A DNA stretch of 64,000 bases from the NCBI GenBank assembly GCA_028753945.1, contig JAPNXP010000012.1:1178001-1242000 (forward strand), read 5' to 3'. Origin of the DNA: Hexactinellida sp. DTS-2022 (lineage: Eukaryota > Porifera > Hexactinellida). Position 1 is the stretch's first letter, and each line of letters begins with the position of its first letter. The notes below the pieces were generated by a model. It was not told the DNA's origin and did not search any database. It saw only the letters and a list, made by a program, of their open reading frames with translations. Positions 1 through 64,000 of this stretch are shown here, piece after piece. Position numbers and translations under genes: made by a program.

Positions 1-603
1 GAAGTTATTGACATGATACATAGTCATATACAACTTTTTTTTACACAGACAGCTTCAGTGATGCAATGATTATTGAGTAGAGCGTAATATATTATCAGAT
101 TTCCCAATAGGTTTGTTATGTATGTATTGTTAAATCCATTAAAAGGTCCTATCTCCGATGTTAGAATAATTATCTATTTGCTATACCGTTCACAATGCTA
201 TACATATTAATTAACCTAGTGAATAATGAATACGGGGAAGGCGGATGTGGAAATGTCAATTATATAGATGATAGAGCAAGTCAAATTCAATAAATTTTTT
301 AAAGATACAAGTAAATACTTCCTATATTGAATACATGCTGTTTGTATTTAGTCAAGTAGAAGAAAGAAAGAAGCCATTAAAAGTGCATAGTAATAGTCAA
401 GTCATGATCAAAGGGTAGTAATTTTGTCATGTAAGGTAGTAAATCTGTCATGGATAGAGAACATCCATGGTACTAGTAATAGAGGTAGTAAGTCTGTCAT
501 GGTAGTAAAACTGTCATACAACAGTGCTAAGAGTTATTATGTGTACTTCGTACTTTTTAATTGCACAATTATTTCCTAATGATTATCAATATTTCGCCGA
601 GGT
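1..603. other. No gene seen; short degenerate array
   Basis: AT-rich sequence with no convincing open frame. Between about 413 and 520 a motif of the form GGTAGTAAATCTGTCATG occurs four times in degenerate form at irregular spacing. The phrase 'aaaccgtcatacaacag' near 40540 resembles its last copy, so this may be the edge of a dispersed repeat. Confidence 0.5.
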
Positions 604-735
604 TATTACTGTGCCGACTATACTATAGTATAGTGGCCCAGTATTAGAATCACTGCCTTTATTTATATTATTACTGTGCCGACTATACTATAGTATAGTG
701 GCCCAGTATTGGAATCACTGCCTTTATTTATATTA
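604..735. repeat. Tandem duplication of a 65-bp unit with a perfect palindrome
   Basis: Two nearly identical 65-bp units follow each other. Each contains the self-complementary core ACTATACTATAGTATAGT and differs at one visible base (tattAgaat versus tattGgaat). The near identity suggests a recent duplication. Confidence 0.85.
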
Positions 736-737
736 TT

Positions 738-2160
738 ATTATTTCTCCGTAGCAGGTGCCCTGGCCACACCTGTATACATAGAGGGCTGAAACTTGGCAT
801 GTAGATTCGGAGTCGACGTCTAATTTGCACCTGGGGTTACGATTTTGTATTAACAAATTTTTGACACATCTTTAACACCTTTCAAAATTTGTCTGGTCCA
901 TAACTCAAAAAATGTTTTACTAAACCCCAAAATTTTATTTCACATTTGGATTCGCCATAAAATTCTGCGTCTGATGGGAGAAGAAACCTTTCAATAAAGG
1001 GGTCAATTTCTGCCATAAATGGGGGTTGAAATTTCTTTGTTTACTCACACTTCAATTTCAGTAAAGTGTTAAATCTAATTCCATTGTTTCAACTTGTAAT
1101 AATTATATTGATTTAACTTGTTAAATCCTACTCTAGTGATTTAACTCGCGATAATGATATTTATTTAACTAATAAATTCCAGCTGGCTTCTATTTAATTC
1201 TAGTATTACTATACAATGGATTAAATATAATAATATAATATAAGGAATTTGTTGACTAAACTCAAATCACCGTGGATAACATTGCTAAAATAAATAACTA
1301 ATAATATAATTTATTATCAATACATAATGAATGAATGGCATTAAACTAAAGATGGTTTATGATAGAACCGTTAAGATTTTACATTCCACAACAACGACAG
1401 ATTAAGTGATTATATTTATTTCGGCGAGAATATTCTTGCACAATTAATGACTGACTTAATTAATTATAATTAATTCATTTTGTATTTAACTTATAGACGG
1501 TTCCAAATAGATTATTGGGGTTATCGAGTGCGTGGAATTCAAATATTATAGTGAAATTCAATTTAAATTAATAATAATTGCAAATAATTTAACTTAATTT
1601 ATTTTGCTGTATATAATAATGATGTTAAATAATAAATAAATAAATTAAATATTTATACTAATTAGATAAATTTCATTAATCTCAGAGATGATACAAGATA
1701 GAAACAAACTTTCAATTTATCAATTGGTCCTTATGCCAGGTACCACCTATACAAGTGGGTCTTGACACCTTGAGGTGATTATGACATCGTCAAAAAAATG
1801 TATTTTTACAATTTTGTTAATTCGATATTTAAAATGGGTTAGTTGATGTTGGGTGATGACCCAACACACACATAAAAAATGCTGAGTCATCAGCTATTAT
1901 ATTCTACTCAAACTTGAATATCTCTAAAATTATATGAACTAAATGGAAACTTCCACCACTCTAAGGGTCGATGCCTTCTGTAACACCTTTTTGAAATAAT
2001 TTAACACCTTCATAGTGATGATGACATGGCGAAAAAAAAATCCAAAATTGCAGCCTGCGCCGACAGCATGTTCTTTTGGAGGCACTATAAATAAACAACC
2101 AACAAAATATAGTGCCACCAAAGGAACATGCGTCGGCACAGGCTGCAATTTTGGATTTTT
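738..2160. repeat. 1.42-kb tandem repeat unit, copy 1
   Basis: This stretch starts 'attatttctccgtagcagg' and ends in a fold-back MITE. It recurs in direct orientation from 2161, giving a tandem pair. The copies differ by scattered substitutions and by a 1.23-kb insertion in the second. No credible coding frame is present; the short open frames at 1939-2279 come from the MITE palindrome. An inverted fragment of the same unit lies near 36060-36330. Confidence 0.8.
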
Positions 2161-2161
2161 A
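2031..2161. mobile_element. Fold-back MITE X, copy 1
   Basis: The two ends are inverted copies of AATCCAAAATTGCAGCCTG followed by GCCGAC and a GCATGTTC block, around a short AT-rich centre. Related copies are at 4685-4819 and 63418-63545, and a more diverged one near 35870-35960. It is non-coding; both strands appear open only because of the palindrome. Confidence 0.75.
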
Positions 2162-2743
2162 TTATTTCTCCGTAGCAGGTGCCCTGGCCACACCTGTATA
2201 CATAGAGGGCTGAAACTTGGCATGTAGATTCGGAGTCGACGTCTAATTTGCACCTGGGGTTACGATTTTGTATTAACAAATTTTTGACACATCTTTAACA
2301 CCTTTCAAAATTTGTCTGGTCCATAACTCAAAAAATGTTTTACTAAACCCCAAAATTTTATTTCACAATTGGATTCGCCATAAAATTCTGCGTCTGATGA
2401 GAGAAGAAATTTTTCAATAAAGGGGTCAATTTCTGCCATAAATGGGGGTTGAAATTTCTTTGTTTACTGACACTTCAATTTCAGTAAAGTGTTAAATCTA
2501 ATTCTATTGTTTCAACTTGTAATAATTATATTGATTTAACTTGTTAAATCCTACTCTAGTGATTCAACTTGCGATAATTATATTGATTTAACTTATAAAT
2601 TCCAGCTGGCTTCTATTTAATTTTAGTATTACTATACAATTGATTAAATTAAATAATATAATATAAGGAATTTGTTGACTCAACTCAACCAACCATGGAT
2701 AACATTGCTAAAATAAATAACTAATAATATAATTTATTATCAA

Positions 2744-2855
2744 CGAGCCCTTCGGTCTCGGTCGCTTTGCGACAGATCGGTGCTACGCACCTCAAGTTAA
2801 CGGCCGCTATGCGGCCTTACTCCTCACACTTTCTACCATGGAAATGTTAGAAAGG
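2744..2855 (-). repeat. Hairpin comb at the 3' end of H1
   Basis: Five small hairpins follow each other: CGAG-CC/GG-CTCG around TTC, GTCGC/GCGAC around TTT, GGTGC/GCACC around TAC, GGCCGC/GCGGCC around TAT, and TCTACCATGG...ATGTTAGA (imperfect in this copy). The same order recurs in every complete copy of the family, with stems kept while triloops vary. Confidence 0.85.
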
Positions 2856-3973
2856 GACGTTATGATTTTGAATTTTATTAATTTGTTTACATATTTTGTG
2901 TAAACAACAACAATAAATATTCATATTATAAATTTATAGGCGCGAAATTCGTGTCCAGCATACTTGTTTACCCATAATACCCGTTGAAAGCTAACTTCTA
3001 GGTTGATTTGGAATTTCATCAATTTGTTTACCTGTTTGTGTAAACAACAACAACAAATATCAATATTATAAATTTATAAATGCGAAATTCGTGTTCAGCA
3101 TACTTGCTTACCTATAATACCCGTTGAAAGCAAATTTCTAGGTTGATTTTGAAATTTCATTAATTTGTTTACCTATTTTGTGTAAACAACAACAACAAAT
3201 ATTAATATTATAAATTTATAAATGCGAAATTCGTGTTCAGCATACTTGCTTACCTATAATACCCGTTGAAAGCAAATTTCTAGGTTGATTTTGAAATTTC
3301 ATTAATTTGTTTACCTATTTTGTGTAAACAACAACAACAAATATTAATATGAGAAATTTATAAACGCGAAATTCGTGTTCGGCATACTTGTTTACCTATA
3401 ATACCCGTTGAAAGCTAACTTCTAGGTTGATTTTGAATTTTCATTAATTTGTTTACCTATTTTGTGTAAACAACAACAACAAATATTAAGATGAGAAATT
3501 TATAAACGCGAAATTCGTGTTCGGCATACTTGTTTACCTATAATACCCGTTGAAAGCTAACTTCTAGGTTGATTTTGAATTTTCGTTAATTTGTTTACCT
3601 ATTTTGTGTAAACAACAACAACAAATATTAATATGAGAAATTTATAAACGCGAAATTCGTGTTCAGCATACTTGTTTACCTATAATACCCGTTGAAAGCA
3701 AACTTCTAGGTTGATTTTGAATTTCATTAATTTGTTTACCTATTTTGTGTAAACAACAACAACAAATATTAATATGAGAAATTTATAAACGCGAAATTCG
3801 AAATCAGCATACTTGTTTACCCCTCATAACTTTTGTTTACCAATTATAACATTTGAAAGTTAGTTTATATCTCATATATAAATGCGGTTTCTATTCCCCC
3901 ATCACTTTAATACAATCCGGACAAACAAACACACACACAAACACACAACAATCGAGATTTAATAATATATAGA
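2744..3973 (-). mobile_element. Helitron-like element H1, copy 1 (about 7 satellite units)
   Basis: Read on the minus strand, the element starts TCTATATATTATTAAATCTCG. It continues through a TG/TTTG microsatellite, a unique 150-bp leader and about seven tandem units of roughly 143 bp (GTTTACCTATTTTGTGTAAACAACAACAAC type). It ends in consecutive hairpins terminating GGGCTCG. The empty site preserved in the neighbouring tandem unit shows insertion between A and T with no target duplication, as expected for rolling-circle Helitrons. No Rep/helicase is encoded, so it is non-autonomous. Confidence 0.8.
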
Positions 3974-4819
3974 TATATAATGAATGAATGGCATTAAACT
4001 AAAGATGGTTTATGATAGAACCGTTAAGATTTTACATTCCACAACAACGACAGATTAAGTGATTATATTTATTTCGGCGAGAATATTCTTGCACAATTAA
4101 TGACTGACTTAATTAATTATAATTAATTCATTTTGTATTTAACTTATAGACGGTTCCAAATAGATTATTGGGGTTATCGAGTGCGTGGAATTCAAATATT
4201 ATAGTGAAATTCAATTTAAATTAATAATAATTGCAAATAATTGAACTTAATTTATTTTGCTGTATATAATAATGGTGTTAAATAATAAATAAATAAATTA
4301 AATATTTATACTAATTAGATAAATTTCATTAATCTCAGAGATGATACAAGATAGAAACAAACTTTCAATTTATCAATTGGTCCTTATGCCAGGTACCACC
4401 TATACAAGTGGGTCTTGACACCTTGAGGTGATTATGACATCGTCAAAAAAATGTATTTTTACAATTTTGTTAATTCGATATTTAAAATGGGTTAGTTGAT
4501 GTTGGGTGATGACCCAACACACACATAAAAAATGCTGAGTCATCAGCTATTATATTCTACTCAAACTTGAATATCTCTAAAATTATATGAACTAAATGGA
4601 AACTTCCACCACTCTAAGGGTCGATGGCTTCTGTAACACCTTTTTGAAATAATTTAACACCTTCATAGTGATGATGACATGGCGAAAAAAAAATCCAAAA
4701 TTGCAGCCTGCGCCGACAGAATGTTCTTTTGGAGGCACTATAAATAAACAACCAACAAAATATAGTGGCACCAAAGGAACATGCGTCGGCACAGGCTGCA
4801 ATTTTGGATTTTTTTTTTG

Positions 4820-6003
4820 TCTGGTTGTGGAATTCTTAATAATTCTTGACTTTATACAGTATGTATATTATTCAAGAAGATTCTATTTGCTTCTAAAAAG
4901 TAGAGACAGAAATTCGTCTATTTTACTTCGATAAGAAAGCATATCTCGATATTAAATACCTCTGTTTCCATTTTAAGATTGCAACCATCTTAGTTGGCAT
5001 AGCACTGTTCTTCACAACTGCATGTTTATCTTCTAACGCTTTTCAAATACCGTTTCTAAAAATATCCCTCCCGGAATATAATTATTGCTCCACAGTTCTT
5101 CTTCAATGGTTTTGTAAGGATTCATATTTTATCCAGAGTTTCATCACTACTTTCATTCTTCGCCCATGTAGATTAGTTTACTTAATTATATTTAATTTTA
5201 ACTATTTGTATATGTTCATTGTTGTTGTTTACAAGTATTACAGTGACAGACATAAGTTAGCAAACATAAATAGTTACATCAAGCCTATTGTCAAGCGGTA
5301 TCACGATAGATTGTATATATAACCGCTATGCTAATTATACGCTATGCTAGTCAAGTATATACAGTATTAAGTTGTTATGTTGTTGTTTTCAAATAGAACG
5401 TTTGTCCTTCATCTATTTAAACTAAACTTTAATTGTTTGTTTGTTTTATAATTATCTACAAAAACTCATTTTGTTATTTTGTATTGTAATTTTATTAAAC
5501 TAACTTCATAGGTCATTAATATTAATCAAAGTTGCTACCGAATACAGTATAAATTCGTTACTGCTAATACCGTTAATACGATATTCCAGTTATTTCAAAT
5601 ACTATTTCAGTCCCCTCCAAAGCCTTTCCATTACAATGATATTGGTTAATACGAATTCCGTTAATTAACTGTAAACAATTGGATTGAAATTTGCTACTTG
5701 CATTGGTATTGGCAGTTAATTTGGCCTACATACACGGTGGTATTTGGACACTACTTATACACAATAAACAATCTAATTTGTAATTAGAAAAACTGTGATT
5801 TTTCAATTATTATGGTATAACTAATGATGCAATGATTTAAAATCAATAATAATATATTCTAATTGTCTTTTAATATTTAATTTAATTTTCAAGATATCTG
5901 AAACCCTTGGAGACTTATCTTCTCCAGCAAATTATAATAAATATTCATTAATCATCCCGTCCGGATATATTGTATTATTGGTATCAAATATAAATGAGTA
6001 TGG
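4820..6003. other. No gene seen
   Basis: AT-rich non-coding sequence. I see no sustained reading frame, splice-linked exons or recognisable repeat termini here. Confidence 0.5.
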
Positions 6004-6011
6004 TGTTCGCT

Positions 6012-6148
6012 CATGGCCGGAATATATACAATAGGCACTGTGCCTAGGGCCTAGGAAAATTTGGACCTACAAACGAAAAATTTGGTGCCAATTAATGCCT
6101 GGTATCCTCAAAGTGCCTAGGGCTTACGAAGACCTTAATCCGGCCCTG
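6012..6148. mobile_element. hAT-like MITE with 8-bp TSD
   Basis: A 137-bp element begins CATGGCCGGAATATA and ends CCTTAATCCGGCCCTG, giving imperfect inverted ends of the CAGGGCCGGATT type. It is bounded by identical 8-bp direct repeats TGTTCGCT at 6004-6011 and 6149-6156. The 8-bp duplication and CAGGG-like terminus fit hAT. Confidence 0.85.
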
Positions 6149-6167
6149 TGTTCGCTTCAACTACCAC

Positions 6168-6466
6168 CAGGCTTGTCAAATGGTCCCGCACCGTCAGGTA
6201 ATTTCAGGTCATTCCAGGTCACTCACTACATAAAGAATAACACCAATGCCAATATTTTATAATCCAACTCAGCATAATGAAAATTACTCTCCTGTTGGCA
6301 ATTTCATTTTCTACATACCACACATGTTGAATTGAATCAATGATCTGAAATTAATCCAACCGACTTAACCCAGACCAACCAAAAGTTAATCTCAGGTCAA
6401 GGCGTCCAAAAATATATTGAGATCACTATAAGGTCAGGCAATCACCGGACTTTTTTGACAAGCCTG
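6168..6466. mobile_element. Probable hAT-like MITE
   Basis: Ends are CAGGCTTGTCAAATGGTCC on the left and GGACTTTTTTGACAAGCCTG on the right, an inverted repeat of about 20 bp with mismatches. No perfect 8-bp duplication is visible at the flanks, so this is less certain than its neighbour. Confidence 0.6.
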
Positions 6467-6719
6467 CTTAATACACATCGATTGTGCTTCCCAAATGCAT
6501 TATACCCTGTTAAGATGTGCAAGTTGCTAATTTGTAATTGGAGTGGGTGTTTAGATATAAGATATCAGCTTGTGAGAGTCCTCCATAGTGTACTGAATTA
6601 TTGTATTGAATACAGAAAACTATCACAACGAAGTCGGATAACTAACGAAGTCGGATAACTATATTTTAGAATAATCTATTTTTGAAAATTTCCAAATATA
6701 CTCAACAATACTCAACTAA

Positions 6720-7527
6720 TTTGAAACTAGCATGGTGCTCCAACCACAAATATTTATTAGTACAAGCTGCTCGTCTGCTCTACATGCGTCCTTACAACTT
6801 GTACTCGGGCCTGTGGCTCTCGCTTGCATTTCAAGCATGTTCCTTTTCAAATTAAATGTCGTTCTTGATGAGAGGCCCCTAGCTGCCTATTTATATCCGT
6901 GGATCCTAGGCTAGCTATAGGTTTATATAAGGACAGAGTAAATAATTTGGTTACTAACGCTAATATGAACAAATAATTTTCTAGATATTAGAACTCGTCC
7001 ATGTATAATAATATACCAACTCCAAATATAAAATTAAATTTCACTAAGAAACTGTACCAGTAGACCCCTAACTTTGGGATGGAGAATTATTGAATTGATT
7101 GATAATAATTTGATATCAAATTACACATTGGAATGTTAGAAATGTATGGCTAAACAGACAGAACACAAATAACTGATTAGATGCCTGAACTTCCTCTCGA
7201 CCAATTAGATTACAGTCTCAGTATTCTCTATGCACACTTAACATTTGGTAGACACTAAAGCATTCAATTATACTAATTGAATGCTAGCTGCTAATCCATA
7301 CTAGAACAACCCTCGAATTTAATTGGCTAAAGGTTTTGACACCTTTTGTGATGGAAGATGTGAATATTTTTTAGAAATTGAACTTGTTTGTAGTTTGTAC
7401 ATACAGTATTTCCTACCGCCCTGCCAAATTTCAAGTCTGTAGCTTTTTACCAGTCCCTCAATCAATTCTGAACAAACACACAAACAAACAAACACAAAAA
7501 CATTGTGATTTAATATATAAAATAGAC
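6720..7527 (-). mobile_element. Helitron-like element H3, copy 1
   Basis: Read on the minus strand the right end is TCTATTTTATATATTAAATCACAATG followed by a TTTG-rich microsatellite and an AGAATTGATT block. This is the same 5' architecture as the H2 elements. About 640 bp (6720-7360) recurs inverted at 15541-16190. I cannot see a hairpin comb, so the 3' end is unresolved. The short open frame near 6732 has no support as a gene. Confidence 0.55.
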
Positions 7528-7550
7528 CAAATATACATATATTAAAATCG

Positions 7551-7634
7551 ACGAGGCGTATGCGCCTACGCTACCAGGCGCATGCGTCTAAGGTACCAGG
7601 CGCATGCGCCAAAGGTACGAGGCGCATGCGCCTA
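7551..7634. repeat. Left subterminal palindrome array of element A
   Basis: Four copies of a near-perfect palindrome, consensus AGGCGCATGCGCCT, are spaced at 22 bp. Single-base variants occur (GTATGC in the first, GCGTCT in the second). Two more copies face inward from the right end. These are likely transposase-binding sites. Confidence 0.85.
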
Positions 7635-7869
7635 TTAATTAAGTGACGTTATAAGCGCGCAAATATTATGGACATACCTAATTTCCGGAACGGAACGGTA
7701 TGGAACGGTACAATTCCGGAAAATCAAAGTACCTAATTTACGGAACGGTACGGTTCCGGGAAATTTATGTACCTAATTTCCGGAACGGGATTGGCCCCCA
7801 AGGTGTTGGTTATTATAGGCTCTAGCATGGTAGTATAAAACAATCCTTCGATTTAATTCACGATTAATT

Positions 7870-10340
7870 ATGCAAATGAATCAACCTTATTCTACACGTT
7901 CGACAGCGTACACTCCCCAAGAAGCAGCCAGCTTTTTACGCACGGTATTACAAGATGATCCTTTAATTTCGAAAGTACCCTCTGTGAAACCTAGAGCAGG
8001 TGATGTGTTCATCTATATATCCAATGAGAATTATGCAAATGACTGGAAATGTGACCAATATAGGTGGGTCAACAATGGATCCGTGCAACTACCTAGAGCT
8101 AAACCCATAGTTAGGAAAACCTATTACGTAGTAGACACACCTGAGGGGATCTCCTACAATTTCAGGAGGCACACATACGTACTCTTGCACTCCGATGATG
8201 AGTTATCAGGTTACCCCATACTGGTGCTGATACACTATCTTGGAGATGAAAGGGCGGCACTTGAGTTTCCTCATGGTAACCAGAGGAAAAACACTTCGCG
8301 AAACTATTGCCAACAGTGTCCTTCAACGCGAACAAAAACTAAAGAGCAGTTGTTAACAACTACCCATCTAAACTCTACAAGGAAGAAATAGCAGCAATTG
8401 ACTGTTACCCAGTTCTATCGAGGGTCTTGAAGCCAAGAGACATAAAACAGGTTAGTATTTTTATTAGTGGCATAAGGGAAGCGAATGTAAATCGATTGAT
8501 AGTTTGTTTCGCGAATAGGGTATCAAATTTACAAAAGCGGACCTAACAAGTAAAATAATAGTGCCATTCCAATGATTATCAAGCACCTGCACCTATGTAC
8601 AGGGTGAATAGAAACCGAATTTATATTTGAAATAGAGACTAAGTTCCAAATGTTATAATAGGTAAACAAATTAATGAAAATTCAAAATCATAACGTCCCT
8701 TTCTACCAATTTCCATGGAAGAAAGGGTGAGAAATAAGGCCGCATAGCGGCCGTTAACTTGAGGTGCGTAGCACTGATCCGTCCCAAAGCGATCGAGACC
8801 GAAGGATTCGTGTTTCTAATGTTTCGTGCAGACAAATTGTGCTACTATATCTATTTTTGTCGATAAAATATTGCATTTATCATATAGATTACCTATTAAT
8901 AACATTGTTTTTTCTTACAGGTGATGAATTATTAATTAACATTATTTTTTCTACAGATCCGTAACATTAGGTATGGGGAAAACAAACAACGAAAGATATC
9001 CCAAGACGCACTATATAATCTACATGAAATTGCTTTTGATATCCCTGAGTTTGTCTGGACTATTCAAACCTACCCCGATCTAATTTGTGTCTGTGGAATG
9101 AAGGATATTATGAACCACTAGATCGCCTTGTTTTAATTGATTCACCTTCACCTCAGTTGTTATCTTACGACACCACATTCCAGCTTGGAGATTTTTATGT
9201 ATCCCCTCTCCTCTTCCGCCACACGTTATTCAAAGAATAACCAGTAATGCCAGCACTTTTTCTAATTCACGAACGGAAGTTTCAGACAGCTCATGAGCAA
9301 CTTTTTCACATAGCCTCAATTAAAGTTCCAGCACTCATTAAAAACAACAAGACCTTTCCAATGGTCACGGATGAAGAAAAGGGTATCGTAAATTCAATTG
9401 AAAAGCATCTTCCCAATGCAACTCGGCTACGTTGCTGGAATCATATCTTCCGAAATGCTCGCTATTGGTGCAAGAGTCACAACATCAAGAACAACGAAAT
9501 ACAGGACTTCGTTACAGATTTGAGAGAACTCTTCCACAAGCCAACAAACGAGGATTATGAAGCACATCTAAAGCAGCTCTCGATAACCTGAAGCAGTACA
9601 TTATGTCAGTATTACCTGAAAAACATCCATCCAGAGGTGTATACTTCCATTGGTCGATGGGTACTGGAGAAAGAAGGTGTTTATAGCCCTTTTAGTGGAG
9701 TGGTAAACAACCAATCTGAAAGTTTTAATATGTTATTGAAAGACCTACAACAATGGAAAGAGGTTCCTGTTGATTGCATTGTACTATCGTTTTACCTCCT
9801 ACAGTCATTCTTCATGAATGAGATTACTAGGGGTCTTTCAGCCCAGGGTAATTACCATCTACATAATCAGTTCCTAGATCTGTTAGAGGAGGATGAACTC
9901 TCGGTGCAATCATTTTTATGTGTTAATCCATCTGAAATCGTCAATCGCATCCGAGAAAATGACAGTAATAAAGATAATGGTATTCAATCAATGATCAATG
10001 TAGGCGAAGTACGAGATAAATTCCACAATCCTTCTACAGTATTTAGTCAACTTGAAAGAGCCCGAATCATACTTGAATCTGGGAAATATCATTCGATTCA
10101 AAATTACATCTATTCAATGTTCTTGGGACTGGTAATAGGCCATATGTAGTTCGACTATTTCCACGGGAAATTTGTAGTTGTGCTTCTAGTGGTCTATGTT
10201 ACCACATCATTGCAGTCAAAATGAGCATAGGTAGCGAAATAGAAGTTAGAGGGCGTCGCAAGGTCAATCTGACTTCGTAAGAGAAATCGAATCCGAAAGG
10301 ACAAAAAGTCTGGAAGAAAGAAGCCACGAAGGGCGGACAC
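7870..10340 (+). pseudogene. MULE-type transposase with SWIM finger (frameshifted relic)
   Basis: An N-terminal ORF (7870-8390) shifts frame near 8330 and reaches a probable donor at about 8452. After an intron holding a Helitron fragment, coding resumes near 8957. The DDE core of Mutator-like transposases is recognisable: first Asp in SYDTTFQLGDF (about 9170), second Asp in VTDEEKG (about 9361) with a following CWNH, and Glu in QSESFN (about 9718). A SWIM zinc finger (CSC...CYH, about 10167-10210) follows. Stops or frame changes occur near 9120, 9590, 9640 and 10147, so the transposase is dead. Mutator-like enzymes cut and paste DNA through terminal inverted repeats. The reading passes without an obvious boundary into the protease-PHD ORF downstream. 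Confidence 0.75.
8600..8810 (+). mobile_element. H1 fragment inside element A intron
   Basis: The 3' part of an H1 element on the plus strand: part of one satellite unit, then the comb (GGCCGCATAGCGGCC, GGTGCGTAGCACT, a degraded GTCCCAAAGCGATC, CGAGACCGAAGGATTCG). The 5' leader is mostly missing. It lies in the presumed intron of the MULE gene. Confidence 0.8.
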
Positions 10341-10344
10341 TGAA

Positions 10345-11493
10345 ATGAACCTCTTAGATTTTAAGGAACACGCTTCAACAACTGAAATCCATATTCCATC
10401 AAACTCCTGCCTTTCATCAGAAGACGATTATCAAATCTCAGTTTTGGGTTCTTCAAGTCAAAATGATTTTATAGAAGATAAATTTAAGCCGAGTATTCCT
10501 CCATTATCCTGTTACGAAGACTCAAGTTCACAACATAGCATCACTTCATACTTCAACGAAGTTAATAATACAAGTATACAAAAATTAAGCTCTGAATCTC
10601 CCCAGAAAAACAATGCTGCAAAGAATCTCTTATTCTATCATAAGAAAAAGAAAGTAGAGATGACAGTCCCTAGCAAAGCACATCAGGTTATTGAACTTGA
10701 TGGATACAATGTCAAGCCCAATCAAGTCTCGATTCAAGAGCCCTGGATTAACAATCTTAAGCTTACTCAAAACCACAGAAAGATTTTACAAACCACAAGC
10801 TGGATAGATGATAAATTGGTTGATGCAAGTCAAAGATGTCTTGCAAAACAATTTAGAAACAATTTTGCAGAATCAGGTTTCCAAGATGTAGGGATTGGCT
10901 TATGTGGGAACTTCAATATTGAAACTGGAGAGTTCATTCAAGTTCTTCACAGTGATCCTAACCAATGGCTTTTGATTTCTACCATTGGAACAAATTTATC
11001 AGAAGTTCTAATATATGACAGCCTATATATAAGTGTTTCGCAGGGGGTGAAATGTCAAATTGCAAGTCTTATTTGCACACCAAACAAATCAATTCTACTT
11101 AAAATTGTCGACGTGGTAAAGCAATCAGGGATTAATGACTGCGGAGTATTTGCGATAGCTTACGCGACAGCTCTTTCTTTTGGCACAGATCCTGGGAAAC
11201 TTGTCTTTAAGCAGGAAAACATGCGAAAACATTTAGAAAATTGTCTTGAAATTGAACTATTTACTATGTTCCCTATTAATCGAGAAAGACGTACTGTACA
11301 GATTAAGGCGGAAATCAACATACCAGTATACTGCAGCTGTAGGATGCCAGAGATTAAACCCATGATAGAATGCTGCCTCTGCCGAGAGTGGTATCATGTT
11401 GGTGCATGCGTCTCCATAACATCCGATCAAATGATGGACAGAAGCTTTAAGTGGAACTGTGACACATGCTTTCGATCAAATCAAAACACCTGA
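10345..11493 (+). CDS. Ulp1-like (C48) cysteine protease with C-terminal PHD finger, element A
   Basis: A 382-codon open frame. Residues 1-150 are low-complexity and Ser-rich. A Ulp1/SENP-like domain follows with its residues in order: His and Trp in VLHSDPNQWLL, Asp in IYDSL, then Gln and Cys in QSGINDCG. The last 60 residues form a PHD finger: CSCRMPE, CCLCREWYH and CDTCF supply C4-H-C3 ligands. Ulp1-family enzymes cleave SUMO or related modifiers; PHD fingers usually bind histone tails. The upstream sequence (RIRKDKKSGRKKPRRAD) is open into this frame, so it is probably the C-terminal part of the MULE protein and not a separate gene. All catalytic residues remain. The same protease-PHD pair occurs in KDZ elements B, C and D. 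Confidence 0.8.
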   Translation: MNLLDFKEHASTTEIHIPSNSCLSSEDDYQISVLGSSSQNDFIEDKFKPSIPPLSCYEDSSSQHSITSYFNEVNNTSIQKLSSESPQKNNAAKNLLFYHKKKKVEMTVPSKAHQVIELDGYNVKPNQVSIQEPWINNLKLTQNHRKILQTTSWIDDKLVDASQRCLAKQFRNNFAESGFQDVGIGLCGNFNIETGEFIQVLHSDPNQWLLISTIGTNLSEVLIYDSLYISVSQGVKCQIASLICTPNKSILLKIVDVVKQSGINDCGVFAIAYATALSFGTDPGKLVFKQENMRKHLENCLEIELFTMFPINRERRTVQIKAEINIPVYCSCRMPEIKPMIECCLCREWYHVGACVSITSDQMMDRSFKWNCDTCFRSNQNT

Positions 11494-12064
11494 TCAATAG
11501 TAAATTACGTATTACTTATTAGAAGTATTTTAGACCACAATAGAACTCGAATAGGACTGTTATAGCTAATATTAGAGATATATATAGCCAATATTATATT
11601 ATTATATAATCAAATCTTTATTGATATATTTAAATAACAATTCCATGCCTGCTGAAATATATGGTAATGATACTTTACTTCTCTCCCCATTCTTGCAAGC
11701 TTGTTATTCTTTGCCCTAAATAAGTGAAACAAACTACAGTAATAATAAATTCCCATTATGCAAATTTATCGACCGAAAGATAATTCAATGAATTACCAAA
11801 TAAGATACAACCCCCTATGTAAATTGGTATATTCTGATCATAGTCTTGTTCGTAATTTCATTAATTAATATTAATTAAGCAGGTAAAAACTCTTTCCCAA
11901 TAAGCAACTTAACCGTATGTACTATTTGTTTATATTTTAATACAATCTCTAATAATTAAAAAACAAATTATTTCTACATTCTTATTTGCAGCTGATTTTA
12001 AATATTCTCTACTCTCTAGTGACTTAAGTACTTTTAATTTACAATTTTGTAATTCTACATTTCT
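11494..12064. other. No gene seen (between convergent genes of element A)
   Basis: AT-rich spacer. In elements B and C this position would hold the KDZ catalytic exons, but I find no match to them here. Confidence 0.55.
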
Positions 12065-13574
12065 CTACCTTAGAAAACTATAAAGAAGGTTTCTAGATAC
12101 CGTCATCAGCTCACTGTAATCAATAAGGAGAGCATAGTGGACAAAATATTTGTTATTCAAATTTATCAATAACGATTCTTGGCCATCGAATATAGCTTTG
12201 CACTGACAGCTACCAGCACAGGCAGAACTATATACTAAATTGAAGAATGAATAACAATAATAATAATATTGATTATATATACCGTATTTGCTCGAGTAGT
12301 AGTCTCCCCCACACGAATAATCGCGCATTCTTCAAATAGCATTAGTAGCTCTACTCAAATTATAGCCCTTTGCTTTGAAGACAGCTAAAGTTAATAAATC
12401 TCCTACCACGAATAATCGCCTCCCCCGAATATAAACAATAAACTAAAAATTAATAAGCTCTCGGGCTACTATTCGAGTAAATACAGTACTCATCAATTAA
12501 CTGAGGAAACTTGAAGATAAATAAACAAAAACGTGTTTAATGAAGAACTACTTAAGTACCTTTGTGATCCTTGAATTTGACAATATCATTAACGAGATAT
12601 ACATATATTAATCCCTGTATGTTCCAATTTTAAATTAGATTCTGGGTATCCAAAACCATAGGGACATACTTGAGACAAATTTTCGGGATATAAATTTTCT
12701 GAAAGCACAATTCCATTTAATAGTTGGCGTCTATAAACTGTCGAAAGAGTATGGTTTAACTGGAATGGAATCGGAACATTCGAAATACATTCAGGTTTAA
12801 CTCGAAATTTAAACTTCTTTGATGACTTCGGTATAAAGTCCTCAGGAAGTTTCTGGAAAATAGATTTACATTTGCAAACCCTTTCGCATGATTCACAATA
12901 CCTTTTATTCTCCTGATGGCGATAGGTGTGAATTGCAAATGCATCATCAAATAGTATTATATAGGCATTGTCTAAAATATAAAATGGTTTATTTTGAATG
13001 TACACAGCTTTAACAATTTCCAGAGTTATATAAGGGAGGCATTGTTCATAAGCTGCACAATGAATGCAATCTACAGACCTGCATCGATCACAATTCCCAT
13101 TCGTTAATATCACAAGGCTCTTTGTGAGGGATATAGCACCTAAATGAGTGAATGTAAGTATAACAATGTAGCTTATCAGTCTCATTACATCACACAAAAG
13201 AGCAAATCAGTAATAATATATAACTCACCTTGAGAGCATTTATAATCTGGAAATAGTGTCAGTTCGGAAACTGAGAGATTCCAAAAATCAGCACTTTTGA
13301 GAAGAAGACGTATATATTTATCAATAATTGGGATTTGGATGGTTGTAAGGTCATGTTCAAAATGAAAATGATGTATCTCACAAAGTTCGGTTGGCGGAAG
13401 TAGCTCGGTTGCATGTTTTTCTATTGGGTTGTGGAAATCGAGTGTACAGGTATCATGAACAGAAGTGTTTACTGATTGAAATTGTAGGTAGAATGTATTT
13501 TCCGAATTATTAAGTTTACATTTCTTTTGAAGAGGATGAACTTCTAGGAAATTTCCAGACATATTTGAAAGCAA
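12065..13574 (-). pseudogene. N-terminal half of a KDZ-type transposase gene (element A)
   Basis: Three exons on the minus strand match the first three exons of the KDZ genes in elements B and C. Exon 1 (13574 to about 13230, donor AAG/GTGAGT) encodes the divergent N-terminus. Exon 2 (13139 to about 12560) carries a cysteine cluster with CDRCRSVDCIHCAAYEQC and CESCERVCKC, then YPENLSQVCPYGF. Exon 3 (about 12230-12065) encodes CQCKAIFDGQESLL...YSELMTVSR. The end of exon 2 is shifted by one base relative to the paralogues, giving an early stop. Nothing resembling the catalytic exons follows. The cysteine clusters are the region typically found before KDZ catalytic cores. It may be a relic or a shortened DNA-binding product. 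Confidence 0.7.
12282..12486. mobile_element. Tc1/mariner-like MITE with TA duplication
   Basis: Ends CCGTATTTGCTCGAGTAGTAG and CTACTATTCGAGTAAATACAG form an inverted repeat of about 21 bp with three mismatches, flanked by TA on both sides. It lies in the intron between exons 2 and 3 of the KDZ-type gene of element A, so it arrived after that gene formed. Confidence 0.8.
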
Positions 13575-13712
13575 TTTAAATATTTTGGTTTATATACAAA
13601 TTAATTAAATCGATGAAAGCCTATTTCAGTAAGTCGACCAAGAATTAAATAGATGTGCGTATTCTTGTGTACAAAGCATGTACGCATGTAGTGGATATCC
13701 ATTGAACATTTA

Positions 13713-13750
13713 GGCGCATGCGCGTCGTACCTTAGGCGCATGCGCCTCGT
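13713..13750. repeat. Right subterminal palindromes of element A
   Basis: Two inward-facing copies of the GGCGCATGCG palindrome spaced 22 bp apart, next to the terminus CGATTTTAATA. They mirror the four copies at the left end. Confidence 0.85.
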
Positions 13751-13786
13751 CGATTTTAATACCTCCAAATATAGCCTTTCTAAACG

Positions 13787-14005
13787 TGAGTAGATCTGTG
13801 AATTTACTGAAAAGTTGAGTAGATTTGGAATTTATTGAAAAAACTTGAGCAGAATTGGAATTATATTTAAAAACTTGAGTAGAATTGGAATTATTTCGAA
13901 AAACTTGAGTAGATTCGGAAAGATCTAGTTTTATAATTGAGTGTCAGTAAAAAGTTGAGTATATTTGGAAATTTTGAAAAAAGTTGAGTATTTTTGGAAT
14001 TTTCC
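13787..14005. repeat. Degenerate tandem array of a 25-30 bp TTGAGTAGATTTGGAATT motif
   Basis: About seven imperfect copies of AAAACTTGAGTAGAATTGGAATTAT. The same motif appears around 16200-16300, and in inverted form near 6670-6720 (CCAAATATACTCAAC). All three places flank copies of the H3 repeat, so the array probably belongs to that element. Confidence 0.65.
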
Positions 14006-14602
14006 CTATATTTATGTGTCCTACATAAACTATTTATAGTGACTATCTAGTATAGTAGCATAGTGCATGCATCTGAAAAACTGATTAGTTAAATAGTTCA
14101 TATATCCTGCTTTTTAAAATTAAACCATTAAACCATAAATCATATTGCAAGGATCCAACACATTGAGTTAATCTACCACTCTGAAGTTAGTTTACGATTC
14201 CCAAACAATATGGTTCTTGTATAACGAATATTCAAGGGACCAAGAATTTTTAACATTGACAGATACTTTATAATAAAGTAATAATATACAAACTCTATGT
14301 AGTATGTTATTTGATACCAACGGCTTTTACAAGGAGTTTTCAATGTTAAGCAGACGAACATTTGTTCACGCTTAACAGACTATGAAGACGAAGAGAAATT
14401 AAACCTTTTCTTGACACTAAGAACAAAATAAAAATCACTAGGAATAAGTTTAAACTAGAAATTATAAAATATATTATTTCCAAATATAAACTCTTGTATT
14501 GTTGAACTATGTGTTTCCTTATATGTAGACGATCTATGTCTAGACGGTCCATAAAATCATATACAAACTTATCTAAATATGTATAGACCCTTGCTATGGG
14601 TA

Positions 14603-15523
14603 TGTCACGAAATATTCCGGCCGGGGTAAATTTGGTCCGGGTTGATTCTTAATATTATTTTAGAAAATAGACAGTTAATTGAATTTACTAAGAATTATTT
14701 GAAAATCTACTATAGTACGCATTTAGCAGGGGTCTTCATACAATGGTTCGCGAGTTGAACGTGGCTCACAAGTATGTTGTGTGTGACTCCATTAACTTGT
14801 ATATATTCTTGTTATGAGTATATAATAGACTAATAGTCAGTGCAGTGCCTCTCAACTTATTTACTAAGCGATGATTGATGTCTGTCTGTTTGTCTGTTTG
14901 TAGCACAGGCTCGAGCTCCAGGGGTGGTGAATCTGCTGTTAACAGCTAAGAATTCGTCCCCAATTGGCATTAACCTTAACAGCTTCGATTTTCCTTTGCT
15001 GTTAACAGCCAGTGGCTGTTAACAGCTTGGCTGTTTCCATTCCTGGGCATAGCACGTTCGGTATGAACCAGTGACTGTAGAAAGTCGAGACTGGTACCAA
15101 AATTGTGCAATGTCCTGAAAAACAGCATACTCCGCTTAAAAGATCCACCGAACGAAAAAAATAATGATAAACTAGACAACTCTTTCCGTCAATTTTCTAA
15201 CGGAACACATTACATTCTGTCTATTTTCTGTTATACAATGCATATTCGAAGAATATATATTATCTTTTCAGTAGGGTTGAATTGGGGCAATCAAATGCAA
15301 GATATCTTAACAATCTAAAAAATATTAAAAATCAACCCGGACCAAATATTTCTGATATATTTGGTCCGGCCGGACCGAAAAATAGCCCGGACCAAAAACA
15401 TCTGAATTATTTAGTCCGGCCGGACATTTTGCAAACCCGGACCAAAAATGTCTGAAATATTCGGTCCGGGAAATTTTATGTCCGGCCGGACCAAATTTAC
15501 CCCGGATCGAATATTTCGTGACA
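14603..15523. mobile_element. TGTCACGAAATATTC element rich in GGTCCGGCCGGACC palindromes
   Basis: Ends are TGTCACGAAATATTCCGG on the left and the inverse (GAATATTTCGTGACA) on the right. The right arm has six TCCGG-based palindromes separated by AAAAATGTCTGAAATATT-like spacers; the left arm is much shorter. Inside is a cluster of GCTGTTAACAGC palindromes (14930-15030). The same right arm is at about 33430-33631, and a diverged relative at 54536-55132. I see no transposase, and the superfamily is not clear to me. Confidence 0.65.
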
Positions 15524-15540
15524 GTACAAACAAGTTCAAT

Positions 15541-16190
15541 ATCTAATAAAAATATTCACATCTTCCATCACAAAAGGTGTCAAACCTTTTGTCAATTAAA
15601 TTCAAGGGTTTTCCAGTATGGATTAGCAGCTAGCATTCAAATAGTATAATTGAATGCTTTAGTGTCTGTCAAATTTTAAGTGTGCATTATAGAATACTGA
15701 GACAGTAATCAAATTGGTCGAGAGGAAGTTCAGGCATCTAATCAGTTATTTGTGTTCTGTCTGTCTAGCCATACATTTCTAACATTCCATTGTGTTATTT
15801 GATATCCGATTGTTATCAATCAATACAATAACTTCTCCACATCCCAAAGTTAGGGGTCTACTGGTACAGTTTCTTAGTGATATTTAAATTTTATATTTGG
15901 AGTTGGTATATTATTATACACGGACAAGCTTTAATATCTAGAAAATTATCCGTTAAAATTAGCATAAATATCCAAATTATTTACTCAATATGAACCTGTA
16001 GCTAGGACCCACGGATATAAATAGACAGCTAGGGGCCACTCATCAAGAACGACATTTAATTTGAAAATCAACATACTTTAAATACAAGCGAGGGCCGCAG
16101 GCCCGATTACAGGTTGTATGGACGCGCGTAGAACAGACGAGCAGCTTGTACTGATAAATATTTGTGGTTGGAGCACCATACTAGTTTCAA
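15541..16190 (+). mobile_element. H3 repeat, inverted copy
   Basis: About 640 bp matching 6720-7360 in opposite orientation, from 'atattcacatcttccatcac' to 'tggttggagcacc', with many small differences. Non-coding. Confidence 0.7.
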
Positions 16191-16314
16191 TAATCCAATA
16201 AAACTTGAGTATATTTGGAAAAACTTGAGTATAGTTACAAATTAGTTGTGTTGAGTATATTTGGAATTTTTTTTTAAAAAGTTGAGTATTTTAGGATTTT
16301 CCCTTTAATTAATA

Positions 16315-17867
16315 CGAGCCCTTCGGTCTCGGTCGCTTTGCGACAGATCGGTGCTACGCACCTCAAGTTAACGGCCGCTGAGCGGCCTTACTCCTCACAT
16401 TTTCTACCATGGAAATGGTAGATAGCTATCTAATTTTCATAAATTTGTTTACCTATTTGTGTAAACAACAACAACAACAACAAATACTCATATTAGAATT
16501 TTATAAATGCGAAATTCGTGTTCAGCACACTTGTTTACTTATAATACCTATTGAAAGTTAACTTCTAGGTTGATTTTGAATTTTCATTAAATTGTTTAGC
16601 TATTTTGAGTAAACAACAACAACAACAACAAATATTCATATTAGAAAATTTTATCGCTAAATTCGTGTTCAGCATACTTGTTTACCTATAATACCCGTTG
16701 AAAACTAACTTCTAGGTTGATTCTGAATTTTCATTAATTTGTTTACCTATTTTGTGTAAACAACAACAACAAATATTCATATTAGAAAATTTTAACCGCG
16801 AAAATCGTGTTCAGCATACTTGTTTACCTATAATACTCGTTGAAAGCTAACTTCTAGGTTGATTTTGAATTTTCATTAATTTGTTTACCTATTTTGTGTA
16901 ACAACAACAACAAATATTCATATTAGAAAATTTTAACCGCGAAAATCGTGTTCAGCATACTTGTTTACCTATAATACCCTTTGGAAGCTAACTTCTAGGT
17001 TGATTTTGAATTTTCATTAATTTGTTTACCTATTTTGTGTAAACAACAACAACAAATATTAATATGAGAAATTATAAACGCGAAATTCGTGTTCAGCATA
17101 ATTGTTTACCTTAATAACATTTGTTTACCTATTATAACATTTGAAAGTTAGTTTATATCCCAATATTAATTGCGGTTTCTAGTCCCCCATCACTTTAATA
17201 CAATCCGGACAAACACACACACAAACACACAAACACACAAACACACAAACACACAAACACACAACAATCGAGATTTAATAATACGAGCCCTTCGGTCTCG
17301 GTCGCTTTGCGACTGATCACTCTCTCACAAAAGTCGCTTCGCGACTTTTTTTCGTTCGTGTTAGGCACTACGCGATACAATTAACGGCCGCTTCGCGGCC
17401 TTTCCCTCCCCAAAGCAATCACATTAATAATGAGTTTTATTAGCTCAATAAATTTCAGTTACACGATAAGAAAGCTCGAATCAAAATAATACTAAAAGAA
17501 AACAGGCAATAGAATAGACAAATAATTGATTGGTTAAATGAATTTATTTTCAATCAATCAAATTGGAGCCTCAGAAAATATTTCTATCATGCACAATCTA
17601 TTTATACTAATTGATGAAATCTGCTAATCCATACTAACAAACCCTCGAATTTAATTGGCTAACATATTTTGTCACCTTCAAATGTGAATATTTCTCTTCA
17701 AAAACCAATAGATCGTTGTCGCAAGTACAAAATTACCCCTGTATACAAATTTTCAGCTTTCTGGGACTCGTAGTCTTTCCAATTAATTCTGGACAAACAA
17801 ACAAACAAACAAACAAACAAACAAACAAACAAACAGACAACAATTTCGCTTTTAATATATAGATAGA
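16315..17867 (-). mobile_element. H1 copy 2, split by an H2 insertion
   Basis: Comb, about five satellite units and an ACAC microsatellite lead to TTTAATA at 17283, where another element intervenes. The last bases of the H1 end (TAGA) lie after it. The loop of the GGCCGC hairpin is TGA here. The interruption gives a second natural empty-site comparison. Confidence 0.8.
17284..17863 (-). mobile_element. Helitron-like element H2, copy 1
   Basis: On the minus strand it starts TCTATATATTAAAAGCGAAATTG with a TTTG microsatellite and ends in a comb related to that of H1 (AAGTCGCTTCGCGACTT, GGCCGCTTCGCGGCC, then GTCGC/GCGAC and CGAG...CTCG). The internal sequence differs from H1 and lacks the 143-bp satellite. 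It sits inside the 5' terminus of H1 copy 2; removing it rejoins AATAATA with TAGATA, the H1 consensus, with no duplicated bases. Confidence 0.8.
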
Positions 17868-18170
17868 TATAACTAGATAGCAATATTATCTCTAGTTATA
17901 GTTCTCCGACCTGCACCCCGATCCTCTCCTCCCTGAAATAATAGTTAATATAATGTCTGATTGTTGTTTATGAATATTATGAATAGGATAAATATGTTAG
18001 TAATTATTGCCAAGTATAATATCCGCTAGCAACACCACATGACAATCTAACTAGCGAATAAGGTACATTATACTATTTATTGTTTCCTTCGACCCGATTA
18101 AGGGTTGATTTTGCTTACATAGTTTGGGGCGTCTAATGCCATCATACGTGTACCATTGTTCGCCTATCAG

Positions 18171-19424
18171 CAGATAACTAAAAAATGACCTTCACCAGTA
18201 GCAGAATATACTGAATAACCTAGAAGTGAGAACTCCACTATTTTGTTTTCGTGCTGGAGTTGAATTGTTCTGGAGATCTCGGCTTTATCCAGTTTAAGAT
18301 GGTTCAATTCCATTATAAACAATATTGGAACTTTGCTGAAGTTCTGGGCAAGAATTTCCATTTCCGATTCTTCTCGACATTTTCAACATTTCTGAATATT
18401 TTATTCAATTTGATAGTCAAGTGTATTCTGACTATTGTTAACAAAACTGTTGATGGTTGTAAGGTTCAAGGATTTCCGAGTATTAGAGCAACAATACCAA
18501 CACTGTATGTCAAGTTGGTAAGACCCATAACCCAAGAGTGAGTTAATGTGATGAACAAATGGTTGTTCGCTACCATAGAAATTAAAACAAGTGTCCTTTT
18601 CTTTATTTAGATTAAGTCTTTCTGCGATCCAGCACTTAGTTGAATTAAAATCTTTAGATTCTATTAGGTCCAAAAACTTGATTGTTTCTGCGTTTAAATG
18701 TATATCATTCTTAGCGATAGCATCCTTGACTTTAGTTATATTTATGCTGATCATGGTTATTAGATTGTCAACCGTACACGTGTTCTCAAGGGAAAATTTA
18801 TTCTTCCTTCCGCCCCAGTTGACGCAGAGAGTCTCTAGATTAGTATTTTCACAATTTATGGACCCCGTTTCTTTCCCTTGTAGTAATAAATAACTACGTG
18901 GTATAATACTTTTGTGACATACTCAATCGCTTTATGATCCCAGAATGTTGCTTTAGCTCGATCTTCATCTGTAAAGAGGTAAAAAGGAACATCTACTTCC
19001 TTTGCTTCTTTATACCACGAGATTAGCATTTCGCTAATATCCACATTGAGATGTGATAGGTGGTCAGGTAAAATTCTGGCATTAGGGAAGGTTAAACTTT
19101 TCCATTACGAAAATTCACGAAGCGGTAAGTTAATTTGCTCCATCAATATTGGTTGCATTTTTGAGAGACAACTTCCAGTAGAAAAGCTGTCTATAATTTC
19201 TTCTTTCATCCCAATTAAACTAATTAACACATTATCTGCTGAGAATATCGTAGTGTCCATAGCCTCCACTTCTTGCAAATCAATCTCAGGCATATTATAG
19301 TCATTAATTGGGCTTTCATCAGCACAGTTACGCTTAAGTGTTACCTCATTAGTGGTTAAAGTTTCTGTTGGAGAATTATCAGCAATCGTTGCAGTGTGCG
19401 TCTTCCTAATCTTAACCTAGAAAT
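18171..19424 (-). pseudogene. C-terminal part of the Ginger-like gene: linker and cysteine-protease domain
   Basis: Minus-strand coding continues from the integrase exon across an intron that holds an H1 element (acceptor near 19420). A linker rich in acidic and Thr residues leads to a frame change near 18900. A domain then begins WGGRKNKFSLENTCTVDNL (about 18815-18760) and ends GEGHFLVIC (about 18190-18170). The TCxxDNL start and terminal GxHF box resemble the Cys and His boxes of ubiquitin/SUMO-protease-like domains seen in transposon proteins. I infer a modifier protease, but the family is unconfirmed. The frame is continuous from 18830 to 18167. Confidence 0.55.
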
Positions 19425-19433
19425 AATAATATT

Positions 19434-19760
19434 TAAATTATTAAAACTCGATTGTTGTGTTTGTGTTTGTGTTTGTTTGTTTGTTTGTTTGTTTGTTTGT
19501 TTGTTTGTTTAAAACCGCATAGAGCAAACTTTCAAATGTTATAATAGATGTTATAATAAAACAAGTACTGATTTCGAAATTCTCATTTATAAATTTCTAA
19601 TATGAATAATAATAATTGTTGTTTACAAGAATAGGTTAATGAAAATTCAAAATCAACCTTGAAGTTAGCTTTCAACGGGTTTTTAGGAAAACAAGTTAAA
19701 ACTATGGAAAATGGTAGAAAAGCCCCAATACGTCGCAAAGCGACCGAGACCGAAGGGCTC
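19434..19760 (+). mobile_element. H1 copy 3 (short)
   Basis: Plus-strand orientation: CTCGATTGTTGTG microsatellite leader, roughly one satellite unit, a degraded comb and a terminal CGAGACCGAAGGGCTC. The GGCCGC and GGTGC hairpins are deleted. It lies in an intron of the Ginger-like gene. Confidence 0.75.
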
Positions 19761-19799
19761 ATATATGTACATATATGTATCTATAAATATCAAAGATAT

Positions 19800-20545
19800 T
19801 GAAGTTGAGCAGAAATAAAATAAACTTACTTGTGAATGCTTGAAGCGCAGATACTTTCTATCTTTCTCCACTACGATTGTATGCTGGTTCACTTTCTTGA
19901 TAGAAAATGGGCCTAGCCAGCGGGTTTCTAGTTGACATTTCTTTCTTCTGTTATATAATACGAGTACTTGATCTTCGATTTGAAATTTTGAGCGTGAAAT
20001 TGGGTCTAACCTTTTATCAAATTGCTTTTTCATTTTGATCTTAGATTTTAGGAGGTTTTTGCTAGCATCTTCATTTACGTTTTCTTTAATCTCTTTGAGT
20101 TTGTCAGTAAATTCCAATAGTTTTGCATCATCACCCCATTGGTCATCTGTTTCGTATTCCTCACAATGTATCACTTCTTTTTCAAATATATCGGCCACCT
20201 CAGTGGGTAAACGTGCATTTCTGCAACCATGCATGAGTTCGAAGGCTGAATGTCCCGTTGACTGAATACGGGGCCGTATGTTGAGTGAAAAGGTTTTAAG
20301 TTCTAAGTTTTCGACCCACCGATCTTGGTGTCCTGATAATGATTTATTAGGTAACTTTTAATCGCTTTGTGATAGGATCCAGTTAGTCCATTTGTTTGAG
20401 GGCTGTAAGGAGCTGTAAATATCAAATGACAATTGTATTCTTTTTGCAAATATTCCATAAGTTTGCTCCTAAATTCACCCCCGTTGTCACTTATTATTTG
20501 CACCCTTGGAACAATATATAGAAAATATATCTTGGAAACTTCATT
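19800..20545 (-). pseudogene. Ginger-like integrase, catalytic C-terminal half plus GPY/F domain
   Basis: Minus-strand frame carrying the second catalytic Asp (IISDNGGEF) and the PQTNG block of the retroviral-type integrase fold. A basic linker and a GPY/F module (ETRWLGPFSIKK) follow, then a splice donor near 19830. The Glu normally found after PQTNGL is Gly here (NGLTGSYHK). This single codon change would abolish strand transfer. The first half of the domain lies beyond element C at 26359-26791. GPY/F plus integrase fits Ginger DNA transposons or a Gypsy-type integrase. No reverse transcriptase or LTR is visible, so I favour Ginger. Confidence 0.7.
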
Positions 20546-20575
20546 GGTGGTTTCATATATTAAATTCGTCAATTC

Positions 20576-20627
20576 GCATGCGAAAGTTCGTTCATTCGCA
20601 TGCAAGAATGCGTTCATTCGCATGCGA
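20576..20627. repeat. Left subterminal palindrome array of element C
   Basis: Three copies of ATTCGCATGCGAA-type palindromes at 22-bp spacing; the middle copy is GCATGCAAG. The right end (26212-26330) has six copies. Confidence 0.85.
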
Positions 20628-20732
20628 GAATGAGTTCATTAATATGCCACCTATTATCTTGGATCGATTTTGCTTCGACATTATAATCTTTTCCGAAATG
20701 CTGGTATATTCATAGCTAGAAGTTTTATTTGA

Positions 20733-23700
20733 ATGGCAGAATTTAACACCACAACAAAAATATTAATTCCGTCACAAAAGAGGAGAAAGATTCTGTATGA
20801 TGATGCCACAACTACACGTATATCAATGGAGACCTTGGTGATCTCAGATACAGATGAATCAATCCTGGATACGAAAACTGTAGTTGATTACAATGATGGA
20901 GCATTAAGGCAATATGAAGTCCCGGTAGTTTATCAATACTCTCACCAGCTTCTTAAAGAATCCAACTTATGGTTTCTAGAAGATACTCCTATAACACTTC
21001 TTTCACAATATAAAATTATTAGCGGTGAGTGAAATCAGTTTATAAATTAAGTACATTGGAATATAACTTCAGTAACTTTCGATTGAGTAATTACTAATGG
21101 ATGACATTGAGTATCCGTCGCCATTACTAAATCACCATTACTAAATCGATCTTACACTCTATGTAAATATAAGTATCTTATTAAAATCGAACCTTAGGTC
21201 GAACTTCATTCAAAAATTCTTTTATTTATATCGACACTGCAAAGCGTTTATGTCAATCTTGTTCTTCAACAAATTGTGTTCACTACCAAGCCTATGAAAT
21301 GTGTTACTACAATTACTACGATTCTTTTTGCACAGTTAAAGCAAAAACACTCAATGAATTTAAATATTTTATCATCAATGAGAGTACCATTGTATTGCAC
21401 GATCTGGACGATATTCATATATTCAGGCTCATGGAGGATAAATGGTTTTGTGACTCATGTAGCAAGCTTTGTAAGCTTAACAAGCATATTGAAAAGATAT
21501 TTGTTGGAGGTGAACCCAATATAGTTAACAAATCACAGCCAAAAATCAAATTTGAGACAGTTTCATCTGCTTCTGTACCATTTTCTTTCAATATTAAGCA
21601 ATCTCAAATTTATGAAAAACAAATATCTGATGGACTAAACCTACCCTATGAACTATTCCCTGAAGAATCTAAATGCCCGAATGGTTATGACTATCTATCA
21701 TCCAACTTTTCTTTGGAAAATACAGGAATTATTTTGTATCTAGAGAATAAAGTGCAGGAGCTACCAGATCACAAATGTATTTCACTAAATTGAAACACTT
21801 TCTTATAAATGCGATTCACAATTATTAATTACTTCTTGCTCATTTTAGTATATAGATTACATTGCAACGGTCCTTTCCAATGTAAAACTGGATTTGATGG
21901 ACAATCTTTTCTTTTACTTAATTTGAATAACAGGCACTTTATTCACTATGGATTGTTATACGAGTACAGTGAATTGATGACTCATTCAAAGAATCCGTTG
22001 TTCAGTTATCTAAAGTCAGTTTTATTCAATATCTTCTTCTCCAATTGTTATGAGATTAGGCCACGCCATAATATGACGACTTAGAAACTCTATACGACCT
22101 CACCTCATAGGGATGTTATGTGTGTGGTTTCGTCCCATTGCAGGGACTCATCAGGAGGGCAACCTTCGACCACCATGCTTACTGCCCTACAGCCCTACTG
22201 TTATCTGTAGCGTACTGCCCATGCGGAAGGACACATTGGGCAGTACGCTACAGATAACAGTAGGGCTGTAGGGCAGTAAGCATGGTGGTCGAGGGTTGCC
22301 CTCCTGATAAGTCCCTGCAATGGGACGAAACCACACACATAACATCCCTATGAAGTGAGGTCGTATAGAGTTTCTAAGTCGTCATATTATGGCGTGGCCT
22401 AATCTCATAACAGAATCTCTAGATAAGTCAATGTAACTTATTGTTTCATGTAGGGCCAAAAACAGCAAACTGACGAGAATGGGCAGACGAGAACAGTACA
22501 AGTATCACATCTTCCAACACGCTTGGAATGCCTATCTCAGATTAGTAGATATTAATTATCAAAAATTTTTTTGTTCTCTGACCTGTAAAGAAACTCCTTC
22601 GATAATTATTTTAGATGGAATAGCAATGGGTACTACCAAAAGATTACCAATTCAACCAGATAACAGAGATTTCACTCAAAGTTATCCTATCATATCCTTG
22701 GAAGAACGAATCTACATAGCAGACTCACATGTTCGCCATACATTACGAAATTTTACTGAATCAGGGATTAGTAATTTGGAATTCACTAACATCTTGAGCT
22801 TTGTTCAACCTGAATTTGCTAGGTACCTTATCTACTGTTCTACATTAACCAATGCTCTGAGAGTCATTGATCAGAACTATCCATTAGTTCAAGAAGTAAT
22901 TCAAACATTGTCAAAATGCGAATCGATTTGTGCTATAGTTCGTATGACAACACTTTCTCCTGATGAACGTAAGTTAATCGCTGATTTAGCATTACAGCAA
23001 ACTGTAACTTTCTCCACTATTAAAGCATTATATCCAAGATTACATTTTATCAAGCTTCTTGCAAATTCACTGCCACCTCAACTGGATGTTCAAAATGACA
23101 AAATCACCTTACAAGAAAATGTTGCGGAAGTGTTATTTACAATCCTTAAACAAATCCAATTGCTTATTAGAAAACCAACCCGTGTTTTAAAGGAGGACAT
23201 CCCTTTGGGGAGAGAAGATTATTTCAATTGTTTTCCAGCCTTACATACGAACTCAAGGTACTTATATTGAAATAGTTTATACTTGGACTGTAAATTAAGT
23301 CATTCTTATTAAAAAATATTATTAATCGCTTTTAGGATCCCTCGATATGTAAATGAGCAGAACGAGAAACAAGAAAAATGTGCAAAGTTATATCCCAAGC
23401 ATCAAAGGTTCTCTCCTGGGCTTTTAGCTATGGTATGTCAACACAAGATATGTTATGGCTTTGAAATAATGTCTTCAAGAGAGTCAACTGTATTAGTCTT
23501 CAATATGTTACTTAGAAAATTCCATAAGATGCCTGAAGTCATTATCTACGACAATGCCTGCAATTTGCACACCACCTGTATTATGAGGTAATTCATCATT
23601 AAACATAAGATCGAAAATGAATTAGTAGACCCTCTTGTACCACTAACATACCTTTGGGCGGATGGGGAATATCCTATATGAGCCTAAGAACATTTAGAGG

Positions 23701-24237
23701 TAGGACAGTGGCTATAATAATCTATAATATCTCGCTAATCCGACCCTGCATTCATATTGGCTTTCTTATGACCCATCTTTCCACTGGGTGATAAGAAATC
23801 CAATTTGAATACATACAATGACAAATTTTAAAACTTGATATCTGGCCGACCCGTTGTTCGGATTAGCTAGGGTACGAATTATCGAATGTTTGGGTTAGCG
23901 AGGGTGTTCTGGTAATGCATGAGCCCTATAGTTGTATGCCATTTTGAGTCGCAATATTTAATAATCTAAATTTCTTTATAGAGATCCATTCCTGTTCCGC
24001 AACACAACATTTTTAATTGACAGGTTTCATTGCACGAACCACCAATGTAATCCTATCTTTTCAATGAGAACATGGGAGACGGAAGAAATGAGAGTAATCA
24101 ATTCACAGATTTGTGAGCAGATGTTCTCAATGCTGAGACGTATCGCAACGCAAGTCGCCTACATGAGGATCGAGAACGTGTTTTATAGTACACGATATTT
24201 CTTAGCGTGTTATAATAAAACTATAGAAAAATTCTAA
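20733..24237 (+). CDS. KDZ-type transposase, six exons, intact (element C)
   Basis: Exons by splice consensus and phase: 20733-21024, 21198-21776, 21849-22014, 22454-23257, 23336-23587, 23982-24237; 782 codons plus stop. Exons 1-3 encode the N-terminal part with cysteine clusters (CQSCSSTNCVH, CDSCSKLCK, CPNGYDYL, CKTGFDGQ), probably zinc-binding and DNA-recognition. The catalytic core follows: IIILDGIAMG (first Asp), a helical insertion, then YDNACNLH...RDPFLFRN...DRFHC..H.C (second Asp and the conserved Cys/His set). ICEQMFSMLRRI near the C-terminus supplies the probable Glu. This order matches the Kyakuja-Dileera-Zisupton superfamily, which makes 8-bp target duplications as seen here. Intron 3 contains a fold-back MITE. 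No stops or frameshifts were found. Confidence 0.8.
22047..22412. mobile_element. Fold-back MITE with about 175-bp near-perfect arms
   Basis: The left arm (from GTTATGAGATTAGG) and right arm are inverse copies with very few differences. They surround a spacer of roughly 15 bp. It lies within intron 3 of the element C transposase, so splicing could remove it, although a transcript would fold strongly. I see no clear target duplication. Confidence 0.8.
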
Positions 24238-24304
24238 TAAATAAAATAAATATATATTTTATAAATTGTATTGTAAAGGTCTATAGCTGCCTAATATATA
24301 CTGT

Positions 24305-26042
24305 CTAAATATTGCAATTTGTGCAGTAGAAACTTCCATTGATAGAGTTGTTGGGTAAATTGTAACACTGATTGTGGAACCAAAAACCACATCTATCACA
24401 TTGAATTATATGTGTTCCTCCGTTTCCATCATAATTTACGTATGCAAATTCTGGGAGGTTGCAATCACAGATACAGTCAATTGTATATTTATACGGTTTG
24501 GGGACTTTTCCTGTCCTCTTGCCACGAGCTTTGAACGGAAACGGGGTAACTTTCTCAGTTTCGATACACTTGATGAAATGTTTCCTCATTTCATTTTGGT
24601 TCCAAGTAAGGTACACTGGATCATGCCCTGTAGCTATTGCTGTAGCAGCGGCGATAGCAAACATTCCACAGTCCTTTGCACCCGCCTGTCTATGAATCTT
24701 TGGAATGATGATCTCAAGTTGCATAGTTTGGTCGCCGTATAATAATGCCAATTGGGTATCCAGATTCATTGTAGTATTTCCGTTATACATAGAATCGTAT
24801 AAATATACTTCTCTACCATCATAAGAAGAACATACCCAGTGATTGTTTCTATTATGGTGTATTTGAACGCTCGGTATCTCACGTGCTACTTTCTTGAAAC
24901 TGAGATTCTAAAATAAAGAAATACATACATTTATTACAAAAACACCTTGTACCATGATAAGAAATGTTCAATCAAAAAGAAAGATAATGAGAAATTAATT
25001 ATTTAAATAAATATCTACATAATAACAACCTGAGAAAATATCGGATCTTGTAGCCCAGTAAGCGATGGAAAGCATTTTTTCAAAAGAACCTACAATAGCA
25101 TAAAAGTAAAGGAACGAAGAGGTGGGTCATTTAATGAATATTATTGCATACAATATTCTTGAACTTACACAAAATGCGTTGATGGTAACATCAGTTAACT
25201 CTTCATTATTAGAGAGTTCTTTTAGGCAGGTCTTCTTAGTTGCAGGTGAAATCTTTTGGTTACATGCTGGTATGCTTGAAAGTAAATTAAAGTGATTTGT
25301 AGATGGAGTATCCAAAAGACCACCAAAATAAGATGTATTGCTCAATTGTGAAAAGCTACTTTCTAATACTTTAACTCTTTTACAAAGGGGAGAAATATCT
25401 GATGCAGTAGAAGAAATGGGGAGTCGCTTCTTGGGTGTGCTAGTAGTTATATCTAATTTAGCTTTGTCCTTTGAAAGTGGCTTAACATCATAGTATCGTT
25501 GATAAGAAAGGACGATATTAATCAGTTTCTCCTTGGTTATTCGAAACTGTTTTGAATTTGATATACAAACAAATGGTATATCTCTCGGCCACCAAATTGG
25601 CTTTAAATTCTCATGTCCCCAAAAGTTCTTGAAGCGCCCTAGTTTAAAAAATTTAGTCCACATAAAGATATAGGAATTGAAAACAAAAAATAGGAAGTAG
25701 TAATCACAAGTACATACCAACTGATTGATGAGTCAACCAAAATACAATCCTTCTCAGTGTTTGCATGGTATAATCTGCACAATTTCTCATCAATAAATCT
25801 TGCATATATTCTTCACTATATGGCGCGGTAGTTTGTTTATGTCTTGAGGAATGTTTAGACAAACTATTCCACATAGCATCTTTCTGAGTAGAAATCAAAT
25901 AACTGAAGTTTTCTGGGCCTAAAACAGTTAGCGATCCCTTCCATGTCATCACAATCCAAACCACTTCACCAGTATGTTTATGAAAACTGTCACAAGTCTT
26001 TATCAAAGTTTCGCGCGCATTTGACTTGCAAATGCGCCGCAT
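24305..26042 (-). CDS. Ulp1-like protease with PHD finger, four exons, intact (element C)
   Basis: Exons on the minus strand: 26042-25718, 25638-25169, 25089-25030, 24907-24305; phases agree and give 485 codons plus stop. I chose the start at MRRICKSNAR because the element B homologue begins at the matching MSRMNRRNAR; an in-frame Met exists at 26096. Exons 1-2 encode a conserved module (CDSFHKHTGE, FWGHENLKPIWWP) of unknown function and a basic Ser-rich linker. Exon 4 holds the Ulp1/C48 fold: His in HHNRNNHW, Asp in YLYDSM, Gln-Cys in QAGAKDCGMFA. A PHD finger then supplies CDCNLPE, CDRCGFWFHNQC and CTNC. The gene converges on the transposase. Its role in transposition is unknown; SUMO or ubiquitin-like cleavage near chromatin is an inference. 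Confidence 0.8.
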
Positions 26043-26211
26043 CGTTTTCGGAAAAAGAAATATGTTCAGATTATTGTTGAAAAATCGAGAATACATATTT
26101 TATAAAACTGGTTATTTATATATTTGTTAACTTGTTATCGCATAGGATGATTTTCACATTCGAATAATCTCATTCTTGCTTGGCAATAAAGTCATTCCCA
26201 CATTCGATTAT

Positions 26212-26330
26212 TCTCGCAGGCAGATGACGTATTCTCGCATGCGAATGACGTAATCTCGCATACGAATGACGTAATCTCGCATGCGAATGAACGCATTCTT
26301 GCATGCGAATGAACGAACTTTCGCATGCGA
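26212..26330. repeat. Right subterminal palindrome array of element C
   Basis: Six tandem sites with core GCATGCGAATG, mostly at 20-22 bp spacing; the outer three match the left end exactly, and the inner three (TCTCGCATGCGAATGACGTA type) are extra. The end of the integrase open frame runs into this array. Confidence 0.85.
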
Positions 26331-26358
26331 ATTGACGAATTTAATAGCTCGGTGGTTT

Positions 26359-26791
26359 TGGTCTTAAGTGGTCGTGTTTCTACCCATTTTGTGAAGTGGT
26401 CAACCATAGTTAGAATATATTGATACCCTTCAGATTGAATTAAGGGACCAGTCAGATCCATTCCTACTCGATACCAAGCTCGAGCTATCACAGGCATAGG
26501 TTGGAGTGCTTCATTGGGTCTCTTTAACGAGTTGGAATTTCTTTGACAATCTTCGCAGTTTTTCACGTACTCACGTATTGTCTTTACACAACTGGGCCAA
26601 TAATACCGGCTTTTAGCTAGATTATATGTGTACTCCGCACATTGATGTGAATTGTGTATTTCTGACATTATTTTGGGAAGTTCGCATTCCTTAATTACCA
26701 ATGGCTGATATTCTCCATTATTGAAATAAAGTTTATCACATTTGACAACGTACTTTATCGATCCTCCATAGCTGACGCTTCCTGTTCTCAT
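26359..26791 (-). pseudogene. Ginger-like integrase, N-terminal half
   Basis: Minus-strand frame beginning MRTGSVSYGG at 26791. It carries an integrase zinc-binding region (HNSHQ...YYWPSC...NCEDCQ) and the first catalytic Asp (GMDLTGPL), followed by MVDHFTKWVE. Coding is cut at the 8-bp duplication of element C and continues on the far side at 20545. No LTR or polymerase was recognised upstream of 26791. Confidence 0.75.
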
Positions 26792-26912
26792 CCGTAATAT
26801 CAGAATACGAATTACTTATTAAATAGGTTTTTATGTTTTGGTATAGTAATTCGTCCATTATTAATCAATGAAATTTAAATAATTGATAAATATTGAGTTA
26901 TTAAAAACTACT

Positions 26913-27008
26913 ATTAGCATGCGAATAAGTTACTATTCGCATGCGAATAAGTTACTATTCGCATGCGAATAAGTTAGTATTTGCATGCGAATAAGCTATT
27001 ATTCGCAT
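26913..27008. repeat. Subterminal palindrome array of element B (left)
   Basis: Five copies of TATTCGCATGCGAATAAG at exact 22-bp spacing. The other end (33115-33170) has three copies with the same period. Confidence 0.9.
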
Positions 27009-27395
27009 GCGACTAGTAATTTTTAATAAGTTCTGATAAAGTCTCTAACAGGACCTTAGTCTCCTCAAATAATAATTCATTATTAATGCGATAGACCTGT
27101 GGCTAAATATGTTAATTAAATTTATTCAGTTTTATAGAAGCCAATATAGGTGTAATAAATATACAAGCTTCGTCAGAGAATTGTCTTTTAGATAATTTTT
27201 GTAGTATGATTTGTTCACATCCACTCAACTTCTGTTACATTCTACACCAATTTTATAAATTTTATAATCTAATAGGCGTGTGTGTACGTTGCAGTTTAAT
27301 TAATTCATTAATCAAAATCTACTTATTATTACGGATTCAACATAGAATTTATCTATTTCCCATTGATCTAATTATTTAACAATTGACTATTTGAG

Positions 27396-29324
27396 ATGTC
27401 AAGAATGAATAGAAGAAATGCCCGAAATATTCTCTTGAAAGTATGTGATCAATTTCACAAAGTCACTGGTGAAACTGTGGGAATCACTTATACATGGGCA
27501 GGAAGTCTCGATATTTTCGGAACATCTAACTTCCGCAACATCATTGAAAGCAAAAAAGACGAAATTTGGAGGAGCTTAACATTCCAAGGCAAAGAAGTTC
27601 CCTGTATCAAACCACATATGGATAGAGAAATGTTTGACCAATTACAGGGAAATATCGAACAATTGAGTGTAGTGAATTTGAGAAAAGTTGTTTCATGGGC
27701 CACTCAAAAATCAACAGGTTTGTAAATTATTAATTGTAGAATATATTTTCAAATGCAGAATTATAAATTCTAACCATCCATTTTAGGTCGCGCCAGAAGT
27801 TTTTGGGGTGATCCACATTTAAGGCCCTCCTGGTGGCCAGAGAAGACTCCTTTCGAATGTATTTCGAGAAACACTAAAAATAATAAAATTACCAAAGAGG
27901 TATTAATCAACATATTAAAATGTTATAAAGAGAGCATTGGGTTGAATGATAGTAAAGATAATTTTTCAGCAAGCACTCCTTTAAAACGCATCAATGCAGA
28001 TTCTAATATTCCTCCATTTGCTAAGAGGTTTAAATTAGATGACAACATTTCTGATACTAGTTCATTATTTGGAGGATTACTAAATACTCCGGAAAAGGGT
28101 ACAATTGAAACGCCCCAATTTATTCAGAAACATGAAATCTCCATTAAACATTCACCTTATACTCCTAGCCTTTGGACTTCTCAAAAAAGGAAATCAATTA
28201 CTCAAACAACGATAAATAAATGCCTAAAAGAACTGTCAAATCCAACAACTTTAGTAACCGATATCACCATACATACATACTGCGTAAGTCAATATTTAAT
28301 AATAGTGCATTAGAGATATTCCGGTTATATAGTATGTAGTTTGGTCAAATATTGTTTATTTATATGACAAGTTTATGTATTCCGAGGATGACAATTATTA
28401 TCCTTACAATATACATTAGAATACAATATAAACACGATTCACACGAATTTCGGATAAGGCGAACAAATTTTGACCGTCCCCTGATGTTCTTATTGTCGAG
28501 GTTCTACTGTACGTATGTAGCATTTCCTTTGCTAAATATCTTATTAATTGTGTATCACTCTACTTATTTTATTTAACTTATTCTCCCATAGAAAATTCTT
28601 CAGAATAGTTATCCATCAGTGAAAGGATTGCAGGATCCAATAATGTCCCAGGTATATTATATACTACTCTTAAATATATTAAGAGCTCTCATTTATACTT
28701 GTACTATTTTTAGAAATTGAAATTTAGAAATCTAAAGGAGAAAGATTTAGCCATCCAAGTCCATCATGATGGAAATATTCATTGGGTTTGTTCTAGCTAC
28801 GATAATAAGCTGGAAAGGGTATTTCTGTATGATTCTTTGAATAAAAAGGAAACAACAATGGAACTCGACACTCAACTAGCTCAGATATATGGAACACCTT
28901 CAATGCAGTTGGATGTTACAGTGCCTAGAATTCAAACTCAGTCAGGAGGTTATGATTGTGGACTTTTTGCATTGTCTTCAGCCACCTGCATTGCAGCTGG
29001 AATTGACCCAATGTCTCAAACATGGGATAAAAAAAAATGAGAGCTCATTGTATAAACTGCATAAAGAGTGGGATTGCATCTCCTTTCCCTGCCAGTACGC
29101 GCGGGTTACGTACAGGTAAGCTTCCACAATCCCGCCAGTATACAGTTGATCTGATCTGTGACTGTAACCTACCCGAGTTTGCATATAATATTACACCAAA
29201 AGGAAATGCCATTACACTTGTGATACAATGCGAAAGGTGCACCATGTGGTTTCATAACCATTGTTATGGCCTTTCAGATACATCAGTAGATGGAGTCTTT
29301 CTATGCAGATCTTGTTCTAAATGA
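27396..29324 (+). CDS. Ulp1-like protease with PHD finger, four exons, one frameshift (element B)
   Basis: Exons 27396-27717, 27787-28283, 28592-28651 and 28714-29324 match the element C gene in order, phase and, for exon 3, exact length (60 bases). Catalytic residues are present: HHDGNIHW, LYDSL, QSGGYDCGLFA. The PHD finger (CDCNLPE...CERCTMWFHNHC...CRSC) follows. A run of nine A residues near 29030 puts the protease and PHD parts in different frames, and the protease frame stops at 29040; this is a one-base loss relative to the paralogues or an assembly error. Without it the gene would be complete. A product ending at 29040 would keep the catalytic Cys but lose the PHD finger. Confidence 0.75.
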
Positions 29325-29558
29325 AGTCAATTACAATATTAATAAATACAGCATTTAGCACTTACGATGGTTTTAAGACTACTCTGAATCTAGATTATTG
29401 ATAGACATTACGTATGTATAGTCTTAGTATATACGTATATCAAATAATAACAATACATTATGCTTCATTAATTTATCTATACTGATATTAAGAAATAATC
29501 TTTACTAATTGACATGATCTGTAACTATTATCATTCTTTTGATTATACAATGGTTAAA
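29325..29558. other. Spacer between convergent genes of element B
   Basis: AT-rich; no gene seen. The corresponding spacer in element C is much shorter (67 bp). Confidence 0.5.
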
Positions 29559-29979
29559 TTAACTAATAATTTTGAAATGCACTGTTTTTAGCTTATTCCA
29601 ACAAGCTAAAAAATATCTTGTATTGAAAAAGACATTGTCTATTCGCATATATGCAATTTGTGTTGAGATGCGTCTTAATGCAGAGAATAGTTGCTCGCAA
29701 ATTTGAGAATTAGTCTTTCGAATTTCTTCTGTGTCATAAGTTTTCATAGAAAATATTGGATCGCAGCAATGGTTTCTGTTATGAAATCTGTCAACTAAAA
29801 ACGTAGTCTTGCTAAATAACGCTGGATCCCTAAAAAATGTAATTCAAACTATTTCGAAAAGAGTATACATTATCATGTTATCAAACACTCAAATAATATC
29901 CTATAAATATCTGAAAACTTATCAAAGTAATACCTCATTGAACACGTTGTGCAGAGGTTGCAAGCGTTATCATATATTA
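29559..29979 (-). pseudogene. KDZ transposase C-terminal exons (element B)
   Basis: Minus strand. The last exon (about 29830-29575) encodes DPALFSKTTFLVDRFH...ICEQLFSALRRI...FFNTRYFLACWNK. Before it a short piece of the penultimate exon begins at YDNACNLCTTC, directly beside the H1 element at 29980. The rest of that exon and the whole exon carrying the first catalytic Asp are missing from the far side of H1, so a deletion accompanied or followed the insertion. Confidence 0.8.
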
Positions 29980-31213
29980 CGAGCCCTTCGGTCTCGGTCG
30001 CTTTGCAACAGATCGGTGCTACGCACCTCAAGTTAACGGCCGCTGTGCGGCCTTACTCTTCACACTTTTACCATGGAAAATGTTAGAAAGGGACGTTATA
30101 ATTTTGAATTTTCATTAATTTGTTTACCTATTTGTGTAAACAACAACAACAACAAATACTCATATTATAATTTTATAAATGCGAAATTCGTGTTCAGCAC
30201 ACTTGTTTACTTATAATACCCGTTGAGAGCGAACTTCTTGCTTGATTTTGAATTTAATTAATTTGTTTACCTATTTTGTGTCAGCAACAACAACAAATAT
30301 TCATATTATAAATTTATAAATGCGAAATTCGTGTTCAGCATACTTGTTTACCTATAATACCCGTTGAGAGCAAACTTCTTGCTTGATTTTAATTTTCATT
30401 AATTTGTTTACCTATTTGTGTCAGCAACAACAACAAATATTCATATTATAAATTTATAAATGCGAAATTCGTGTTCAGCATACTTGTTTACCTATAATAC
30501 CCGTTGAGAGCAAACTTCTTGCTTGATTTTAATTTTCATTAATTTGTTTACCTATTTGTGTCAACAACAACAACAAATATTCATATTATAAAATTTTAAA
30601 CGCGAAATTCGTGTTCGGCATACTTGTTTACCTATAATACCCGTTGAAAGCTAACTTCTAGGTCGTTTTTGAATTTTCAATAATTAGTTTACCTATTTTG
30701 TGTCAACAACAACAACAAATATTAATATGAGAAATTTATAAACGCGAAATTCGTGTTCAGCATACTTGTTTACCTATAAAATCCGTTGAAAGCTAACTTC
30801 TAGGTTAATTCTGAATTTCCATTAATTTGTTTACCTATTTTGTGTAAACAACAACAACAAATATTCATATTAGAAAATTATAACCGCGAAAATCGTGTTC
30901 AGCATACTTGTTTACCTATAATACCCGTTGAAAGCTAACTTCTAGGTTGATTTTGAATTTTAATTAATTTGTTTACCTATTTTGTGTAAACAACAACAAC
31001 AAATATTCATATTAGAAAATTATAACCGCGAAAATCGTGTTCAGCATACTTGTTTACCTATTATAACATTTGAAAGTTAGTTTATATCCCAAATTCCCAA
31101 TATTAATTGCGGTTTCTATTCCCCATCACTTTAATACAATCCGGACAAACAAACACACACACACACACACACACACAAACAAACACACAACAATCGAGAT
31201 TTAATAATATAGA
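29980..31213 (-). mobile_element. H1 copy 4, inside element B
   Basis: Comb (GGCCGCTGTGCGGCC; second hairpin degraded to GTCGC TTT GCAAC), about seven satellite units, long AC microsatellite and terminus AATCGAGATTTAATAATATAGA. Flanked by A on the left and T on the right. The first four units differ in type (TTGAGAGC, CTTGCTTGATT) from the later ones (GTTGAAAGC, CTAGGTTGATT), showing higher-order structure within the array. Confidence 0.8.
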
Positions 31214-31586
31214 TAACTTTAGGTGGATATTCAAATTTTCTCAAAAGCATAGTGTAGACCATTATTGTAGACGTTATACAACGAATATAACTCATCTAAT
31301 ATCTCAGTAGAGTTTTTTATTAACAAGGGGGACATAACTATACTGTCATCTAACAAGACTTCTGGACATTAAAAAATCGGTAATTCTTAGCCACTCAATT
31401 ATGATTGTGCCACTTATTTACTGGCCGGGAAATGAGGGGCCTCTAATTTGTTTAGTATTGTGAGTGTTCGCGAGGAGGGTCGAAAATACAACAAGAAGAG
31501 TTTATCGAAAATATTTATTACGTATAAACTATATTTTCCCCAAAGCTCTATTTCCCACCGGTTAAGAAGACTGGTATATATATTTA

Positions 31587-31752
31587 GAGAATACTTATCC
31601 ACCAATCATCGGCGTTTGTATTTAAAAATCTCGCTACTTTCTACCGATGATGTTTTTTATAAACATAAAAAAACAATTGATGGAATGTAGCGAGCTTTTT
31701 AATGCAAACGCCGATGATCAGTGCTACCGATGATCGGTGGATAAGTATTCTC
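31587..31752. mobile_element. Small fold-back MITE
   Basis: GAGAATACTTATCCACC and ATCATCGGCGTTTG at the left are mirrored by CAAACGCCGATGAT and GGTGGATAAGTATTCTC at the right. An inner CTCGCTAC/GTAGCGAG pair follows. Arms are about 45-50 bp. It lies next to the third exon of the broken KDZ gene. Confidence 0.75.
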
Positions 31753-31759
31753 ATACATT

Positions 31760-33045
31760 TAATACCTTAAGAAGCTATAAAGAGGATTTCTTGAAACAGT
31801 CATTAGTTCACTATACTCAAATAGGAGACCATAGTGAACCAAATATTTATTATTTATATTCATCAGGAGACTACTGTGGCCTTGATAATCAATTCTACAT
31901 TGACAGCAACCGTTGCAAGTAGAACTGTATACTACAAGATTAGATTCATTAACAGCATAAAATGACACTGTAATTTAATAATATACGCAAATAACTATAC
32001 CATTGTGTAGCTTGCACTCCCGAACTTCGTTTTCTAGATAAACAATTATCCCTGTTTGTTCTAATTTCACATTTGATGCGAGGTATTCATACCCATAAGG
32101 ACACCTTTGGAGAAGATTTTCGGGGTATAAATTGTTAGGAAGATATAAACCGGATAATAGTTGTTCTTTATAAATCTTTGAAAGAGATGGTGGCAGAGTA
32201 AACGGGATCGGAGTACTCGAAATAGATTTTGATTCAGTTTTCGGATTAAAGTTATTAGCTACCGGGGGAGAAATATGTTCATGGAGGCTATTTATTATTG
32301 ATTTAACTTTGCAAACTTTCTCACAAGTTTCACAGTACCATTTATTCTCTTGGAAGCAGTATACATGACTTCCTGTGCCAATATTGTCAATCAATATTAT
32401 ATGAGCAGTGTCTACCATATAGCATGCTATAGTTTTTGTGAAATAAGCATCTATAGTTTCTAATGTTATCAGACATTTACACTGTTCATAGGCTATGCCG
32501 TGAATACAATCAGATGATTGACATGTTTTGCAAAATTGTTTCTCTAAATCCAGTATTATGAATCTTTTGGACAGTAAAAGTTTCCCTATTTGGACAATCC
32601 AAAAGTAAATATACATAGTCGTAGTAATTGGTTTATTAATGTTAAATTTTATCTGAAACTAACCTTGATTCCATTTATAATCTTCAAAGATGACCGCGTT
32701 TGATTGAGATAGATTAAAAAATAAGGAATCCTTTAAGAGGAGGCTTATATATTGATCAAGGATTGATATTTCAACGCTAGCTAAACCATGTTCATCTTGG
32801 CAGTCATCTTCAAAGGTCGTCTGTAATAATTCTATTCTTGCTAATTCTGTAGAAATGTCAGTTGAAGTCGGATAGTATAACGAATTTAATTTAGTCAAAG
32901 ATTGGCCTTGCGAAGAATTTGGAGTTGGTAAATGTGATATCTGTATCGAACCAACATCAATTGATTGTAATTGGGAAATGTTTTCCTCTTGAACGAGTTT
33001 ACGTTTTTTATGGGTTGGATGTACTGTTGAGAATTGTTGAGACAT
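31760..33045 (-). pseudogene. KDZ transposase N-terminal exons 1-3 (element B)
   Basis: Exon 1 (33045-32664) starts MSQQFSTVHPTHKKRK and ends at donor AAG/GTTAGT. Exon 2 (about 32600-31999) has CKTCQSSDCIHGIAYEQC, CETCEKVCK and CPYGYEYL. Exon 3 (about 31925-31765) has CQCRIDYQGHSSLL...YSELMTVSRNPLYSFL. All three are open and match elements A and C. The gene then runs into the MITE and unrelated sequence, so the catalytic middle is lost. Confidence 0.8.
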
Positions 33046-33114
33046 TTCTTGAAAGATATTTACGAAACTAATATTGCAAGATGATAATTAATAAGGAAAT
33101 AGCAACGCTTATTC

Positions 33115-33170
33115 GCATGCAAATAGTAACTAATTCGCATGCGAATAGTAAGTTATTCGCATGCGAATAG
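33115..33170. repeat. Subterminal palindrome array of element B (right)
   Basis: Three copies of ATTCGCATGCGAATAGTAA at exact 22-bp spacing, adjoining the terminus CGATTTTAATATATG. Confidence 0.9.
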
Positions 33171-33330
33171 TCGATTTTAATATATGAAATATTATACAAA
33201 TATGAAATAACTAGCTATCTATATATTATTCAATAATCTTGGTTGAAATATGAAATAGTGTTGATGAGAAAACAGTATAACATGATTAGTTGAGATATAG
33301 CAATATGGCTTCATATGTTCTATTATTAGA

Positions 33331-33631
33331 CCGGACAGTTTTTTTTTATCCGGACAATTCTGAAGTAAAATATAATATATTTCGAAAAATCTGTCCGCCC
33401 GGACAGTATTTAGCCTCGGACAGATTTTTCGAAAACAAATCCACTCGGACCAAATATTTCTGATATATTTGGTCCGGCCGGACCGAAAAATAGCCCGGAC
33501 CAAAAACATCTGAAATATTTAGTCCGGCCGGGCATTTTGCAAACCCGGACCAAAAATGTCTGAAATATTCGGTCCGGGAAATTTTATGTCCGGCCGGACC
33601 AAATTTACCCCGGACCGAATATTTCGTGACA
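33331..33631. mobile_element. Partial copy of the TGTCACGAAATATTC element
   Basis: From about 33440 the sequence is nearly identical to the right arm at 15320-15523, ending CGAATATTTCGTGACA. The left 100 bp carries related but different CCGGACAG/CTGTCCG repeats. No matching left terminus is visible. Confidence 0.65.
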
Positions 33632-36420
33632 GGTACTATACTATTTAATTCAAGAAATACTGGTCTGATAATAGACAGTCAAAGTATAAGTTATATCTTG
33701 AACTATGGAAAAAATTATTGATAACTGAAGACAGTATTAACATTTAAAGTGCACAATTGGAACATTTTCTTATGAAAATTATTCCAGTCATTATTTTATA
33801 AATAGTTGACTTGGAGTATAGTAACTGATTTTATATTCAAAAGTTATAGAGTGGTCCGGTCTAACTAGTAACTAGTGATCAGGCTAAGGTATGATCTATC
33901 AATAAAATGGTTAGGCAATGATTAATCCGCTTAATGGGGTAAACATTTCACAGGATTTTTAGGACGGAATTACAGTTTAACTCAAAGTATTTTCGTTATA
34001 ATATTTCTCCGCTTAATTGGGTCAAACTATCCTAGAACACAACTCACTCTATTAAGTGGAGTCAACAATATTTACTAATAAACAACCACATAATTGCACA
34101 ATTGATACCTGAGCTAACACAGTTCGGATAGGATCAAATTATGGAGTCCGTTTAACAAAGTAGAAACTGATATCTTTGTTACTGCTTATTTGTTGCAGCT
34201 GTGACAACTGTGCAAATTGCAAAAATTAATAATTATAGTCCAGATGCATTTATTGATTATGTTAATTATCTTTTTGTATTGTTAGTACCATTCACCACAT
34301 GAATGAGTTAAGTAGTTTTGCATGTGGATATATTTTCAACTGTCAGCAAAATAAACATCTTATTCATTAATTTATGGGAATATAGAGCTCCATTCCCATT
34401 ATTGTTAATTTGTGACTGAAATATTAGTTGGAACTTGGAACCTACATATCCTATTAGGCGGACTTATCGTATGATTTTCTATTCTATATTATACTTTCAT
34501 GAGAATTCTTGTCACAATAACCTTCTATCAAGGAATTGAAAAGTCTCTGGAAATAAAATATAGTAGAGATCCACATGTGGTACTGACAATGAATAATTAC
34601 AAACATTTAACCATACAACTCACAGCAGATATTTTGCATATAGGAACATGCTCCATTTCTGAATTTCGTACTTATCTTAAAATGATTGACATGTTTATTC
34701 ATACTAATTTTGTGACCTGAAGCTAATGAAAATATGAAACTAGCAGTTAATAAGTTGGGAATAATACTTATAACCCTTGCAACCCAAATGAAGTTGAGGA
34801 TTTATACAAAAGATGGACATTCATTCTCTTCAGACAAATTTATAAAATCATAATTTTTAATCTAAAAATATAATAATAACATGTTGTCAAGATACTGTTG
34901 ACTATTTTAGTCTCCACTGAATGAACACACATTAATGCAGTAAGAAGATATGAAGAAAGTGGTTATTGTGCGTTATGTGCGAATATCAAAAAAGGTTAAA
35001 AACATTGTATAGACTATAGAGTATATATATAGAGATATCACATATCTGACAGAATGGATCAGATAAAACCATTAACTTCTATTTTGCCAAAAGAGATTCC
35101 TGGGATACGCTAACCTAAGTTGAGAATGCTGAAATTTATTCATATTTCACAGTAGAGAACTTTAAAATTATGAATTTTCAGCTCTTTAGTGATATTTTCC
35201 AATTTACATTATTGGAAATGACTATTTTATGATTAAAAAAACATATGCTAAGCCCAATATATAAATAGGTAATATAAATACATGAACTATAAAAATAAGT
35301 ACATTACTTCACACGAGCCTATAGCTAAAAATGACAGTATACACAAGCACATGTTCTTGAAATAGAAAATAACTCCGGGTCGACGGTAAAATTGAGAGGT
35401 ACGGGGATGATTAATTAACAAGTGATGTATTTATTTGTACCTACATAGACGTTTATATAATGACTATCTAGTAGATAGCATAGTGCATGCATCTGAAAAA
35501 TTGATAAATAAATAGTTCTTATATCCTGCTTACAAACCTCAAATTCAATTATTCATCAAACTATATTGCAATAATCTACAAATCCAGAGAGTATGCAATT
35601 TTGTTTTTCTGAAGTACAAAACATTGTCCTTAGATTGTAAGGTTTTTAAGAAAGTCTGTATATCTACGGACTTCGAAGACTTTTACGGATAACGTCCCTT
35701 TACGGTAAAATGTACCGAAGCATTTTGTATGGTTACTCTAACACTATTGGCAGGAGAGGAGACCTTGGTGTAACTCAACACTGCAGCGGCCGCGGCCGAC
35801 CCGAATCGTGGTGTAACTCCAAAAAATCTTGGTGCAAATTTACACCAAGATCGGCCTTAAAAAAACCCTGCTTTAGAGGCACTACATTTGGTGGTTGGGT
35901 AACTAGTAGTGCCTCCAAAGGGAAATACTTTCTGCACAGGCTGCAATTTTTGATTTCTTCGCCATGTCATGAACGCCTCATGGTGTTTAGACTCATTTAA
36001 CAAGTTACGGGACAAAGGAACGATTGTTGAATTAGAAGTTTATTTCTATCTTGAACCATATTGAGAATAATGACATTCATTCATTATGTATTGATAATAA
36101 ATTATATTATTAGTAATTATTTTAGCAATGTTATCCACGGTGAGTTGAGTAAAGTCAACAAATTTCTTTATTTTATTGTATTTGCTTTAATTCATTGTAT
36201 ATTATTAGTACAAATTAAAATTAAATAGAAGCCAGCTGGAATTTACAAGTTAAATCAATATATTTATCGAAAGTTGAAACAATAGAGTATATTTAACAAG
36301 TTATATCAATATATTTATTACAAAGAGCTAGTGTTTGTGAAATCAAGTACTAGTTATCTATGAACATTTTGATAGTATATTTTAATTATATTAGATCTAT
36401 TTATAGAACTTCAGTTTTAA
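33632..36420. other. No intact gene; repeat fragments
   Basis: Mostly AT-rich unique-looking sequence. At 35760-35850 there is a GC-rich patch (CGGCCGCGGCCG). At 35870-35960 there is a diverged half of MITE X, and at about 36060-36330 an inverted fragment of the 738-2160 repeat unit. Short open frames at 34499 and 35710 have no recognisable features. Confidence 0.5.
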
Positions 36421-36423
36421 GAA

Positions 36424-37005
36424 GGTGGCTTGTGACCAATTGAGTGTACAAATTCATCACAATAAAAATAATCATTGGGTATGCTCCAGTTACGACGGCA
36501 CAAATAAGATCCGTTTATATGATTCGATGTTTCTAGGAGTGACAACTATGAACCTGGATACCCAGCTTGCACTTTGTATGCAGATAAGTCTATGCAACTT
36601 GAAGTCGAAGTTCCTAAGATACAACAACAGGTTGGTGGAACTGATTTCGGGATTTTTGCTGCTGCAGTTGTTACCGCCATAGCAACTGGATCTGATCCTA
36701 TTTATCTGACTTGGATACAGACTAAAATGAGAGAACATTTCATTGATGTATTGAAACTGAAAACATTACTCTTTTTCCTTCTGTAACTCGAGGAAAACGA
36801 ACTGGCAAGGTTCCAATTCCTCATCGATACACGATAGATTGTATATGTGACTGCAATCTACCTGAGTTTGCTTATGCTGTTTCAATTGAAGATGGTAGGA
36901 GCACATACACTATACAGTGTGATGCCTGTAACTTTTGGACAGATGCTATAATTTGCCCAATACTTCTATTTCTGGCTGTTTTTAATGTAAAATCTGTAGT
37001 ATCTA
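36424..37005 (+). pseudogene. Ulp1-PHD protease fragment (element D)
   Basis: Matches exon 4 of the element B/C protease: HHNKNNHWVCSSYDG and LYDSM are recognisable. A short deletion shifts frame after LALCM. The catalytic Cys box reads QVGGTDFGIFA, with Phe in place of Cys. The PHD region (CDCNLPEFAYA...CDACNFW) is truncated and frameshifted. Clearly dead. Confidence 0.75.
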
Positions 37006-37059
37006 AATTACATTAAATAGATGTGTAGACATAATTTAATCAATCATGAATGTGTTTAT

Positions 37060-37700
37060 CCAAAGAAATAACGTGCGTTGAAAAACACATTCTCGACCCT
37101 CATATAAGCTACTTGCGTAGCGATACGCCTTAACAGTGAGAAAATTTGCTCACATATCTGTGAGTTAACTCTTCTCATATTTTCAGTGTCCCAGGTTTCC
37201 ATCGAAAATATTGGGTTGCATTGGTGGTTCCTGCAATGGAATCTGTCTATTAAGAAGGTAGTGTTGCGGAAGAGAAATAGATCCCTAGGAAATGGAATAT
37301 TTTAATTTAATGTCAAGTACGTATATGATTTTAGAGTTTCTCTCATAATTTCTAATCATTGTAATAAGTCAAAGGTTATAATACTGAATAATTGTTAATT
37401 GCCTCATTATGCAAGTTGTATGCAAATTGTAGGCGTTGTTATATACGTGTATAATCACCTCTGGCATCCTCTTAAACTTCCTAAGCAGCATATTGAAAAT
37501 GAGAATGGTTGACTCTCTTGAGGACAAAATCTCAAAGCCATAGCATTTTTGGTGCTGACATGCCATTCTAGTAGTAGCCCAGGAGAGAATTTATGGTGCT
37601 TGGGATATAACTTTGTACAGTTTTTGTGGGTTTCATTCTGTTCACTGAGATATTGAGGAATCCTATGTTGAGGACACTTATTAATAACCTTACATCAGTT
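37060..37700 (-). pseudogene. KDZ transposase C-terminal exons (element D)
   Basis: Minus strand: last exon (about 37286-37060; DLFLFRNTTFLIDRFHC...ICEQIFSLLRRI) and penultimate exon (about 37670-37400; MACQHQKCYGFEILSSRES...YNNAYNLHTTC). In the catalytic motif YDNACNLH the Asp is Asn and the Cys is Tyr, so the site is lost. It is convergent with the protease fragment, as in elements B and C. Confidence 0.8.
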
Positions 37701-37741
37701 TTAGGATAAACTATGAAATTATTCAAGAAAATAAAAATATA

Positions 37742-39378
37742 TCTGTATATTAAAAGCGGAATTGTTGTTGATGTGTGTGTGTGTGTGTGTTTGCCCAGAA
37801 TTAATAGGAAAGACTACGAGTCCTAGAAAGCTGAAAATTGGCATACAGGGGTAATTTTGTACTACGACAACGATCTATTGGTTTTTGAACAAAATAACGG
37901 GATTATGACGTCATAAAGGCACTTATTTGGGAATAACTCTTTCAGTTTTTCTTCGATTCGCCCACAATTTTAGATGATAACACAACATACAATGAGACAC
38001 ACCATGGCCTACTTAATATACGGCTATATATGTCGCCGAGAAGGCCATAAAACAAAGAGGCCAGTTTCTAATTTACAAAATGGAGAATTGATCTATATTC
38101 GAATAATTAGCAATGATAGAGCTGAAAAGTGTATTATAACTATATAGGAATATGGTATCCAGGTATACATAGCACCCTCCAGAATTGTGATATGTCATCA
38201 TCTGATGACGTTGTGGTTATTTTGGTTGCGAATTATCTTGTTTTTCTTGCATACTTTTAACATAGTTAAACGCGTTATAAATGTTCAAAATTGGAACATG
38301 GTTATACCCAGAAGTAGTAGAATATAATATATCGAAATTATAAATGGAATGTTGACACATTCCTCGGTTGCCATGGAAAATGTATATTTCCTAAAATGTG
38401 CCATAACTCAAAAACTATGAATGTTATGTAAACTAGACTGGTAGACTGGTACTGATCTGTCCGGAATAGGTAACTTCCTATTCATCGATAATACATTTTA
38501 TATGCCTAACTTCAATAATCTTTGAGATAGTGATTCATTACCTGATAATGAATTAAGTGTTAATTATCTCATTATCTCAAAAATATGTATACCTGGATAC
38601 CATATTCCTATATAGTTATAATACACTTTTCAGCTCTATCATTGCTAATTATTCGAATAAATATCAATTCTCCATTTTGTAAATTAGAAACTGGCCTCTT
38701 TGTTTTATGGCCTTCTCGGCGACATATATAGCCGTATATTAAGTAGGCCATGGACACACGTATACCGATTTATGGGAATGTGACGTCACGTACGAACTAA
38801 TTTGGATACAGCTCTTACATTTTTGATCCAATCGTCAAACAATTTTGTCACATTATAAAACAGAATGTGTTGCAATATCTCTAGAAATTTTTTTATTTTT
38901 CGCATTTCATCTGAGCCAGGCAATAACAAAAATGTAACCTCCAATTGCTGCGTCATTGCACATACTGAAGTTTGATGATTTAATCTTCACCTACATTATT
39001 TCCGAAATTGCATACTTGATTAATCCAGTTTGGCTTCCATCAGTTTATTTCTATTCGTGATGTATTTAGCCCACGTCAATCACATAAGCATACATAATAT
39101 TACTATCAAAGTAATTCAACTACATATTTACAAACAATTTTCCTATGTAAATCCTGGGTTAGTAAATAACATGAATGAATGATTAATTAATTAGTTGACA
39201 TACTTGGGTCCCAAATAGCAGCATAGAGTACGTGTAATTTACAAGTCACAGGTTTAATCTATTTAATATGAGTGATAGTTGAGGAGTGTAAGGCCGCAAA
39301 GCGGCCGTTAATTAATTGTGTTGCGGTGTGTAACACGAATGAACAAAAGTCGCGAAGCGACCGAGACCGAAGGGCTCG
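37742..39378 (+). mobile_element. Helitron-like element H2, copy 2, with a nested MITE
   Basis: Starts TCTGTATATTAAAAGCGG with a TG microsatellite and an AGAATTAATAGGAAAGACTACG block shared with H2 copy 1. It ends in a comb (GGCCGCAAAGCGGCC, GTGTTGCGGTGTGTAACAC, GTCGCGAAGCGAC, CGAGACCGAAGGGCTCG), flanked by A and T. It has a 750-bp fold-back element inside and separates the KDZ exons of element D. Confidence 0.75.
38003..38752. mobile_element. Long-arm TIR MITE nested in H2
   Basis: Terminal inverted repeats of about 175 bp start CATGGCCTACTTAATATACGG and end with the exact inverse. They enclose about 400 bp of non-coding sequence. GACACAC occurs on both sides (37996-38002, 38753-38759), a probable 7-8 bp target duplication. 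No transposase is encoded. Confidence 0.85.
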
Positions 39379-39507
39379 TAGTTACTAAATACTTGAAGTT
39401 TTGATTCAATGCTGGAAAACAGTTGAAGTGATCTTCATTACTGGAAATATTCATTTCAGTCAATTTTCGGGTTGGTTTTCTTATTAAGTTTTGAATCTGT
39501 TTAAGAA

Positions 39508-40237
39508 TCTATATTATTAAATCTCGATTGTTGTTTGTTTGTTTGTTTGTTTGTGTGTGTGTTTGTTTGTCCGGATTGTATTAAAGTGACGGGGGAATAG
39601 AAACCGCATTTATATATGAGATATAAACTAACTTCCAAATGTTATAATGGGTAAACAAATGTTATAATAGGTAAACAAGTATGTTTAACCCGAATTTCGC
39701 ATTTATATATTTGTAATACAGTATGAATATTTGTTGTTGTTGATACACAATAGGTAAACAAATTAATGAAAATTCAAAATCAACCTAGAAGTTTGCTTTC
39801 AACAGGTATTATAGGTAAACAAGTATGCTGAACACGAATTTCGCGTTTATAAATTTGTAATACGTATGAATATTTGTTGTTGTTGTTGACGCAAATATGT
39901 AAACAAATTAATGAAAATTCAAAATCAACCTAGAAGTTAGCTTTCAACGGGTATTATAGGTAAACAAGTATGCTGGATACGAATTTCGCATTCATAAATT
40001 TCAAATATGAATATTTGTCGTTGTTGTTTACAGAAAATAGGTATACATAAATAAATTAAGGAAAATTCAAAATCAACCTAGAAGGTAGCTTTCAACGCTT
40101 ATTATAAGTATATAACTATGACAAATATTACTAACTATGTAATCAATTGTTTAGTGAGGAGTAAGGCCGCGTAGCGGCCGTTAACTTGAGGTGCGTAGCA
40201 CCGATCTGTCGCAAAGCGACCGAGACCGAAGGGCTCG
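39508..40237 (+). mobile_element. H1 copy 5, plus orientation
   Basis: Starts TCTATATTATTAAATCTCG with a TTTG microsatellite. About three satellite units follow, then the comb (GGCCGCGTAGCGGCC, GGTGCGTAGCACC, GTCGCAAAGCGAC, CGAGACCGAAGGGCTCG), ending A/T-flanked at 40237. It lies between KDZ exon fragments of element D, directly against a piece of exon 4. Confidence 0.85.
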
Positions 40238-40239
40238 TA

Positions 40240-40460
40240 CTTAATAAAACTTCTGCTACGTTTTCTTGTAACGTGATCGTGTCATTCTGGATATCAATTT
40301 TAGGAGGTAATGAATTTGTAAGATGCTTAAGAAATATTGTTTTGCGGTAAATAGCTTGCATTTCAGATAAGGTCACAGTTTTTCCTAGGGAGAATTCAGC
40401 TAATAATTTGCGTTGTTTGAACTGAAATTGCTGAAATCCTAATAATACCACATATAGATT
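40240..40460 (-). pseudogene. KDZ transposase exon 4 fragment (element D)
   Basis: Encodes LAEFSLGKTVTL...LTNSLPPKIDIQNDTITL followed by QENVAEVL, matching the element C segment LANSLPPQLDVQNDKITL. It is truncated at its 3' side by H1 and at its 5' side by unrelated sequence. Confidence 0.75.
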
Positions 40461-40881
40461 CACATCTTGACAATGTCTGAATAACTTTATATACAAGAGG
40501 ATAATGGAGGTAAGTAAACCGTCATGCTAAGTAAACCGTCATACAACAGTACTCATGTTAAGTACAAAATATTTTATTCCCGAAATTGAAGAAGGTAGAA
40601 CTGTATGGAACATGTTCCTGTAATTGTAAAAGCACATTTCATAAGCCTGAAAGTGGATACATTTTAGGGAAGCGCAAGCTTGACAAATGTATTTAATAGA
40701 ATCGATAATGACCATATATTTCCTCAGGGTAGGGAGATTGTATCTATAAAATAAGATAGAACTAGATAGATTCTACACCTTCTGAGTGCTTAATTAACAA
40801 ATAAATAAATATTTATTCAGTTTCCCCACTAACCTCCAAAAGTTTTATACTCCAACAGCATTTTCTAGATACCATAATTAA

Positions 40882-41127
40882 TTAATACCATAACTGAGAC
40901 TCTTTGAGAAGTTGATGACAATATTGATAAACTATTGGAATTTCATGTTCGATTACCGCCTCTTCGTTGTAGTCGAAATTTGATTCAGCAAGAAGTATTG
41001 TTTCGCAAGAGTCCAATAATTGATTTGAGTCTGTAGATATGGAGAGATTCTCCATTGATGTTGCTGCTTCATAAATTAAGAGCGATTTTCCTTCTTTTGT
41101 AAGATGGAAACAATACCACTTCTTCAT
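40882..41127 (-). pseudogene. KDZ transposase exon 1 fragment (element D)
   Basis: The frame ends IPIVYQYCHQLLKESQLWY, matching VPVVYQYSHQLLKESNLWF at the end of exon 1 in element C. The upstream part differs and no element terminus is visible nearby, so the true end of element D is unresolved. Confidence 0.7.
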
Positions 41128-42430
41128 TGTTAGAACGAGAACTACGACCTGATTTTGGAAAATCCAGATTCAACCCCCAGGCGTAGAGATAGTTTCATAA
41201 ATAACCCTCTGCTGCAGAAGAACTCTACCCCACGTAGATAACATCGACCCAAACGCAGTACGAGACTACCGCTCCGGTACAGAGACGACAACTCCCCATG
41301 AGGGAGGGTATATACGGGGGAAGTGATGTTAGGTAACTAAACGAGATTAGTAACGGAAACGAGATTAGCAACTAAACGAGATCATAACAATCAATCCCCG
41401 CTCACACGAGAGATTATGCGCATTCATTCATTAGTAGATATAGACTTACAACTAATTTACTAGTATACTGCTATATCTAATCGTTATTATTCATAATTGT
41501 TCGTGTACATATATTTACTTATCAAACGTATAACTTGGGCACACCAGTAGTCACGTAGGCACTAGCGCCTGGACTTTTTTAATACATCGATTTCTGCCCA
41601 AAATTTTGTGTCTAATTACCAGCAGTTCCTTATTAGCTGGGACATTTCAGACACTTTAAATTCTACGCTTATACAAATGAACTAGGCAGCGCTGCAGGGT
41701 TTGTGGAAGGGTGCTGACAATCTCTCAGTAGGGGCTCTGTAAGCCCCCCAGTGGGGTCCATTTAAAAAAATTATTTTTATTTTTATTAAATTTCTTACTC
41801 GGATATTATTAGTGGTGAGCTAGGAGTGGCTAGACACCTCACCAGGGGCGGTCCAATGCGGGTCACCCCCCCCCCCCCCCCTCACTGACTCGTTTTGGAG
41901 ATTAGTTAGGACTCTTATATACTTAATTAAAACTAGATTGGTAAAGCCATTTTGACATATTTATTGTAATTTCTATAGCAAAAGACAAGTTTTACTACCT
42001 ATTTACTGAATAAGAGTAACTAAAATGAACAAAAAGGGAACTATTTAGGTGTTTTAAGCGTGCTTAGTTAAGATACTGATCTGATTTTGCTCCAGAAAAT
42101 TATTTTTCCAATGCGGGTTTTTCGAGGACCTTCGCGGGTCAACGGGTTTCGATGCTCAAATGCGGGTCACTTGGGAGCTATGGAACATCATTGATTTTCC
42201 GAGGGTATTGATCATTCATAGGATACAGCTATAAATGCTAAATACTGTGAGATAAAAACGCTGAAAAATTCATAAAATAATAAATGATATACATATTATC
42301 AAATCAGCATACGCAAGTTTTGAATTAAAAAAGTTTACAAAATGGGTAATTTGCCAATTACCCATTTTAAAATTCCTTAAAATTTTCCAAGGAGTTTTGG
42401 GTTAATTGTCAAAGTTAGGTGCTCCTCCAG
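41128..42430. other. No gene seen
   Basis: Contains low-complexity stretches (a poly-C run near 41868, CAATGCGGGTC repeats near 41850-42180) and short ACGAGATTAG repeats near 41340-41390. No sustained coding frame was recognised. Upstream exons of the Myb gene could be hidden here, but I cannot support any. Confidence 0.45.
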
Positions 42431-42742
42431 CAGGGTAACCAGATGACTACTTTAAAAGAAGGACACGTTTAAAATTTAAAGAGATCGCAGGTTGAGAAAC
42501 CCAGTAGAACATTTGAGAATAAAGGCTTTTGTACGAGGACATGGGCTAGTATACTTTAATTAATAATTCTGAGTATGGTTGAACAACAAAGTTATTTAGA
42601 CAGGTAGAGGAGTGGATTATTAGACTGAACAGACTTGTAAACAATTTTTTAAAAGATACAAAAGGACACAGTGTAAGAAAGCAGTTAGCATGACTGCCTG
42701 AGAAGGACTGTCCTTCTAAAAATAGGACATTTGGACACCCTG
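42431..42742. mobile_element. Probable hAT-like MITE
   Basis: Ends CAGGGTAACCAGATG and CATTTGGACACCCTG are imperfect inverted repeats, with AGAAGGACA/TGTCCTTCT repeated just inside. Flanks CTCCTCCAG and CTCGTCAG are similar but not identical. Confidence 0.55.
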
Positions 42743-42983
42743 CTCGTCAGGTGCTTTGGCCAAAACCCTTCACCCCCCTGGCCCCCCCTCGCGAGCCCCC
42801 CCTGGCCCCCCTGGCCCCCCGGGTTCGGCGCCTATGCACCTCACCACCCCCCTGGATCAGCGCCTGCCAGGAAACAAAAAGAGCTACTTTTAAATTGCTC
42901 AAAAGTACAAAACTAATTATTATTGGTTCACCCTACCTCTCAGGATATGACAGGCTCACATTGTTTATAATACGAATCATAGC

Positions 42984-45648
42984 ATGCTACATAGCACCTG
43001 TCCTTCCATGAGGCTGAATGGCACCACTGCAGATGCACCTCGTAGCTTAGAGGATTTAATGAAAAAATGCATTCTCCTGAAACCAAAGCTAGACTCACGC
43101 TACTTCCTTGAATTAGGAGATAATCCATTCCATAAACTATACCGTGGCACTAACCAGAACATTATCCTAACCAAGTATGCACACCAGCCCACCTCACTGA
43201 GCTCTCTCCGCCAGCCTGCCCCCTCAACACAAGCTGGGTTCTCGTCTCAAATGTTCCTGCAGGATAGCATTGAAGAGTGGGGTGGAGTTGTATCAGGGAC
43301 ACAAATAGAAAATCCTCTCCCATCAATGGGACCTCCTTCCAAAGATGCACCTATTTTAACAGGTAAATAGCTTATAGTACAGGAGTACATTTGTTAGAAA
43401 TTTATCTATTTTAATATTTAATATATTAACTGTTACGCTATAGAGTCCCAGTCTCTACGAAATGACAAAATAAACTTATTACTGCTGATAAGCTCTGACA
43501 GCGAACATTCAGACGGAGACTCGGAAGTGGGCTTAGCCTTCACGGAGAGACAGGAGAGTCCACAGCTGACACAGGAGTGTGAGGATGGAGTGAAGGAGAG
43601 TTTGACTCAAGCTTTCATTCGCAACGAGTCATTCTCTAGTATTGAGAAGACACCGCCTTTGCTTATTAGAACAGGTATAGTCATATGCGTAATCAGAGTA
43701 GTTTTTGAGCTCGCCAACACGCGTCTGAATTACCCAATTTGTATTATGTCTATATGGGTATCGTATCTCTCGATTTTCGTGTGCACTGGAATGGTTTTCT
43801 TTCAAATAAAAGTCGCACGCAGCTGGATAAAACCCTGCGCGTAATTTAAATATTTGTATACAGTTTTTGAATTAGATTTATTTTATAGTTTAATCATAAT
43901 TAAAGTACGTACATTTTAATATAATGTGATAAATAAGATACGTAATGATGTTACCACAAGTTTAGACATAATTTAACGCAGGGGGCTACAACCTTTTGAT
44001 CCTGCGGGCCAGATTGAGTCATTTACCGCATTACTCGGGCCAAGCGACTTACTCGTATTTATCATTTGTAGAATGTTAAAATAGGTATTGGTTGTTAGTA
44101 GGCACACTAAAATTCATAAAAATATTTGTATTTCAATTGAATAACCGAATCGCGGTCGATCACTCGTGATGAGGATGTTTATAGAGAGAACCTCTTCCCG
44201 GATAATTTCGCCTCGCGGGCCGAGGGTTGCGATTGTAAGTTGTAACAATCAATAGGATTATTTTCTACATATACAGGAACCTGTCTATAACAGGTACTCA
44301 AGCGATCGATCAAGATTTCAGTTATATACAAGTAGTGGTTCGTGATGCGATGATTTAATGTAGTAACAGTTTATGGATGTATTGAATGGAGTAAGATTAC
44401 GAATATCCTTACCTAATAGCGATTATGACTGAATAAAAATTACAAGGAACTAGATCATATTTCGGACTATGTGCTTTAAGAAACACAGTTTAGACAGATA
44501 CTGGCCGTTTAAGGGCCAGCAGCATCAAGGGACCAAAAAGGGTTGCCGCTTTTGAATTATACACAGGTTCAATATAATGGGGAATCGAAGGAGACTGTTT
44601 TTGGTGTCTGTCATGAAATTTTGACTCAAATATAATGGAAGTTGAGCATTTATATATATTAGATTGTCTGATTTTCGTGAAGGTGTGAAAAAAAAAATCG
44701 AGACTACACAAATTATAAATATATACGTAATATTATAAATAAATATTACTTTTGATAAATATAGTATGCGTATAATTTATTACGAGCCCTTCGGTCTCGG
44801 TCGCTTTGCGACAGATCGGTGCTACGCACCTCAAGTTAACGGCCGCTGTGCGGCCTTACTCCTCACACGTTATGATTTTCAATTTTCATTAATTTGTTTA
44901 CCTATTGTGAAAAACAACAACAACAAATACTCATATTATAAATTATAAATGCGAAATTCGTGTTCAGCATAATTGTTTACCTATAATACCCGTTGAAAGC
45001 TAACTTCTAGGTTGATTTTGAATTTTCATTAATTTGTTTACTTATTTGTGTCAACAACAACAACAAATTTTCATATTATAAATTTATAAAATGCGAAATT
45101 CGTGTTCAGCATACTTGTTTACCTATAATACCCGTTGAAAGCTAACTTCTAGGTTGATTTTGAATTTAATTAATTTGTTTACCTATTTTGTGTAAACAAC
45201 AACAACAAATATTCATATTATAAATTTATAAATGCGAAATTCGTGTTCAGCATAATTGTTTACCTATAATACCCGTTGAAAGCTAACTTCTAGGTTGATT
45301 TTGAATTTCATTAATTTGTTTACCTATTTTGTGTAAACAACAACAACAACTATTCATATTATAAATTTATAAATGCGAAATTCGTGTTCAGCATACTTGC
45401 TTACCTATAATACCCATCAGAAACTAACTTCTAGGTCGATTTTGAATTTCATTAATTTGTTTACCTATTTGTGTCAACAACAACAACAAATATTAATATT
45501 ATAAATTTATAAATGCGAAATTCGTGTTCAGCATACTTGTTTACCTATTATAACATTTGTTTACCAATTTTTACATTTGACAGTTAGTTTATATCTCATA
45601 TATTAATGTGGTCTCTATTCCCCATCATTTTATTACAATCCGGACAAA

Positions 45649-45685
<37 letters not shown>

Positions 45686-48600
45686 CAATCGAGATTTAAT
45701 AATATAGATATAGGAGCCCATCGGTCTAGGTCGCTTTGCGACAGATCGGTGCTACGCACCTCAAGTTAACGTCCGCTATCCGTCCTTACCTATTATAACA
45801 TTTTGAACTTAGTCTCTATCTCAATTATAAATGCGGTTTCTATTCCGCCCATCACTTTAATACAATCCGACAAATACACAAACAAACAAACAAACAAACA
45901 AACAAACAAACAAACAAACACAAAAACACACAACAATCGAGTTTTAATAATATAGATATATTCCTAATTTGATGTCGTTTGGACTTGTGGTTACCCCAGG
46001 ACACCGTTCTTCCAATATCTTATTACTCTTGTATCACAGATGAACAGAATCTCAGTACAAACAAATTGACGGAAAACCAACAAACTCAAGACTCAGACAG
46101 TTTCTTCAATAGCCGGGACACAATACTATTTCAATACACGCAACAGATGCAAATGCAGTCTCAATCAAAATCATCTCCAATTATAATACAAGATGAGACC
46201 CCATTAGTTTCTATGGGCCCATCTAACAGTCTACACTCTAGTGTTATAATAGGTAGATTGTATTGTAATGTTAATTTAAGAAGATGGTATATTCGTATAT
46301 TATATGAATTAGTGGCATACCCAGGGGGGTAAGGTTTCCATAGCCCCTCCCCAGATATGTTATCAAGTGTGCATGCTGTAGAAATAAGATAACATTACTT
46401 TTCACAAATATTTATTTGGAACCTTAAATAACTTCCTGGGTATACTACTGACATGAGTATTTATTGATTGTTGACTAAATAATTAAATTACTTTGTCAAC
46501 ATGATTCATTTCCCCGATACTATATACTTTCTGAAATTTTTATTATTTTTCGTTTAATTTGAACAAACTATCTGTTCTTAATTTAACAATCCCCTAGCAC
46601 TTGTAAAATCCCAGTTTGTATATATAATAAGCAGGCTAGCTGTATTTGTAATATTAAATATTGTGTGTATGTCTGTTTAGAGTCTCCAAACACTGACACA
46701 GACGAGAGCTCCGAGTACGACTACTCCAGCAATGAGTCAGATAGCCCTACACAGGCTACACTATCTTCTCAGCATTCAGTATGCTATAATATAATAGTAT
46801 TCATTGGTTATCTAGTGTAACTATAACATGTAACGCAGATACATATATATCATTTTATCGACTTCTGCTTCTAGGCTGGCAGCAACCTGATCACTGGAGA
46901 GACTGCAACAGACCTACACACAGAGCACAATGCAATTAGTATTGGAAACCGGACTAGTCCTAACTTCAAACCTAAGCGGATTAAATTAATTAAAACATTT
47001 CCAGAAGAAAAAGGGATACTAACACATATAAAACAACATCAACAAAATACTGAGAAATTAATAACCGACGTATTTAAGACGCCCAAGCCAGTACAATACA
47101 AACCATGGACAGTCCAAGAAAAAAAATTGCTCGTTATCGGAGTAAGTAAGTATGGGACACGGTGGAAGAAAATACTCCCAGCTTATAACTTCTCTTCTTC
47201 TCGAACTACGTTTGCAATCCGCAATAAATATCATATCCTCAAGAAAAATGGAGAATATTCTAAATATTTGCGCGAATTTCGCAAGAATGCTGGATACAAG
47301 TCTCATGAACAATCAGAACCGGAAGAATATAATTCTGATAAGGTATAGACCAATTTATTCCTAAAACCAGAGATGACCTGCAATGTTTATTTTATCTAAA
47401 TTATTTAAACACTCAGTCCCCTCCAAGATACCTCAAAACTCTTTATTTAATATTTGAAACCTGTTCCAGCTCTCCCCTAATCTGTAACATCTTCTACATT
47501 GTTTATACATATTATTCAGATAACTAAATCTGTTTAAATTAACATTATAAACAAACGAGTGCTTATTTGAAACTGGGACCAGGGCACAGGTGTGGATGTT
47601 TAGGAATTCTATTATTTACTAGTTAGGAGAAGTATATTAAGGCAGCTTGAATTTGGTTTGAAACTTGTTTTTAGTGTAATTAGTCAATCTCGTCCTGGAA
47701 ATTTAGAGGGTAAGAGGGGGGGGGGGGGGGGGGCAAATCATTGATTTATGTTATTAATAGAAATAAAAAATCGTTAACTTTCACCTCTAGATAGGTCCCC
47801 CAGCTCCTATAATCTAGGCCTCTCGACAATCATTTTTATATCAGTAAATAATAATAAAAATGGGTTGTCCAATTTGCGAGAATTTGGCGTAAAGTAACTT
47901 TTGAAAGGCTTTGTTTACTTATTATCATATATATATATAGGGTGGTAAAGAAGTCACTGACAACTATAGGAGCAGCATTATGGTATTGGCAGTGGCGTAA
48001 CTAGGGTTTCGGAGGCCCCGGTTCAAAAGTATGTGCCGGGGCCCCTGGCCCCATTGGAGTAGTATATTTTAAGGAGGTTCGCGGCATGCATCTGGGTAAA
48101 TTTGGGTTCGGAAATGGCATTTCCCGCATTTTGAAGTACTATATCTGCATATGGAGAATTTTGGAACATTTGCATACTTGCCACCCGTACAGGGATTTGA
48201 ACCATTTCGGCTGTTTTGTACAGGCGTACAGGGATTTTTAATTTACTAATTATGAGTAAAAGAATGCATAAAAATATCTACAGTGATGATAGTATATTGA
48301 TAATTCTGCCATCATTCTGCATTGACCACATAAAGGCACAAGTTGGTTTATATATTTATCAAGCGTACAGTATTCCCTGTACAGTATATAATTAAATGCT
48401 TTTTCCTTTCCAAAGTGTAATGTAAGTGTATAGTAATCCCTGGACGAGCGACCGCAGCGTGCGAGAAAAATTTTTGGGAGGTGTATAGGGGAAAATTGGA
48501 GACCTGTACAGGGATATTACACAAATAGGTTGGCAGGTATGCCTTTTGGGGGGCCCTGGTTCAATGAACTGCCTGAACCGCCTATTGCTACGCTACTGGG

Positions 48601-49436
48601 TATTGGTAAACACAGCTGCTACAGCCTACAGGTGTGGCATAGGTGCTGCTGCCAGTGCCTGCCACCGCCAAACTGTTCGGTACCATTATAATAATATCGT
48701 ATTTGTAACCATTATATTATTTAGCAAGTAGCAACTCTTGCTACACTTCAATAAAGACTGTATAAAATTTTATTAGTATTATGTAATTGTTGTATTTCCC
48801 TTGTTGAGTAGCTTAAAACATAGAGTAAACGCGCGTTTAAAGTACAAAAGATTAATGTCTGTTTATAATAAATATGGTGACGTCACTGCCGCACCAATAA
48901 ATGTTGGCGCGCTACGGGCCTGGAAATGATTTGGAAATTATTTAAAGAATGATTTCTCTGTTCCTTTAATTATTAGCAAGTTCTGTTAGCAACATGTTTG
49001 TGACTTACTATTGCCTACTCGAGTTTATTAACAGTTTTTTAAATTCCAGGTACCGATTGACGAAATACGTTCAGCTATTCCTCGTGAAACAACTACAAAC
49101 AGTAACGCACTTAAAGCTACATCAGATAGGTTGACTAATCCCGCCAATTCGGAAGAAAGAAGACTCCGCAACAAATCTCTACATTCTACGCCCGACTGGG
49201 GCGAGTATAAATGCAGAGCCAGGACTCGGAATAACTGGACTAGGATTGAGCTTAACAAGCTCATAAGAGGTCGTGAGCGGTTTGGGAACGATTGGGATGC
49301 TATTTTGAAGAATTCCAATTTTAATCCACGCAGAAATGTCTCGTCACTGATTAACAAGTACCAAAGTACCTTAAAGAGGTCAGGAGATAGTTTTTACAAT
49401 GATATACAAGACCGATACTTCCTTCCATCTAAATGA
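42984..49436 (+). CDS. Two-Myb/SANT-domain protein, six exons
   Basis: Exons 42984-43362, 43444-43674, 46040-46252, 46681-46778, 46875-47342, 49050-49436. All junctions are GT/AG and phases agree (1,1,1,0,0), giving 592 codons including the stop. The first Met at 42984 is provisional; MRLNG at 43008 or an upstream exon is possible. Residues 1-330 are acidic and Ser/Thr/Gln-rich with no fold I recognise. Exon 5 holds a Myb/SANT domain (KPWTVQEKKLLVIGVSKYGTRWKKI with later RNKYHIL) resembling the telobox type of telomere-repeat-binding proteins. Exon 6 holds a second one (NNWTRIELNKLI...GNDWDAIL...LINKYQSTLKR). A nuclear DNA-binding role is likely; telomere binding is only a suggestion. Introns contain H1 elements and MITEs. 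It has the cleanest non-transposon gene structure in the window. Confidence 0.75.
44783..45708 (-). mobile_element. H1 copy 6
   Basis: Comb with GGCCGCTGTGCGGCC, about five or six satellite units, an AC microsatellite and terminus AATCGAGATTTAATAATATAGA; flanked by A and T. It lies in the large intron of the Myb gene. Confidence 0.85.
45713..45956 (-). mobile_element. H1 copy 7, satellite-free short form
   Basis: A 244-bp copy with comb, 150-bp leader, AAAC microsatellite and terminus, but no 143-bp units. The comb is damaged (GGAGCCCATCGGTCTAGG; GTCCGCTATCCGTCC). It starts only four bases after copy 6, as if inserted at the end of that element or vice versa. Confidence 0.8.
46309..46450. 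mobile_element. Possible small hAT-like MITE
   Basis: AGTGGCATACCCAGG on the left and CCTGGGTATACTACTG on the right form an imperfect inverted repeat. Flanks ATATGAAT and ACATGAGT agree at 6 of 8 bases. It lies in intron 3 of the Myb gene. Confidence 0.5.
47990..48598. mobile_element. hAT-like MITE with 8-bp TSD, in intron of the Myb gene
   Basis: Starts CAGTGGCGTAACTAGGG and ends GCTACGCTACTG, bounded by identical GGTATTGG at 47982-47989 and 48599-48606. Non-coding; it contains GGGGCCC-rich subterminal sequence. Confidence 0.85.
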
Positions 49437-49598
49437 CTACTATTTGGTTTGATTCGTAATTACACTGTGATCATTTGATAAGAATACCATAACTGTATCT
49501 TGTATAGATGGTAGAGCTCTGCGCGGGTCATATGCGCGACCCGCACCCGCTCCGCATCAATTAGTGATTGACCCGCCCCGCCCCGCAAATCCAACAAT

Positions 49599-50772
49599 CA
49601 GGGTTGGGTTCAAGTACAATTTACTTAAGTACTTCTGTAATTAAGTACATTTTTTGTGTACTTGTACTTGTACTTAAGTACTTTCACCATCTTTCCGTTG
49701 TACTTGTACTTAATTACTTTCCTCAATTTTCTAAAGTACTTGCACTTGTACTTGAGTACTTGTTACTCGTGACTTTCTTATCATTAAATATATTTCCAAC
49801 ACACATCATTGATGTTCCTCAAATCCCATCTCAAATAAAGTAGTGTTACTTAATACTTAGTATATTAGGTATTGTGTTCTTGTCAAGGACTCCTGCTAAA
49901 TAAATTAAATAGATTTGGATGATACTATATAAACTATGTATTTAGCAATTTCTACTATAAGTACGAGAGATTTATCATAAGAGCTTGGGAAGTACTTGTA
50001 CTTGTACTTAAGTATTTTCCTAATTTTTTCATTGTACTTGTACTTGTACTTAAGTACTTTAAGTTTACCTGGGCCCGTATTCACTAAGAAGTTAAGTACG
50101 TACTTAAGCACGTACTTAGTACTTAAGTACTAAGTATGTACTTAAGTCGTATTCACTAAGATTGGTATTCACTAAGATTTAAGTGTGTACTTAAGTACAT
50201 ACTTAAGTACAAAACTTAAGTAACCTACTAAGTTGACTTAACTTATAAGAATTTTCTTTTATTGACTCTTTAGACGTTGGTGTTTAATTAGAACATTGTA
50301 TTAGATTTCTAGTAGTACTTGCTTTACTTTAGGGGAAGTTTATGATTCTATTTTCAACATTTATTACAATTGGTTGTTGTTTTCTAAAAGTCTGTTTTTT
50401 CTCAAGCACAAAAATCACAGGAACTTCATTGAGAATATTCTTTTTAAAGTTAAAAGAATACAGCAAGCTATTACAATAGCATTCCATACACTAATATGCT
50501 ATGCTATTAAATATAATTCAATAAATATAATTCAATTTCGTACTTAAGTACATACTTAGTTAAGTATGTACTTAAGTACAACAATATTTCTTAGTGAATA
50601 CGACTTAAGTATGTACTTAACTAAGTACGTACTTAGTACTTAAGTATATACTTAGTACTTAAGTACTAAGTAATCTTAGTGAATACGGGCCCTGTACTTG
50701 TACTTGTATTGTACTTGAATATCTGAAAAGTAGTAGTACTTGTACTTTCAAATGTACTTGAACCCAACCCTG
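49599..50772. mobile_element. Middle hAT-like element of the nest
   Basis: Inverted ends CAGGGTTGGGTTCAAGTACA and TGTACTTGAACCCAACCCTG are exact over 20 bp. Target duplication CCAACAAT is perfect (49591-49598, 50773-50780). The interior repeats TACTTGTACTTAAGTACTT many times. Confidence 0.9.
50071..50692. mobile_element. Inner TIR element of the nest
   Basis: Ends GGGCCCGTATTCACTAAGA and TCTTAGTGAATACGGGCCC are exact inverses. Subterminal regions are packed with TACTTAAGTA palindromes. The flanks lie in TGTACTTG-type repeats of the host element, so I cannot assign a target duplication with confidence. Confidence 0.8.
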
Positions 50773-51281
50773 CCAACAATATAAACAAATGAACCCGCAC
50801 CAACCCGCAATTAACTCACATTAACCCGCGCCCAACCCGCACCAACACTCGATGACCAGTATTATCGCTAGGATTATATAATAGGGTGTAAATACTCGGC
50901 GCACAATGCGGGCACAAAAAATATTTACATCCTTAAGGAATAAAGAAGACGGCAATATGTTTTTGGGGGGGAAATTTGAAGATAGAATTACGAGTTTATT
51001 ATTCGGGATTACGAAATAATTCACCGTACAATTCGTTCCATCGCAAGACTTCTGCCATCTTAAGATTATATTGATCATTAATTTCGTTTAGGAACTATAG
51101 AGGGGTACATTGTTACAATTTGTGGACACTGCGTCCCCAAATTCCTTTGCGAGAACTCTTGCGCAAACCCGCATCAACCCGCAGTAAGAATCTCTGACCC
51201 GCACCCGACCCGCCCCGCAAATATTCTGATCCTTTGACCCGCAACAACCCGCATTTATTACCCGCCCCGCGCAGTGCTCTA

Positions 51282-51928
51282 ATATTAGATACACCCCCTG
51301 AGTCTAGGGAATGTTTATTTATCTCTTCCTACCGTACCACTTTTCAGATGTATTTTTAGAGCTAAACAATCCCTATAAACGATATTATACAAATGAACTG
51401 TATTTTGTAATTCACTATACCTGGCATGGGTCACTAGGAGGCAAGATAGTTTACTATATGAAGCAACTGCCTTTAGGTGATTGAATCTCAAATATGGTAG
51501 ACAACTGTTTATAAAGCGAGACCATTTGAATTGTAAATTAGCATGTCCAGTAGGAATTATGGCTCTGAATTTTTGGCTTTTATCGTATCGATTAATTAAG
51601 CAAGATTCACCTAGCAAAAACGTTGAAGTAGTAAGTTGTTGTCGCCAACAGGGATAATGGATGATTAATTAATTATCAAGTGCTGTTAATTATCCATTAA
51701 ATGTTATTCATAATTCGTGTGATATAATTAGAACAAACAAAGTATTGTGCGCTTGCGGCAGAAAATGATCCCCAGTGCTGCCCTTGACCTCAGCATTAAT
51801 TGTTAGGTTAGAAAGCTTACTTCCTATTTTTACTGTGTGGGAATCACTTTACAACAAACTTCAATAAAACTAAAAACAGCTATTTATCCGCGCCTAACTG
51901 GCTGCCAGATGTCCCTGTTATTGTCTAC
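51282..51928. other. No gene seen
   Basis: A minus-strand open frame at 51315-51617 has no recognisable domain and no splice-linked neighbours; I do not call it. Confidence 0.45.
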
Positions 51929-54365
51929 GTGTTTGTGCTCTTTGTGATGTTACTGCTTCAGCGAGGACTTATCTACCCCGCGCTCCGCCACCGCTCTCTC
52001 AGCCCCCTTACGCCACCTCACTCCCTACTACACTCTCCCGTTCCGACAGATTCATTCCGCCACTGCTTCCACACCCTTCTATACGCTACCCAACCCCGGA
52101 GGAATCCTGAGACACCAGCCCCGCCCTACAGACGGAAGAAGAAACCTATTCCCGTCATCGTTACTGATGTATCTGAGCCAGAGATGCAGCGGTCCGGAAA
52201 TTTCATGGATCGGACCGGACCGTCATGATTTTTTCTGGACGGTCCGGACCGGTCCAGACCGTATGATCAAAATATTGGATCGGTCTGGATCGGTCCAGAC
52301 CGTTATATCCCTTATTTGGACAGTTACAGACCGCATAGTAGAGTGGCTAATTATACCCACTTGTATTTACGTATAAGATGCATATTACTTATGTGCTTGT
52401 AAACAATGGGAAATAACGCATTGGAGCCTGATCGTTTGTCCAATCTAGGATCAGTCCAGATCTATGAACGCTCCAATTTGGACTGGTCCAGACCGCACTT
52501 GAAAATAAGCGGACCGGACCGACCTGAGACCGGTCGGTCCGGTCCGGTCCAGACCGCTGCATCTCTGATCTGAGCGTAAGCTTAATCGTGTTAGTCATTT
52601 TCTTATAGTGAACCTCATAACCTGGTCTGTATACCTGCTACCAACTAGCATCTTCCTACTATCCTGAATTTGAATTCTAGGAGCGTGGTGAATAAATTAG
52701 ATGAAATTACCCACCTCCTTAATTTCCACTTTGTCGATATAGCCGGTGTCACTGGACATGGCTATCCGACACGGTCCCTCCATCCATCACTACAATATAT
52801 GGATACTCCTGTGAGAGAAAGGACAGAGTGGAAAAGAAAGGCGGCGGTGTGCTAGCCTACATTAGAGAAAATATTCTGTATAACAGACTGGGTTATTTGG
52901 AGTGTAATGATGTTGAGTCTCTCTGGGTCTTGGTTAGGGACAAATGTATGCCCCGCCAATTCTCACATATTCTGATTGTCGTTGTTTACGTTCCGCCCAA
53001 TGCATGCGATTATTCCACCATTAATCATATTGTCGCCGGCGTTGATGACACCCTTAGAAAACACCCTCGCGCAGGCGTTATGCTAATCGGCGATTTTAAC
53101 CAACTAACGACACCCACCCTGGGTGTTATCCAGGAGTATTGGGCGCTCCTAAAGGAGCGTAATTTGGATGGATTTTAATCTAGGCGTACAATATCGAAGA
53201 TGCTCCCATAGACTTAATACAAAATGTGCAAACTAGGCGTACAAAATGAAAAATGAACTAGCTCAAACTAAATCTAGGCGCGCAGAAATTTTTGTATGGA
53301 TGAAAGCCTGCACCCACCTGAGGAATTACCCGCTTAGGCAGGTAGTCCGACGGCCAACCCGCGGTAGGGCAGTACTTGACAAGATATTCACTAATATGAG
53401 TACCTTGTATTGTGAGCCAGTTGTACTCGCACCTACGTCTCATTCCGACCATAACACCGTCATCTTAGAACCAGCTTCCTCCTTTAAGTTTGAGAAGGGC
53501 AAAATAATTGCCCTTGTCACGAGGGCGAATAGCCCGCGTGATAAGGAGTCTCTAACATATTCCTATTCTAACTTCGACTGGACTCCAATATACCTTCAAT
53601 CAACTTGCCAGTCGAGGTTCGAATTCTTTCAGAACTCAATGATTTCTCTCATTAGACAACACCTCCCTACCAAACAGGTTAGGCGCCATTCCACCGATAA
53701 GCCTTGACTTACTGATTACTTCCGCTACCTAATCAATTGGCGGCAGTATGCATTTATGTCTGGCAATATAACACTCTTCCGAAGCCTCCGTAATAGAGTG
53801 ATTAGGGCGGCTAAAACCATCAGAGGAACAGTTACTCCGTAACTGTGAAGCATACCAAAGCCATTACGAGATTGCGTAAGACAACCAATGAATTTGCCGC
53901 GATGGCAAATTCATTGTGCGATGGAAAGATGAGTTCACTCGCTGAGGAGATCAACTCGTTTTTCGAATCAGTTTGTAGTGAATTGAATCCTTTTGACATG
54001 GGTACTCTGCCCACCAACTGAAGAGTCCCTCTGACGAATATCATTAACACCGATACAGTTTTAATGCTGCTAAATGCCATCAAAATCAACAAGGCTATAG
54101 GCCCTGATGATATACCTAATTAGGTTCTCAGAGACCATGCCATTAATTTGGCACCTCCTATTTGTACCATATTTAATGCGTCAATCAGAGAGGGGTATGT
54201 TCCAGCACTCTGGAAATGTGCCACCGTTATCCCCATTCCCAAAGTTACCCCCGCTCGTAAGACAGAAGAAGATCTGAGACCTATCTCGCTCACTGCTGTG
54301 TTATCTAAGCAATTAGAGAGCATTGTAGGTGGGTGGATATTTGATATCATGAAAATAGTACTATA
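51929..54365 (+). pseudogene. Dead LINE retrotransposon (CR1/L2-like), 3' truncated
   Basis: A Pro/Arg-rich segment (51929-52170) precedes the coding relic and could be the upstream region or ORF1. From about 52670 an apurinic-endonuclease-like domain is recognisable in pieces (RSVVNKLDEI; IAGVTGHGY; KGGGVLAYIR; VVYVPPN; LIGDFNQL; SHSDHNTVI). Reverse-transcriptase motifs start with INKAIGPDDIPN near 54085 and PLWK/ATVIPIPK-like and LRPISL blocks near 54200-54290. The sequence ends after SIVGGWI, before the catalytic YADD region. Several stops and frameshifts are present. Not functional. Confidence 0.75.
52179..52567. mobile_element. hAT-like MITE with 8-bp TSD inside the LINE
   Basis: Starts CAGAGATGCAGCGGTCCGGA and ends TCCAGACCGCTGCATCTCTG; bounded by ATCTGAGC at 52171-52178 and 52568-52575. 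Subterminal GGACCGGACC repeats. Confidence 0.9.
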
Positions 54366-54535
54366 GTTGGAATAATAATATTGTTAAATGTATTAAAACT
54401 TTATGACATATTGCTCTTTTGATTTCAGATTCGTATTCTACGCATTCGAATTACCCATTGTAGATGCTTTCAAATTGATCACATTTTAGTTCGGGTGAAA
54501 ATCATCATCAAATGGCAACATGTGCCACCTGTTCC
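54366..54535. other. No gene seen
   Basis: Short AT-rich spacer between the LINE relic and the next TIR element. Confidence 0.5.
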
Positions 54536-55132
54536 TGTCACGCCAAAATTGGTCCGGCCGGACCACTTTTGACTGCCAAAACTGGTCCGGGACCAATTTT
54601 GGCCGGCCATAAATTGTCCGGTCGAACTAGCTTTGGTCGCCAAAAATGGTCCGGCCGGACCAGTTTTGGTAGCCAAAGGCGGTCCCCATTGGCCAAAGGT
54701 GGTCCCCGCCGGACCTGTTTTGGCAGCCATTCCAAGACAATAATCATAGAGCTTTTTATCATTCATCAACACAAGAATACATAGAGATGCAAATGTTTTC
54801 ACAATAGTCAATAATACACAATTACAAAGTTGATTCTTTACACCGTAACTCCATATATCACAATTACAAAACCAATTCTTTTCACTATTATTCATGCCTT
54901 CATCTTATTTTTTCCCCTGAACCATAGTAGACAATTAGAAAAAGATACATTTTCAATTTAATAATTGATTGTCCTATACAATTTCGCACTAGTGGGAGGT
55001 TTGTTATAGCAACTTTAGTGCGATCTAGCAAAAAGTTAGGCCGGACCTATTTTAGCAAGCTAGGACCATTTATGGCAGGCCAAAATTGGTCCGACCGGAC
55101 CAGTTTTGGCCCGGACCAATTTTTTCGTGACA
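54536..55132. mobile_element. Diverged TGTCACG-ended palindrome-rich element
   Basis: Starts TGTCACGCCAAAATTGGTCC and ends GGACCAATTTTTTCGTGACA. Both sides are filled with TGGTCCGGCCGGACCA-type palindromes separated by AGTTTTGG spacers. It is related to the elements at 14603 and 33331. Open frames on both strands result from the palindromes. Confidence 0.7.
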
Positions 55133-55392
55133 TTCCCATCTCTCCCATAGTGGCAATTTGGGAAAAGTGGTGCATAGTGGCACAGGATGATCATTTTTAA
55201 CCAACTCAAAAAGGGAATGAATTGAAAGCTTCTACAATTGATAATCCGAATGCACAGAATATGAATTTGTAATCGAAATAGTAATATCTCATGTAATTTG
55301 AATACACTATCTTCCATTGTTCAACCTCCTATAGTACTATTTTCAATAGGAAAATGTTGGGTGGTCGAATACTTTTGTCCGGGTAGTGTATA

Positions 55393-55561
55393 CAGTAGAG
55401 CCTCTGAACAACGGACACCTTGGGACCGGAACCGTTGTCCGTTATTTAGAGGTTGCTTTTCTATTAGACATATGCTAAATAAATAAATCCGTGCCACGAG
55501 GGTTGTCCGTTATTTAGAGGTTGTCCGCTATTTGGAGTGTCCGTTATGGGAGGCTCCACTG
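55393..55561. mobile_element. Tc1/pogo-like MITE, copy 1
   Basis: Ends CAGTAGAGCCTCTGAACAACGG and GGAGGCTCCACTG with TA on both sides; CCGTTATTTAGAGG direct repeats inside. A near-identical copy is at 56414-56599. Confidence 0.85.
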
Positions 55562-55563
55562 TA

Positions 55564-55985
55564 TATATTTTTTTTTGGTATACATTTTAAAATCCGTCGA
55601 AGGATTCCTGATCAAGGTGCTATCTGTGGGATAAATCCTGGTGCAGATAGATAGCTGGTTTTCCAGCGTAAACCCTCCAGGCTCCAGGGGATCAGGATGC
55701 CTGCCTGTTAATTGGCAAAGGGATTTATTTTTTGGGGGGAGGTTTGTTTTTTGTTTTTTGTAATTACTTTTCGATAAACTATTAATCTATTTTGTAAGAG
55801 CAATTTAGCCTAAGGGCTACTAATTAAATCTTTATTTTATTTTCTATTTTCTGAAAAAATCCGGATGATAAACAATTATTTATTTTACCTGTCCTAATGT
55901 ACAAGTTTATTACAAAAATAAATTTCAATAATTATTTATAAAAACTTGACCTTTCACTTTGTTCCTTGATTATTCGAACATTTCA
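55564..55985. other. No gene seen
   Basis: A T-rich tract and a CCAGGCTCCAGGGGATCAGG segment are the only notable features. Confidence 0.45.
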
Positions 55986-56299
55986 TGTTTGGGTCCTATC
56001 GATTCCTATTTTCCTGCTACTCTGCAGTTATACCCTTGTAGTTTACGGAATTTTCGATGATGGAGAATGAACTTGTACTTATACTGGTGCTATTTACAGT
56101 AAATGTACAATCAGGGAGTCTAACGGTATCAGGACAAGCTACCTTATAGAGAATTAACATACGAACATACAATCAAATCAACATACAGGCTCTAACTTTA
56201 CTTGCATTCAATCAGGCTGTTGTATATTGTCCTTATGATTTGTTTAACTATTTCCCAAGCTTTACACACCTCGTTATAGAGTATGTTGTGTGTTGTATT

Positions 56300-56834
56300 C
56301 AGGGTTGCCAATCTAATCCAATCGAGAAGATTCTCGATTGCCGATTGCTGCATTTTTCATTGATTGGATTGCTTCGATTTTTTTCGATTGTTTGTTTTTT
56401 AAATCTCTACATACAGTAGAGCCTCTGAACAACGGACACCTTGGGACCGGAACCGTTGTCCGTTATTTAGAGGTTGTCCGCTATTTAGAGGTTGCTTTTC
56501 TATTAGACATATGTTAAATAAATAAATCCGTGCCACGAGGGTTGTCCGTTATTTAGAGGTTGTCCGCTATTTGGAGTGTCCGTTATGGGAGCTCCACTGT
56601 AATCCCAAAATCTAAAATGCTCAATTGCGCGTTAATTAAACCCAATAATATATGTTTTAAGTTTGAAACATACTGTTTTTGATATAAATATTGAGTAACA
56701 ATCGAAAAAATCGAAGGAACAATCGAAAAATATCGAAGAAACAGTCGAAAATAATCGATGATATTTAGGATTGTCGATTTCGATTGGATTGCCATCCGAA
56801 TAATCGATTGATGAAATTTGGATCGGCAACCCTG
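56300..56834. mobile_element. hAT-like MITE with 8-bp TSD in the pseudogene
   Basis: Starts CAGGGTTGCCAATC and ends GATCGGCAACCCTG with GTTGTATT on both sides (56292-56299, 56835-56842). The interior is rich in AATCGA repeats. It contains the second Tc1/pogo-like MITE. Confidence 0.9.
56414..56599. mobile_element. Tc1/pogo-like MITE, copy 2
   Basis: Same element as 55393-55561 with TA flanks, nested inside the hAT-like MITE. It has one additional internal CCGCTATTTAGAGG block relative to copy 1. Confidence 0.85.
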
Positions 56835-57351
56835 GTTGTATTCGATCGCTTTCCATATTTAAACTCGACAATTTCAAGTTTAACAGAGCTGTATCTCTGC
56901 TACACCTAATGTCGTAACCATTTTGCCATCAATGCTTATTCTACCTATCTTGAAGTTGTTAAGTTTGTACCAATTAGATGACGCACAGTAGTATAGCGGT
57001 ATTATTCCCAGCAGTTTCGAGTATACTCATATTGAGGTATTATATCTGATGGAATACAACACCTATAGTTAGGTACCTGTTTGCTAACTTGACACATTTG
57101 ACACATTTGCATTTGTCCACATTTTTCACTGATTTCACTTTTGAAGCGAACGCCCTATCTGGATTAGATGGATTGACATGTTTCTTTACTTTACTTGCAA
57201 ACAAATTTAGATTTTGTTTTCAAGGAGACCTTTCCTAGTCTATTACTATTATATTTAAGCGATTCTTCTATAACTACACTCGAACAAGGATTTTTTGAGA
57301 GACAGAAAGAATTAGCCGCTGTAATTGCTTCTTATACTCCATTGCATTGTG

Positions 57352-57802
57352 GAGGCGCATGCATTAGTCAGAATTTGTAAGTTGTCATTAGTTAGAATAT
57401 TGAAGACTGGCGTTAGTCAGAATGGGTCTTCAGTATGTTGGCGTTAGTCAGAATGGGTTTTCAGTAGGTTGGCTTACTAGTTCATATTTTGAGATTTAAT
57501 AATTACTAACTCTGTTTTATTTCATTAAATTATTAAATTTCTCTTATATGTTCGCAATTTATTGGGATTTCAAAGAAATTCGTTCTACAAGGCGACAATT
57601 TGTAACGATCATATTTATTCAAACAAAACCTTAGACATACATTCATGATTATTGTGGGCATCTGGTAAATCTGAATAGCGCCAACTTACTAAAAACCTAT
57701 TTTGACTAACGCCAACTTACCGAAAAACCAATTCTGACTAACGTCAGTCTTCAATATGCTAACTAATTACAACTTACAAATACTGACTAATGCAGCGCCC
57801 CA
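57352..57802. mobile_element. TIR MITE with 8-bp TSD in the pseudogene
   Basis: Left end GAGGCGCATGCATTAGTCAG and right end CTGACTAATGCAGCGCC(CCA) are inverted. GCATTGTG is duplicated at 57344-57351 and 57803-57810. Internal subterminal repeats GGCGTTAGTCAGAATGGG occur on both arms. The target is the Cys-rich LRR-cap region of the pseudogene. Confidence 0.85.
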
Positions 57803-58558
57803 GCATTGTGACTGAGATGGCATGGGTTAGTAATGTGACTGCTAATCTTGGTTGGTCAGTTAGAGGCACGTGTCACGTGTGAAACCCTTCCAGTTTGAAT
57901 GGATTACCAATAAGTAATAGTACCAATTACATTAACTGTCCCAATGATAAATCCAACCATTGCTTCAATGATACATTCATTTGTCCTGAGAGCAACTGTG
58001 TTAACACAGCAGACAGTGCTTACTGTGAATGCGTTGTCGGATACACACGAAACGCAAACACAACCTATGTGTGGATACAAACGAGTGCTCTGGTACCAAC
58101 AACTGTGAACACAACTGTACTAACACAGTGGGTTCCTATACATGTTCCTGTTTGTCTGGTTTCACTTTACAATCAGATATGTCATCCTGTGTATCAGGAG
58201 TTAGTCAGCTGACTGCTCCAATACTCCTTGCACTCCTCTCTCTACTCTTGCAAACCTCACTTCTTTGATTTCTCGTATAGGACTAACTCTATTTATTCTT
58301 ATTTACCGCTATGTTCTAAACTTATTTGATAGTTACTATTCTTTTCGAATTCATATCTTTTATTCATTTCAATGATTTCATTGACCCCTCTCTTTTTGTT
58401 ATTAATATCTCTTATTATTTGTTTAATTTATGTATTACTCTACACTCACTAATATTTGATAATATTTCTCCACTCGCTATTTATTACTTTTATATCCAGA
58501 TATTATTGGGATATATGATATATCTCATGTGATTTACGTATATCACTTTCTTTATCTC

Positions 58559-58751
58559 TAGACGGTCTATTTCTGTATGGTCTATAAATGCCCATGCACC
58601 TAGGTTAATCTTTGTAGACCGTATATTGACTAAATAGTATCACCTATAGGTGATTGGGGCTTTTGCTATACAAATTTATAGATGGTTGACAAATATTAAC
58701 CTAGGACCTAGGTGCATGGGCTTTTATAGACCATACAAAATAGACCATCTA
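58559..58751. mobile_element. Fold-back MITE with TAGACGGTCTA ends
   Basis: AGACGGTCTATTT and CATGCACCTAGGTTAAT on the left are mirrored by TTAACCTAGG, CCTAGGTGCATGGGC and ATAGACCATCT on the right. A related palindrome lies at 61470-61540, upstream of the intact paralogue, and a fragment near 14525-14550. Confidence 0.7.
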
Positions 58752-58835
58752 CATATAAAGAAAGTCATAAAATTCACATTAAAAGTATCCCAATAATATC
58801 TGAATCTAAAGTACAAATAGAGATTTATTATTAAA

Positions 58836-59481
58836 CGAGCACTTCGGTCTCGGTTGCTTTGCGACAGATCGGTGCTACGCACTTCAAGTTAACGGCCGCT
58901 CTGCGGCCATACTCCTCACTTTCTGCCATGGAAAATGGTAGAAAGGGACGTTATATGCATCCCTGTTTACCATTTCCATAGTTTTAACTTGTTTCTCATA
59001 TTCTAAATTTATAAATTCGAAATTAATGTTCAGCATACTTGTTTGCCTATAATACCCGTTGAAAGCTAACTTCTAGATTGATTTTGAATTTCATTAATTT
59101 GTTTACTTATTTGTGTCAACAACAACAACAACAACAACAAATATTCATATTATAAGTTTATAAATGCGAAATTCGTGTTCAGCATACTTGTTTACATATA
59201 ATACCCGTTGAGAGCAAACTTCTAGGTTGATTTTGAATTTTCATTAATTTGTTTACCTATTTTGTGTCAACACAACAACAAATATTCATATTATAAATGT
59301 ATAAATGCGAAATTCGAAATAATCAAACTTGTTTACCTATATAACATTTGTTTACCAATTAACATTTGACAGTTAGTTTATATATCATATATTAATGCGG
59401 TTTCTTTTCCCCCATCACTTTAATACAATCCGGACAAACACACACACACACAAACAAACAATCGAGATTTAATAATATAGA
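58836..59481 (-). mobile_element. H1 copy 8
   Basis: Comb (CGAGCACTTCGGTCTCG; GGCCGCTCTGCGGCC; CTGCCATGGAAAATGGTAG), about two satellite units, AC microsatellite and AATCGAGATTTAATAATATAGA. Its left flank (ATTTATTATTAAA) is the same as that of H1 copy 9 at 62214, so these two sit in duplicated flanking DNA. Confidence 0.8.
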
Positions 59482-59733
59482 TATTAGTATGTGTAGAAAG
59501 AGTAATACTGAAATAAAACAAATAAAAAGAGATTAAGCATAGGTACTGCAAAAAATTTGAAACGAACAAAATTATAAAAAATCAAAAATTAGAGTAGTGT
59601 AACTAGTGTTGGCAGCATTTTCATTTGGAGGTTGACTAATAGTGTGTCTAACAGTGTATCCACAAATAAATTGCGTCTGCATAGCTATAATTTTAGATTT
59701 TTTATGCCAAGGCTAAAATGAATTTAAATGTAA

Positions 59734-59752
59734 CGAGCCTTCGGTCTCGTCA
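59734..59752. repeat. Isolated terminal hairpin of the H family
   Basis: ACGAGCCTTCGGTCTCGT matches the last hairpin of H1/H2 without the rest of the comb. The bases around it do not match other family parts. Confidence 0.6.
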
Positions 59753-59949
59753 TTTTACCTGGCCTTATAATCAAATATTAGTGTGTATAGAAAGCATAAT
59801 ACTTAAATAAAACAAATTAAAAGGATAATATAAATAAAAAGAGAGGGGTCATTGAAATAAATAAAAGATATGAATTCGAAAAGAATAATAACTCTAAAAT
59901 AAGTTAAGAAAATAAATAATAGTAATTAGAGTTTGTCCTATACGAGAAA

Positions 59950-61347
59950 TCAAAGAAGTGTTGCTTGCAAGAGTAGAGAGAGGAGTGCAAGGAGTATTGG
60001 AGCAGTCAGCTGACTAACTCCTGATACACAGGATGACATATCTGATTGTAAAGTGAAACCAGACATACAAGAACATGAATAGGAACCTACTGAGTTTGTA
60101 CAGTTGTGATCACATTTGTTGGAAGTAGAACATTCGTTTGTATCCACACATAAGTTGATGGTCGGATTTAGTGTGTATCCCTCTCCACAGTCACAATAAG
60201 CACTGTCAGCTGTGTTAACACAAATGCTCTCCGAAGGACAAATGAAAGTATCATTGAAGCAATCATAAGATTGGATTGAACAGTTAACGTAATTGGAACT
60301 ATCGCTTATTGAGTTTCCATTCAAGTTAGAAGGGGTCTCACACGTGCCAGTAACTGACCATCCAAGATTGTTAGCAACATGACTAACCCATGCCATCTCA
60401 CAGTCACAATGGAATGGAACAGAAATACCAATTACAGTGGATAATTCTTTCTGTCTCTCAAAAACTCTTTGTTCGAGTGCAGTTATAGAAGAATAGCTCA
60501 AATCGAATCGTATTAGACTAGGGAAGGTCTCTGTGGAAACCAAATCTAAATTTGTTTGCAAGTACCAAGTATATAAATGTGTCAATCCATTTAATCCAGA
60601 TAGCGCGTTATCTTCAAATGTGAAATTGTTGAAAAAATAGGACAAATGCAAATATGTCAAATGTGTCAAGTTAGCAAACTGGTAACTATAGAAATGTTGT
60701 ATACCTCTGAGTTCTAAATGATCAATTCGAGTATGCTCGAAACTGCTGGGAATAACATGAAACCACTGTGCGTCTTCTGATTGAAACAATCCTAACGAAT
60801 TCAAGTTAGGTACAATAAGCATTGACGGCAGAATGGTTACGACATTAGGTAGCGTAAGATAGCGGAGACTCAGTACTGTTAAATTTGTCGAGTTTAAGTA
60901 TGGAAAGCGATCAAATACCAAATTTTGTACATTGAGATATGCAACGCTTGGGAAATAGTTAAAGAAATTATAAGGACATACTACAGCCGGATCGTATGCA
61001 TATAAATATAGATATCGGATGTCCATTTGAATCTTGTTGAATTCAATCAAGAATGTATCATAAACATACAAATATAATATGTTTATACCTTCAGCTATAT
61101 CCAGTGTGACAGTTTCATTATTTTCCGTCAAATATACATAAAGGTTAATGGAAGTTATTCCAGTCTCTGCTAATTGAGTAGAACACTTCTCTATCAGGTA
61201 GCTTGTTCGGGTTCCGTTAGATGCCCTGATTGTACAGTAACCGAAAGTAGAACCATAATAACAAGACAATTCTGGCTCTTCGCAAATTCCATTTACCACA
61301 GGGGTATAACTGCAGAGTAGCAGGAATATAGGAATCGATAGAAACAT
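59950..61347 (-). CDS. Secreted/GPI-type LRR and EGF surface protein, intact
   Basis: Single open frame of 465 codons starting MFLSIPIFLLLCSYTPVVNG, a signal peptide. Residues 45-300 are leucine-rich-repeat-like, with irregular LxxLxL repeats such as LTHLTYLHLSYF. A Cys-rich cap (PFHCDCEMAWVSHVA...GTCETP) follows at about 305-345. Two EGF modules come next; the second starts DTNEC and has CTNSVGSYSCSC, the calcium-binding pattern. The C-terminus ends in an uncharged hydrophobic stretch (LTAPILLALLSLLLQ) without a cytoplasmic tail, suggesting a GPI anchor. About a dozen N-x-S/T sites fit an extracellular protein. It is probably a surface receptor or adhesion molecule; the ligand is unknown. 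A degraded paralogue lies head-on at 55986-58268. Confidence 0.85.
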   Translation of the reverse strand: MFLSIPIFLLLCSYTPVVNGICEEPELSCYYGSTFGYCTIRASNGTRTSYLIEKCSTQLAETGITSINLYVYLTENNETVTLDIAEGINILYLYVYDTFLIEFNKIQMDIRYLYLYAYDPAVVCPYNFFNYFPSVAYLNVQNLVFDRFPYLNSTNLTVLSLRYLTLPNVVTILPSMLIVPNLNSLGLFQSEDAQWFHVIPSSFEHTRIDHLELRGIQHFYSYQFANLTHLTYLHLSYFFNNFTFEDNALSGLNGLTHLYTWYLQTNLDLVSTETFPSLIRFDLSYSSITALEQRVFERQKELSTVIGISVPFHCDCEMAWVSHVANNLGWSVTGTCETPSNLNGNSISDSSNYVNCSIQSYDCFNDTFICPSESICVNTADSAYCDCGEGYTLNPTINLCVDTNECSTSNKCDHNCTNSVGSYSCSCMSGFTLQSDMSSCVSGVSQLTAPILLALLSLLLQATLL

Positions 61348-61777
61348 GAAATGTTCGAATAATCAAGAAACAAATTGAAAGGTAAAGTTTTGTATAAATA
61401 ATTATTGAAATTGGCATTGTAAGAAACTTGTACATAAATGATATGGGTGGATTATAATAGGAAGTTTATAGACGGTCTACAAATTTTTGGCTTAATTGGT
61501 GGGCTTTTGTAGAACGTCTAGAAATAGACCGTCTACATATAAGGATGCTCATATATATATATAGATTGTGTAGTATATACAGTGGTGTTTGGCAATAGTG
61601 TTTGCCAATATATACAGTGATGTTTGTCAATAGCAATTCCTCTATTAGCGAGCATTTAATGTAAATTCTGGTCCTCTAATATCAAGTTCGCCTATATACA
61701 AGCAAATTCCGTGCATAATGTGAACTATATTTAAAGAAAGTAATAGAATTCACATTAAATAGTATCCCAATAAAATC

Positions 61778-62162
61778 CAGTGTTCGGAAAAAACCGCCCT
61801 TTTCTAGAAAAGACCGGGGCAGGTGGAAAAAACCGCCCTTTTCTGGACTATTCTGCCTTTTTCTATTGACTGGCCTACGCGTAATTAATATACGTATTTC
61901 GGTGTACTTAGTGGTTAATCCACTAACCTTTGTATAACATTAGGGATCCACTCTCAAAAGTCCTAAATTTAACAATCGTTGGTGTAGAATCTCTATAAAA
62001 TATCTGTCTATTGCATATAGAAGCTGACCATAAATGGGCCTCTAGTGTTGCCATATATGGTCATAAGTGTTTTTTTCCAAATTTACTGCCCTTTTCCGGG
62101 GTGGGAAAAACCGGTTTTTTCCAGGGGGTTTTTTCCGGGGTGGTCTTTTCTGGCAAACACTG
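61778..62162. mobile_element. hAT-like MITE with 8-bp TSD
   Basis: Starts CAGTGTTCGGAAAAAACCG and ends TTTTCTGGCAAACACTG; ATAAAATC is present on both sides (61770-61777, 62163-62170). The flanking DNA also occurs without the insertion near 58790, an empty-site comparison. Confidence 0.9.
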
Positions 62163-62213
62163 ATAAAATCTGAATCTAAAGTAACAAATAACAAATAGAG
62201 ATTTATTATTAAA

Positions 62214-62815
62214 CGAGCCCTTCGATCTCGTCGCTTTGCGACAGATCGGTGCTACGCACTTCAAGCTAACGGCAGCTTGCGACCTTACTCTTCACCCTTT
62301 CTGCCATGGAAAATGGTAGAAAGGGACGTTATATAGATCCCTATATAAGATTTCCATTTTTTAAACTTGTTTTCATATTCTAAATATATAAATGCGAAAT
62401 TCGTGTTCAGCATACTTGTTTACCTATAATACCTGTTGAAAGCTAACTTCTAGGTTGATTTGGAATTTCATTAAATTGTTTACCTATTTTTGTAAACAAC
62501 ACCAACAAATATTCCTAATAGAAATTTGTAAATGCGAAATTCGTGTTCATCATATTTGTTACCTACGTATATTACCCGTTGAAAGCTAACTTCTAGGTTG
62601 ATTTTGAATTTCATTAATTTGTTTACCTATTTTGTGTGAACAACAACAACAACAAATATTCATATTATAAATTTATAACAGGGAAATTCATGTTCATCAT
62701 ATGTGTTACCTATATTACCCGTTGAAAGCTAACTTCTAGGTTAATTTGGACAATAATTTGTTTATCTATTTTGTGTAAACAACAACAACAACAACAATAA
62801 ATATTCATATTATTT
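62214..62815 (-). mobile_element. H1 copy 9, 5' end missing
   Basis: Degraded comb (CGAGCCCTTCGATCTCG, GTCGC/GCGAC, GGTGC/GCAC, GGCAGCTTGCGACC, CTGCCATGGAAAATGGTAG) and about three satellite units ending in a longer CAA repeat. The microsatellite and TCTATA terminus are absent. Confidence 0.75.
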
Positions 62816-63334
62816 ATTTTAATTTCACTTGTATGAAACACATATTCACTTACAAACCAATCAATAACAGTCATTATCTAGTAGGCTTATGTAATATGTT
62901 CTATAGTATTCAGTATACTATAGAGTAATTATAATATGGAGAAGATGGCTGATTTACATAAAAAACCGTTAATAAAACGTAGAATTGATTAGCGATCTAA
63001 TAATTTTAATTGATATATAGAAAGAACATCCTTAGGAGAATACAACCTCTATATTTTCAATAACTAATTCGAATTATTAAAGAGTCACTGGACCAGAATA
63101 TAATTTCGATATAACTGACGAGCAAAAGCGAAATTGAGAAATCGGGCTTCGAGGTGATCATCTCCAGGAAATTCTATATCTCCTGTCCAAATCTTAAATC
63201 TCTATCACCAATGGTCTAGTCAGGCCATCGCGTACGGCCGGCCGGAAGTCCGACAGAGGTAAATTCAATGTTGTGCACTTATAGTATAAAACTATAGTAG
63301 GACCCTACTATAACGTTTTTTACTAGAAGAAGCA
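62816..63334. other. No gene seen
   Basis: AT-rich; a TATAGTATAAAACTATAG palindrome near 63280 is the only notable structure. Confidence 0.45.
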
Positions 63335-63412
63335 CACTAAAAAGAGAGGGGTCATTGAAAAGTAAAAGATATGAATTCGAAAAAAATAATTATATAATAA
63401 GTTCAGAAAATA
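63335..63412 (-). pseudogene. 3' flank remnant of a third LRR/EGF gene copy
   Basis: AAAAGAGAGGGGTCATTGAAA and AGATATGAATTCGAAAA match the sequence just beyond the stop codons of both LRR/EGF copies (58340-58400 inverted, 59835-59885). No coding part remains in the window beside it. Confidence 0.65.
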
Positions 63413-63417
63413 ATTAA

Positions 63418-63545
63418 GAAAAATCCAAAATTGCAGCCTGTGCCGACGCATGTTCCTTTGGTGGCACTATATTTTGATTGTGGTTTATTGATAGTTTCTC
63501 CAAAGGAACATGCTATCGGCACTGGCTGCAATTTTGGATTTTTTT
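63418..63545. mobile_element. Fold-back MITE X, copy 3
   Basis: AAATCCAAAATTGCAGCCTG and its inverse enclose GCATGTTCCTTTGG arms. It is the same element as 2031-2161, with a different centre. Confidence 0.8.
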
Positions 63546-63656
63546 TCGCCATGTCATGAACGTCACATGGTGTTTACACCCATTTATCAATTTGTTACGG
63601 GACAAAGGAACGTTTGATAAATTTCATGCTTCTTTCTATCTTAGACCATCTTGAGT

Positions 63657-64000
63657 TTAAGTTTATATTTCCATTATAAATGCGTTTTAGACCCCCCTAT
63701 CACTCTAATACAATTCGGGCACCAAACAAGCACACAAACGAATAGTCATAAACTAGAAATTCCATCTCAATAATCCATTGTTTATATATCAGTTATCGTT
63801 TTGAAATTGAAATCAGCATACTTGTTTACTTAGAATGACATTGGGATTAAGTTTATATTTCCATTATTAATGCGTTATAAACCCTCCCCTTACACTCAAA
63901 TACATTTCGTACACCAAGCACACAAATAGACAAATATTTATACAAATAGATATTCCATCTCATTAATCCATTGTTTGAATATCAGAAATCGTTCTGAAAT
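63657..64000. repeat. Tandem duplication of a ~190-bp unit related to the H1 leader
   Basis: TTAAGTTTATATTTCCATTA...AATGCGTT recurs after about 190 bp, as does CCATCTCA.TAATCCATTGTTT. The order (GTTTATAT, AATGCG, ATCAC, AATACA, ACACAC) is that of the H1 5' leader, so these are old relatives. The array continues past the window end. Confidence 0.6.

Follow-up and report, generated by a model that had tools for sequence, protein, structure and literature searches.

Hairpin combs at the 3' ends of Helitrons in a glass sponge genome and their possible role in stopping strand transfer

Helraiser/Helibat1, a system of the Helitron1 type, carries a single palindrome of 19 bp, placed 11 bases before its CTAG end, and the available text of its description presents this 3' hairpin as a transposition terminator: without it 8.8% of wild-type efficiency is left, its deletion leads to more bypass of the 3' end, and the loop mattered while the stem could be exchanged (PMC4778049). 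The definition of Helitron1 in the accessible part of a second study includes a short hairpin 10-12 bases from the 3' end (PMC5148889). That accessible part also describes the Fusarium elements FoHeli1 and FoHeli2, of the Helitron2 type, with one hairpin per end plus inverted repeats, an ATTTT terminus, GAA between the paired arms of the 5' hairpins (TCAGCC GAA GGCTGAC and AGTCC GAA GGACTT) and nested self-insertions; FoHeli3-5 appear there without a 3' hairpin, and the same text describes no comb for the FoHeli elements (PMC5148889). Reports of Helitrons with several 3' hairpins were not found in the accessible portions of the open-licence literature.

The elements described here, from the sponge Hexactinellida sp. 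DTS-2022, resemble Helraiser in having an alignable Rep-PIF1 protein, a 5' TC and a palindrome near the 3' end. They differ from it in carrying four to five hairpins that reach the very end, in a terminal tetrad CTCG that lies within the last stem, and in a C-terminal OTU domain added to the protein of their autonomous lineage A1. GAA loops and nested self-insertions are likenesses to FoHeli1 and FoHeli2, while the number of hairpins and the terminus are not. Helentrons, which encode Rep, helicase and endonuclease, are present in the same genome (a 1,701-aa ORF with Exo_endo_phos), and no comb was found in the 9 kb read of one copy.

The window, the whole 64-kb stretch of DNA, holds 12 combs or comb remnants, and the observation of a comb of several small DNA hairpins at a Helitron 3' end, made in an earlier note on this DNA, is confirmed. 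A non-autonomous H1 Helitron at 16315..17283 (- strand), with internal repeats of about 142 bases and its 3' end at 16315, terminates in a comb at 16315..16398 (-). This comb has four hairpins between 16315 and 16387 (hairpin 1 at 16315-16331, hairpin 2 at 16332-16344, hairpin 3 at 16350-16362 and hairpin 4 at 16373-16387). In element orientation, from 5' TC to 3' CTCG, it reads GGCCGC-NNA-GCGGCC, spacer, GGTGC-GTA-GCACC, spacer, GTCGC-AAA-GCGAC, CGAGACCGAAGGGCTCG and the element end. The first four 5' bases of the element (17864-17867) are severed by a nested non-autonomous H2 Helitron at 17284..17863 (-), which sits at A^T in the H1 5' end (TCTA^TATT) with an ATCTA flank before TCTATATATTAAAAGCG and with TATTATTAAATCTCG after CTCG. 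Its comb, at 17284..17400 (-), consists of a GGCCGC hairpin (hairpin 4, 17386-17400), an inserted AAAAGTCGC hairpin (17329-17349), a GTCGC hairpin (hairpin 2, 17301-17313) and a terminal CGAG/CTCG hairpin (hairpin 1, 17284-17300).

Further non-autonomous H1 Helitrons lie at 29980..31213 (-, comb 29980-30063), at 39508..40237 (+, comb 40154-40237) and, beyond the range of the earlier note, at 2744..3973 (-) and 44783..45708 (-), the last of these adjoined by a short H1 copy at 45713..45956 (-). An H2-type element at 37742..39378 (+) has a short comb with one GTCGC hairpin (39288-39378). A decayed H1 comb at 8727..8810 (+) is one for which no 5' end was found, and an H1-derived copy at 19427..19761 (+), with an approximate 5' limit, retains hairpins 1-2 only. 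The same bases (TTTAATAATAAA...) follow both the H1 comb at 58836..58919 (-) and a decayed H1 comb at 62214..62295 (-), which therefore look like a local duplication and not like two insertions.

Other features were also observed in the window. A Type III hammerhead ribozyme at 22122-22175 (-) scores above the Rfam gathering cut-off. Arrays of a unit of about 22 bases with the palindrome ATTCGCATGCGAAT, or nearly so, are found at 20563-20647, 26209-26346, 26904-27028 and 33102-33182. ORFs or stretches at 24305-24790 (-), 10345-11493 (+) and 28740-29325 (+) look alike by eye; the ORF at 24305 contains a PHD finger, and the part preceding it may resemble a Ulp1-type protease. An integrase zinc-binding domain at 26192-26791 (-) probably belongs to a retrotransposon.

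All the loops that the earlier note had listed for the GGCCGC stem were located in the window: TAT at 2802, TGA at 16373, TTC at 17386, TGT at 30038 and 44841, AAA at 39292, GTA at 40165 and TCT at 58894, to which ATA at 8738 can be added. AAA, GTA and ATA belong to copies on the other strand, and on the element strand all nine loops read NNA. The GTCGC hairpins carry TTT or TTC loops, as had been stated, the latter seen on the other strand as GAA. H1, H2 and H3 have the last two hairpins in common, namely GTCGC-NAA-GCGAC and CGAGACCGAAGGGCTCG with the final tetrad in its stem. Hairpin 3 is GGTGC-GTA-GCACC in H1 versus GGCGT-GAA-GCGCC in H3; in the common H2 sequence the GGTGC hairpin is not formed, and DNA folding gives no stable hairpin 3. 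The proposal that the same ordered hairpins recur in H1 and H2 thus holds for a recurring comb, but not for the GGTGC hairpin. The inserted H2 hairpin takes the form CAAAAGTCGC..GCGACTTTTG or CAAAGGTCGC..GCGACCTTTG and is perfectly paired in 29 of 35 copies.

The identification of the H1 and H2 elements as Helitrons, with the comb as their 3' terminus, is supported by their ends, their A^T target and the autonomous partners of H1 and H3, and the earlier note is borne out on this point. A 26-base terminal pattern matched 1,769 times in the 112-Mb genome, and its reversed control did not match at all. The elements end A|TCT...GGGCTCG|T and are inserted at A^T: CTCG has T as its next base in 79 of 81 unique ends, and A precedes the 5' TC in 11/11 H2-type and 15/15 H1-type ends, collected by patterns in which the TC was obligatory. 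Elements of the Helitron1 type insert between A and T. The 3' end does not follow this type, in that H1, H2 and H3 end in CTCG, not CTRR, and no short hairpin stands 10-12 bases from the terminus; hairpin 2 stops 17 bases short of the end and hairpin 1 includes it.

By pattern, 16 of 81 3' flanks open as a related element does at its 5' end. Among nested copies with both ends in view, TCTA was present on the other side in five of six, as insertion at A^T predicts, the exception being L054. Together these two results indicate that insertion into kin at this 5' spot is common. Repeated insertion behind the first four 5' bases of a relative was observed at 17284-17863 in the window and at L004, L007, L044 and L068, again with L054 as the exception. 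Head-to-tail concatemers were rejected as the cause of most adjacent copies, which have CTCG|TATT or CTCG|TATA junctions without the TCTA that a concatemer keeps; TCTA on the other side of all six nested copies but L054 is further evidence against them.

A search of the genome with PF14214 gave at least 151 matches (150 of 292 candidates scored). Thirty Rep loci were compared, comprising lineages A1 (n=11), A2 (n=12) and A3 (n=6) and one outlier, with Rep DNA identities of 69-74% among the three lineages and 70% between A1 and A2. The autonomous elements of all three are taken to be Helraiser-like and of the Rep-PIF1-OTU kind. Pfam identified Rep, PIF1, 2B and OTU domains in the A1 protein, the one scanned, and no endonuclease match such as a Helentron would have. 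Its alignment with Helraiser (7lcc) scores 1,057 bits over residues 37-1429 and includes the HxH and the YLYKY region; Y727 and Y731 are the catalytic tyrosines of Helraiser. The autonomous partner thus has the Rep (HUH, two Tyr) and PIF1-like helicase of the Helitron1 type. A Mytilus protein with 51% identity was among the best 120 of 4,322 protein relatives.

An autonomous Rep-helicase partner with the same comb, for which the earlier note had suggested a search, was found for H1 in A1 and for H3 in A2; none was identified for H2 among the Rep loci. The H1 comb is at the expected place in five of six A1 loci examined, one of them with only the last 28 bases of the comb inside the stretch read, and the sixth has no comb within the 1.6 kb read. 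Two autonomous A1 copies are 99.87% identical across 745 bases, identity stopping 4 bases beyond the comb. At least seven of the 12 A2 loci, three others of which lie outside the region covered by the H3 matches listed, carry an H3 comb on the same strand, 2.5-5.8 kb downstream. L014 and L019, in the region with a complete list of exact matches, have no H3 comb, and the H3 combs beside the A2 genes L107 and L109 have no hairpin 4.

A3 has a different end, TACAAGC...GCTTGTA around two GC hairpins, GGGCC-GCA-GGCCC and CGCGC-GTA-GCGCG. It lies 5.6-5.8 kb downstream of Rep in three of three loci, two of which were read and the third found by a 26-base pattern with 406 occurrences in the genome, against 0 for its control; an H-type comb was present in neither of the two loci read. 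A decayed end of this A3-lineage type is found in the window at 16083..16150 (+), with TACAAGC...GCTTGTA around GGGCC-GCA-GGCCC. An H2 comb located downstream of the A3 gene L025, at a distance of 9.9 kb, was rejected as the end of that element, whose A3-type end pattern is found 5.6 kb downstream at C1:3607646, and we read this comb as a separate copy.

We consider it probable, with some reserve, that Helitron1-like rolling-circle transposons, moved in trans by autonomous Rep-PIF1-OTU relatives of the same genome, have the comb as their 3' terminus, and that it folds to stop transfer; by analogy, ending strand transfer is its most likely function. Transposition would peel the strand 5'-TC...CTCG-3' off as a single strand, and its 3' region would fold into a row of short GC hairpins with mostly R-N-A loops. 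This row could make the helicase stall and expose the CTCG|T junction to the HUH nuclease. GTCGC-NAA-GCGAC and CGAGACCGAAGGGCTCG would be the core needed for this, while the inserted H2 hairpin, like hairpins 3 and 4, may be an extra stop gained, altered or lost by lineages. Compared with 200 shuffles, DNA folding gave z -3.86 for H1, z -4.71 for H2 and z -4.91 for the short H2 comb at 39288, with no shuffle as good in any of these cases. The H3 comb folds little better than shuffles (z -1.75, 14 as good). This poor folding, the lack of hairpin 3 in the common H2 sequence and the lack of hairpin 4 at L107 and L109 argue against a strict requirement for structure.

On the element strand most loops read R-N-A, and GNA is frequent. 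A stands at the third loop position in 94/99, 98/100, 96/100 and 95/100 copies among the matches listed, and of the 14 consensus loops from H1, H2, H3 and A3, 11 are GNA (GAA, GTA or GCA) by manual count, many of them sharing common descent. In DNA, triloops of the GNA type have particularly high stability, and such stability is special to DNA. In the available text of one study, d(GCGAAGC) is cited as one of the extraordinarily stable mini-hairpins (PMC10527192). The loops could mark single-stranded DNA on the transferred strand. A more elaborate form of the terminator would be a modular one of single-stranded DNA, made of several mini-hairpins of unusual stability with R-N-A loops, mostly GNA, on the transferred strand, in which each lineage tunes its hairpin number, this number sets the rate of 3' read-through and gene capture, and to which the A3 end has converged. 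This is a tentative possibility, and it is made less probable by the opposite strand of H1 folding nearly as well (-19.5 vs -21.2 kcal/mol; z -3.66).

Another explanation is that the comb is conserved as sequence, with the transposase or another protein reading palindromic duplex motifs (GGCCGC, GTCGC) and pairing as a by-product. Hairpin 2 and most of hairpin 1 are near-invariant in H1 and H3, which leaves pairing there without variation and would suit such a protein site, as would a neutral-looking decay of stems in copies. Non-consensus letters were counted in the first 100 of 1,528, 1,420, 2,269 and 1,270 matches (reversed controls 86, 23, 1 and 45), with 99 rows for the list of 1,420, from which the unrelated match C1:8660874 was left out; the lists favour well-kept copies because they required intact anchors. 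H1 stem sites deviate at 4.2% in hairpin 4, 4.5% in hairpin 3 and 3.1% in hairpin 2, and the respective loop sites at 20/51/5%, 11/1/2% and 0/2/4%; hairpin 3 of H3 has 9.4% in the stem and 11/11/5% in the loop. The decay of copies is roughly even, the rate per site in H1 stems being 3-5% as in the majority of loop sites, with the exception of two hairpin 4 loop sites, where several common loop types probably reflect different source copies. Stems decaying as fast as loops, which the earlier note had named as evidence against its reading, are thus seen within H1 for hairpins 2 and 3 and partly for hairpin 4. Its view that stems persist and loops vary holds in part: the four stem differences aligned between families keep pairing, but individual copies decay and strong loop variation within H1 is confined to the GGCCGC hairpin. 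The loop-dependence of Helraiser is the opposite of a stem-only reading.

What counts against a duplex motif is that hairpin 3 and the inserted H2 hairpin show double changes by which the stem sequence differs while its bases still pair. From 72 combs (partials filtered earlier), 18 H2-type and 13 letter-identical ones were left out and the other 41, of H1 and H3, were aligned, with some ends lengthened by a few bases. In this alignment 94.7% of cells pair, against 93.7% in shuffles, and partners slid by 1-3 columns are 25-49% paired. Both sides are changed in 14 cells versus 6.0 in shuffles (0/500 as high), although related rows can exceed shuffles even without structure, and 11 of the 14 fall in one hairpin 3 pair, a T-A to C-G change tracing to one family difference. 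Of the five measures, two do not stand out from shuffles: the count of doubly changed pairs (4 vs 2.8; 125/500) and that of pair types (21 vs 19.5; 101/500). RNAalifold, run on the same rows with RNA energies, missed hairpins 3 and 4 and chose other pairs. One pair of the inserted H2 hairpin is A-T in 24/33 and G-C in 9/33 copies without intermediates, and it splits the H2 subfamilies; with this one, double changes between families or subfamilies amount to only two.

Within families, 84 of 199 changed stem pairs still pair and 115 are broken. Pairing is preserved in each of four differences that separate families or subfamilies (hairpin 4 pair 2, hairpin 3 pairs 3 and 5, inserted hairpin pair 5), two of these aligned differences being double changes; this contrast (Fisher p 0.034) is suggestive only, since the four were hand-picked and omit the unfolded H2 hairpin 3 and the hairpin 4 loss in L107 and L109. 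The asymmetry of the loops, with A as third base on the element strand, is also unneeded by a symmetric site, but common descent could explain it as well. We regard recognition of duplex motifs as unlikely and selection for folding as plausible. The suggestion that pairing is under selection is strengthened by double changes that keep pairs; it is weakened by their concentration mostly in one pair, by the decay of copies and by hairpin 3 or 4 being missing from some combs.

Compensatory pairs and flipped loops could also arise by mutation and not selection, if template switching in a palindrome copies one arm onto the other, a mechanism that the accessible text of one study describes for RNA genes (PMC8794818). 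Loop flips do occur, TTC for GAA in 2/35 inserted H2 hairpins and TAT for ATA in 1/99 hairpin 4 copies, and the A-T to G-C change without intermediates among 33 copies is of the kind expected. However, hairpin 3 has intermediates, with T-G pairs in 10/100 H3 copies among the matches listed, and template switching leaves unexplained both the recurrence of R-N-A loops on one strand in the unrelated A3 end (GCA, GTA) and a comb kept between A1 and A2 at 70% Rep DNA identity. As an account of the paired stems it seems improbable to us. A known RNA family was ruled out, as an Rfam scan of the combs gave none.

The reading that we favour, a comb that terminates strand transfer, touches on a question which is not settled, namely how Helitrons recognise their 3' end or miss it and carry off neighbouring DNA. 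The usual Helitron tail is one hairpin, and a row of hairpins shared with gene-carrying relatives makes a good test case for where copying stops. With natural ends that differ in hairpin number and alignable autonomous genes in one genome, the effects of hairpin number, stem and loop are directly testable.
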